Part shown: positions 1 to 64,000 of the stretch, piece by piece
How the letters are laid out: each line of letters begins with the position of its first letter
How positions within the stretch are numbered: position 1 is the stretch's first letter
Assembly (NCBI GenBank): GCA_033439265.1
Contig: JAVTVX010000017.1
Span: forward strand, 591,001 to 655,000
Direction of reading: 5' to 3'
DNA: 64,000 nt
From: Dillenia suffruticosa
Lineage: Eukaryota; Streptophyta; Magnoliopsida; Dilleniales; Dilleniaceae
Notes under the pieces: generated by a model
Told to the model about the DNA's origin: nothing
Seen by the model: only the letters and a program-made list of their open reading frames with translations
Database searches by the model: none
Made by a program: the position numbers and the translations under genes

Positions 1-258
1 ATGGACAATTTTTTCCTTTTTTGGGGGTTGGGGGGCAGAATAATCTCCCACCACCAAAAAGTATAGTAACTGACCATTAACCCAGTGCCATGTGCTGCCC
101 AAGCTGGTTTAGATTTTGAGTGTGACTAGCCTAAGTAGGAAGAATGAAAACTAGATGCTTAGAGCATAAAATTTTCTTTATTTATTGTAATTCAATACTC
201 TTCCTGTTTTCTCATTTGTCTTGAAATTGTTGGTTACTTTCTTATTTGTGGTTTGCAG

Positions 259-2816
259 ATGGTTCATTTTATAACAATGGCCTGGAGTGGTGAAGGCTAC
301 CTTAATTTCATGGGAAATGAGGTATGCATGAGATACCGTGATTGTTTTGAAAGCTATTTATATCATAGAATCTTAGAAAAGAAAATGCGGCAGAAGGTTG
401 CATGGCATATAAATCCATATATTCGGTAAAGGTGATGATATTTTTCTGTACCTTGGTCTTGAAATTTTGTTAAAAACAGGTGAAGTTAGGATGGTGTTGT
501 ATAGTCTTGTTTCCCTTGGAAAGTCACATTTAAAATATACCTGAAAAAGAGTTGATTTCTATTGCAAGAGGCCCTAATTCCTAAGAGCATTACATGACTT
601 GTGAGTCTTAGGCCCACATGATTGGTGATTTTGTTCTTATAATTTCTAAATAAATGACCATTTGGCAAGTGTCAATATACATGTGGGCTAACTGAAAATA
701 AAAATATCTATCAGCACCAAAAGGCTGGTTTAGTTTTGAGAGGTAGTTTGTCATAATCTGATGAAAAGATCACCCAGGGCAAAATATGGCTATTCTCTTT
801 TCACTCATCAATTAGTTACAAGTAACTTATCTCCTACATTATGGATTCTATCATCCTGTTGCAAATACCAACTTGAATTATTTTATATTCATGCTTCTTA
901 TGGTTTGGCTATCCTGAGTGGATCGACTTCCCCAGAGAAGGCAATGGTTGGGGTTATGAGAAATGCACAACAGCGAGAGCTGGTGGATACAGATCACTTG
1001 AGATATAATGTATGGAGACTTGTAACTCATATTCATTTGTTTCCTCTACCAACAATATTTTTGTCTTTTAAACAAACAAGCACTTGCTATCCCCCTCTAG
1101 AAGGCCACGAGTGCCTTCCCTTTTTCTTACTTTTTGGTCCTAATAATAAGCTGAACACAACTTAGTTTAAATTAGTCATGTCTGAGCCTATGAACTGTTT
1201 ATTTATTGGTGGCTAACATTCGTTGATAGACCTTCTTTGCAGCATCGTCTATGCCATCTAATTGTAACTTACTGTGCATTTGCTGCTCCAATTTATGCCT
1301 TCCTAAGATCTAATTCCTTGCCTCTTTTGTTTGGAGCATGTCAGTTCATGAATGCATTTGACAGAGCCATGAACGAACCTGATGAGAAATTTTCTTTCTT
1401 TGATTCCACGAAGCAGATTGTGAGCAGCACTAACAAAGAAGACGAGGTATGAATAAGAGAGTCGCAACTTTAGTTTTTGAAGCTGGGATATCATTTCCAA
1501 ATTCTTTTTTTCTTAGTTCTAAAGGGGGGAAGGGGATGGAGCTCGAGACTTGGAGAGTGGAATCCTTAACACATTAATCAGAATGATCATTGTGGTTTTG
1601 CCTCTCTTGGTCTAAAATTTTCCAATAACATGTAAATGCATGCATGATAACTCCATTTGAAGCGCGCTAAAAAATTATGAAGACAGTTCACATTCCAGAA
1701 TCGAGATTAGTGCCAATAAATGGCCAACTTGGTTTGCCTAAGATGCTGCTTTGAATTGCAGCTTTATATAGTTCTCTCTAACTTTGGTGTCCTAAGTGAT
1801 GGTTTTATGGTGGGTCAATGCCACTTAGAAGTGAATGAAGCTCTCTGATGCATTTCTTTAAAAATATGGGGAACATAAATTGTTTCAATTGGTGCTTGTT
1901 ATACAAGTAAATAGTTAGTTTTGCTATCTTGATCTACTTCACTCTTTAGGTAATCAAGCATTGGTTAATCATTCAAATCTTTTGCTGATGATAAAATATT
2001 AACAGCAACAGGTGATTGTATTTGAATGTGGCGATCTGGTTTTTATGTTCAACTTCCATCCTGAAAGTACACATGAAGGGTATGTACTGCCAACAATGTG
2101 GACAACACTCACACTTGGTGGAAATGGTGTTACAAATGCCTTTCAAAATTTATCTACAGTTCTACATTTTAAATCAGGTACAAGGTTGGATATGATTTGC
2201 CCAGAAAGTACAGAGTTACACTGGATGGTGATGCTTGGGAGTTTGGTGGACCTGGAAGGGTAAGAGATCTTATGGTGCCTTAAATCTATAGAAGTGTGCT
2301 TGGGCTCCGAGTATTAAGTGCAGTCATATCTTCCCCCCCCCCCTTCTTTTCTCTCTCTTGGATCTTCATTATGCTGATCAGATTAATGACATTAATTTGC
2401 TTTCCTTCGTCATTTGTCTCTTGAATGACACGTTGAGTTGCCATGATTGGTGGGGCATGATGCCGACCACTTCACAAACCGTGAAGGAATACCTGGTCTG
2501 CATGAGACCAATTTCAACAACCGACCTAATTCCCTCAAAGTACTATTACCAGCTCGCACTTGTGTGGTATGGTTGCACTTATCTAATTCATGGTTTTTTG
2601 GTTTACTCTTCATCTTTTGAAAGAAACAAATTAGAGGTTCTTTTGATATTCTACATCACTTGGCTAGGAATTAGAATAGAAGAGACTTGATATTGATAAC
2701 TCAGCACATGTTCATGATTTCTTCCGGTATATTCCCATTTTGTGTAGGTGTATTATAGAGTTGAAGAGGATGTAGAAGAAAGTGATCATAACGAAGAACT
2801 GGATAAAACGGAGTAG
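259..2816 (+). pseudogene. SBE1: Starch branching enzyme I, C-terminal exons, damaged
   Basis: The enzyme makes alpha-1,6 branches in plastid starch. Seven exons are seen, at about 259-321, 904-1009, 1345-1446, 2012-2079, 2178-2259, 2450-2566 and 2748-2816. They encode the C-terminal part of the family: GEGYLNFMGNE, PEWIDFPREGNGW, LVDTDHLRY, FMNAFDRAMN, KQIVSS, DLVFMFNFHP, DAWEFGG, DHFTNREGIPG and CVVYYRVEE, ending at TAG 2814-2816. The N-terminal exons lie left of the window. Three things look broken. The exon at 904 is preceded by GG instead of AG. The exon at 2450 also lacks an AG. The 904 exon carries a 2-nt indel between EKC and the LVDTDHLRY block, so these blocks lie in different frames. 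The acidic tail after VYYRVEE is shorter than I recall for cereal SBEI. The family call is secure. Whether the copy is dead or the assembly is wrong is less certain. Confidence 0.72.
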
Positions 2817-4935
2817 ACAACGGTTACAGATGTGGTGGCTCAGCAGGAGGTACTTGAAGAGGCAATAGACTATAAAGATGACAATTCTGGGCCAGCTAAA
2901 TTATGGTTTCTTGAAGATGTAGATATGGGAGACGATGCATCAGACGACTGAAAATCTCCCAAAGCATGACACATCCCAGTGGAAAAACCAATTGAACTTT
3001 TAGCCATGACACGATGCTTCGAGTGAAAAATTCTCTGGTCTGACACTTTCTTATGTGGGAATTGGGTATCCTTGAGGTATATCAGAATCAGAGAGATGTC
3101 CATAAACTGAGCGTTGTCAAGTCGGCAAATGGAACTTCCTGAGTTGTTGCACATCCAGTCATTGTACTTGCAAGCCTTTTCCAACGCTGCAATACGGCTT
3201 ACGTGGTGCTTGCAAATAAAAGATTATTTCTAATCCACTGTCCTCATCAATGCTGGGAATGTGACTCCAAAAAAAGAATAAAAAAAAAAAGGAAAGAGAA
3301 GAACAAGAAACACGGGTACAACCTAAAAGGCTAAAACCACCAAACTACCCTCCTATCTTTTTTTTTGGTACAAAACTACCCAACCATCTGGGAGCTTCAG
3401 AAGCACAGGGTAAACCAGATGGGGAGAACCTAGAGGCACCGTAGGAAACTTGTCGATCCTTCACAAATTACGATGAAGAATCATCGAGCATCTTCTTGCA
3501 CAGAATCTTGACGATTGCGCAAAAACTTCTTGCACAATTAAGGTTAATAATTAGATGGGCCGGGCTTAAAAAAAAAAAAAAAAAAAAATTAAACACTTGT
3601 GTTGTGCCTTACGATATTTCTTTGCCTACAGGGACAACTGTTGATATGCCCTAAATGTCTCTGAAATTCTCATTTTCCTTTTCTTTCATGGGAAAAAATT
3701 ATTTCCAATAATCATATATCAAGAAGTGAAGAAGAGTAAATACCTTTTTTTTTTTTTTTTTATATACTAGAACTTGAGAATACGGGAGCAAATAATATTA
3801 AATTTTTTTAATATAATGATAAACATATAAATAAATGGGTAAACGTATCTAAATAAATCTGAACTATGATTATAAATTTGATTTGACCACATTAAGTGAG
3901 CCCAAAATTGATTTTCCTGGATAACATCTAATAGTATTTTCATATTTTTCAAAAAGAAAAAAATCTTGAAAATTTTAAAAAGGAATTAGAAGCAGAGAAA
4001 TTAAGATTTGGGAAAATTGAAATTTGCCCCTCTTAGTTTGCGCATTTAGGAAGTAGTCTAAGTTTTTAAAACTTTCAAAAAACAAAAAAAAAAAGAAAAA
4101 AGAAAAAACCTCTATGATTCAATCTATTAATGTAGGGGTAACAAATTCAGATACCACATTTTGACAAATAAATTGAATAAATTTGCAAAAAATCCCACAA
4201 ATTACAAATTGTATAACCAAAAGCTAAAGAAGAATAATACCCATATTTTTGTATACCAAAACTTCAAAATGTGCAAATAAATAATATAAAACTTTTTTTT
4301 TATTTTTAAAGATATAACCCTAGAAAATTCAGATATTATTTATTGGATTTGTATCCATAAATTGAATATATATGCTCAATATCTTACAAAACAGGTGCAT
4401 CAAAGAACCAGACTAGGTAAATTCTAGGTGGGGTTTTGAATGCAAATGGACTTGAATGATCCAATGATTTTCTTAAACAACTGATTCAATATTCTAATCC
4501 TAATATGGACAGTTATTCTACAATTTACATATTCAATGCCCAATGCAGGATCCGAATTTCAAGATTTTATGACTACAATAGGTAGAAAATATTTTCCAAT
4601 TTGACCGTTTTATTTTCTAGGGTTAAGCCCCAGGGTTTATGTTGATTTTAAATTGAAATGGACCGGGAGAAATTAAAAATTGTAACGCTCACTTTTTATT
4701 ATTGATTTTAAAATAGAAAATATCATACCAGCAGATGACATCTCGCATGCTCTTAGTTTTTCAAATGAATCTAGACCGTCCGATTAAAAAAATATGACCG
4801 TTAGACACGCTCCTCTCGCAATCTCAAATTTAAACCAACCTTCCTTGTCTGCTTTCACCAAATAAAAACGCCCCAAAAGTTGAAAAGAGAGTCACAAATT
4901 AGAATTCATCAAAGCTTTCTCTCTCTCATATATCA
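2817..4935. other. Intergenic, no gene seen
   Basis: This is AT-rich sequence with A- and T-runs. The first 400 bases are probably the 3' untranslated region of the SBE1 copy. The short open frames here have no recognisable similarity. The last 100 bases before 4936 carry a CT-rich leader (ctctctctcata), as expected for the 5' untranslated region of the next gene. Confidence 0.6.
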
Positions 4936-5636
4936 ATGTCTAAGTTGAGAACAGATCGGAAGCCACCACTTCCGAAAACACCAATCCGCCTCCGTCCTCG
5001 GCGGAGCACAAGCACAGCATCTACCCAAACCCCACCTGGTAAGTTTTCAGAATTTCCTTGTTGAAATTTAAATTTACCCTTTCCGTGTTGAAAATTTATA
5101 TTTTCCCTTCCCTTTTTCTTGAAACTGTACAATTTACAGGTTCTTTGACGAAAACCCAACGCAGAAATTATGACACGGAGATCGAAGAATCCGATCTCCG
5201 CCCAGAATATCATTCAATTTCTTGTGAATTTAGGGCTTTGGCAAAGATGGTGCAAGAAGAATTAGGCACCATTGATACGAAGAATGCAGAATTTTCTTAC
5301 AATCTCAATGCAAAACCATCGAGTCCTCTGTTCGAGAGAGGTCGGTTTTATGAAGAGTACTCAGCAGCAAGGAATGAGAGGCTGAAGAAGAAAAGGGGAG
5401 AAACAGGGGATAAGATCCAAAAGAAGACTCCGTATAAACTTGGAGTTACTGTCGAGTCTGCCAAGAGGAAGGATACTAAGAAACTCGACAACAGTTTGCG
5501 AAAATCGGTGGATCAGGCTCCGAGGTATTTGCTGAGGAGCAGTACTAGAGAGAACAAGAAACCTCCTCTGTTTCCTGATCTTGATAAGTCTATATCTGAA
5601 CGCAGAGTCAGTATTCGAAGGACCCGCAAGATCTGA
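4936..5636 (+). CDS. Small basic plant protein of unknown function
   Basis: Two exons, 4936-5038 and 5140-5636, joined over a 101-bp intron (CTG|GTAAGT ... TTACAG|G), give 199 residues plus stop TGA. The ATG at 4936 is chosen because it opens exon 1 in phase with exon 2 and is preceded by a CT-rich leader. The N-terminus is basic and proline-rich (MSKLRTDRKPPLPKTPIRLR). Next comes a probable helical segment with FRALAKMVQEELG, then SPLFERGRFYEEYSAARNER and a lysine/arginine-rich C-terminal half ending VSIRRTRKI. There is no signal peptide or membrane segment. The composition suggests a nuclear or nucleic-acid- or microtubule-binding protein, but this is inference. I do not recognise the family. 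The frame is open throughout and splices cleanly, so it looks like a live gene. Confidence 0.75.
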
Positions 5637-7113
5637 GTTAGAAAATATGGGTTTATAATGGAAGGAGAATGAGGTTTTTTGTAAGAACTGAATTCATGTT
5701 TTGTGAATTGGTTGATTTGCTTGTTCTGTTTCTTGGGTTAGTCAGGCTTTTACATTGTTTGGATTTTTACTTGGAAAAATGAGAGCAACAGATTAAATTG
5801 TGTATTTTGCCCTTTTCATGCCTTCAGATTCAAAATATGCTTAGCTTTAAGGGCGCCAATTGTTTATTGTTCCTCTGACATTGCCATTTGTAAATTTTAG
5901 ATCTTTTGCATCTGAGAATTTTTTTGGAGGGATTGCTCATTTGTTGGCAATGGCAGCAGGTTATGAAGATTTTCATTAATTGAAATAATTTCATTTCTCA
6001 AAGTGCTATAGCTACCAAAACCATCATTACTCCTCCTCCCAGTCTTTCTCTATGAACCACAAATTAGTGAGAATAACCCTAAGCGGCTTCTTGTTGTTTC
6101 CTGGTTAGATCTTACTGGAACCTGGGTTAGAGATTATGTCAAATTATTTGGATGCCCTAACTTTATATAATATAGTACCTGTGGGTCATATGAATACATG
6201 TAATTCTCTAGGGTTTTGGTTGACATTTTCGGACTTTTGGGTGCATCAAGAGTTTTTTAAGTTGTCATTATCTTATTCTTTTTATACTCTGTGCTTTTCT
6301 TTTTCTTTTTTCATTTTTTGATTCAGTGAATTCATTTCTCTCTCCACCCATAGATATAAACTATTCAGCCAAACTTGTCAATTTGTACGATTTATTTTGT
6401 CTTTTGTGTTTGTTTGATCATTGAAAAGATTCGTCCTTTGTGGTCTGCAAATGGTTTTGGGCTAAGAATCTATTCTTTTTTTGGGGCGGGGGGGGGGGGG
6501 GGGGGGGGAGTTTTGCAGCCGGAGACTTCAGGTCTTTGTTTTCAAATTGAGACAATTTAGTAAGTAACACCTGTTGTCACTGGAACATCAGATCGTATTA
6601 GGGTAAAATCCTCAGTTGTGCACATACTGTAATGGCTTGTCTCGCCCTGGCAGAATAGGGCGTGACCATCTCATGTCAGCAACACCACCAACAAAGAAAA
6701 CCGTTCTCTGACTTCCGTCACTTGGTTTTATTCGAGAAATAAAGCTTAAAAATTTTTTGCTTGAGGTAGCAAGGAGGCATAATAAACCAGAATGCTAAAA
6801 TTATCGCATCATAGGACAGACAGTAGAAAGACAAAAAATTGCATTAAATATGTAGAAGTATCTTGGTACAGGAAGGTGTAAGCTTTCAACTGGCTTTTGA
6901 AACCTATAGCATTATCACAAAAATTACCAAAATGGCCAAAAAATTGTTTCATCTTGTATTTCTTGAAGAATAAAAAGGGCAAGAGAGAGTACAATGTTAG
7001 TTCCAGCTCACATATTAGACTGAATAATCTTACATCCTTGAGATGTTTGAACTCTCATCTAGTCCAAGATGAAAGAAGGATGCCACACATGCCGGAAGAG
7101 ATCTGAGCTTCGA
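5637..7113. other. Intergenic, with a poly-G tract
   Basis: This stretch lies between two convergent genes. The first few hundred bases are probably 3' untranslated sequence of the small basic protein gene. A run of about 25 bases that is almost pure G lies at 6484-6508. Short open frames here show no similarity that I recognise. The last 300 bases are likely the 3' flank of the DPM1 copy on the minus strand. Confidence 0.6.
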
Positions 7114-9420
<2,307 letters not shown>

Positions 9421-10369
9421 TTTCCAAAAACCATAGATTTCACAGACGATTCTCAATGGGAAATTCCAAGAACCAAAACCACGACATGATGTTGATGATG
9501 ATGATGACGACGACGACCACGTCGAAACGCTGTCGTATTGATTCCCCGCGCACGCGGGAAAATGGGCTTACATCAAGACCCACACAAGCGGAGGTACGAG
9601 TTTTAGGCCCAATAAGGAACATAAATAGCCCATTAATTTTCCTCCTCTTCTATTTTTTTTATTACACAATAATTCAAATTCTGGATTTCAGTATTGAGAA
9701 AGGAAGATTTTAACCACCAAACTATCTCCTTGAGGACTTTCCTCCCATCCTATGTATACCACTTTTAAGTTTCTACCACTTATTACCCAACTCATTTTTA
9801 TTTTTTCTTATTCATATAAAAATATTCTAATGGCACTTATTTGAAAAACTAGTGACAAGAATTAAAAAGTATTAATGAAACTAATTTATTATTAATTTTT
9901 TTGAAAAACAATAGATTATAAAAATACACTGTCTAAGAATTTGAAGCGGTAAAATAATGATTTTGATGACTTATTATTATTTTTGGTGTGAAGAAAATAA
10001 TTTGAACAATTTCTCCATGTGTGTGTGGTTTTGACATGGTGGTCATTACTAATTTTCTTTCTATTTTTCCAATATAATGAGATGTCCCCGAAGGAATTAT
10101 CCGGTTATCCTTGCTATTGCTCAAATTTGGAGTGAGAAAATATTTTCAGGAGAGATGGAATATAAAAATTTTTTAATATTTGAAAAGAGTAAATTATTGT
10201 CAGTAATATATTAAAATTTTTAATATAAAATTTAAAATCCAGCGAATGAATTTATTAATTCAAAGAAATGAATTTCAAGAAAGTATAGAATCTATGATTT
10301 TCTACCATCCGGGAGTAATAGTTACCATAGCTACTCACCGGATCGGAAAATAACACAAAGATATGAGAC

Positions 10370-10401
<32 letters not shown>

Positions 10402-13400
10402 AGGAAGTAAATTAAAAATCATTAGTCTTTATCACGCATGTGAAAATGACGCTTTATACTCCCATACAAATAAAGCGCGGACGGTGAGAGGTGATTGTGT
10501 TCATCAAAATTCAGACGCATCTAGATGGTCGCGCCATTGTTTTTGAATCACAAATTTTTTTTTTTTTTTTTTTTTTTTTCGTTTAGATCCTTTTAGTATT
10601 CATAAAAATTCCTAGCACTCTGGTCGGCCTTTACTTTTAGGTTGCATTTTTCGTTTTGGTCATTTTTTTTTTAATTCAAGTCCTTTTTTTCCTATCACCG
10701 ATCATATTTTTTATTGATTTAAATAATAATTTAATTTGAATATTTAGTTAATTATAAGTCTAATAAATATTTGTACCGGTAAAAAAAAATATAATCCATA
10801 TTTTGTCTAGTTTTATATAAAAAGCTCTTCAGGTCTTTTTCTTACCAACCCCTGTGATAAGAAAACATGTGTCGACCAACCGAGAGTTGACTTATTAAAT
10901 CCCTTGAGTAGGTTGAAAAATTAATGATAAGAAATTTAGTATTTTAATTACACGATTTAACTTTTTTTCCGACTACCCCATTTCCCTTGAAGTATCATTT
11001 TTAAAAAATTCAGTATTATTTTCTTATCTCTTAAAATTTCTACTTAATATTCAATTACAATATAATGGATTTAATTTTTTAATTGCAAAATTTATTTGGT
11101 ACAAAAATAAAAAATTTATTTTTAGATAAAATGAAACTTTTATTTGTGGAAATATGAAATTTGTTAAATAATTTTTTTTGTTGATATATTAAAAAATAAA
11201 AATTATTATTTTAATAATATAATTTTGGTTTCATAATTTATAATTTAAACAATTAATATTACTTTTGTTTAAAATTGAGGTTATTCTATCATTTTTTTTT
11301 TTTATTTTTGTATGTTAATATTAAAAATATTTAACTTAGACAAAGAGAATGTAAAACAAACAAATTATCTGGCAAGCGGTAAGAATTTTGAAAACACCGT
11401 CAAAAGTGAGAAATCAAATCAAGTTCAGCGGAATTGTGCTCCAAAGAAAAGACAAATCATAGGGTTGAAAATTTTTGCTCGGGAAATGATGATCCTGTTG
11501 GCTATGATTGCGGCCAAGTTGCCGGCATATGTACACAGAAAGAGAGAGAGAGAGAGAGAGAGAGATTACCCATCTAAGATTATGGTGGAAACTTCTTAAA
11601 AATGGTGACCCTTTGTCTCTTTCTGATACATAAACCGAATACTCACATGGGACGAAGTATTTATAATTTTATGGATATTTATAATTTATGGGATTTGTAA
11701 TTTTTAAATTCCCATTTAATAATTATTATTATTTTAATATCTTGTGTTCTACAAATATAGTGATAATTGAATGATATTTCAACAATTTTATAATAGCATA
11801 TCAAATAACTTCAGAAAAAACAAAAACATGATTTTTTTTTCTAATTATTTCTTTTACAAACATAGGACTTTGACTCGGAGAGCCCATTATTAGTCTACCA
11901 AAAAATAAATACAAATATTGACTATTACCACCAAAAAAACAGAATTATCGTATGTCAAAATCATGGTAGCTGGAATAGTTACTATTTTTTATTATTATTT
12001 TTTTAAATACTTGTTTATTATAAATTCGTGTCCCACTAATTTGAAAAGCATCACATTCACGACTTTTCTCTTAATCGTCTTAAGGGACCAGGTCTTGTAA
12101 GGAAAATTTAAGATAAGATCGAGGTGATTTTTCTAATATAAAATTATTTATATAATAATTTAATATTTTATAGAGAAATTTTATTTCTATTTATAAAATT
12201 ATATATATTTAAAAAATTTTTATTTTAATTAAAGTGAAACAATGTAAAAATATCAAACTTCAAAATGCATAACTATAAACCAAATATAAAAAGATTTCAA
12301 AATTTTAATAAAATATAAAAACATCCTATCATTAACAAAAATATATAAAATTATCGCTTTTATCCATCAATCGTCTATTTCTACGTTAAAGGAATAAAAG
12401 TATTAATTTTCTCGTCAAAAAATTTAGAAAAAGAAATCTCTCTCCCCTTTACCCTCTCCCTCCTTCCATCCGCAACCCAAGAATTTATCGATCAACGATC
12501 GACTAAATAGATAAAATTATTAAATTTTTTAATTAAAATTCAAATTTAAAATTTGTGAATAAAAAAATTATGTTAAGATATATTTTTTTAAATTAGACTT
12601 GACCATATTAATTGAAATATAGAATCAAATTACAACTATTGGTTTAATAAATGTTCAAATGGAATTTAAAAAAAAAAAAGGAGAAAAAAGATGTGAAAGG
12701 AATTGGAGGAGTGATACAGAGATATGAAAAAGTCATATATGATCGACGTGGATTGATTCAACTAGATATGAGGTTGAATTCTTTTAAACATGAACGAATT
12801 TAGACTCTCGTTGGGAGTATTAGGCGCTTACGTGTATGAAGTGTTCTCTGTTGGGAGACTCACCTTTTGAAAAGAAGTCACTGCAGCGGTCGGTACGAAT
12901 TAATTGGGAGTGAAGTCTAGGATACCGAGCGGTGTCCAATACATGTTAAAAAAAAAAAGAAAAGTCATATTTGTTGTCATTTTCTTTTAGGCTTATTTTT
13001 TAAACCAGAGAAATCAATCGCATGGTGTCACTTTCTTTTAAGCTCATTCTTATCTAAGAAATTAATTACATACCATCACCCTCACCGAGTCCACCCCAGT
13101 CCTTTTCGAGTTTACATGCCAAAAAAAGAAAAAAAAATCATTTCCCCTTTTAAAATGATTTGAGATAATTTACAAATTATAAAATAAAAGAATAAGATGG
13201 TTTTCTAATTATTACTGAAATAATCAACTTAACAACTAATTTCTTCAATTATTTTTTGTGGAAGGAAGGAGAGAGGAAAAGAAGAGGGAGAGAGCCAAGG
13301 CGTGAGAATTCTTTTCTCCAATTATTTTTAAATAGATTTTTAATATTTTTTATTCCTTTAACGGTAGAAATAAACGATTGATGGATGGAAGAGTTAATTT

Positions 13401-14600
13401 TTATGTATTTTCATAATTGAAGGAAGTATTATATATATTTTAAAGTTTTGATGGTTTTTAGTATTTGACTCATAGTTTAGGTGCATTTTTACATTTTTTC
13501 CTAATTTAAATCTTATAGAGAATTTTTTTTCTATTTATAAAATTTTATTTTTGGAAAACTTTTTTACTTTAATTATATAATATTATAAATAAAATAAATA
13601 AAATATAAATAAGTTAAAGCAACTCGTGTGAAGTTGAGATTTGAAAAAAAGTGAACTCTTGAAATCTACACTCAATAGATGCTTGGCGACAAAATGAACA
13701 CTCAAGTTTGCTTTTTTTTTTTTTTTCATTTTAATTTCGCCCTACGTTGTAGTTTCTATTACTGTAAATTTGAAAAATAAACAAAAAGAAAAAATTATTA
13801 GTTATCACAAGAATTTTACACATGTTTAGAAAAAATGTATTTATCGATACTCGAAATCATACTCTATCTAAACAGATAGAGATGGTCGAGATATTTTAAT
13901 ATGAATCATTAACTATTCTATTTGAATTTTAGACTTTCATCAAAATTAATTAGAAAATTTTTTGGCATAATTACCGGATCACTAACATTTTCTATCATTT
14001 TGAACCTTGCCCTTTTTCCACATTGCACTACGAATCATGGAAACAAAAATTTGTTTAGGAGCCATGTTGTGCTAAGTCGCCCCTCTATATCTCTTTCCCC
14101 CACCCCTCCCGCTCGCCGCTAGTTGTTTAAGTCATTGGGTAACATGTTACATGCCTTCCGTCACACTCGCATTGGAGTCCAGGTCTAGCAAGAAGAGCAC
14201 AAGTTGTGGAGAGTGCTTTCTGAGTATAGTGATCAATAGTGGAATTAAACCATCAAGCCTGCTTTGTTTGAATATGTCGACTCAAAAATAATTGACAACC
14301 CTAGAAATCGTAAAGTAAAGAATGAGTCTCATGATAATTTTTATCAACTTGGACTGGACATGACAAATTATTCATGTTATTTGACTAATAAAAATTATGA
14401 GAATTTCTCTGGTGATAAATTGACAAGATCTGACAAAAAGTAATTTTATTTCAACACCGCAAAATTGTGGGCGTTGAAAGAGTGAAATTCCAGATGAGTC
14501 AACCGTAGCCAAGTTTTCCAAACCAACAAACTCAAAATTGGACACTTCGATGGCAATTTGAGTTTATTTAATGAGATGGTGTGGCAGCACCATCTATCAA
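9421..14600. other. AT-rich left part of duplicated unit 1
   Basis: No gene is seen. From about 9497 the sequence is the left end of a unit of about 9.5 kb that is repeated at 18998 onward. Blocks match at 9497-9640 and 18998-19137, 10800-10850 and 20540-20590, 11270-11600 and 20870-21260, 11640-12180 and 21290-21840, and 13080-14700 and 22130-23790. The DPM1 5' flank is therefore copied together with the P450. The stretch contains (GA)n tracts at 9294-9314 and 11540-11560, several T-runs, and a retroposon at 12739-12958. Open frames here are short and compositionally biased. Confidence 0.7.
12739..12958 (+). repeat. Retroposon-like insert with A-tail and target duplication
   Basis: A segment of about 220 bp ends in an A-rich tail at 12947-12958. 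It is flanked by near-identical copies of GAAAAAGTCATAT (12726-12738 and 12959-12970). It is absent from the corresponding place in duplicated unit 2, near 22070. Size, tail and target-site duplication fit a SINE or other non-autonomous retroposon. The tRNA boxes are not clear. Confidence 0.5.
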
Positions 14601-14628
14601 GTACAAAAGCAGACACCCCAGTGTGTCC

Positions 14629-14636
14629 TATAAAAG
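14629..14636 (+). promoter_or_regulatory. TATA box of P450 copy 1
   Basis: TATAAAAG lies 95 bases upstream of the ATG. The same box and the surrounding 100 bases (including caccatctatcaa and ctctcatttct) are conserved ahead of P450 copies 2 and 4. That points to a shared core promoter. Confidence 0.65.
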
Positions 14637-14730
14637 GGGTAACACTCTTCAAAAGAGCCAACCCAACAACTCTCTCATTTCTACATACTTTTCCATCATT
14701 TAAACTTTGATTTTCTAAGTTTTGCTAGAG

Positions 14731-17700
14731 ATGTTCTCCCCGTCTATTACCACAATGTGGTCTGTTTGGCTGCCTCTTATTAGTTTGGTTATAATTGGTT
14801 TAACCCATTTGGTCTACAAATGGAGGAACCCTAAATGCAACGGTAAACTTCCTCCCGGTTCCATGGGGCTGCCACTTATTGGAGAGACCATTCAGTTTTT
14901 CATCCCAAACAAGTCCTTGGATTTCTCACCTTTCATCAAGGAGAGAATGAAAAGGTATTGTTTCCTACTAAAATGGTTTCGATTTTGTTTTTCATAGTAT
15001 ACAACTTTGTCTGGTGCATGCTATCTATCACATTCTTTTGTCCATAACAAATACGTATAATTGGGGTTTCAATTTTTTTTTTAATATTATGAAACCAATA
15101 GATCTGTTGATGAATAATTATTTGACATATCAATTATATAACTAAATATTCAAGTGTAAATGAATTTTTCATATTTTTGTGATATTTAAATTAAAATTTT
15201 GAATTGTCCAAGTTGCATTTTTATTTTAAAATTTTTTAAATATGGCCATGCAGTTATGGGTATACACTTTTCGGCTTAGTGGGTTGTTTCTCTTTTGTTG
15301 AAAAATAGATATGGGCCATTGTTCAAGACAAGTTTGGTGGGTCGATCGGTGGTGATATCATCCGACCCGGATTTCAACCATTTTCTTTTCGGACAAGAAG
15401 GAAAGCTGGTGGAGCTTTGGTACATGGACTCATTTGCAAAGCTTCTCAAACAAAATTCTGATTCAACGACGGCAACTGGTTACATTCATAAATACCTCAG
15501 AAACTTAATTTTGAGTCACTTTGGAACTGAAATACTCAAACAAAAGTTGCATTCTGGTTTGGAGGTGGCCATACGTAAAGCACTCGATGCCTGGTGTGAA
15601 TTGCCCGAGGTTGAATTCAAAAATGCAAATGCTGCGGTAATTTTCTACAATTTTTTTTTATAATATATATTTTTCAATTTTTTTTAAAAAATTTATTTAA
15701 TTTTGATCGGTATATTCTTGCAGATGATATTTGATATAACTGCAAAGCAGATTTTCAGTTATTGTCCTCAAAAATCGGAGGAGAAATTAAGTGAAAAATT
15801 AGTAGATTTCTTGCAGGCTCTTATGTCATTTCCGGTGAATATTCCTGGGACAACTTTCCACAAATGTATGAAGGTAAATGAGGAAAGAAAATGATTATTA
15901 CTAAAAATAATAACACCTAAAGAAGAAGCCTTATATGCATGTGTGTGTGCGTGTATTTATGTTTATGTTTTAAAAAATCTCTGAATAATTAAATCATTAA
16001 TATGTCTTTTTTTTTTTAATTGAATGAATGTAAATAATGTAGAATAAAAGGGCTGTAGAGAAGATAATAGGACATGAGTTAGAAGAGAGAGCAGCTTTCC
16101 CCGAAAAACGCCAAGGAGATATGATTGATCAGGTTCTGGAAGACATGAAGACAGAGAAGTTTCTAAACAAAGATTTTGTAGTTCACATGATGTTTGGGCT
16201 TCTTCTAGCCAGCTTCGAGACCATCTCCGCCACACTTACCTTGGCCATGAAACTCCTAACTGAACATCCTTCTGTTGTTCAAGAATTAACGGTTCTCTCT
16301 CTCTCTCCCCATTATTAATTTTTTTTTGGATGAACTATTAAATTATGCTAGTGCTGTGTTTATAATTGCTAACTTGATCAGGAGGAACATGAAGCACTAT
16401 TGAAGAACAGGGAAAATCCAGGGTCTGGACTTACATGGAGCGAATACAAATCAATGACCTTTACACACCATGTGGGTAGTTAATAAATTAAACATAAGCA
16501 TCTATCTTAAATTTTATATAACAATATCTACTTTAAAAAAACTCAAACTTGCCGATAAAAAAAGTATTATTAATTATTTTATATTTTAGTATCGTCTTAT
16601 ATGAAATTATTAAACACGTCATAAATAGACTTGACATGACTCCATTCAAAAACTATGTGCTCCAATTACATATTTTATTATCTATTTGAAATGAGTAATT
16701 AAGCCGAATGATTATTCATTTCAAAAAATTAAATTTATAGATAAATGTAATATTAATTATTTTATATTTTAATACCTCACAAGTAAAAAGGGTTATCGGT
16801 GCAGTGTTGACCCATCGATGATTTTCTAATTTGCACAGGTGATTAGCGAATCGCTTAGAATGGCTAGCGTGGCTCCGGGAATTTTAAGAAGAGTTATAAA
16901 TGATATTGAAGTAAACGGTTCGTGTTCAAATATTTTACTTAACAAATTTGTATTTTTCACAAGGATATAAATGATTTGTCGAATCCCAACGTAGTATAAT
17001 CCCAAAATATGAAAAATAAAAATATTAACCCCTTTTTGTTTTCTTTTGTGTTCTTTTAGGATATACAATTCCGAAGGGGTGGACTATCATGGTCGTGCCT
17101 GCAGTCATACAATTGAATCCTAAGGTTTATGAAGACCCACTTGTATTTAATCCACATCGTTGGAAGGTAAGGACAGGACAGGTCTATGTATTTGACAAAG
17201 CACACTTAATGTCAAGGAACATTCAAATTTAGTGCATTTCCACAGATTAGATAGTTTACATGACAATGACCTGCGGGGACGAATCGGAATGTGCATCTCA
17301 TTTAATTATATCTTTCCCAGCTTTCTATCATCTTCATTATTTTATGGTGAAGTTATAAATTATCATATATTACTTATAGTTAGTATATACAAGATTTGTA
17401 ATTATAGGATAAAATTAATGATCGTGAGGTTAATCATAATATATTATTTTAATAATTTTAAATTATTAATATTTATAAGGTTAGTGTTTATTGGGCTGTG
17501 CGGTGTCCGCCATGGCCACCGGTCACTTTACTAACTTCAACAAGATTTGAATTCAAAAATAGAGTAATGACTACAGTTAATATAGATAGTCGACCAAATG
17601 GAAAGGATGTTAATTCTCTTTATCAAGACCCGTGTTAAAATTTTATGAATGAAAAAAACTATATCGATAGAACTTCCATCTAAAAACAGTTTGACCATAT

Positions 17701-18240
17701 TTCAGATCGGATTAGTAAATATCAGTAAATGGAAAAAATTTAAGACACCAAAAGAAATATATAAATACACGTACATACATAGGCGGAGAGAGAGAGAGAG
17801 ATGCTCACCATTTTTGCCCTCTCTAAATATCTTTTTAAGAATCCCTAAGTCCTAGGAAATGTCTGTAATGGTTATGGTTAATAAGAATCATATACCAATA
17901 ATGGGACATGGTTTCAGGACATGGGAGCAATAGCAACAGCAAAGAATTTTATACCATTCGGAGGGGGTTCAAGGTCATGTGCAGGAGCAGAGTTCAGCAA
18001 AGTTTTCATGGCAGTTTTTATTCACGTCCTTGTTACCAATTACAGGTAGGTATTTCTGTATAATTTTTATTAATCATTCATATCATTTAATTTTTAAAAT
18101 TGCATCTGCTCCTAAATCTGATATTTTTTAATTTGAAAAATATTCATAGTTGGACGAAGATAAAGGGAGGAAATATTTATCGGACTCCAGCTCTAAGGTT
18201 TCGTGATGGTTTCCACATCAAGGTCTCCAAGAAGATTTAG
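14731..18240 (+). CDS. CYP87-family cytochrome P450, copy 1
   Basis: This is a haem-thiolate monooxygenase of the CYP85 clan and resembles CYP87A. By family it would oxidise a triterpenoid or steroid skeleton on the ER membrane. Nine exons are 14731-14954, 15309-15636, 15724-15873, 16043-16291, 16382-16471, 16839-16917, 17060-17166, 17918-18045 and 18150-18240, giving 481 residues with every junction GT-AG and in phase. The N-terminal hydrophobic anchor is at about residues 10-30, followed by KLPPGSMGLPLIGE. The I-helix motif is ASFET (290-294), ExxR is E351-R354, the PERF-like motif is NPHRW, and the haem loop is FGGGSRSCAGAE with Cys430. ATG 14731 is used because in-frame codons upstream are not ATG. 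It lies 437 bp from an OSC 3' stump pointing toward it. No breaks are seen. Divergence from copies 2 and 4 is modest. The CYP87 family is likely; the substrate is not knowable here. Confidence 0.9.
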
Positions 18241-18676
18241 CTCCATCAGAATTCAAATAAGTTCCTAAGTGTCTAAATACTATATTTTTCGTTCATCTAT
18301 ATAATTACAAAGTAGGAAATAAAAAAAAATTTACGATCGCTGTTATATAAATTTACGAGCAGACCCCTTGAGCAAATCTTGTGGGTGTAATAAAAATCAT
18401 GATACTACTATTATTAAGATTAAGAATTGAAGATTTTCACCAAGTAAATTTGAATATCATAATGTTATACCGTTTCATTGCATAAAAAAAACCGATCATC
18501 AATTTATCTTGCCATAAACATCGATTATTCATCAAACCATCATCCGATTATCCATCCGTAGCCAAACATGGGATGGAGCTGTTCTAAACACACATATTAA
18601 GGCCTCCCCAGCACAAACATAAGACAATACAAGAAAGGGAACAAACTCTTTTTTAAGTTCATGCTATAAGGCTGAG
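18241..18676. other. Convergent 3' intergenic between P450 copy 1 and OSC stump
   Basis: This is shared 3' flank. The same sequence, including aaatcttgtg..gtaataaaaatcat, lies downstream of P450 copies 2 and 3, and a conserved segment (aggcctccccagcacaaaca) precedes each OSC 3' end. No gene is present. Confidence 0.6.
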
Positions 18677-18998
18677 CTAGACACTTCTTGATGGCAGTGG
18701 AACTAGCTTACAGTATTCTGCTAGAGCCCATATGGGGAAGATGTTTCTGTACGCGGCAAAGTGCAGCATGCTGTTCCTGCAGTAGACTCCAGTAATTTCC
18801 TGCCAAACAAGCATATTTTAGAGTTAGTCTTTTCTGTGTTGCATCTCCAAAACAATCCGAGTTAGAAATATTGAGAGATTTATGTTCATAGTTCCAAGAA
18901 TCCTTTGTTACTTCATACGTAATGTAGGCTAAAAATACCTGTTGTGGGAAGTCGCCATCTTCCATTTGAGGAGTGATAAGAAAACTTTGCTGCTCGAT
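18677..18998 (-). pseudogene. Oxidosqualene cyclase 3' stump, copy A
   Basis: Only the last exon (about 18799-18677, ending PLPSRSV-stop like the intact copy) and part of the preceding exon (EDGDFPQQ region, to 18998) remain. At 18998 the homology to OSC ends abruptly inside the exon. It switches to the gatgatgatg..ccacgtcgaaacgc sequence found at 9497 upstream of the DPM1 copy. This is the join of a tandem duplication, not gradual decay. The stump has no start, no catalytic region and no promoter of its own. Confidence 0.85.
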
Positions 18999-21900
18999 GG
19001 TGATGATGATAGCCACGTCGAAACGCTGTCGTATTGACTCCTTCCGTACGTGTTTTAGGAAAATGGGCTGACACCAAGACCCACACAAGCGGAAGTACGA
19101 TTTTAGGCCCAATATGGAACACAAATAGCCCATTAGGCAATCACCAATTTTTTTTAAATTTTTTTTTAACGCTTGACATCTGTATCCACCGTCGTTTGGT
19201 TGGCTTAACGGGAAGCGTGCTGAGATCCTTTAACCATGCCCTAGTTTGACTCGACATGAGAATAGAAAAAATCACGTTGTGAGATCCCCCTCCAAAAGCG
19301 GGTCTGACAGAAAATCGATCCAGATTAATAAGGACAAAATTTTAAATATTTAGCGGTGGTCAAATCAGGAACAAAAAAAAAAAAGACATCAATTTTTTTT
19401 TATTCAAATCTTTTCTTTTTCTTAACCCAATTTTTCTCATTTAAATCTTTCTTCTTTTTTAAACTACAGTTTTTTTTCTGGGTCTTTATTCTTTTTCTGA
19501 TCCAGTATTTTTTTTAATCAGATCTTTACCTTTTTTTTTTTACCTAACTTTTATTTTTCACTTCAACCCTTCACCTTTATTGGACCACAATTTTTTTTTT
19601 CCTTTAGGTTTTTACTTCTTTTTTTTTTCTATCACTTAAGACCTTTGTCTTTTAGGAGATAGATTTTTCTCCTTTTGTTTTTTTGACCCCATTACCATAG
19701 TTTTTTTTTTTTATTTTTTTATTTTTTTTTTATACAGGTCCTCGCTCTCTTTTTTTTACCCAGCTTTTTTTTTTCACTTATGTCTTTCATCATTTTTTAA
19801 CCACATTTGTTTTTTTCCATTCAGCTCTTTGTTTTTTTTGACCAAGTTTTTTTTTTCACTTAAATCTTTCATCTTTTTGAGATATAGAACTTTTTTTTTT
19901 TTTTGCCCCACGGATGGTTGACCTTTTATTTTTAGATTACAATTTTTTTATTTTTTTCCATTTAACTACTTACTTTTTTTACTTCTTGACCCAATTTTTT
20001 TCCTCTTAAGTTCTTCATCTTTTTTTGCAAGAGGTTTTTCAACTTTTGTTTTGTTTTTTGATTTTTTTTTGTCTCATGGATGGTCATCTATTTATTTTTA
20101 GATTACAATTTTTTATTTTTTTATTCAAATCCTTGCTGTTTTAAATTTTTGATCTAGTTTTTTCAGTTAAGTCTTTCATTTTTTGACATTTATTTTTTCA
20201 CTTCTTTTATTTGGTTAGTCTCCCATTTTTTCAACCCAGTTTTTTCTCTTCTTTTTTACTTCACTTGTTAGTCTCATATATATATATTTATTACCTTTTT
20301 ACTCCACCTTTTACTCTTTTTTATTTCATTCATTGGTTTTTTTTTTTAGAATTCCAGTAGTTAGAGTCTTTTTTTTATTTTTTGTATCGTTAATATATGT
20401 TTTTTTATTAATTTAAATAATAATTTAATTCAGATATTAAGTTACGTTAATTATAAATTTAATAGGTGTTTATACAATAAAAAAATATAATTAATATTTT
20501 GTGAACACCCCATACGTTAGAGTGGCAGTAATTAGTTTTATATAAAAGGCTCTTTAGGTCTTTTAATTACCGACCAGTATCACGGCACCTCAAGCCTCAT
20601 CATAAGCATATTTCAACGTACTCCAATAAAAAAATTAGTAATAAGAAATTTAATATTCTAATTAAAAGAAATACAAAATGTCAAGAGTGACAAACTAAAA
20701 GTCATACGATGAAAAATCACATTTATTAAATGTAACAATTTAAAAGCTAAAAGTCATCTAGAAAACCAAAATCCAATGGACATTCATTTAAATTCCTTAA
20801 CATTTATAACAAATTTTAATTTTTTAAAAAGATAATTTAAACAATTAATATTAATTTTATTTAAAATTGAGGTTATTCAATCATTTTTTTTTAATTTTTG
20901 TATGCTAATTTTAAAAATACTTAAATTGAACAAAGAGAATGTAAAACAAACATATTATCTGGAAAGTGGTATGAATTTTGAAAACACCGTCAAAGGGGTT
21001 TTGCTACCATCAAAAGTAAGAAAACAAATCAAGTTCGGTGGAATTGTGCTCCAAAGAAAAGACAAATCATACGGCTAAAAATTTTTGTTAGTGACAGGAA
21101 TTCAGTGGAATTGTCATCCAAAGAGATGAAGGAGACCGATGGCACTGTCAATATTCTTTATAGGTCACCCTTGGCTGGCTACAAGGAATCTGGAAACGAT
21201 GATCCTATTGGCTATGGCTGCGACGAGAGAGAGAGAGAGAGATGACCCATCTAAGATTATGGTGGGGGTTCCTTATAAATGGTGACCCTTTGTCTAATTT
21301 AGATGCATGGACCGACTGCCCACATGGGTTAGAAGTATTTATTACTTTTATGGATATTTACAATTTAAGGGATTCGAAAATTTTAAATTCCCATTTAATT
21401 ATCATTATTATTTTAATATCTTGTTCTATAAAAATAGTTATAACAATTTTATAATAGTATCTCAAATTATTTCAGAAAATCAGAAACATGATTTTTTTTT
21501 ATTCTAATTATTTCTTTTACGAACATAGGACTTTGACTTGGAGAGTCCATCATCATTAGTCTACCAAAAAATATATACAAATATTGACCATTGCTACTAA
21601 AAAACAGAATTATTGTATGTCAAAATCGTGGCAGGACGAATAGTTACTATTATTTTTTTGAAAAAAAATACATGTTTGTTATAGACACGAATTTGAAAAT
21701 CATCGCATTTGACGACTTTTCTCTAAATCCTCTGATGGGACTAGTGTTATAAGGAAAAATTGAGAAAAGATTTAACTTCAATCAGGTGATTTTTCAAATA
21801 TAAAATTATTTACATAATAATAATTTAATATTTTATAGAGAAATTTATTTCTATTTACAAAATTATATATATATATATATATATTTTAAATTTTCTCCTT

Positions 21901-22449
21901 TAATTAAAGTGAAATATTTCAAAAATACAAAACTTTAAAATGCACAATTCTTAATAAAATCAGAAATCGGTATTCAATTAAATCAATTAAAATAATTAAT
22001 TTAATTTGATTATATAATTTTTATAATTATAATCTAATTAAATAATTTAAAAAATCGATAGGCGTGAAAAAAGTCAGACATGTGTCACTTTTCCTTACTA
22101 CAGAAATTTATCACAAACTGTCACCGCCACCGTGTCCTTTTCGAGTTTACATGCCAAAAGATATCCTTTCCCCTTTCAAAATCAAAGGTTTAAGATAGTT
22201 CACAAATTATAAAAAGAAAAGAATAGGGTAGTTTCCTAATTTATCAATTTTAACACCGAATTTCCTCAATTATTTATTTTGTAGAAGGAAGGAGGGAAAG
22301 AGCAAAAGAAGAGAGGGGGAGAGAGAGAATTTTTTCTCTAAATTTTTAAATGAATTTTTTTTTTAATATTTTTTATTATTTTAATGGTAAAAATCAACGA
22401 TTGATAGACAAAAAGAGTTAATTTAAGATATTTTTGTAGTTGAAAGGAG

Positions 22450-22484
<35 letters not shown>

Positions 22485-23690
22485 GTTTTGATAACATTTT
22501 TGTATCTGTCTCATAGTTTAGGTTTAATATTTTATAGAGAAATTTTGTTTCCATTTACAAAATTGTATTTTTAAGAAAATTTTTTACATTAATTAAATAA
22601 TATTATAAATATAATATAAATAAGTTAAAGCAAAATAACTTGTGAGAAGATGAGATTTTAAAAAAATAGAGACTTAACTCGTTCAACCTAAATCAAATCA
22701 AATTTAGTGAGAGTAAAATTAATTATTGAATATTGATGGTTTATAAAAAATATATATATTAAGATTTGGGTAATGTTATATAGGTTAAATTAGTTAAAGA
22801 GTAAAATAAAATAAAATAAATATAATATAATAAATAATAAATTGAAAGTTGCAAATTTGAGTATTTTTTTTTAATTTGTCGAAGAGGATCATTTTTAAAT
22901 TAAATAAAAAGTATTTAGAATATTATAAAACAAAGTGTGACATAAGTCGATTGTTTCGATCGAGGTGTCCTTAGATATGGAGTTAAGGTTGAGGTGAGGC
23001 AAATCACAATGACTGTACTTGTTTGTTTGGACGTTCGAACTTGGGACCACCATTTGTGTGAGAAACTGTTTTATACATTTGTGGCCCCTTTTACAATCTC
23101 TCTCTCTCTCTCTCTCTCTCTGCTTGTTGTTTCGGTCATTGGGGAACAACAAGCCTTTTTCGCACTCGCAATGGAGTCCAGGTCTAGGAAGTAGAGCACA
23201 AGTTGCGGAGAGTGCATTCTGAGTACAGTTATCAACGGTGGAATTAAACTACCAGCCCTGCTTGGTTGAATATTGCGACTCAAAAATAATTAACAACCCT
23301 AGAAATCGTATAGTAAGAAATGAGGATTTCAACAACTTTGAACTAGAAATGACAAATTATTCATGTCATTTGACAAATAAAAATTATGAGGATTTCTCTT
23401 GTGATAAATTGACAAGATTTGACAAAAAGTATTCATTTAACACCGCAAAATTTTGGGCATTGAAAGAGTGATGGGGTTTGCCAAGTCAACCATAGCCAAG
23501 TTTTTCCAATCCGTGCAACAAATTTTTCTTTCACATCCATCAAGCACGAGACAGAATCTAGCTTCATTCAAACTCAAAATTGGATACTTTGACAAACCAA
23601 CACATGTGACATCATATGTATGGCCATTTGAGTTGATTTAATGAAGTGGTCTGGTAGCACCATCTATCAAGTACTAAAGCAAACACCCCT
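18999..23690. other. AT-rich left part of duplicated unit 2
   Basis: This is the repeat of 9497-14620, with indels. It holds no gene. It includes the T-rich array at 19370-20350, (GA)n at about 21228-21242, (TA)n near 21860-21880 and 22450-22482, and (TC)n at 23099-23121. Open frames here are low-complexity or shadows of the microsatellites. Confidence 0.7.
19370..20350. repeat. T-rich degenerate array
   Basis: Nearly 1 kb is dominated by T-runs of 6-12 bases. They are separated by short recurring phrases such as cacttaagtctttcat, gacccaattttt and agattacaattttttt. The spacing is irregular, so it is not a clean satellite. The matching place in unit 1 (about 10550-10720) has only a short version, which implies expansion in unit 2 or contraction in unit 1. 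Confidence 0.7.
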
Positions 23691-23697
23691 TGTGACC

Positions 23698-23705
23698 TAT
23701 AAAAG
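23698..23705 (+). promoter_or_regulatory. TATA box of P450 copy 2
   Basis: TATAAAAG lies 98 bases before the ATG, in the same context as in copies 1 and 4. The flank also shares gtgacatcatatg with copy 4; in copy 1 that part is altered. Confidence 0.65.
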
Positions 23706-23802
23706 GGTAAAGCTCTTCACAAGAGCCCACCCAAAATCCACCAACAACTCTCTCATTTCTACGTACTTTTCCATTTGGATTTTCTTCTAAGTTTTGCCGG
23801 AG

Positions 23803-26800
23803 ATGTTCTCCCCATCTATGACCACAATGTGGTCTGTTTGGCTGCCTCTTATAAGTTTGGTTATAATTGGTTTAACCCATTTGGTCTACAAATGGAGGAA
23901 CCCTAAATGCAATGGTAAACTTCCTCCTGGTTCTATGGGTCTGCCACTTATTGGAGAGACCATTCAGTTTTTCATCCCAAACAAGTCCTTGGATTTCTCA
24001 CCTTTCATCAAGGAGAGAATGAAAAGGTATTGTTTTCTACTAAAATGGTTTCGATTTTGTTTTTCATAGTATACTACTCTGTATAGTGCATGCCATCTAT
24101 TGCATTACTTTGTCTCTAACAAATATGTATGATCGGAGTATCAATTTTTCATTTTATATATTATGATACCAATAGATTTGTTGATAAATAATTGTTTGAC
24201 ACATCAATTATATAACAAAAACAAATGAATTTTTCATTTTTTAGGATGTTTAAATTAAATCTTCGAAATCGTCCAAGTAGCTTTTATTTATTTATTTTTA
24301 ATTTAATAAATATGGACATGCATTTATCCCTGTGCACTTTTTGGCTTAGTGGGTTGTTTCTTTTTTGTTAAAAAATAGATATGGGCCAATTTTCAAGACA
24401 AGTTTGGCGGGTCGATCCGTGGTGATATCATCCGACCCGGATTTCAACCATTTTCTTTTCGGACAAGAAGGAAAGCTGGTGGAGCTCTGGTACATGGACT
24501 CATTTGCAAAGCTTCTTCAACAAAGTTCTGATTCAACCACAGCAACCGGTTACATTCATAAATACCTCAGAAACTTAATTTTGAGTCACTTTGGAACTGA
24601 AACACTTAAACAAAAGTTGCATTCTGCTTTGGAGGCAGCCATACGTAAAACACTCGATGCCTGGTGTGAATTGCCCGGGGTTGAATTCAAAAATGGAAGT
24701 GCTGCGGTAATTTTTTACAATTATTTTATAATATATATTTTTTAAGTTTTAATAAAAAAAATATATAAATTTTGATTGATATATTCTTGCAGATGATATT
24801 TAACATAACTGCGAAACAAATCTTCAGTTATAATCCAAAAAAATCGGAGGAGAATATAAGCGAAAAATTAGTAGATTTCTTGCAGACTCTTATGTCATTT
24901 CCGGTGAATATTCCTGGTACAACTTTCCACAGATGTATGAAGGTAAATGAGGAAAGAAAATTCTCCAACCACCTTTGATTATTACTAAAAATAATAACAC
25001 CTAAAGAAGAAGCCTTATAAGTATGTACGTGTGTATGAATGTATGTATGTACATATGTTTGTGTTTTGAGTATGTATGTATATATGTTTATGTTTTGAAA
25101 AATATCTGAATAATTAAGTCATTAATATGTCTTTTTTTTAATTGAATGAATGAAAATAATGTAGAATAAAAGGGCTGTAGAGAAGATAATACGACGTGAG
25201 TTAGAAGAGAGAGCAGCTTTCCCCGAAAAACGCCACGGAGATTTTCTAGATCAGGTCCTGGAAGACATGAAGACAGAGAAGTTTTTAAACAAAGATTTTG
25301 CAGTTCACTTGATATTTGGGCTTCTTCTAGCCAGCTTCGAGGCCGTCTCCGCCACACTTACCTTGGCCATGAAGCTCCTAACTGATCATCCTTCTGTTGT
25401 TCATGAATTAACGGTTCACACACACTCTCTCTCTCTCCCCCCCCAACGTTAATCGTTTTTTGGATGAACTATTAAATTATGCTAGTGCTGTGTTTATAAT
25501 TGCTAACATGATCAGGAGGAACATGAAGAACTACTGAAGAACAGGGAAAATCCTGAGTCTGGACTTACATGGGACGAATACAAATCAATGACCTTTACAC
25601 ACCATGTGGGTAGTTAATCAACTAAATATAAACATCTATCTTAAATTTGCCAATGAGCTTTAACTCAAATGGCAGATTCCCCCTCCCCATGAAATATATT
25701 CGAGTTCAAACCCCTATGTATGCACAAAAAAAAAAAAAAATCTATCTTAAATTTTATAGAACCTGCTTTAAAAACTCCAACTTACGGGAAAAAAATATAT
25801 ATTACTAATTACTTTATATTTTAATACCTCAAAATTAAAAGTATTATCGGTGAAGCATTGACCTATTGATGATGTTCTAATTTGCACAGGTAATCAACGA
25901 ATCGCTTAGAATGGCCAGCGTGGCTCCGGGAATTTTAAGAAGAGTTATAAAAGATATTGACGTAAATGGTTTGTATTCAAATATTTTATTTAACAAATTT
26001 GTCTTTTTGATGATGATATAAACGATTTGACAAATCCTAGTATAGAATAATTCCTAAATATGGAAAAATAACACCTTCTTTTTTATTTTTTTTCATTTTT
26101 TAGGATATACAATTCCAAAAGGGTGGACTATAATGGTCGTACCTGCAGTCATACAATTGAATCCTAGGACTTATGAAGACCCACTTGCATTTAATCCACA
26201 TCGATGGAAGGTAAGGACAGGTCCATGCATTTGACAAAACAAACTTAATGTCGACTGTCGAAGAATATTTGAATTTACATGGCAATGACCTGTGGGGACA
26301 TATCGGAATGTGCATGGCATTTAATCATAGCTTTTGAAAAAGGTTGTTTATCATATTGATGCCCCAACTTTCTATTAATCTTCGTTATTTTATGGTGAAA
26401 TTACTAATTATGATGTATTATTTGTAATTAATATAAACGAGATTTGTAATTATTGGATATAATTGGTAGACGTGAGATTAATCATAATATTTTATATAAT
26501 AATTTTAAATTATTAATATTTATAAAATTAGTGTTTATTTTATGGTGTACTATTTATAATTAATATATATGAGATTTGTAATTATTGGATATAATTGGTA
26601 GACGTGAGATTAATCATAATATTTTATATAATAATTTTAAATTATTAATATTTATAAAATTAGTGTTTATTATGCTGTGCGGGCCACTAACTTTAATAAC
26701 TCCATCACGAATTGGATTCAAAAATAAAATAATCACAATTAATATATATAGATCAATATACAGTCAGTCTAGTAAGATAGGGTATTAGATTTTTTAACTA

Positions 26801-27363
26801 AATCTCGAATTGAAAACTTAAGAATAGAAAAAATTGTACTGGGAGAGCTACCTAAAATACTCGAATCAGATTAGTTAGAGTATAATTGTGTATACCAATG
26901 ATAGAAAAGGGAAAGAGAGAGAGTTACTCTCCTTTTTTGTCCTCTCTAAATATAATTTTAAGAATCCCTAAATCAAAGGAAATGTCTGTAATGGTTATGG
27001 TTAATAAGTAACTTATACCAATAATGGGACATTGTTTCAGGACATGGGAGCAATGGCAACAGCAAAGAATTTTATACCATTCGGAGGGGGATCAAGGGCA
27101 TGTGCAGGAGCAGACTTCAGCAAAGTTTTAATGGCAATTTTTATTCACGTCCTTGTTACCAATTACAGGTAGGTATTTCTGTATAATTTTTATTAATTAT
27201 TCATATTATTTAATTTTTAAAATTGCATCTGCTCCTAAATCTGATATTTTTTAATTTGAAAAATATTCATAGTTGGACCAAGATAAAGGGAGGAAATATT
27301 TATCGGGCTCCAGCTCTCAGGTTTCGTGATGGTTTCCACATCAAGGTCTCCAAGAAGAATTAG
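23803..27363 (+). CDS. CYP87-family cytochrome P450, copy 2
   Basis: The role is as for copy 1. Exons are 23803-24026, 24379-24706, 24793-24942, 25165-25413, 25516-25605, 25890-25968, 26104-26210, 27041-27168 and 27273-27363. Exon lengths are identical to copy 1 and give 481 residues. Landmarks are KLPPGSMGLPLIGE, ExxR in NESLRMAS, NPHRW and the haem loop FGGGSRACAGAD with Cys430. The I-helix motif reads ASFEA where copies 1 and 4 have ASFET, so the usual threonine (residue 294) for proton delivery and O2 activation is alanine. The gene is otherwise open. The exon order and splice sites are intact, with a SINE in intron 5 and a tandem duplication of about 145 bp in intron 7. Coding sequence is closer to copy 4 (both read NPRTYEDPLAF) than to its unit partner copy 1. 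It is expressible in principle; altered activity is inference. Confidence 0.88.
25649..25739 (+). repeat. Short tRNA-type SINE in P450 copy 2 intron 5
   Basis: The 91-bp insert starts gccaatgagctttaactcaaatgg (box A-like) and has cgagttcaaaccc (box B-like). It ends in an A-run and is flanked by perfect copies of ATCTATCTTAAATTT (25634-25648 and 25740-25754). Copies 1 and 4 of the P450 lack it at this point, so the empty site is known. Confidence 0.85.
26390..26680. repeat. Tandem duplication of about 145 bp in intron 7
   Basis: Two adjacent near-identical blocks each contain gagatttgtaattattgg, gtagacgtgagattaatc and attagtgtttatt. The corresponding introns of copies 1 and 4 contain one block, so the duplication is specific to copy 2. 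Confidence 0.8.
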
Positions 27364-28159
27364 CTCCATCAGAATTCAAATAAGTCCCTAAGTGTCTAAA
27401 TACTATATTTTTTGTTTATCTATATAATTACGAAATAGGAAATAAAAAAATTACTATGTTTAAATTATATAATATCGAATGTTATCGGAGCTCGGTGCTG
27501 ATATAAATATGCAGCGAAGCACGACATATAAAAATCACTTCTACGATCGCTCTGTTATGTAAATTACTTGTAATTGTATCGTATTTTTTATAATAGTGAG
27601 GATGTTGTTTTTTATGTATATATAAATAAATTTGTTGTAATATTATAATTCAAAAATCCATAACCTCACTAAGTAGATCTCATAATGTATATATAAAAAT
27701 TAAGAATTGAACCTTCAACTACCGGATCATACAATTAAAAATCTCTACCTTTATTGATCGTATGTTATAACCAACAAATCCGGCATAGCGGACAGACCCA
27801 TTGAGCAAATCTTGTGTGCATAATAAAAATCATCATGCTACTGTTATTAAGATTAAGAATTGAAGTTTTTCACTAAGTTCGAATTTCATAATGTTATATT
27901 GTTTCATTGCATAAAAAAACTGATCATCATTTTTTTTTTACAAAGATTTGAATTTGAGATTATTAGGGGATGAGAGTTTATACTACTTCGTTATCCCCCA
28001 TCAATTTTTGTTGTCATAAACATCGGTTATTCATCAAACCATCGTCAGATTATCTTTCCGTAGCCAAACATGAGATGGAGCTGTTCTAAACACACATATT
28101 AAGGCCTCCCCAGCACAAACAGAACACGATACAAAAGAGGGAACAAACTCTTTTTAAGT
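27364..28159. other. Convergent 3' intergenic between P450 copy 2 and OSC copy B
   Basis: This is homologous to 18241-18676, with added AT-rich sequence. A short minus-oriented SINE-like insert lies at about 27930-28002 and is absent from the copy 1 flank. No gene is seen. Confidence 0.6.
27930..28002 (-). repeat. Mini SINE-like insert, minus orientation
   Basis: Read on the minus strand, about 70 bp has a box A-like start (gtagtataaactctcatcc), a box B-like aaattcaaatct and an A-tail. On the plus strand it begins with a T-run. The neighbouring flank of P450 copy 1 is continuous here (gatcatcaatttatcttg), which serves as the empty site. Confidence 0.6.
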
Positions 28160-29863
28160 TCATTCTATAAGGTAGAGTAGACACTACTTGAAGGCAGTGG
28201 AACTTGCTTACGGTATTCAGCTAGAGCCCATATGGGGAACATGTTTCTGTATGCTTCTAGTGCTGCATGCTGTTCCTGCAAAAGACTCCAGTAATTTCCT
28301 GCCAAACATGCATATTTTAGAGTTAGTCTTTTCTGTGTTGCATCTCCAAAACAATCTTAGAAACTTAGAGAAATTTATGTTCATAGTTCAAGAATCCTTT
28401 GTTACATCATACATAGTGTAGGCTAAAACATTGTCTGAGTTTGTTTTGCTGATACCTGTTGTGGGAAGTCGCCGTCTTCCATTTGAGAATTGATAAGAAA
28501 CTTTGCTGCACGATGCAAGGGTGTTGGGTCTCTCTCCATCTATTTCCATGTTAGATTGATTAAGGTCAAAGTTATTTTGAAAATGGAAATTTCTGATGTG
28601 AAATTAAACTTGAGGTTTTAGTACCAACCTGGCCGGCATAAATCAATCCCATCAAAACCCCATGCGGTATGTACCAAATTCGATCTGTTTCCTTCTAGTG
28701 GTGTGGGCATGATAAGTAGCTCTCTCCCCAACCTCCATTCTCACTGTGCCTTGTGAGTAGAAATTCAACACCCTTGCGAACAGCTGAAGAATTGTAGTAA
28801 GTTTTGCCGGCAGCCGCTAGGCCTCCAAGGGCAAACCATGTGGCATATATGAAGCAGATTCCCCAGTTTCCATACCTACGTAGATGCCCCTTCACATTAA
28901 TGGCATTTATTAATCCAATAAATCAAAGGGTAATTTGTTTCTTCCTTTTCAAAAAAGGATTAGGTATTTGAAAATGTATACCATGATCCATCATCCATTC
29001 GTACATCTTCTATGAAGCGGACAGCATTGGTAATAAAACGTTCAATCTCTTTCTTCCTATGTTACGGGTCTAATTTCTTGAATAAAACTAGTGCAAGAAT
29101 GGCTTAGCCAGTACACTCAACATATCTAGATGAAGTAACGTGTTTAGTTTGAAGAATTAATAAAATTGAGGTTTTGGAACTACCAAGAAAATGGTGAAAG
29201 AATTTTACTCATGCTCAGTGACAATGTTCTCCACAAACTCTATATGATTGAGCAACTGATGAGAAGAAAAGATGAGACCCTTATAAGTGAGTTGCTATTG
29301 TTGCATATTGAAGTGACAGTATCTTAAGAATTTCTTTACTATATTGGATTTTTTTTTTTGGAACTAATGTATGACTAAGAAAGAAATTACCTCCAACCAG
29401 TCTGATCCTTTCACAGGCTCCCATGCTGCAAGACCTCCATTTCTGCTCTGCAAGGGATTTGCACAAGGTTAGGGCACGATCCAATATCGTTGAATTCTCA
29501 GTTGTCTAATGTTGAAAGTAATTTCAGCTTAAGACTTGGAAAATTCTTTTAGTACATGTGATGTTCCTAATAAGTTTTTATAAAATGCATATCTGCAATT
29601 CTCATTTTGAAAGGTATTGAACAAGAAGCCCTAAAATGTAACCAATGTGGTTTTTCTGCTCATTTTGTCATATGTACTGCCTAATGTGTTCTGCAAGTTT
29701 AAGTCTTTACCTGAAGTGAAAGTAAAATACTGACAGTCATAAAGCCGCTCGCGCTCCGTTTTCTTACCAACAATTTCTGGTGGCATCTTTGAGAGGAGGA
29801 GGCAACACTGTGAAATAAAATCATAACTATTTAGATATTTTAAAGTTGTAGTAAGGTCAACAA

Positions 29864-32201
29864 TGTCATGACCTAACTCTCGAATCAAGCATGCGACAAC
29901 CGTAGTATCACCCCAATATACTGATAAATCTTACATATACACCGGGATAACACAAGACATTTATCTTATTTTCAAGATAGCACAACAACATGTAAAGAAT
30001 CTACTCGGTCCATCCATATTTTCAAAAAACATGTATAAAACCGACCTGACCATTTTTAAATCCAATAAAATTTTACAATTCCGAAAAAAAATCCAACAAC
30101 TTAAAACATAAAAGATTTAAATATAGTTTAAGGTTTAGAAATCCAAATAAGATGATTAGGCAGAGTTTTAATTACAATTCAAAAATATGTTCTCCATATG
30201 GACCCAACTAATCCCCTAAAAAAAATTCATCAAGGCAAGAACTAATACCAACTATAGGAATCTTCTAAAAAACTAACTCGAGCTCAGCAAAGTCCGACAC
30301 TACAACTAACTAAATCTTCTAATTTAAGCTTCCTCTGGAAAAAAAAATGTGAGTATAAAAATATTCGAATGGAGGGCAATGGCATAATTGTGACAACAAA
30401 TTAGAGATGAGTATGTGAATATTAAATCATATAATTCAAATAATTTATCAAATAATATAATTCCAATAATCATGATAATTATAAAAAAAGAATGAATGTA
30501 TTCAAAATTTTCATATTTTCAAATAATCAAGAGGTCTTCCTAAATAAATCACTTCCACACAAGATTTGACAGTGGAAGCCTACCAAGGAGTTTTCAATTC
30601 ATTCAATTCACAACACTATATTCCCCTTTCTTGGCGTTGACTCATACCTCACCGATGGTGCAATCGGATAATACGACGAGAGTGCAGGAGGTCGCGCTAC
30701 CATCCTTTGCCAATAATCTCTAGTCACGGCACCCAGTTGGGTCGTTTCGTGGAGGGAATGACTATAATCATTTATATCATATATATCATTCTTTCACAAC
30801 TATTTAAATCTCATTCAATATGTTATGATTTAAATAAATTGTTATTAAACCATATCATAATATTAATAAATAAATTATCAAATAACATATGACACATTTT
30901 CATTCGTAAATAAAATTGATACTTACATATTTTAAATTCTCATTTCGAGACATTTCACAATCATAAATATTTGTGCAAAATCAGATAAAAATCATTTAAA
31001 ATAATTTATAAAAGAATTTTGAAATGATTTTTCTCAATAGATCCGTCCACTCACTTCTTGGGAGGTAATCACTTCCAAATTTCCCAATCAAATGAGAATC
31101 AGTACTCTTTTAGCTTTTCCAATATTTTAACTTAATTTATTGATCATAATTTAATCATTAAATCACATACAAATACTAGAAAAATCAATTTCTCCTTAAT
31201 ATTTTCATGATTCTAGTTTTTCAATAAATTTTTTAATCTGCACAGTCATAAAAAATGACTATAACTTTCATTACACATATCTAAATCATATGATTTTTAT
31301 CTAAAATTAAAGATAAGATATTGATTTAAAATTTTCATATTCAGAATTTAGTGTAATTCAGTCTAAAAGACATCTCAAAATCAAAGGAAATCAAGCAACT
31401 GGAACAGGGCAGAACATGACATTTTTTGCATCATGAAATTTTTTGAAAAATCATAACAAATCCAATTGTTATTAGATTTTAATGAATCATATTTAATTTT
31501 CAAGATATGAGAATATAGTTTCATATGTAAAAAGTTTAACTTGATTTGCTTTTATGTAGAGAAAGTTATGAAAGTTAGATCATAGTATGCTTATTATAAA
31601 AAATTAAGAATTTCAACCCAAATATAAAATTTTGTATTTTATTCTAGTAACTCCTCCTCACATTCAATCTAGACCTATAATCAAGTAATAATTTTTATTA
31701 ATCTATTGTTCAAATCTAAACATTTTATAAATCCTAGAGCCAAATCCCAAAAATTTATTTCATAAAATTTTACTGCATTCTTCAAATTCATGGAATAGAA
31801 AAGTAAACCCAAATTAAGAATGAAAAGATTATTTAAATTTTCGTCATCAATTTCACTTCTAAACCGAGTTACCTTCAAACCCTAAGTCATCAATCGAAAA
31901 GGGAATGCAATTGCGGCCAAGTATAAAGGATTTTCCTTACAGCCACCGTGAAGGGATTTTGAGGGTATGCTTTGGATGCTTAGGGGCCGAAAATGGTGAT
32001 ACTGGTGGTGGATTAAAGTGGGTTTGTGAAATGGTAAATAAGGGGAAAGAGGAAGAGAGCGAGAGACGGGAGAGAAGACGGAGGGGGGGGGGGTTGGATT
32101 CGGGTAAGAGAAATGAGAAATTGGGAAAGTGGGAGGGGGAGAGAATAAAAGGTGAGTTTGACTTTTCTTTCATTTTTTTTTTCCTCTTTCTCGGTGCTAC
32201 A
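29864..32201. mobile_element. Solo LTR, likely Ty3/gypsy, fossil
   Basis: The 2338-bp block begins TGTCATGACC and ends GGTGCTACA (TG...CA). It is flanked by a 5-bp target duplication AACAA (29859-29863 and 32202-32206). The intact OSC copy has the uninterrupted sequence at the same intron position (about 40550-40570), which fixes both edges. No internal coding region or second LTR is present, so it is most simply a solo LTR. The TGTCATGACC start and large size recall Ty3/gypsy LTRs; the family is inference. Open frames near 31905-32260 are inside the LTR and are not genes. Confidence 0.85.
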
Positions 32202-32710
32202 AACAAATTCAGCGTTACAGTTAAAATATGACAGGCACCTGCAAGCCTTCTGCAGTGCAATCAGAGACTTGCCATCCGTGGTCTTGATCTGAGAAGGTCC
32301 ATGATCCTTTTGAGATGTGACGGAACATTTTTTTTTTTTTGATTCATTTTTGGCGTTTCTTTTGATTCATGTGACGGAACATTTTGCAAAATCACGGGAT
32401 GTGTTATCCTTAACCTTCACAAAATATATGTCGCAGTAAGTTTTTCGGCCAAAAAAGGATAAACCTTGCTAAAGCAAAGAAAAAGCTGGAAGAGATTTTA
32501 TGTCAAACCTGAGACTTTTTAATGAAGTCCAGCCCTGGCCTTGGTGTTGGTCCAATTTCATCTGTGAGATTGCAAGCCAACAATGCTTGAATTGCAAAAC
32601 CCGTATCCCATTCTTGACTACCAAAAGTCAGCATAAAATAAGGTAGCTTGAATTAGTAACTTATTCTCACTCTAAGGTGTAGAGATCGTAGATTTCATTG
32701 TTACTAGAAT

Positions 32711-33886
32711 CATTATCGGAAAATACGACATCAGTGACGGACAATTACTGACAGATTTTTTTTCATCGGTAATAGCGACGGAATTATGACGGATTACTGA
32801 CGAAAATTTTACCGATGGATTTTGTGTAATTTTTTTATTTTTTTAATTTTTAATTTTAAGTTTTTTTAATTTTTTTTGTAACCTATCAGCGATAGATTAC
32901 CGATTGAAATTTTATCAAAATATTTTTAAATTTTTCAAAATTTTAATATTTTAAATTTTTTGTAAACTCATCAGCGATAGATTATCGACAGAAATTTTAT
33001 CGATAGATTACCGATGGAAAAATTAGCGACAGATTAGCAATGAAATTTTTTTATTTTTTATTTTTATTTTATTTTGTAGAAGGATAATATTATTTTATTT
33101 TTTAAAATTTTTTATTATTTTATTTTAAGCTAAAATAAAATTATTTCATTAGTTTATAAAAACATTATAATTTTATATAATTTTATTATTATTAAAAAAT
33201 TTTAATTTTATTTTATTTTGTAGAAAAATAATATTATTTTATTTTTAAAATTTTTTTATTATTTTATTTTAAGCTTAAACCTTATTATTTTATTATTTTA
33301 TAAGAAATTATCAATTTATATTATTTTATTATTAATAAAAAGTACGAAGTAAAGATAATAAATAAAAAAAAGAGAATAGACATAAAGGTAAATTTGGTCT
33401 GATGGTTTTGTTCCTTACTGTGTGTTTCACATGTCCCAGGTTCAATCCAAGACCCTAGACGGAGACATATTGAAGACATTTTACATGGATTAGCGACAAA
33501 TTTTTTTTATTTTCTATAAAATTTTTTTATTTTTATAATTTAATAATTTTATTTAATAATTTTTTATTTTTATTTTATTTTTTCAAAATTTTTATTATTT
33601 TATTTTAAGCTAAAATAAAATTATTTTATTATTTTATAATAAATTATAATTTTATATTATTTTCAGATTGTTAAAAAATTATAATTTTATATTTTTTATT
33701 ATTGTTAAAAAAATGATATAAAGATAATAAGTAAAAAAATTATAATTTGATAAGAAAGACGGTCTAGTGTTGGCTTGTTCACATTGATTTCCTTGTACAG
33801 GGTTTGAATCTCACCGGTGACAAGTTGAGGGAATTTTCAAAAATTAAAGAAGAGCTTGCGGGTGGGCCGGGTCGCGCCGAGCAGTG
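32711..33886. mobile_element. CACTA-like DNA transposon remnant replacing OSC exons
   Basis: This AT-rich segment is absent from the intact OSC. Near its left end it has repeated short motifs of the cgacggattactgacg, cagcgatagattaccgatgg and gcgacagattagc kind, which resemble subterminal repeats of CACTA (En/Spm) elements. No transposase frame is visible and the termini are not certain (the right edge reads gagcagtg). Two tRNA-box-like stretches (ggttcaatcc near 33430, ggtttgaatct near 33800) suggest nested SINE pieces. It occupies the place of OSC exons 4-8. Confidence 0.45.
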
Positions 33887-34409
33887 AGTGGGTTGCATTC
33901 CAAATCAAGAAATGTACATGATGATAGTATAAATGGCGCAGGATTTCTTTTCTGTACTCTGCTGGGAAAGTAGTATTAAGGTGCCCCACAATGTACATGC
34001 AGAACACCTGTAATGTTTCATTTGAGTTCTATTTAGTTACTTGAGAGCTTTTTACAAATTTATGTACAATTTTTGTATTATTTATTAATCACAAGTGTGG
34101 CAGAGAGACAAGGGATACATAACAAAGGAGGAAAGGAAAATAAAGATCCACTGCTTTCAGCGGGTCAATGACCATCACTGGCTTGCAAGGCAGAAAAGAA
34201 ATGGACTGCTCTTCTCAGTGCAGTTTGTTGCTGTGTCTTGTGTAATTTCCTCACCATCTCCAACCTTCACAAGTGGAATAGTTTGCTTGAAATTCTTCTC
34301 CCTTAGAAACTTCAGTCATTTTGAAACCATCTATCAGTAAAAGTAAAAGCAATCCCAAATTGCAATTTTGTTTATATCCTCAAGATCGATAAATAAAACA
34401 CAAAAACAC

Positions 34410-34590
34410 CGACGGATAGTTGACTTTAGTGGAAACGCGGCAAAATCTCTTAACTAAAACAATCAAGACTCAGATTTAAATAGAAAGAACAATGTTGGAA
34501 GAACTCCTCTTTAAAAAGGGTCTGATAGTAATTCGGATCCGATTAATCGGAATATAAATCTAAATATCGGTTAGACCAATAAAAAATAAT
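34410..34590 (+). repeat. SINE-like insert, 181 bp
   Basis: It is flanked by an 18-bp perfect duplication aataaaacacaaaaacac (34392-34409 and 34591-34608). Internally it has a box A-like tagtggaaacgcggc, a box B-like gactcagatttaaa, and a 3' domain with ggtctgatagtaattcgga and gattaatcgg shared with the other long SINE copies in this window. Confidence 0.75.
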
Positions 34591-34728
34591 AATAAAACAC
34601 AAAAACACTAAATACAATAGGATACCACGATACATTTCTAAAAATTTTATATTTTCGTGAATTATGTAATATTCTATTGATAATAGTTATTTTACAATTC
34701 TTGTTGACATAGATACAGGCTCTTTGTC

Positions 34729-34810
34729 TTCAAGGGAACAGTCTGATAGTCACGATCCTTTTCTCCAATTTTAAAATTTAGAATTCGAATTTTTGTGTAA
34801 TAAAAAAAAT
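34729..34810 (+). repeat. Mini SINE-like copy
   Basis: About 80 bp reading ggaacagtctgatagtcacg, then tttagaattcgaattttt (box B-like) and tgtgtaataaaaaaaat. It is clearly related to the copy at 53388-53474. Target duplication is not clear. Confidence 0.6.
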
Positions 34811-34898
34811 GATATGGTCTTGACTTCAACCCTAAAACAAATTGTAGGCCCAGCCCAAAATTTAGATGGGCTATTGCTAAAAAGTTAAAAATCAATAA

Positions 34899-35480
34899 CT
34901 AGCCCAGTTCCACGGCCCAAATACAAAATTGGGTGTCCGCTGGTTAATTAACTGAGGTTTTTTTTTTCTTCTTCTTTTGGTATAGGTATTGTACTATCAA
35001 CCGGTATCTAGATTACTTGATTAATTTAGTCTGATTGTTATGAGTTTTATTTTAGAGATTGACTTTTCTGACTCTTATTTTTCTATTTCCAAGACTAACA
35101 CCGGGAGAGTCAACCCCTAAAATGAGTTCTACAGTACTTAGACTGAATTACTAAGATAATTCGGATATTGGTTGATGGTAAACAACACCTGCGTCAAAAA
35201 AAAAGAAAAAACCTTAGTTAATTAACCAATGGACACTAACGTTTTTTTGGTCTAGTGGGAAAGGTACTAGCACCTCACATCAAGAATTGGGATTTGAGTC
35301 TTGATAGTAACAAAAAATGACGTTAAGAGAGCTCCCTTCAGATTGGGACCCGACAGTAGCCCGGCCAAAATTAATCGAGGTAAAAATTCAGATACTCGGT
35401 AGTGGATCAATTTCAAGGGATAAATAAATAAATAACCGACGGACACCCAAATTTGTGTTTGGGCTTGGAACTGGGCCAGT
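34899..35480. repeat. Long foldback (inverted repeat) element
   Basis: The left arm (34899 to about 35075) and right arm (about 35105-35480) are imperfect reverse complements. Examples are agcccagttccacggccc against ggcttggaactgggcc, gggtgtccgctggttaatta against its complement near 35220 and 35440, and actatcaaccggtatct against ggatattggttgatggt. The right arm is interrupted by a 196-bp SINE. It would form one long hairpin, as in a foldback or MITE-type element or an inverted duplication. Confidence 0.75.
35237..35432 (+). repeat. SINE inside the foldback
   Basis: It has a box A-like ggtctagtgggaaagg, a box B-like gggatttgagtct, and a 3' domain gacccgacagtagcccgg..attaatcgaggt. It is flanked by diverged copies of taacc(a/g)a(t/c)ggacac (35223-35236 and 35433-35446). 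Insertion into the right arm post-dates the foldback. Confidence 0.75.
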
Positions 35481-35549
35481 TAATTAACAAAGTTGAAAGA
35501 CGGGGATAAATTAGAACAAAGAATAGGAAGGAGAGTATTTAAGTAATAA

Positions 35550-35570
35550 CCTTCACCAAAAAAAAAAAAA
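35550..35570 (+). repeat. 21-bp A-tailed micro-insert
   Basis: Only ccttcacc plus an A13 run lies between perfect 16-bp direct repeats agtatttaagtaataa (35534-35549 and 35571-35586). The structure is that of an extremely 5'-truncated retroposon. Confidence 0.7.
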
Positions 35571-35740
35571 AGTATTTAAGTAATAATCTTTATTCCAACT
35601 TCGTTTGGAATAATTGTATAAATTCATCTATTCGGTTTAAAATTTAAATATATATAATTTTATTTATTTCCATGACTATCATATAATAGTAAATTGCTAT
35701 CAAATAATTAATTTTAAAATATTTTACCCACTGGTGCTAG

Positions 35741-35741
<1 letters not shown>

Positions 35742-35791
<50 letters not shown>
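35742..35791. repeat. (GA)n microsatellite at a gene-fusion scar
   Basis: A (GA) run of about 25 units equals the tract just inside intron 1 of the intact OSC (45321-45352). Directly after it the sequence is P450 exon 2 instead of OSC exon 1. Confidence 0.85.
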
Positions 35792-35792
<1 letters not shown>

Positions 35793-35794
35793 AT

Positions 35795-37515
35795 ACGCTA
35801 ATACCTCGTAAACTTAATTTCGAGTCACTTTGGAATTGAAATACTCAAACAAAAGTTGCTTTTTGCTTTGGAGGTGACCATACGCTAAGAACTCAATGCC
35901 TGGTCTGAATTGCTCGAGGTTGAATTCAAAAATGGAAGCGCTTCGGTTATTTTCTATAATTTTTTATAATATATATTTTTCACATTTAAAAAAATTATTA
36001 ATTTTGATTAGTATATTCTTGCAAAAGATATTTGATATAACTACAAAGCAGTTCTTCGGTTATTATCCTAAAAGTCCGAATGAGAATTTAAGCAAAAAAT
36101 TAATAGATGTCTTATATGCTCTTATGTCATTCCCGGTGAATATTTCTGATATAACTTTTCACAAGTATACGAAGGTAAACGAGGAAAGAAAATCCTCCTA
36201 GCACCACCTTTGACTATTACTAAAAGAAATAACACCTAAAGAAGAAGTCTTGAGTGTGAATCTCTGTTGAAGAATTAAATTAAGCTAGTTCTGTGTCTAT
36301 AATTGCTTGCTTGATCAGGAGGAACATGAAGCACCGTTGAAGAACAGGGAAAATCCAGAGTCTGGATTCACATGGAACGAAAACAAATCATTGACCTTCA
36401 CACACCACTGGGCAGTCAATCAATAAATTTAACCTTTATCTTAAATTTAAATTTTATAGAGAAAATATTATTAATTATTTTATACTTTCACACTCTCTCA
36501 TACATTTGATAACACATTGATTCACATGAAATTGTTAAACAAAGTAAAAATAAATTTAACTTAACTCCAATTCAAAACCATCCATTCATGAATTACTATT
36601 AACTTTCAAAAAAAAAAAAATTGTAAAAAAATATATATTATTAATTATTTTATACTTTAATAACTAATAACTCAAAGTTAAGAAGGTTATCCGCGAATCG
36701 ATAACCCGTTGAAGATTTTCCTATTTGCACAGGTTATCAACGAATCTCTTAGATTGGCTAGCGTGGCTCCGGCAATTTTAAGAAAAGTTTTAAATGATGT
36801 TGAAGTAAATGGTTTGTGTCCAAATATTTTACTTAATAAATTTGCCTTTCTTCACTGGGATATAAATGATTTGTGGATTGTAATGTAGTATAAATTCCAA
36901 AATATGAAAAAAAAAAAAAAAAAAGAAAAAACCCTCCCCTTTGGTTTTCTTTTGTGTTCTTTTTAGGATATACAATTCCAAAAGGGTGGACTGTCATGGT
37001 CGAGCCTGCAGTCATACAATTGAATCCTAAGGCTTATGAAGACCCACTTGCATCTAATCCACATCGTTGGAAGGCAAGAACAGGTCTGTATGTATTTGCC
37101 AAAGCACCGTTAGTGTCGACTGTCGAGGAACATCAAACTTACTACATTTCCACAAAATAGATAGTTTACATGACAATGACCATTCAAGAGCCGAGTTAAG
37201 CAAAGCTCTCATGGCAGTTTTTATTAATGTCCTTGTTATCAATTACAGGTATTTCGGTATTCTTTTTTATTAATCATTCTTATTATTTAAACTTTAGACC
37301 TAAATTTCTTTTATTTTTTGCACCTAGATCCCATATTTTTTATTTCCAAAAATATTATAGTTGGACGAAGATAAAGGGAGGAAATATTTAACGAAGTCTG
37401 TCTTTGAGATTTCGTGATGGTTTCCACATCAAGGTCTCCGAGAAGCATTAACTCCATCAGAATTCAAATAAGTTCCTATCTACATTCTGTTTAATGTGGG
37501 CTGGAAATACAGGTA

Positions 37516-37561
<46 letters not shown>

Positions 37562-37869
37562 AATAAATTTATTATACACATTATAACCTAAGACTAAACG
37601 GACCATAAGCTTATTGAATAAATCTCATAATATGTATATAATTGTTAAGAATTGAATCTTTACCTAGGAGTGAAGTCAAAATTTCATCATACAATTCAAA
37701 ATTGAACTCACTAATTTAATCTCATGGCAGTTTTTATTCACGTTCTTGTTACCAGCTATAGGTATTTCTGTATAATTTTTTTAATCATTCACGTTATTTA
37801 ATTTTTAGAATGGCATTTGTTATATTTCTGCCCCCTAAATTTGATACTTTTGGATTTAAAAAAATATAA

Positions 37870-37911
<42 letters not shown>

Positions 37912-38008
37912 TTAATTGGGCAAAGATAAAGGAAGGAAATATTTATGGGACCCCAGCTCTCTGATTTCGTGATGGTTTCCACATCAAGGTCTCCAAAAAG
38001 CATTAGTT
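35795..38008 (+). pseudogene. CYP87-family cytochrome P450, copy 3 (degraded)
   Basis: Remains in order are the second half of exon 2 (from about 35797), exon 3 (36030-36174, acceptor AG changed to AA), no exon 4, exon 5 (about 36320-36415), exon 6 (36734-36812, NESLRLAS with ExxR kept), exon 7 (36967-37073, NPKAYEDPLASNPHRW), and a stub of exon 8 joined to distant intron sequence (37190-37248) with the haem-cysteine loop lost. Exon 9 (37362-37451) has an internal stop. A second, more decayed copy of the exon 8-9 end follows at 37722-38008. There is no promoter or start; the gene begins abruptly at the (GA)n tract. Loss of the haem ligand means it cannot be an active P450. Confidence 0.9.
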
Positions 38009-38633
38009 CCCCCAGCAACCTAATTAGAATTCAAATAAGTTCCCAAAGTGTCTATTTTTCTTTCATCTAATTACAAAGCAGGAAAAAAAAAATTACAATG
38101 CCTCAATTATATAATATTGAATGTTAGTGAAGTTTGCTGTTAATATAAACGTGTAACAATTCACTAAATATAAAATTCACTTATATCGTTGCTTAATTGT
38201 ACATAGAATTGAATCCTCAATTACCCAAAATATCGTGCGAAATATTGTAATTTGATCATACAATTAAGAATCTTTAGTTTTATTGATCATCTGTCATAGC
38301 CCGCAAATCAGACATAGCAACATGCCCATCAAGCAAATCAAACAGCAACAAGCCCATTGAGCAAATCTTGTGTGCGTAATAAAAATCATCATACTACAGT
38401 TATTAAGATTAAGAATTGAAGATTTTCACCAGGTAAGTCAAAATTTCATAATGTTACACTGTCTCATTGCATAAAAACACTTATCATCAATTTATATTCC
38501 TGTAAACATCGGTCATTCTTCAAACCATGATCTGATTATCTTTCGGTGGCCAAACATGAGATGGAGCTGTTCTTAACACATATTAAGGCCTCCCCAGCAC
38601 AAACAGAACACAAGTTCGTTCTAGAAGCCTGAG
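38009..38633. other. Convergent 3' intergenic, P450 copy 3 to OSC copy C
   Basis: This is homologous to the 3' flanks at 18241 and 27364, with local duplications (aagcccattgagcaaatc and its neighbour). It contains the conserved aggcctccccagcacaaaca just before the OSC stop. No gene is seen. Confidence 0.65.
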
Positions 38634-41600
38634 CTAGACACTTCTTGAAGGCAGGGGAACATGCTTACGGTATTCTGCTAGAGCCCATATGGGGAAGATG
38701 TTTCTGTATGCTGCATAGTGCTGCATGCTGTTCCTGCAAAAGACTCCAGTAATTTCCTGCCAAACATGCATATTTTTGAGTTTGTCTTTTCTGCGTTGCA
38801 TCTCCAAAACAATCCAAGTTAGAAACATTGAGAGATTTATGTTCATAGTTCCAAGAATCCTTTGTTACTTCATACGTAATGTAGGATAAAACATTAAGTC
38901 TGTTTTGCTGATACCTGTTGTGGGAAGTCGCCATCTTCCATTTGAGAATTGATAAGAAACTTTGCTGCACGATGCAGGGGTGTTGGGTCTCTCTCCATCT
39001 ATTACCATGTAAGATTGATCAAGGTCAAAGTTGATTGGAAAATGGAACTTTCTGATGTGAAATAAAACTCGAGGTTTTAGTACCAACCTGGCCGGCATAA
39101 ATCAATCCCATCAAAGCCCATGCAGTATGTACCAAATTCGATCTGTTTCCTTCTAGTGGTGTGTATTCCTTATTTGGGCATGATAAGTAGCTCTCTCCCC
39201 AACCCCCATTCTCACTCTGCCTTGTGAGTAGAAATTTGACACCCTTGCGAACAGCTGAAGAATTGTAGTAAGTTTTGCCAGCAGCCGCTAGGCCTCCAAG
39301 AGCAAACCATGTGGCATATATGAAGCAGATTCCCCAGTTTCCATACCTATGTAAATGCCCCTTCACGTTAATGGCATTTATTAATCCTATAAATCAAAGG
39401 CTAATTTGTTTCTTCCTTTTCAAAAGAGAATTAGGTATTTGAAAATGTATACCATGATCCATCATCCATTTGTACATCTTCTATGAAGCGGACAGCATTG
39501 GTGATAAAACGTTCAATCTCTTTCTTCCTATGTTCCGGGTATAACTTCTTGAATAAAACTAGAGCACGAATGGCTGAGGCAGTACACTCAACATATCTAG
39601 ATGAAGTAACATGTTTAGTTTGGAGAATTAAATAAAATTTGGGGCTTTGGAACTACCAAGGAATGGTGAAAGAATCTTACTCATGCTCAATGACAATGTT
39701 CTCCAGAAACTCCAAAGGATTGAGCAACTGATGAGAAGAAAATTTGAGACTCTTATAAGTTACTATTATTGCATATTGAAGTGACAGTATCTTAAGAATT
39801 TCTGCAGAGGCTCTTAGGTGAGAGCCAAAGCCCGGAGCGAGAGCCTCTGCAGAGTATTAATCTAAGCATTTAAGAGTCTCAGCATGATAAAAGAAATAGA
39901 AATATGAAAGATATACGAACATGATTTTAATATCATAAGTTCCCAAGGGGACAACATCACAACTCTCCTCCCTCAACCCGGCAATCCGAGTTCAAATCTC
40001 TATCTAACCAAAATAAAAAAAAAAAAAAAGAATTTCTTTACTATATTGGATTTTTTTTGAACTAATATATGACAAAGAAAGAAATTACCTCTAACCAGTC
40101 TGATCCTTTCACAGGCTCCCATGCTGCAAGACCTCCATTTCTACTCTGCAAGAGATTTGCACAAGGTTAGGGCATGATCCGATGTGGTTAAATTCTCAAC
40201 TGTCTTACGTTGAAAGTAATTTTCAGCTTAAGACCAACAAAATTCGTTTAGTACACGTGATGTAATAAGCTTTTGCAAAATGTATATCTGCAATTCTCAT
40301 TTTGAAATGTATTGCATAAGAAGCCCTAAAAAATAACCAATGTGGCTTTTCTTCTCATTTTGTCATTTAAACTGCCTAATGTGTTCTGCAAGTTTAAGTC
40401 TTTACCTGAAGTGAAAGTAAAATATTGACAGAGTCGTAAAGCCGCTCACGCTCCATTTTCTTACCAATAATTTCTGGTGGCATCATTGAGAGGAGGAGAC
40501 AACACTGTGAAATAAAATCATAAATATTAAGATACTTTTCAGTTGTAGTAAGGTCACTTAATTCAGCATTACAGTTAAAATATGATAGGCACCTGCAAGC
40601 CTTCTGCGGTGCAATCGGAGACTTGCCATCCATGGTCTTGATCTGAGAAGGTCCATGATCCTTTCGAGATGTGACGGAACATCTTCGCAAAATCACCAGA
40701 TGGGTTATCCTTAACCTTCACAAAATATTAGGCGCAGGGAGTTTTTGAGCCAAAAAAGGATAAATCCTCGCTGAAGCAAAGAGAAAGCTAGAAGAGGTTT
40801 TATGTCAAACCTGAGACTTTTTAATGAAGTCATGCCCTAGCTTTAGTGTTGGTCCAATTTCATCTGTGAGATTGCTAGCCAACAATGCTTGAATTGCAAA
40901 ACCTGCATCCCATTCTTGACTACCAAAAGTCTGCATAAAATAACAGTAGCTTGAATTAATAACCTATTCTTACACTAAGGTGCAGAGATTGTCTTTCTTT
41001 GTTACTAGAATGTTGACCTGCATCTTCATTCCATCTTCAGCAACCCAGAGGTAATCGGGAACTCTGGCAAGATGCTTTTTGAAGTAATCGCCGTTGGGAT
41101 CTTCAACCCAACAACAAAGCATGCACAAAGACTGGAAAATTTGGTTCCCTCATAAGTCAGCTACAACCATGAGTTGAATATGTAGAATTTCTTTACTAAA
41201 TCTTTCCTAATTTTAATAGGGATTACCTTTTCTACACATCCAATAGTTATGTATCGACTGTTCTCATCTTCGTAGTGGATGTAGTTGATAGTAGCCTCAA
41301 AAGCCTTTTCTCTAATCTTGCTAAAAGGCCAGCGAGTAAGAAGCGGCTCAGTACAGATATACAGGGTGTCCCATAGCAAGTCTTGGATTAAGGGATGGGG
41401 ATAGTAAAGATCTTCCTGCAAAAGCCAACTTAAAAACTGAGGTTTCATGACTTGGACTATATGAAAAATAATAATAGACGGCGGAGATTTTGTGGCAAAT
41501 GGCCCACCTTAGCACACACATGCCGCCATTTCTTCCAGCTTATTGTCTCATAAGGCTGCAAATAGATCTCTTCTCTTAGTTGTTTTATGAGAGGTGTGAT

Positions 41601-44600
41601 GGGTCCGACAAACCTTTTTCCGTATAGGTATGACATGGGCATGTACACCATTCTAGTGTAGCACCACATTTTTGCTGCAAATTTTATAGGAAAAAGAGAA
41701 CATTGTGAGAACCAGTTAATAACATAAATTGAGGCAAATAAGCTTTTTCCATTGACACTATCTACTAGAGGTCACAATACTAAAAGCTATTTGGAAAATA
41801 GTATGCCAACTGTTTCAAATAACCCTTCTTTAGATTACGGTTGGACGCTAGTATGCCAACTGTCTCAAATTTTGCATCCATACCCAGACAAATTCGTAGG
41901 AGTTACGACTCTCTCTAAGCAACAACTATGATTCAGACCTTGATAACTGCACTCATGAGGTCTTAAGTCCATACAAATACTTACCAAGTGTGCTTGCTTC
42001 ATGCACATGGTATGTGATTTGCTCGATAAGTTTGTTAATACATACTAAAGGTAGTGGACTATTGCTACACAACTTAAAAGATAGTTGTCCTTCTTTAGTC
42101 AACCAAAAAAAAAAAAAAAAACTTAAAAGATAGTTGTCGAGTGGTAGGGGTTAAATGAATATAATATTTGTGATTGATTTTATATTATTTTGAATAAATA
42201 TCACGTTAATATTTATATTTTGTGACATTTGACATATTATGATTAATAGAGAAAATTTATTAAGGAAAGTGAAGAAAAATGAGTTAAATTGGAGTAATTA
42301 TGTAAAAAAAAAAAAGAATTAGATAGTAATGCTCTTTCATTAACATATGGGCACATTGATTGCAAGGAGACAATGCAAGATTTTGAAGATTTATTATAAT
42401 AAAATTTTATTTCCCAATGTCACATTCAAGAGAAAATTGGGATGGAATTAGAGATATTGAAGATTTTGAAGATTTTTATTTCATTCCTAATATTTAGGAA
42501 AAGAAAATTTTGAAGATATAAATCTCAATTTATTTTATCTTTTAGAAATTTTTATTTTATTTAAAATTTTTAAAATGTTATTTTTTAGGAATTTGAATAA
42601 TTTTTCCTAAGGTAAAATTAGAAAAAACTCTATCTTGTGTTAGGGTTACTGTTCTTATATTAATAGGAGTGTTTCGTATCGTTTAAAACCCCCCAAATGG
42701 GTAGCAGCCTGAAGCCGGCAGCCGGCAGCCGGCGAAGGTGACTTTTCCTTGCTTCTTGACCTTGAGAGGCACATATTAGAGAGAAAAAAAGCTGCGGCCG
42801 TGGAAGCCATTTTTCCTTATAGTTTCAGCACATTCTTAGGAGCATCATTGAGGTTCGAGTCGATGGAAAAAAAAAATGACTGGAATTCTTTTGCCTCAAG
42901 TTTCCGCGAAGACACCAATAGAGTGTTCCGATGCTTATCCCCAACCTTTTTTTTTCCCTTGAGTGAACAGTTATATACTAAATAATGTCATTTGCTGTTT
43001 TATTGATAAACAATATGAACTAGTTGAGGAAAATCACCTAGTGAAATAGCAAATAATGTTTTAGTAATACTCTGTTTAAAACATAAAATAATTAGTACGT
43101 AATATTAAGCTTAGTAAGTTTTTTTTTTTTTTAATCAAATAGGAAGCTAACCTGGATGCATGGGAAAGAAAGAAGGCATGACCCAAAATTCAGGGGGCAT
43201 TGGGTTGCATCCAGACCAGTCAAAGAGACCAAGTATCTGCACAAACATAATGAAAGCAATAAATGTCTCACAATGCCAGTCATGAATAACAATGTAATTA
43301 CGCTGAAACAATTATGTGGTTTGGTGAAAAAGATTAATACTGAAAGCCAAGTTTTTCCCCAAGAGGGAATGCAAGTGGCACTGCCATGATCAAGGATCCA
43401 TTTTCGGGCTCGTGCCACGGCGTTGTCTAGACCACCATCAGGTCCTTCTCCCAAAATGCGCATACATATGTAGCTTAGTGCTGTGCTGAACATTGTGCTA
43501 TGACCCTCGATGTGGAATCCCCAACCCCCATCTTCATTCTGTTTGCAAAATAATCAAAAATCCATTACCACATTAAATTGATTTCGTTATTAAAAATGAA
43601 AAATAGCAAATGGGTTGCATTCCAAATCAAGAAATGTACCTGATGATAGTATAAATGGCGCAGGATTTCTTTTCTGTACTCTGCTGGGAAAGTAGTATTA
43701 AGGTGCCCAGTAATATACATACAGAACACCTGTAATGTGGCATTGAGTTCTATTTAGTTACTTGAGAGCTTTTTTACAAGTACAATTTTTTTATTATTTA
43801 TTAATCACAAGCGTGGCAGAGAGACAAGGGATACATACCAAAGGAGGAAGGAAAAATAAAGATCCACTGCTTTCAGCGGGCCAATGACCATCACTGGCTT
43901 GCAAAGCAGAAAAGAAATGGACTGCTCTTCTGAGTGCAGTTGTTGCTGTTTCATATGTAATTTCCTCACCATCTCCCACCTTCACTTGTGGAATAGTTTG
44001 CTTGAAATTTTTGTCTCTTAGAAACTGCAGTCATTTTGAAACCACTAATTAGTGAAAGTAAAAGGATAGTAATGGTTATAGTTCCAGGTGATCCCAAATT
44101 GCAGTTTTGTTTATGTCCTCAAGGTCAATATGATACCACGTGTTAAATTTCTAAAAATTTCATATTTTCGTGAACTGTGTAATATCCTATTATGTAGAGA
44201 CATGTATCACACAAATAAGCTAATTTTTAAGAATGCCCATATTATAAGGTGAGTAATAAATAAACAAAAGGAACTCGTAGGAATGAAACTACGTACAAAT
44301 TTATATTATGGATGGTAAAATAAAATATCCAGAGAGCAAGAGCGGAGATAGAAGGAATAGGAAGTAACAAGTTTTAGAACACCAATAAGATTACAGAAGA
44401 TTTTAACAGTACTTTTATCAATATTTTAATACTTTTAGAAATATTTGTTAAATCAACGTAACAATTTGCATACTATCATTTCTTTCTTCTATAAGGAATT
44501 GAACGGTCTTCTTGCATATGCCAAAACTAAAATTAGAAAAATAAAAAAATAAAAATTTAGCAAACTAATTGTTAAAGTTTTATACGATCGAGTTAGTATC

Positions 44601-44696
44601 TCGCATTGATAGATAGCGGAACTAAATGATACATATGTATATTAATGTATATATTATTATATATTATATTCTACCAATGTACAAGTTTCTTATTAC

Positions 44697-44781
<85 letters not shown>

Positions 44782-45319
44782 CTTCAATTCAAGTACAATC
44801 CCAAACAGAAAACAAAACATAATATTAATAAACTATAACCCAACCAATATCGTCTCTCCTCTTTTATAAACGTCTCAAGTTTATTTGATGATATTAATAA
44901 ACAAAATCATTCGCTCTATCTCTATATTTTCTCCCGATTATTGCTTGCTCAATCTTACGACTCTCATGGGGCAAAAGTAGGCTCGGAGTAAAAGTTTATT
45001 TTAGCGGGTGGAATATAAACCATAAAGGATGAGGCAAATGGTTATAATTTTTTAAGTAATAAATAATATTTCAAAGGTCAGGTCGGCTTCGCTGTGCCAA
45101 GTAGACTGGAAAGTTATAGCATTAATTTTGTTTATTTCCATAGCACTTATGTAACATTTTTCAGAAAAATATCACTAAAATTATTTTAAAATTCTAGAGG
45201 GGGCAACCACGTGCCTTCACCACCGACTAGACTAGGAAGTCATAAGCTTTAATTTTGTTTATTTCCATGACTATCATATAAGAGTAACTAATTTTAAAAT
45301 ATTTTTACCCACCAGCGCT

Positions 45320-45357
<38 letters not shown>

Positions 45358-45558
45358 CTGCATACGCCAGAGAAGATCACTACTAGGCTTGACATGATGT
45401 CTATTATTGTAAAACTCTCGACGAGCATTTTCAACCTGGGCTCTCTCCTCTGGTGTGCCTGCCTCTGGATCAAATTCCCATATTTGTCTTCCAACAAAAT
45501 TGTTTGTACTATATATGTTGGGGTCACTCCCCCCATCAGCTATTTTCAGCTTCCACAT
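38634..45558 (-). CDS. Oxidosqualene cyclase, copy C (beta-amyrin/lupeol synthase type), intact
   Basis: It cyclises 2,3-oxidosqualene to a triterpene at the ER. Seventeen exons: 45558-45358, 44024-43839, 43729-43640, 43538-43341, 43236-43152, 41674-41508, 41415-41227, 41131-41018, 40930-40811, 40715-40593, 40504-40406, 40145-40089, 39727-39681, 39596-39453, 39346-39088, 38998-38915, 38756-38634. All junctions are in phase and sum to 761 residues, the usual plant length. The start [10 protein letters not shown] is typical. DCTAE (catalytic Asp484, which protonates the epoxide) is present, as are QW-type repeats such as [12 protein letters not shown], and [15 protein letters not shown]. The product motif reads MWCYTR (256-261); beta-amyrin synthases usually have MWCYCR and lupeol synthases LCYCR, so the Trp favours a beta-amyrin-like product, while the Thr is unusual. 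It is divergent with P450 copy 4 and convergent with copy 3. The exact product cannot be told from sequence. Confidence 0.93.
39804..40027 (+). repeat. Hairpin-headed SINE-like insert in OSC intron 12
   Basis: The 224-bp insert has a poly-A tail and a 10-bp target duplication AAGAATTTCT (39794-39803 and 40028-40037). OSC copy B has the empty site near 29335. The first 47 bases form an 11-bp perfect inverted repeat GCAGAGGCTCT ... AGAGCCTCTGC (39804-39814 and 39840-39850). The last 100 bases carry ccgagttcaaatctc (box B-like) and the A-tail, like the mini SINEs here. Confidence 0.85.
41675..43151. other. Large OSC intron 5 with repeats
   Basis: This intron of about 1.5 kb contains the 30-bp A-tailed insert at 42090-42119. 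Around 42230-42700 there is an AT-rich block with repeated gaagattttgaagattt, followed by a GC-rich phrase with three tandem gccggca units near 42713-42734, which may be part of an old retroelement. The open frame at 42749-42985 (+) shows no recognisable similarity and is not called as a gene. Confidence 0.5.
42090..42119 (+). repeat. 30-bp A-tailed micro-insert
   Basis: cttctttagtcaacc plus an A-run lies between perfect 19-bp direct repeats aacttaaaagatagttgtc (42071-42089 and 42120-42138). It is retroposon-like by structure, yet carries almost no body sequence. Confidence 0.8.
44701..44778. repeat. (TC)39 microsatellite in OSC intron 1
   Basis: An uninterrupted 78-bp TC dinucleotide run. 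Open frames across it are artefacts of the repeat. Confidence 0.98.
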
Positions 45559-45892
45559 AATTAATTTCTTCTTATTCAATAGATATTAGATGAAGCACTC
45601 TGTATACACGACATTATCATCTAAAGGTATGAGTTTATGCCAAAAGAATTTTTACATATTGGGAATTTTATTTCTTTATTTCTTTTTATGTTCTTAGATA
45701 ATGAGAATTCGTATGCACGAATCCATATCTTGGATTTTTGAGGCCACTAGAAACAAAAATGACAGAATAATACATATTATTACTTGTAACTGTCATAGAA
45801 ATGTCATCCTTCAAAATAATAATAGAAAGAATATATTTTAGCTGTTTCCCGAAAAAGTCCATTCGATTTGAGCTCACAAATCTTCATTGCTG

Positions 45893-45932
<40 letters not shown>

Positions 45933-46113
45933 GTGCATGATTATGATATAGAGATATGCTTACCTTTGGTCTTTGATGATAACTAGTGCAACACTTTTGA
46001 CGACAAAGTGTTGAGCGATTTGTTTACTATGGAGAGGAGAAGAAGAGTGAAGCCTTAAGCGTAGGCAATAAGGGACTTACTGAGTCTGTTTAAAGATCTC
46101 TCGCTTTTTATAG
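45559..46113 (-). promoter_or_regulatory. OSC leader, probable 5' UTR intron and TATA box
   Basis: Read on the minus strand, a TATAAAAAGCG-like box lies at about 46113-46104. It is followed by a C/T-rich leader and a good donor CAAAG|GTAAGC (exon edge at 45964). A plausible acceptor precedes the ATG at about 45573. A (GA)n tract at 45896-45930 sits in this intron. A spliced 5' UTR is inference. Confidence 0.5.
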
Positions 46114-46848
46114 ATATTAAAGGAATTAAAAAAAAGGAAATGCAATAACTCAATTGGCCGACCCACAATTACCTGATTCAAGGGGCTGGCCCCTTTGATT
46201 TTTGATAATTATATTATTTTATTAAGACCAAGGGCAGGCACCGGGGAAGGCAAATAGCAGTTCTCCCGAAATAAATACAAAATTATATGAAAAATAATAT
46301 TTTATAAAAATTTAGAAAATAAAAAATATAGACAAATGCGTAAATATAAAAATTACAAAGATTTTTATATAAATATTAATTATATTATAAAAATAATAGA
46401 ATAACAATTTTTTATAATAAAAAATTTAAAATGATCAAATATATAATTATTAATCAAAATACAAATAAAAATATGTAAATATAAAAAATATAAGAATTTT
46501 TATGTAAATATTAATTAATTTAACATATCAAAATATTTCTAAAACAACAAATATTTCAAAAATGGGGAAATGTTAATATTGTAAAGTTTCTGTACATCAT
46601 AGTCATTCAATTCTTATTATACAAACAAATAAACTAAATCTTAATATTAAATTTTAGAATCGACCATTTAAGAGATCAATATAAAAAAAAGAAATAAATA
46701 AATATAATTTAAACGAAAATTAGAGAAAATATAATAATAATAATAGTTTTTAACCTACTGCGATCCTTCTCATTTATCTGGATTTAAGACTATGAGTGTT
46801 AAAAAAAACAAGCGGAGTTCCTTGTTAAATTCTTAATAATAATAATAA

Positions 46849-46904
<56 letters not shown>

Positions 46905-47850
46905 TATTAAAATTCCATCTTATTTCTAAATAATATATTTATAATTGAAAGAAAGAAATAATCATTGGGATTCTTGTACTTGATTCGCCCGTAGATGCAC
47001 CACACTTAAGACCAAGCAGTATCCGCCGGAGCCGGCCTTTAAGCATCCAAGCTACCAAACTTTTAGCCTATTTTTCTTTTTGTTCTGTCTCAAGTTGTTG
47101 AAGTCGAAAATAATAGTCAGTACCAACTTTGATTTATTTATGCAATACTGCCAAAAAAACGGCTTACTTTTGGAACTCTAAAATAGGTACAACATTTAAA
47201 AAAAAAAAAAAAAAAAAAAATCTTTACCCTGTGGACCCCTCAGTGTTGGCACGCGATGTTTAACAGCATAAGTGGAAGGAGTCCTCACTACAAAGTGGCC
47301 GGCGAAGAAAGGGTCTATTGGCTTTCCACGCAAATAATGCTTACAATGATGGTGTCATATCTTGGTCAAATAGACTCTCCCATCTGAATGTCATCACCTC
47401 CTTGTTATGTTCCCCCACAAGAATCAATCAAAGCCTCTTAACAAATCCAACTGGCAAAGCCAACCAAGAAGGCCCGTGGATGACACACTTTAATAGCACT
47501 GATTTACAACTTTCAGACTGTGCGGATGCTCTGGACCGAATTTCTTGTGGCCGATTGTCACATAGTCCATCTTTAAAACGTCATACATATAAAGCCGGAG
47601 AAAAAAGGGCAAAAGGGTTGGTTGGTCAACGGTTCGTTTTGATTAATATTTATGAGAATAATTTTTTTTTTTTATCAAAAGTGGGATCAAGTTCTCAAGA
47701 TCCTTTGATTAATACATAAAATCTTTTGTCCCAAGTGGTCAAAATTGCTTACTTTGACAAACCAACAATTGTGACATCATATGCATGGCCATTCGAGTTG
47801 ATTTAATGAAGTGGTCTGGAAGCACCATCTATCAAAGCAAACACCCCTTG
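46114..47850. other. Divergent intergenic between OSC copy C and P450 copy 4
   Basis: No gene is seen. It is AT-rich with a (TAA)n tract at 46836-46903 and an A-run near 47197-47220. The two start codons are 2.4 kb apart and transcribed away from each other, so regulatory sites for both genes should lie here. Confidence 0.6.
46836..46903. repeat. (TAA)n microsatellite
   Basis: About 68 bp of TAA repeats with one imperfect unit near the left end. Confidence 0.95.
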
Positions 47851-47855
47851 TGTCC

Positions 47856-47863
47856 TATAAAAG
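47856..47863 (+). promoter_or_regulatory. TATA box of P450 copy 4
   Basis: TATAAAAG lies 95 bases before the ATG, within the conserved proximal promoter shared with copies 1 and 2. Confidence 0.65.
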
Positions 47864-47957
47864 GTTAATGCTCTTCACAAGAGCCCACCCAAAATCCACC
47901 AACAACTCTCTCATTTCTACATACTTTTCCATCTTGATTTTCTAAGTTTTGCCAGAG

Positions 47958-49397
47958 ATGTTCTCCCCATCTATGACCACATTGTGGTTTGTTTGGGTGC
48001 CTCTTATAAGTTTGGTTATAATTGGTTTAACCCATTTGGTCTACAAATGGAGGAACCCTAAATGCAATGGTAAACTTCCTCCTGGTTCTATGGGGCTGCC
48101 ACTTATTGGAGAGACCATTCAGTTTTTCATCCCAAACAAGTCCTTGGATTTCTCGCCTTTCATCAAGGAGAGAATGAAAAGGTATTGTTACCTACTAAAA
48201 CGGTTTCGATTTTGTTTTTCATAGTATCCTACTTTTTCTAGTGCATGCCATCTATCACATTATTTTGTCCATAACAAATATGTATGATCGGAGTCTAAGT
48301 AGCCTTTTTTTTTTTAATTTTATGAATATGGACATGCAATTATCCCTGTACACCTTTTTGGCTTAGTGGGATGTTTCTTTTTTGTTAAAAATAGATATGG
48401 GCCAATTTTCAAGACAAGTTTGGCGGGTCGATCCGTGGTGGTATCATCCGACCCGGATTTCAACCATTTTCTTTTCGGACAAGAAGGAAGGCTGGTGGAG
48501 CTCTGGTACATGGACTCATTTGCAAAGCTTCTTCTACAAAGTTCTGATTCAACCACAGCAGCCGGTTACATTCATAAATACCTCAGAAACTTAATTTTGA
48601 GTCACTTTGGAACTGAAATGCTTAAACAAAAGTTGCATTCTGCTTTGGAGGCAGCCATACGTAAAACACTCGATGCCTGGTGTGAATTGCCCGGGGTTGA
48701 ATTCAAAAATGGAAGTGCTGCGGTAATTTTTTACAATTATTTTATAATATATATTTTTAAAGTTTTTATAAAAAAATTTTATAAATTTTGATTGGTATAT
48801 TCTTGCAGATGATATTTAACATAACTGCAAAGCAAATCTTCAGTTATAGTCCAAAAAAATCAGAGGAGAATTTAAGCGAAAAATTAGCAGATTTCTTGCA
48901 GGCTCTTATGTCATTTCCGGTGAATATTCCTGGTACAACTTTCCATAGATGTATGAAGGTAAATGAGAAAAGAAAATTCTCCAACCACCTTTGATTATTA
49001 CTAAAAATAATAACACCTAAAGAAGAAGCCTTATATGTATGTACGATTGTATGTATGTATATATGTTTATGTTTTGAAAAATATCTGAATAATTAAATCA
49101 CTAATATGTGTCTTTTTAATTGAATGAATGGAAATAATGAAGAATAAAAGGGCTGTAGAGAAGATAATAGGACATGAGTTAGAAGAGAGAGCAGCTTTCC
49201 CCGAAAAACGCCAAGGAGATTTGATAGATCAGGTTCTGGAAGACATGAAGACAGAGAAGTTTTTAAACAAAGATTTTGTAGTTCACACGATGTTTGGGCT
49301 TCTTCTAGCCAGCTTCGAGACCATCTCCGCCACACTTACCTTGGCCATGAAGCTCCTAACTGAACATCCTTCTGTTGTTCATGAATTAACGGTTCTA

Positions 49398-49431
<34 letters not shown>

Positions 49432-50688
49432 CCTCCCCATCTTTAATTGTTTTTTTGGATGAACTATTAAATTAAGCTAGTGCTGTGTTTATAATTGCTA
49501 ACATGATCAGGAGGAACATGAAGAACTACTGAAGAACAGGGAAAATCCTGAGTCTGGACTTACATGGGATGAATACAAATCAATGACCTTTACACACCAT
49601 GTGGGTAGTTAATCAATTAAATATAAACATTTATCTTAAATTTTACAGAACAATACCTGCTTTAAAAACTCAAATTTACGGAAAAAAAAGGTATTATTAA
49701 TTATTTTATATTTTAATACCTCAAAATTAAAAGTATTATTAGTGAAGCGTTGACCATTGATGATTTTCTAATTTGCACAGGTGATCAACGAATCGCTTAG
49801 AATGGCTAGTGTGGCTCCGGGAATTTTAAGAAGAGTTATAAATGATATCGAAGTAAATGGTTTGTGTTCAAATATTTTATTTAACAAATCTGTCTCTTTG
49901 ACAATGATATAAATGATTTGACGAATCCTTGTATAGAATTATTCCTAAATATGGAAAAATAACCCTTTCTTTTTTTTGCTTTTTTTTTTTCTTCATTTTT
50001 TAGGATATACAATTCCAAAAGGGTGGACTATAATGGTCGTACCTGCAGTCATACAATTGAATCCTAGGACTTATGAAGACCCACTTGCATTTAATCCACA
50101 TCGATGGAAGGTAAGGACAGGTCCATGCATTTGACAAAACAAACTTAATGTCGACCGTCGAAGAATATTTGAATTTACATGGCAATGACCTGTGGGGACA
50201 TATCGGAATGTGCATGGCATTTAATCATAGCTTTTGAAAAAGGTTGTTTGTCATGTTGATGCCCCAACTTTCTATTATCTTCGTTACTTTACGGTGAAAT
50301 TACTAATTATGATGTATTATTTGTAATTAATATAAACGAGATTTGTAATTATTGGATATAATTGGTAAGACGTGAGATTAATCATAATATTTTATATAAT
50401 AATTTTAAATTACTAATATTTATAAGGTTAGTGTTTATTATGCTGTGTGGGGCCACCGATTACTTTAATAACTCCTTATTAAATTCAAAAATAAAATAAT
50501 TACGGTTAATATACATAGATCAACAACAATCGTCATAGTAAGATAGGTGTTAAATATTTTAATTAAATCTCGGATTTGAAACTTAAGAATGTAAAATACT
50601 ATACTGGAAGAGAATTGTTCCTTAAATAGGATACTCGAATCGGATTAGTCAGAGAATGATTTTGAATACCAATTGTAAGAAAGGGAGG

Positions 50689-50767
<79 letters not shown>

Positions 50768-51219
50768 ACTAACCTTTTTTGTCCTCTCTAAATATAATTT
50801 AAGAATCCCTAAATCCTAGGAAATGTCTGCAATGGTTAGGGTTAATAAGTGACTTATACCAATAATGGGACATTGTTTCAGGACATGGGAGCAATGGCAA
50901 CAGCAAAGAATTTTATACCATTCGGAGGGGGATCAAGGTCATGTGCAGGAGCAGACTTCAGCAAAGTTTTAATGGCAGTTTTTATTCACGTCCTTGTTAC
51001 CAATTACAGGTATTTCTCTATAATTTTTATTAATCATTCAAGCTCTATTTAATTTCTAGGATTACATTTGTCATATTTCTGCTCCTAATATGATATTTTT
51101 AAATTAAAAAATATATATATATTCATAGTTGGATGAAGATCAAGGGAGGAAACATTTGTCGGAGTCCAGCTCTCAGATTTCCCGACGGTTTCCACATCAA
51201 GGTCTCTAAGAAGCAGTAG
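47958..51219 (+). CDS. CYP87-family cytochrome P450, copy 4
   Basis: The role is as for copy 1. Exons are 47958-48181, 48395-48722, 48809-48958, 49143-49391, 49511-49600, 49781-49859, 50004-50110, 50882-51009 and 51129-51219, giving 481 residues. Anchor and proline hinge are as in copy 1. The I-helix is ASFET (threonine kept), ExxR is in NESLRMAS, then NPHRW and haem loop FGGGSRSCAGAD with Cys430. The stop is TAG at 51217-51219 and the C-terminus is SKKQ. The exon 4 acceptor is GAAG where the sister copies have GTAG, still a valid AG. Intron 7 carries a long (GA)n run (50693-50765). It is the divergent partner of the intact OSC, and that pair is the best candidate for a working two-gene pathway. 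No coding break is seen. Confidence 0.92.
50693..50765. repeat. (GA)n microsatellite in P450 copy 4 intron 7
   Basis: About 73 bp of GA repeats. The same intron in copies 1 and 2 has only short GA runs (near 17787 and 26915), so the tract has expanded here. Confidence 0.95.
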
Positions 51220-51568
51220 CTCCATCAGAATTCGAATAAGTTTCAAAGTGTCTACACATTAAATTTGTATTCATCTATATAATTACGAAGCAGAAAAAAA
51301 AATTACTATATCTCTATTATATAGTAATTGCTAATAAAATTACCATAATTATGAGTGTTTTATAATTGTTGTCATATTGGTATAAACACGTGGCTATAAG
51401 CTACAAATACAAATCTCTTATCCCATTCTAGTGTTTTGTAATTACTACAATTGTATTGCAGTTTAAGAAATAGTGGAAACGTCTATTATTCTGTTTAATG
51501 TGTATAAATTAAATTATTATACACATTATAACCTAAAACTAAATATACCATAAACTTATCAAATAAAT

Positions 51569-51651
51569 AAATTTCGGCTCACGTGACACCTTTCTCACTC
51601 ACCCATATAATAAATTCGACTTCGAATCTTAGTATACCAAAAAAAAAAAAA
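51569..51651 (+). repeat. Mini SINE, 83 bp
   Basis: It has a box A-like ggctcacgtgacacc, a box B-like cgacttcgaatctt and an A-run. It is flanked by aaactt(a/g)tcaaataaat (51552-51568 and 51652-51668). The flank of P450 copy 3 near 37605 is uninterrupted and gives the empty site. Confidence 0.85.
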
Positions 51652-53387
51652 AAACTTGTCAAATAAATCACGTAATATGTATATAATTGTTAAGAATTGA
51701 ATCTAATAATATATTGGGAGAGTTTCATCTTAAATTGAGTCTAATAATATTCATATTAAATTAATTAAAATATAATTATGAATACCGATCGGTTTAAAAA
51801 AAAATAGAACATATACGGGTACGATCAGCCTTCTGATTTTTAGGCCTGTACCCCTTCGGACAAAAAGAAAAGTGGTTCGGCAACAAAACAGAAAGCCCAA
51901 ATTGGGCCACTGGATCAAAACACATGCAGCTATTTGTGAGACCAAACATTGGGCCAACTCTGGCCCAGTCAATGTCAAAGATTGTCACATTTGTAATTGA
52001 ATCCATTGCCATGACCCGTCCCCCACACTCGACTGACCAAAAGTTGGAGCAACCAACAATTGCGAGGATTCGAACAATTTTGATGACTTTAACGTAATAA
52101 TCTGTTTAGCTAATGTCTCATTTGGGTTTCCGCTTATGAAAGGTAATTGACCAATTCTAATGGCTTTTTTTTTTTTTTTGATAGGTTTGAATTCGAGATC
52201 TACAAAGAAAGAGAGTTACTATTAATTAAATTATAATTCATTATCATCTATTTTAGTGACCATGCTGGCATACAAGTCATCCCAAATGAATTAATGCACT
52301 GGGGTTTAAAAAATACATATAAGTGGACCTCGATTTAAATCTGCAACTGTCAACCATTCCTCAACACTTATAACTCTTCGATTGCTTACCTCCTACGCTG
52401 CTGTGTTCTGAGCAAATACTGCATATTTTCCTATCTCAACTTGATATTAGCATAATCATTATTGACCTCTGATTTTAATTTTAGGCACCACCCCCCACGA
52501 TTTGATACGAGCACCTCTTTCGGATTCCAATCCTTGCCCTCCATCGGTTCGATAACCCACTTCTTGTTAAGATGACACATTTACTATTCAAGTAGCACGT
52601 ACGCTATTAGAGACGTTTGCCAAGTATACATATTAATTCTTTTAATAAAAATCTTAAATTTAAATTTTAAAAATAAAAAAATAAGCATATAAAAACACAT
52701 CCTTAAATTAAATTTCACAATATTCGAATCTAATTAATCGAATAATCTAAATAATTATGACAAAGTTAAAAAAAAAAAAAAATTTGTTCAAGTTGAAAAG
52801 GCAAAGGGCCGTTAATTTGACTTCAAGTATGGTTATACTAGTATGTTTTCCTTGGGATTTGGGACATTATATTGGCAATTGAATGCAAATGCAGAGGCAA
52901 AGCCCCTTGTTTCACCTTTAGAAACCAAGGCACATCTCAAGGCAAACAATAACTTAGTCCACATGGGGCTTTATTGAAATAAACAGTCAAATGGAGTACA
53001 ACTGGGTTGCTCAGTCATACGTAATGAATTGTAGTATTAGAAAACTGTTGGCCACAAAAGTTGAGAATGCACCGAGTTTAATATAATTGAACTGATCATA
53101 ACAAGTGCATATAGCCAAAATTTTAACAATAAAATAGAACAATCCCGAGGTCAAGTATCTCGCGAAACTCCTCTTGTCAATTGCAACCATAGCTCAAATC
53201 GGCAAAGTCGATATGGTTTAGAGTACAATGCTTTTTTCTATCATTATATTAATTTGATGAAGTGGGCCTAAAATTAATTGTAGTTGGCCTTACGATACCT
53301 TAAGACAAAAGTGTGGCAATTTTGGACTCACAACAGTAAGATGGATTTATAAATAAATTCAACATATGTACCATCATTATCCTAATT

Positions 53388-53474
53388 GCACGTCCTAAAA
53401 GGACAGCCTGATGGTCACAATTTTCCTCCCCCAATCTTGAGATCTAGAATTCAAATTTTTGTATAATAAAAAAA
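53388..53474 (+). repeat. Mini SINE, about 87 bp
   Basis: It carries cagcctgatggtcacaa (box A-like), tagaattcaaatttttg (box B-like) and an A-rich tail. It is flanked by attatcc(t/c)aatt repeats (53376-53387 and 53475-53486). It is related to the copy at 34729-34810. Confidence 0.75.
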
Positions 53475-54696
53475 ATTATCCCAATTACCCATTTTCATAA
53501 ATGCAGGCCCTAGTACATAAATATGCAACCCAAATATGTGGGATTCTACATGGAACTTGCTAGACCAGCATGCATGGAAAACGTACATAATGTACCACTA
53601 GTTTAATGAGCAAACATATATAGTTCAAGTGATATAAATTTTCTCAATCAGCTATTGATATATAAATATCAATCTCTTTTTGGTCCATTCAATTCACTCT
53701 TTCCAAATGGAGGAGAAGAAAAGAGCAATCATTGGTGCCGGAGTCAGTGGCCTTTTGGCGTGCAAATATGCCCTAGAGAAGGGTTTTAAACCGATTGTCT
53801 TTGAAGCTAGAAACAAAGTCGATGGACTATGAACCGAAACCATAGAGTCCATAAAATTTCAAACCCCAAAATGGCATTACCAATTCTCAGATTATCCTCA
53901 GCCTGATTCGGTAAAAGAAATATTCCCCGATCATAAACAAGTCCTGAACTATTTTTAATCATATACCCCTCATTTCAACCTATACCCTTACATCAAATTC
54001 AACACCAGAATTATGTCCATTGATTATTTGACTCCGTCTGATCAAGATTTGGGATCTAGGGACAAACAGGTGAGCCATTTTCTTCATCTGAAAGGTGGAT
54101 CATCACCGCTCAAAGCTCGTTGAATCCTAAAGCGGCAAATGAGGTAATTACTCATTTCATCTTCACATTTAGAACTATGAATTTTTATTTGACCTTTTTT
54201 TTTTTTGGTTGGGGGGGGGGGAGGTAGTGGAGATTTGCTCTTGCATCATCTTCACAAAAGAGTGCTCTGAAGGGCACAGAGACATCGAGTGAACTTGGCA
54301 CCTTGTCGTAAACAGAATGTCCAAAAATGTGATCTTGATTGTGACGGCAATCTTGATTAACCAAAAAGTAACGGTGCACTTTGCATAAAGTTTATAATTA
54401 CTGCCCTCCATTTCGTTTCAAGTCTTTTGGATATACTTTTGTGTTCTACTTCAAATATTTAGAAAAATAAATAAATAAAAAATAAAACATTAATTAATTT
54501 TTAATTTTATCTCATATTTGTTATTTTTATTATTTTTACTTAATATTCAAAAATAATTATTTTTTTGAATTTTATCAATAATAATAATTATTATTATCAA
54601 AAACTAGTAATAATGTTATTTAAATTTAACTTTTTAAAAAATAATTTAGTCAACTAATATTAATACTTTAATAAATTTTTTTAGATATCAATATTC

Positions 54697-54890
54697 TTTT
54701 TTTTTGTATTTTGGTTTGGTCACTATGTAGTATCTAAAATTTCGTCTCGACTAATCTAGATCAACCGCTGTAGGACTCACTTTGTAGGACAGATCTCCCA
54801 ATATTTTTTTTTCTATATTCGAGGGAGTCGAACTCCTGATCTGATGAAGGAACAAAGGTGCTCATCCCACCTACGTAAACAAATGTCGAT
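54697..54890 (-). repeat. SINE, minus orientation, 194 bp
   Basis: Read on the minus strand it has a box A-like gtaggtgggatgagcacc, a box B ggagttcgactcc, a middle domain gggagatctgtcctac, and a 3' domain with gattagtcgagac ending in an A-rich run. It is flanked by perfect 14-bp copies of agatatcaatattc (54683-54696 and 54891-54904). The organisation recalls the plant Au-type SINE, but I cannot confirm the family. Confidence 0.8.
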
Positions 54891-55861
54891 AGATATCAAT
54901 ATTCATGAACATTGAGAAAATCTCTCTTTTATCACAGGAATTATTACCGTATAATGTCGAGTACTTATTAAATGCATAGATCAATTAAAAATTATGTTTA
55001 AAAAAATTACGTGAAAAATTATGATATATATATATATAGGTTTGACTCTTTTATGTTTAAGACCTAAAAATTCCAATCTAAATATCAATGATTCCATGGG
55101 CAGTCAGTTACTGAACAGATAAGAAGACCTCTAGGTTATGAGATGTGAATAAGTCCAAACATGAAATGAGCAATGGATCACAAGATTGTCAAAATTGGTT
55201 GGGCCAACATTTGCAATAATTCAGAAATTCCAGGCAACAATTCGGAGCTTGTTGGAGGAATTCTCCAGTTTTAGGTAAGCAGGTTTCCGCACCGTGTCAT
55301 TGAGAGATGATTTAAATGATTTATCATGGTTCGTAGCATAGCAGGCCCATAGCATCAGACTCGATAAGGTTTTTTTTTCTTTTTCTTTTTAACCGATTAA
55401 TATCTGGAGTCATATTTTAATTAATACGATTAAAAACTTACAATGACCCATTAAAAAATTATCCTTTTAATATAATTTTTTTCATACTTAAATTATGAAT
55501 TAAACTCAAAAATTTATTTAAAAAATCTAAAAATATATCCTATTAAATCAATTGACTCGATTAGTCTTTTGCCGGTGTAAATGCATTTAAGATGCATTAA
55601 AGCAACGAGGGTAATATTTCCATTTCAAAGAACAGGGTCCCACGATTTTTCCTAGAAGTACATGAGATGTGATAGAGGATTTGACCAAATAAAAGAATCA
55701 ATTATTTTTTATAGCGCATCGCCCTTTAACTCCGAGGAGAGCGGTAACAAAATTAATAGAATCAATTTGCCCAATCTCCTATGCTTTAGTTAATAAAAAC
55801 TCTTTATTTAGAAATAAGAGGTCCATAAAATCATGTTTCGCCTGCACCAAGATCAAAGGTT

Positions 55862-55910
55862 TATTTTTATTTTTTATTTTTTATTTTTTATTTTTTATTT
55901 TTATATATGA
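55862..55910. repeat. (TTTTTA)n-type tract
   Basis: About 45 bp of tandem attttttt/attttt units in the FMO intron. It is followed by a box B-like gatttgaatccagat, and both sides carry atcaaaggt, so it may be the tail of another minus-oriented mini SINE. Confidence 0.6.
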
Positions 55911-57054
55911 TTTGAATCCAGATCACAGAATTAAAAAAGATAATTATGATCATTAAACTATACTATTGAAACCAATATCAAAGGTATATACTTAGGAAAA
56001 TACTAATCAATTGTCCAATTCAATTTAAAACAAAAGGAAAAATGAAAAGGAAGCCACTCCTTGTACAAAGTTTATTTTGACGTGCACCGCTAAAAAAATT
56101 ATGCTACTATTGCGAAATTCATTTTTGTTTAACCTAATTTGTTTTAAGCCTAGATGATTTTATGATGATAGGTCTACCAAGTGGACTCTGTGATCTTGCA
56201 CATTGGGAAGTCTAGTTACCTACCAAACATGCCTGATTTTCCACTAAATGAAGGGCCAGAAGTGTTTGATGGCAAGTCCTATACTCAATTTTCACCAAAA
56301 AAAACAAAAAGAGTCCTATACTCAATGGAGTATGCCTCCATGGCAAATGCTCAAACTGTTGAGTTCATCAAGGATAAAAGAGTCACAGTTGTTGGGTTTC
56401 AGAAATCAGCTGTGGATCTAGCAGCTGAGATAGCTAAAAGAATGGTTATTCGTCTAATTGGACTAATCTCAACGCTTTACAAAAACACAAAATGTCTGAT
56501 ATCTATGGTTCCCACGTCTGTTTGGTAGCTTAAAATTTGAGGTTCAGTATTTGAACTAAGACTAAAATTGGGGACTGAAAATGGTTATAACTAAACAAGA
56601 TACCAACCCAGTTCTGCCATATTCGATCTCCTATTTCTGTGTTTCTCAAACAAGACCTATTTCAAACTGATCGAGCTAAGGGGGTCCTAATTTGTTTACC
56701 TTTCGGCTTGCAGGAGCTAAACACCCATGTACACACCTATTCAGGACAGTTCACCGGACAGTTCCCGAGTCTTTTCTAACAAACTAACTTCAGAAATCTG
56801 AACCGGTTTTCAGAACTCATGATTCACAAACCGGGTGAAGGACTCTTCCTCTGGCTATTAGCTGTTCTACTTTCACCTCTGGTATCCTATATATCCCTTT
56901 CTCATTCACTTGCCTACTTTACAATTTTGCCTTCATCCACATGAACTTCAGATTCCTCCTCTCAGAAGCTTCACGTTGTTAACCCTGAACTACTCAATTT
57001 CAGCTCTGGATATTTTCAAAACTTGTGGAAGTCTACCTCAGATGGACATACCGT

Positions 57055-60000
57055 TACAGAAGAAATTGCAGGAGGCCAGCTGGACGAAGATGTGGCATCT
57101 TCAGTCCAGATGCATGATGAAATGGCTATTGAAAGACAGATAGCCAACCCAAGTAGGTTGATAGTCTACCAGCGCAGAAGGCAAAGGCATAAAAACTATT
57201 GGAAGATGTTAGAGATATAACAATTTGCTATTGAGGGAACATTAGGTGGTTAGAAGGGGGACTTAGACTATAAGTAGAATGTGAAGGCAAGCGGGAAAGG
57301 CATGGAAAAAAGATAATTAGCCTATGTGAGTGTGGGCAATTTGCTTTTAATGAGAGACTGAGTTTTTCTCTTCTTTTCTACTGTTGTAATGCTCTTTTAG
57401 AGCCATTAATCCAAGGAAGTCACTGATCTTCCAAAATTTCCAGTTCCCTGTTTTCTCTATTCCTAACAATTGGTTCGACACTGCTGCCTTCTTCACCACC
57501 CTTTTCTCTTTGTTCTTTTCTTTTCTCTCCCTCATAAGTCAACTGCCTCACTCAGCCACCCCTCTATTACTTCATGACTCACACTCGAATGGATTCAAAA
57601 CTAGAATCGATTGAGAAAAGCATCGCAGAATTGGGAAAGAATATCTCGACAATAGTCGAGGAAATGAATATCCATCGAACTAAGATGGACAAACTCGACT
57701 CTTTGGAGGACTTGGTGGCAACACTGCTACACCAAAAACACAAAACCCGCGAGGAAGCGGGTTCCTCTGCCCCCACCATACATGGTGTTACAGGAGGCCC
57801 TTCACTCCAGATAAGGTCCATTCCCATCCTGGGAACCCATCAGTAACAACACCCACAACCAAAATTTCCATCTCAAGAAAACTTACCTTTTGCGCTACGA
57901 CGAATCGATTTGTCTTGTTTTGATGGTCACGATCCCGCGACTTGGGCCACACGAGCTGAGCAATTTTTCATCATTTATCACATCCTTGACGAATCAAAAG
58001 TTGCGGTGGCCATAATCTCCATGGATGGCCCAGCACTCCATTGGATTTCAGTGGCTTCTCGCTCAAAATCCATCGATTTCTTGGTCCGAACTCACATTCG
58101 AACTCTTCGATCTCTTCAGGGGAGGACTATCAGCAAATCCTTTCGAAGCCCTAGCTTCCACAAAATAGATGGGTACAATCGACGCCTATATTGATGAGTC
58201 GTTGCTCGTGTAGCTCTCATCAAGGGCTTAAATCCGACGATCAGTCTAGGGCTCTTCCTAAACGGGCTAAAAGACGAGATCTGCGTGCAAATACGATCAC
58301 ACAAAGCTCACTCCCTCTTTCAAACAATGAAATTGGCTCGGGAGGTGGAGTGAGAGAACGACTTCTTTATAACAAGCGTTCTATCGAGTAAAGATGATGG
58401 GGCCCACTTTCCTCTCAGGTCGCGGAAATGGGGCGAGTCCAACCTGACCCTTGGAGGATCCGACACTTATTCCCACCTGAAACCCACGACCCGAAACCAG
58501 ATCTCATTCAACCCATCTTCCCTCCACACTAACCTTCACCAACAACAACCATCTTCTTCCCTCCCTCCTCTGCAAACTTCTTCATTCCCCAACCGCAACT
58601 CACGCCAAATATCCCACCATGAGATCTCGAACTTGCGCGCCAAAGGGTTGTGTTTCAAATGCAAACAACTCTACCATCCTCTTCACAACTGCCCCAACAA
58701 GAGTTTGCATGCGATCATTCTGAGCGAGTATGAGGTTCCAAACGACGAAGCCGCGAGCAAAGACACTGCTACAAAGGATCTGGCGCATCAACAGGGCATT
58801 TCTCTTGCCGCTTTGGAGCTCCTGATATTCTTGGTAGGATGTATTTCTCACCCTAAGACTATGAAACTTATGGGATTTTCTAAGAAGGAAAAATTGCTAA
58901 TCATGATAAATAGTAGTGTTAGTCATAACTTTATAGCTGATACCACTGCCAAACGGATGGGATTAGTGGTGCAATCCACAGACCCTTTTTGGGTACGACT
59001 AGGCGATGGCAGATGAGTAGTTTCCTTAGGTGTATGCCCTGCTGTTCATATAAAATTGGAGAGTATTACAATTACAGTTGATTGTTTCTTGTTTCCATTG
59101 GGGGGAGTCGATGTCATCCTAGGCGTTTCTTGGTTGGAAACGTTAGGCGAAGCAAGAGTGAACTGACAGACAATGTCCATGAAGTTCCAGCGGCAAAGCC
59201 AGAGTGTCTGCTTGGTTGGAGACCCTGCTTCGAATCTCTTCTTCCTTATCTGCATTAAAGAAGCTCACTACAATAGAATTTGGTGTCTAGTTATGGGAGG
59301 CTAACATAGAAAACAATGAACAGAGCTCCACAGGCACACCACTGTCCTCCGACAAGCAAGAAGCTATGCAGTCCCTTCTTTCAAAGTTTGTTGTGGTATT
59401 TCTAAAGGACACTCAGCTTCCACCCTGCAGACCAACCGATCGCCGAATTCCTTTACGACCAGAATGTGGTCTTGTTAGTAGCCGACCCTACCGATATAAT
59501 TATGAGCAGAAAAACGAGATTGAGAAGCTGATGCCAGACATGCTGACTGCAGGCATCATTCAACCAAGCTCCAGCCCTTTTTCTAGTCCGATGCTCCTTG
59601 TCCGCAAAAAAGATGGAAGTTGACGCTTTTGTGTCGATTATAGGGAGCTGAACAACGCTACAGTTCCGAATAAATATTCAATTCCGGTGGTTTATGAGCT
59701 ACTTGACGAGTTACATGACACCCATTACTTCTCCAAATTGGACTTACGATCCGGTTATCACCAAATCCGAGTCATGGACTCCGACATTGCTAAAACAGCT
59801 TTTCGAACACATTCAAACCATTATGAGTTTATTGTAATGCCATTTGGATTTATGAATGCTCCCGTCACCTTTCAATCAACAATGAACAACGTGTTTCGCC
59901 CTTACCTTTGGAAGTTTATCTTAGTCTTCTTTGATGATATTCTTGCTTATAGCCGCACATGGAAGGAACATTTGAGACACTTGGAGACAACCCTACATAC

Positions 60001-62175
60001 TTTGGCCGCAAATTCATTAGTGGCCAATAAAAAAAATGTCAATTTGTGAAGCAAGATATTGAATACTTGAGCCACATAATCTCTTCGGATGGAGTGAAAA
60101 TGGACTCGGGAAAAATAGACTACATTCTAAAAGGACCAAATCCCCACTCTACAAAAGATGTTCGTGGGTTCTTAGACTTCACTGGTTACTATAGGCTGTT
60201 TATTCGTGACTATGGAAAACTAGCTAGGTCTCTCATGGATTTGCTAAGAAAAGGACAGCTCAAGTTTGTGTGGACCATGGAAACCAACCGAGCTTTTGAA
60301 GCCTTACAATCCACAATAACTCATGCCCCGGTGTTAGCAATAACGGATTTCACTCAATTATTCACAATTGAATGTGATGCTTTAGGGGAGAAATAGGGGG
60401 CGGTCCTACTACAAAATGGGAGACCCATAGCTTTCTTTAGTAAAGGTTTTTCTGAAAAATCTCTATCCAAATTAGCATTTGAGAAAGAGTTAATGGCACT
60501 TGTTTTAGCCGTTTAACATTGACGACCATATCTCATAGGGCGACACTTTGAAGTGAAAACAGACCAAAAGAATTTAAAATTCTTATTGGAGCAGAAAATT
60601 TCAACACCTGCACAACAACACTGGGTTTCTAAGTTATTGGGTTATGATTTCAAGGTGCTGTACAAATCAGGAAGCTCCAACAAAGCAGCTGATTCTCTCT
60701 CTCGACTACAGGAGGGAGCAGCCTGTTTAGCAATGACATGACAGCTATGGAGCGATTGAAAACAAATTGAGGAAGAGATCTCTAAGGATCAAGGGCTGTC
60801 CGCACTTAAACAATTACTGCAGAAGGATCCTCACTGTAGACCACCCTTTACACTGGAAAATGACACGTTGCTACACAAATATTGAGTAGTAATTCTAGAA
60901 AACTCGAGATGGATTCCTTCTCTATTAGCTGAGTTTCATGAGACATCGAGAGCAGGACACGCTGGTGCCTTGAAAACCTATAAACGATTGGCTGCAAACT
61001 TATATTGGAAAGGGATAATGAAGTCCATTCTATCCTTTGTGGTAGCATGCTTAGTTTGTCAACGTCAGAAGTATGAGGCAAGGACCCCAGTGGGACTTTT
61101 ACAGCCCTTACCAATCCCAACAGTGGTTTGAGAGGATATTTCAATGGATTTTATTAATGAACTCCCTCGATCACATGAAAAGGATTGCATATTAGTGGTG
61201 GTGGATAGATTGTTAAAGTATGATCATTTTGTTGGCTTGAAGCACCCCTACACAGCAAAGATGTAACTGAAAAGTTTAAGGAAGTGGTTCGTCTACATGG
61301 TTTGCCTAGTTCCATTGTTAGTAACCGTGACCTTATATTCCTTAGTAGATTTTGGGCTGAATTGTTTCATTTACAAGACACAAATCTAAAAATTAGTGTT
61401 TATCATCTGAAAACGGATGGGCAGACAGAAGTATTAAACAAAAGCTTTGAAACATACCTTCGTTGCTTCGCTTCAGAACAACCAAAAGGATGGTACACTC
61501 GGTTGTCATGGTTCGAATTCAACTATAATATGAATTTTCATACCTCCACGGGAATGAATCCTTTCCAAGCGGTGTATGGACGAGTCCCTCCCACAATACA
61601 TAGGTTTCTTCCAGGAGAAACGCGTGTGGAAGCAATGGCAAGACAACTTCTGGACCAAGATGAAATTTTGAAACAACTCCATCATAATCTCCAAAAGGCG
61701 TAACAGCAAATGGTGAAATTTGCCAATATGCATCGGAGACGTGCAATTCAATGTGAGAGATTTGGTCTTTTTAAAATTAAGGTCATACAAACAAATTTCT
61801 GTCCGCGATAGAAGCAAAGCTAAGCTGTCCGCCAAAAACTATGGTCCCTTTGCTATTGTTCAGAAGATAGGAGAAGTGGCCTATAAATTGCTACTGCCGG
61901 AAGGGTCTCGTATACACCCTGTCTTCCATGTTTCACAGCTAAAGAAGATGATTGGAAATCATGCTCTAGAATCAACACTACCTCATACTCTTGAGAATGA
62001 AGAAAGCTTGTGTGAGCCAGCCGAGATACTGATGAGAAAGTAGTTACAAAAGGAGGTCGAGCTCTTAAGCAACTGCTCATTCACCGGAAGAATGGAACTA
62101 AGGAAGATGCAACGTGGCTTGATCTTTCAGACTTTAAAGGGCAGTTTCTCGACTTAACCTCGACAATATCAGCCT
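57055..62175 (+). mobile_element. Ty3/gypsy (chromovirus-like) retrotransposon, fossil
   Basis: The element sits inside the FMO pseudogene. Parts in order are a short stretch resembling a polyprotein tail (57055-57206), one LTR-like block (57207-57468, starting TGTTAGAG and ending CCTAACA), a gag-like region (57574 to about 58620) with a CFKCKQ...H...C zinc knuckle near 58650-58695, a protease-like region near 58900, reverse transcriptase (about 59580-60045, with [12 protein letters not shown] and FFDDILAYS), RNase H (to about 60720), integrase (about 60880-61500) and a tail with HPVFHVSQLKK. A short LTR and this domain order suit a small chromovirus such as the Reina group; that assignment is tentative. 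It is broken at many points (ten or more) and is old. No second LTR is found at the right edge. Confidence 0.85.
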
Positions 62176-62189
62176 TTTGAATTGTATGT

Positions 62190-62554
62190 GTTATAGGGAG
62201 TGCATTCATCCACGGATTCCACAGCTAGCAATTCTTGGATACTCTGAAAGTCCAGCAATTCTATATACAACGGAGATGAGGTGCAAATGGTTGGCACATT
62301 TCCTCAAAGGAAATTTTAAGTTGCCAACCATAAAGGAGATGGAAGAAGATGTGATCAAATGGGAAAAATGTTCAAGGCCCTATGCTGGAATGGGCTACAA
62401 GAGGGCTTGTGTGAGCGTGCTCCTGCAGATGTACTGCAATGATCAGATTTGCAAGGATATGGGATGTAATCCCGGGAGGAAAAAGTGGTTTCTCGCAGAG
62501 TTGTCTGCACCTTATGAACCTAGGGATTATGCAAAGCTGACAAAACTTCCTTAA
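62190..62554 (+). pseudogene. FMO-like gene, C-terminal exon
   Basis: This is the last exon of the gene that starts at 53707, stranded beyond the retroelement. It reads [20 protein letters not shown], then [26 protein letters not shown] and [18 protein letters not shown], ending with TAA at 62552-62554. It is open and well preserved compared with exon 1. That suggests either recent death of the gene or that this exon was less hit by chance. Without the middle of the protein it has no function. Confidence 0.88.
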
Positions 62555-64000
62555 CTGCATTCAGTCCTTCGAATTTTGATTTATTGTGTTGAGTGTGAAG
62601 GGTCTAAATTTTATTGTTCTGCATGTTCCCAGACTCAATAATGACAATACTCTGCAATTTACATCTAAACTGGAGCTTAATTTTTGAAATCCACCCAAGG
62701 AAACAACCAATGATGCACATGCTAACCTGTGTGTACGTGCACGTGTCACTATAATTACTCTGCAGCACGTCTCAATTTATTTCTCAAAACAACATATAAA
62801 CTCCTATAAGTTCTGCAGAGAGGAACTAAGGCTGGAATAGTCTTCACCACAGATAACTCATTTAACATTTGCAGCTACCCTTCTATGTCAAAAATCACGT
62901 GAGTGGTGAATTCAACATAAAGTGCTACAGGGAAAACGTACATAAAGCACTAGCGGGAAAAACGCCAAGATAGCAAGATATGGAACGTCTTAGGAGAATC
63001 TTCAAAGCTATGTGAGCATGGGGATGACCAATTTTTCTGAAGTTCTATGTTGCCGACTCTAATTTCAATTTTCAATAAGCTGCAAGGACCAACGAAGACA
63101 GACAATTGCTCCAAGAAAAAACTCCAAGATGGCTAAACATGGGACGTATATGGGAATCTTCTAAGCTATGGGAGCATGGGGATGACCAATAATAAGCTCT
63201 AACAGCTTTGCTAGTGGTCCACGCTTCAGATTCCTTTGATAGTGAATGAAACATTATAGATGTATTAAGTTCGGTCAATCAAAGTCCCCAACAAAGACAA
63301 ATCTTGGACCTTCATTAAAGCGTCCAATTCAACCGACTTCATACGCTAAATCAGTGAATGGAACTGCAAGAGACATGTAATGAAAGGCCTACTAGAAATA
63401 ATCGACATACAGGGTATACTGGTCCTCACATGTACATCTATCCATTTACAAGGCAGCAAAAATGCTGGATTATAGACAGTTCTGCTCAGAAGTCCTGAGG
63501 TCCAAGCATCTTTAAAGACTGATGGAATTTGATTCCATGTTTCTAATAGAAAGAGAGAAAAAAGAATGATAACGTGCTAAGTGGAGCATGTTTGTCGTTG
63601 CAATAAGTAGGAATACATTGTCGGAACACATAAACAGATACTAATCCAAATTCACATAAGGGTTTAAATGTCAAAGTTGACCCATCTTTTTATTAAGAAA
63701 TGATTTTTACTTATAAAATTAAATATTTTCATTAAAAATTTTTAATTTAATTTAAAAATATTTTAAATAAAATAAAAACAATTTGACAGAGATCGAAGAA
63801 GCTTATTTCCCAAACATCACCTGCCATTAATCTAAAACAAAATTGGAGTTCCAAAGATGAGGTTATAAACAGACCACATATGTGCAAGTTTATCTTCCAT
63901 GTATATTATTGACAAAGGAATTCACACGGGAAAAAAGAGGCTTGAGGAGGATCTCCCATGAAGCAATACCTACAGCTTCTTGTGCAAATGTTTTTGAGCT
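62555..64000. other. Right-edge intergenic with a diverged repeat pair
   Basis: No gene is recognised. A block of about 70 bp occurs twice, at 62962-63033 and 63122-63190. Both contain ccaagat, gaatcttc(t/a)aagctatg and gagcatggggatgaccaat, and are separated by about 90 bp. The remainder is ordinary AT-rich sequence. Confidence 0.6.

Follow-up and report, generated by a model that had tools for sequence, protein, structure and literature searches.

A repeated CYP87 P450/oxidosqualene cyclase unit in Dillenia suffruticosa and its probable role as a minimal triterpene gene cluster

Introduction

Alternating cytochrome P450 and oxidosqualene cyclase (OSC) genes in the genome of Dillenia suffruticosa raise the question of whether these genes serve one triterpene pathway or merely share a neighbourhood. 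Several CYP87D enzymes are described as triterpene oxidases (Maesa CYP87D16, Siraitia CYP87D18 and cucumber CYP87D20), with C16 of beta-amyrin and C11 and C20 of cucurbitadienol as the positions given in the accessible part of the source (PMC5684119). A preliminary description of the 64-kb stretch of DNA analysed here (the window) had called an amplified CYP87 array next to an OSC unusual. This is too strong, since the available text of two reports places CYP87D19 within the cucumber cucurbitacin (Bi) cluster (PMC8418127, PMC13091402), and an expansion of the family, with 57 CYP87 genes counted, is described in the available text on Camellia oleifera (PMC9223445). A CYP87 gene beside an OSC is thus already known from cucurbits and is not new in itself; a repeated CYP87/OSC array was not found in the literature searched.

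Results and discussion

Layout of the array

Gene models were built from the DNA, with every intron of the GT-AG type and zero internal stops, and remnants were located by tblastn. The window contains three intact P450 genes, one intact OSC and the remains of two further OSCs and one further P450 (Table 1), so that the counts, coordinates and protein lengths given previously were right. Chance is excluded by the length of the intact spliced frames together with the Pfam E-values (p450 in P450_1, 1.8e-60; C and N domains of SQHop_cyclase in the OSC, 2.4e-55 and 2.8e-40). An NCBIfam profile search returned only models far below cut-off, and no relative was found among viral contigs. Beyond the right edge of the window the array goes on, within this 596-Mb genome, with a fourth intact P450 and an OSC fragment. 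The "alternating" order noted earlier is correct, and a closer description is possible: what repeats is a convergent P450>/<OSC pair, of which the window contains three as neighbours, intact or broken, with at least one having been copied as a unit.

Table 1. Features of the array (window coordinates; the last two rows lie outside the window, on the same scale)
Feature	Position	Strand	Description
Tandem duplication, left copy	9500..18999	.	other copy about 18996-28515; aligned blocks 72-94% identity
P450_1	14731..18240	+	CYP87-type, 9 exons, 481 aa, intact; I-helix ASFETIS
OSC remnant 1	18680..18999 (tblastn 18680-18983)	-	reduced to exon 17 and the 3' part of exon 16
P450_2	23803..27363	+	intact CYP87-type ORF of 481 aa in 9 exons; Ala294 in the I-helix (ASFEAVS)
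OSC remnant 2	28180..34315	-	lacks exons 1 and 4-8; carries stops and frameshifts
GA-repeat junction	35655..35800	.	OSC intron-1-like DNA joined to P450 exon 2
P450 remnant	about 35800..38003 (tblastn 35802-38003)	+	not found: exons 1 and 4, parts of exons 2 and 8
OSC	38634..45558	-	intact, 761 aa in 17 exons; MWCYTR at 256-261, VSDCTAE at 482-488
Intergenic region	45559..47957		2.4 kb, between divergent OSC and P450_3
P450_3	47958..51219	+	CYP87-type, 9 exons, 481 aa, intact; I-helix ASFETIS
FMO-like gene fragments	53707..62554	+	inside cluster; weak Pfam matches
OSC fragment	67281-67695	-	outside window
P450_4	68293-72464 (incl. stop)	+	intact

Adjacent non-homologous biosynthetic genes, an OSC for the scaffold and P450s for tailoring, span about 58 kb, which is the arrangement by which a metabolic cluster is recognised. 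A commonly used threshold for a metabolic gene cluster is at least three enzyme classes, and the locus provides only two: the 104 and 86 listed matches, from scans that scored the best candidates, included neither a BAHD acyltransferase nor a UGT near it (C17, 0.55-0.74 Mb), and the FMO-like gene is broken. Across the extended array there are four intact P450s, one intact OSC and three OSC remnants. The restriction to two enzyme classes and the lopsided ratio of one OSC to four P450s both count against reading the locus as a working cluster.

Duplication history

The breakpoints of the broken copies are legible. OSC remnant 1 ends at about 18999, where it abuts copied 5'-flanking sequence of the DPM1-like gene from the left flank, and about 2.3 kb of additional DNA separates exons 10 and 11 in OSC remnant 2. 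At the GA-repeat junction the intron-1-like DNA (35655-35777) resembles 45250-45352 (77%), and the 3' end of the P450 remnant occurs twice (37190-37448 and 37721-38003). A 9.5-kb tandem duplication plus one deletion at the GA repeat account for much of these remnants. Further right, the FMO-like fragments have an in-frame TGA in the first exon, and their exons are separated by a Ty3-type element at about 57.5-62.0 kb (a LINE identity was dropped, as the domains show the Ty3 type); this gene is presumably not functional.

The P450s as members of CYP87

P450_1, P450_2 and P450_3 are 90.4-93.3% identical to each other, and matches of at least 75% identity to a cluster P450 occurred at this locus only (best 89 of 625 candidates scored). 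Membership of a P450 family calls for >40% identity to its members and that of a subfamily for >55%. The cluster P450s exceed the family value for CYP87, with 45.5-51.6% identity to four other CYP87-like genes in the genome, 47.8-49.8% to CYP87A2 and 46.5-47.8% to CYP87D18, and lie below the subfamily value for CYP87D, of which CYP87D18 was the sole member tried. The reference sequences of CYP87A2, CYP87D18 and CYP716A12, unlike that of CYP90B1, were provisional versions entered by hand. A CYP716 assignment was dropped at 28.1-29.2% identity between CYP716A12 and the three cluster P450s, and CYP90B1 is 32.4% identical to P450_1. In trees of 9 and 11 rows, with CYP90B1 as the sole outside family of the CYP85 clan, the cluster P450s form a clade (100/100) nested within the CYP87-like genes, CYP90B1 falls outside, and the provisional CYP87D18 sequence is their sister at 100/100, on a long branch. 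Judged by identity and tree position, the P450s are members of CYP87, as the preliminary description had proposed, and may merit a subfamily of their own within it. CYP87D16, CYP87D18 and CYP87D20 share this family with the cluster P450s, but the low identity to CYP87D18 means that its reaction cannot be transferred to them.

Mosaicism among the P450 copies

The intact P450s are mosaics, with one tract bearing either Thr or Ala at a conserved I-helix position, a pattern consistent with gene conversion. The conserved threonine is absent in P450_2 and P450_4. Values of omega across the six P450 pairs range from 0.27 to 0.62, the highest being that of P450_2/P450_4, and the changes specific to P450_2 comprise 14 nonsynonymous to 6 synonymous; together with the missing threonine, this could reflect decay instead of new function. 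Exon 4 shows a 12:1 nonsynonymous excess in P450_2 relative to P450_3 (Fisher p=0.02, the exon having been chosen after inspection), which is not taken to prove positive selection because a conversion tract spans most of it.

The intact cyclase

Among PDB chains, 8j5z ("terpene cyclase/mutase family member"), which we take to be probably the friedelin synthase of Tripterygium, is 72.2% identical to the OSC over 759 residues and of similar length; no literature match was found for 8J5Z or for the MWCYTR motif. In a tree that included human lanosterol synthase and left out plant cycloartenol synthase, the cluster OSC groups with its paralogues C18 and C4 in a single clade (100/98; the C4 row is partial), separate from the MLCYCR-type paralogues C13/C35 and distant from the human enzyme. 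The intact C18 paralogue, which reads MWCYCR and SF, is 90% identical to the cluster OSC (dS 0.366, dN 0.050, omega 0.14).

According to the accessible text of PMC5118845, beta-amyrin-synthase-type OSCs carry DCTAE, SF residues and an MXCYCR motif whose Tyr is replaced by His in the cycloartenol type, while MWCHCR and GYN residues mark cycloartenol synthase. The cluster OSC has DCTAE and Tyr259, with MWCYTR in place of MXCYCR and TF in place of SF; cycloartenol synthase was rejected on the lack of MWCHCR/GYN. By motif the enzyme falls outside the cycloartenol type, and in the tree it is separate from lanosterol synthase. The same text gives Leu two positions before DCTAE for friedelin synthase, exchange for Ile keeping friedelin and exchange for Val abolishing it (PMC5118845). 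The chain 8j5z reads LSDCTAE, whereas the cluster OSC has Val482 at this position, and friedelin synthase was hence rejected and friedelin appears an unlikely product.

Interpretation of the locus

We consider it probable that the locus is a minimal triterpene cluster that arose by repeated duplication of a CYP87 P450>/<OSC unit, with one or more CYP87D-like P450s oxidising the scaffold made by the OSC and with conversion among the copies. The convergent pair would have been duplicated repeatedly on one chromosome, after which surplus units decayed, one OSC and several P450s were retained and exon-sized tracts were shuffled among the P450s by gene conversion. The sole intact OSC would cyclise 2,3-oxidosqualene to a putative pentacyclic-type (dammarenyl-derived) scaffold, and at least one of the four intact P450s is predicted to oxidise it, by analogy with CYP87D enzymes on beta-amyrin (C16) or cucurbitadienol (C11, C20). 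Gene structures, families, tandem history, coding-sequence constraint and mosaicism are established here, whereas the coupling of the enzymes through a common substrate, the final product, the position oxidised and a possible part in defence are inferred. A more specific proposal, which we hold to be rather doubtful, is a CYP87-only cluster for pentacyclic triterpenes in which gene conversion switches the I-helix Thr/Ala between copies exchanging exon-sized tracts, such that P450s of differing oxidation depth or regiochemistry act on the product of the unusual MWCYTR cyclase.

The locus might instead be a once-working cluster in decay, its intact frames being recent survivors and not a selected pathway. 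The three OSC remnants beside one intact OSC, the P450 remnant, the broken FMO-like gene, whose exons a retroelement separates, and the replacement of the I-helix threonine by Ala in two of the four intact P450s all point this way. We nevertheless judge it unlikely, given the omega of 0.14 between the OSC and its C18 paralogue over a dS of 0.37, the absence of stops and frameshifts from the OSC and all four P450s, and the P450_3-specific changes, which number 8 nonsynonymous to 11 synonymous compared to a neutral expectation of about 3.7 to 1.

Still less probable is that the genes lie side by side but serve separate pathways, with the CYP87s acting on sterols or steroids (CYP87G-like) and the OSC making an unrelated wax triterpene. 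CYP87G1 is described, in the available text, as a steroid C22-hydroxylase (PMC12246201), and the P450s are by identity no closer to CYP87D18 than to CYP87A2 (both provisional sequences); against this, the tree joins them to CYP87D18, albeit on its long branch, and the duplication carried a P450 along with part of an OSC. That collapsed or mis-joined repeats produced the alternating pattern is scarcely credible: the region is repeat-rich with similar copies, but the P450 copies are 7-20% apart in DNA with distinct lesions, the 24.6 Mb contig shows no N across the 184 kb read, and C20 has a second locus collinear with the left flank, beside which no cluster gene was found.

Comparison with known clusters

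The Bi cluster of cucumber, melon and Hemsleya resembles the probable Dillenia cluster in combining an OSC with CYP87, there in the form of a CYP87D gene (PMC8418127, PMC13091402). In the accessible text this is one CYP87D amid several P450 families and an acyltransferase, whereas here a single CYP87 clade makes up the array and no acyltransferase was found; CYP87D19 is reported there as not yet characterised (PMC8418127, PMC13091402). The OSC also differs, being cucurbitadienol synthase in Bi and nearest to beta-amyrin-synthase-type paralogues in Dillenia, which, if functional, would provide a further setting for a CYP87 and OSC cluster besides the cucurbit locus. The OSC neighbourhoods of Brassicaceae clade II likewise combine an OSC with P450s in fast-changing surroundings, but their P450 families (CYP705A, CYP708A, CYP702A) differ from CYP87 and acyltransferases are enriched; a repeated OSC/P450 unit, as present here, was not found for them in the available text (PMC7383575). 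The locus is a readable record of cluster growth and decay, with breakpoints, conversion tracts, one unit that has lost its OSC and another that has lost its P450. Its four natural P450 variants, together with a canonical OSC paralogue elsewhere in this genome, offer a ready test of the roles of Cys260 and the I-helix threonine.

Further observations on the cyclase

In relative-rate comparisons the cluster OSC showed a strong excess of changes with the C29 outgroup (44 v 12) and one that was not strong with the C13 outgroup (29 v 16, chi2 3.76). Four changes (M728C, K729R, C731S and L733Q) fall within 728-733; clustering is not claimed and a "hot spot" was dropped, because 38% of random placements were equally dense. 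With an inferred one-residue offset, this segment would lie where active-site residues of Ilex IaAS1 (Met729, Asn731 and Leu734) are named in the accessible text of PMC6678101.

Gene content and extent of the array

The preliminary description had proposed three intact P450 genes, one intact oxidosqualene cyclase (OSC) and the remains of further copies. This proved correct: gene models, Pfam and tblastn agree. Pfam identified the p450 domain in P450_1, the one P450 scanned, and both squalene/oxidosqualene cyclase domains in the intact gene, here called the cluster OSC. P450_1, P450_2 and P450_3 show a mutual identity of 90.4–93.3%. The window occupies C17:591001–655000, on a contig of a 596 Mb genome in 37 contigs; the OSC and P450_3 served as queries (E 1e-3) against 40 kb of DNA to its left and 80 kb to its right. 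No match to either family was found in the left flank; the right flank held an OSC fragment and a fourth intact gene, P450_4 (85.4–87.5% identity to the other three), beyond which no more OSC or P450 matches were found up to C17:735000 at this threshold. With these included, the array is ~58 kb long.

Features of the array and its surroundings (window scale unless a contig is named)
Feature	Position	Strand	Description
Branching-enzyme-like gene	left		CBM_48 and alpha-amylase domains in adjoining stretch; Alpha-amylase_C weak
Small gene	left		no assigned family
DPM1-like gene	left, start region 9269-9420	-	Glycos_transf_2 matches
P450_1	14731-18240	+	9 exons, GT-AG introns, 481 codons; model built from DNA
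OSC remnant 1	18680-18983		tblastn of cluster proteins against window
P450_2	23803-27363	+	9 exons, GT-AG introns, 481 codons; model built from DNA
OSC remnant 2	28180-34315		tblastn of cluster proteins against window
P450 remnant	35802-38003		tblastn of cluster proteins against window
Cluster OSC	38634-45558	-	17 exons, 761 codons; model built from DNA
P450_3	47958-51219	+	9 exons, GT-AG introns, 481 codons; model built from DNA
FMO-like fragments	53707-62554		inside array; E=0.0029 to related domain, 6e-5 to FMO-like
OSC fragment	67281-67695		right of window; flank search with OSC
P450_4	68293-72464 (including stop)		9 exons, GT-AG introns, intact
PPR-repeat ORF	C17:678895		right

P450 family and known clusters

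The grouping of the P450s within CYP87, as first suggested, is well supported by sequence comparison. Four of the five CYP87-like loci outside the cluster were modelled (C2, C5, C30 and, partially, one of two on C15) using a spliced aligner that also reproduced P450_1 except for its last residue; the cluster P450s are 45.5–51.6% identical to these four. Named references from outside the PDB were sequences entered by hand, not database records: on this basis identity was 47.8–49.8% to CYP87A2, 46.5–47.8% to CYP87D18 and, for three of the four cluster P450s, 28.1–29.2% to CYP716A12, with P450_1 being 32.4% identical to CYP90B1 (PDB sequence). The four form one group (100/100) in trees made without hand-entered sequences, and upon addition of the hand-entered CYP87D18 they join it (100/100) on a long branch. 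Assignment to subfamily CYP87D is not well supported, as the identity to CYP87D18 lies below the 55% rule for P450 subfamilies.

According to the portions of the literature consulted, CYP87D19 sits within the cucurbit Bi cluster (PMC8418127, PMC13091402), which resembles the present array in containing a CYP87 gene, and CYP87G1 within the Solanaceae withanolide cluster (PMC12246201); in Camellia oleifera CYP87 numbers are expanded and one member tracks beta-amyrin synthase expression (PMC9223445). Among the papers listed on CYP87 and OSC or triterpene clusters, with subscription papers mostly outside this scope, no title or displayed abstract opening describes a repeated OSC/CYP87 array.

Mosaicism and selection

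The 1440 aligned coding bases of the four intact P450s contain 20 parsimony-informative sites, which fall into four blocks: three sites pairing copies 1 and 4 against 2 and 3 (254–524), five pairing 1 and 3 against 2 and 4 (573–880), five again of the first kind (970–1317) and seven pairing 1 and 2 against 3 and 4 (1361–1434). So few runs occurred in 0 of 20,000 shuffles, and the four-block pattern points to recombination or gene conversion among the copies. Within exon 4, P450_1 and P450_3 show 6 differences in 249 bases, compared with 84 in the remaining 1191 (p=0.004; this pair is one of six, and the exon was picked post hoc).

Codon 294, at the end of the second block, encodes Thr (ACC) in P450_1 and P450_3 and Ala (GCC) in P450_2 and P450_4; alignment to CYP90B1 identifies it as the conserved I-helix Thr. 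Thr occupies this position in all four other CYP87-like genes modelled, and the hand-entered CYP87D18 has Ser. Because the matching Glu is residue 285 of the hand-entered CYP87D18, Glu286 of CYP87D20 may be the acid neighbouring this position. The part of PMC9590459 consulted reports that a three-change CYP87D20 variant including E286A has a high capacity for the 11-hydroxy product.

Pairwise omega among the four genes is 0.27–0.62. With P450_1 as reference, P450_3 has 8 nonsynonymous and 11 synonymous changes of its own and looks constrained; P450_2 has 14 and 6, with exon 4 contributing 8 and 1, and is either relaxed or shifting, the own-change test being muddied by the conversion tract.

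The cluster OSC and its relatives

The best PDB match of the cluster OSC is 8j5z (72.2% of 759). Of 13 OSC places outside C17, three were modelled fully or nearly and four partly read. The nearest relatives within the genome are the arrays at C18:6.34–6.52 Mb and C4:6.58–6.80 Mb, with MWCYCR in both copies read; no CYP87 appears beside them among the matches listed. The C18 paralogue modelled is intact (761 aa, 90.1% identity; MWCYCR, SFGSQ, VSDCTAE), and the C29 OSC shows 74.6% identity over 693 residues and MWCYCR. MLCYCR, reported for olive lupeol synthase in the part of PMC5118845 consulted, is present in a C13 copy (7.10 Mb; 63.7%) and two C35 copies (18.76–18.80 Mb); these two contigs may be duplicates.

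We would expect the cluster OSC to make beta-amyrin or a related oleanyl, ursanyl or lupyl product, perhaps as an altered mixture; Val482 argues against friedelin (PMC5118845, same part). Its own changes number 44 against 12 for the C18 paralogue with the C29 outgroup (chi2 18.3), and 29 against 16 with C13 (chi2 3.8, not significant). The cluster OSC has C260T and S411T. In the sections of PMC10850208 consulted, Cys260 is a second-shell residue, beta-amyrin synthase yield rises with C260W and falls with C260R or C260S, and position-260 changes in apple MdOSC1 shift the alpha/beta-amyrin ratio; C260T is not reported there. Elsewhere, at C12:30.775–30.781 Mb, an OSC exon match containing a stop lies ~5 kb away from a P450 that is CYP716-like by eye; the two may belong to another triterpene cluster, of a more ordinary kind.

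Duplication, decay and age

Self-comparison revealed that 9500–18999 recurs block by block at 18996–28515 (72–94% identity), with the left breakpoint just upstream of the DPM1-like gene and the right one inside OSC exon 16; because of the latter, OSC remnant 1 looks like a stump of the tandem duplication and not necessarily an independently decaying gene. The repeating unit is a P450 and an OSC facing each other (P450> <OSC). At 35.65–35.80 kb, a GA repeat marks the junction between DNA resembling OSC intron 1 and exon 2 of a P450. Exon 1 is missing from OSC remnant 2, as are exon 1 and part of exon 2 from the P450 remnant; a single deletion spanning a head-to-head 5' region could therefore account for the inactivation of both. 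Adjacent units have thus been left with different genes, one retaining P450_2 with its OSC gone and the next retaining the OSC with its P450 gone. A further tandem repeat lies at the right end (63033–65308 and 73025–75319, 92%). Between the left-flank gene and P450_1 there is an inverted repeat of ~200 bases (12262–12462/13284–13489, 75% identity), perhaps a small transposon, of which 12313–12458 also matches 22311–22459.

Nei-Gojobori dS is 0.064 for P450_2–3, 0.100 for P450_2–4, 0.102 for P450_3–4 and 0.142–0.182 for pairs including P450_1; as these estimates run across mosaic genes, the branch order is only approximate. The P450 remnant is more distant (80–82.5% DNA identity), and dS between the cluster OSC and its C18 paralogue is 0.366. 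The CYP87A-like genes at C2:13.098 Mb and C5:15.800 Mb (94% identical, dS 0.180) look like whole-genome-duplication copies, a usable clock for a large duplication. Contig C20 carries a copy of the left flank with order and orientation conserved (small gene, 84% protein identity; DPM1-like gene, 87% DNA identity). In the 6 kb read, similarity to C17 fades ~0.8 kb beyond the breakpoint, and the following ~1 kb holds no P450 or OSC exon (3 matches, best E 3.9); among the best candidates genome-wide, C20 is without an OSC match, and P450 matches are absent from the vicinity of the flank copy. This points to one of two histories, assembly of the array on C17 or its loss on C20, and to intact P450 copies of about the age of that duplication or younger.

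Surroundings

No BAHD gene among 104 genome-wide matches listed, and no UGT among 86, lies near the cluster (best candidates scored). The FMO-like fragments have an in-frame TGA within the first exon and are separated by a Ty3-type retroelement (RVT_1, RT_RNaseH_2 and Tf2-1-like SH3 domains). The DPM1-like gene, which we take to encode a dolichol-phosphate mannosyltransferase, contains two stretches matching Glycos_transf_2, one of them just below cut-off; by eye, its start region shows an apparent one-base frame break between the likely ATG (~9420) and the conserved NNKYSLIVPTYNE.
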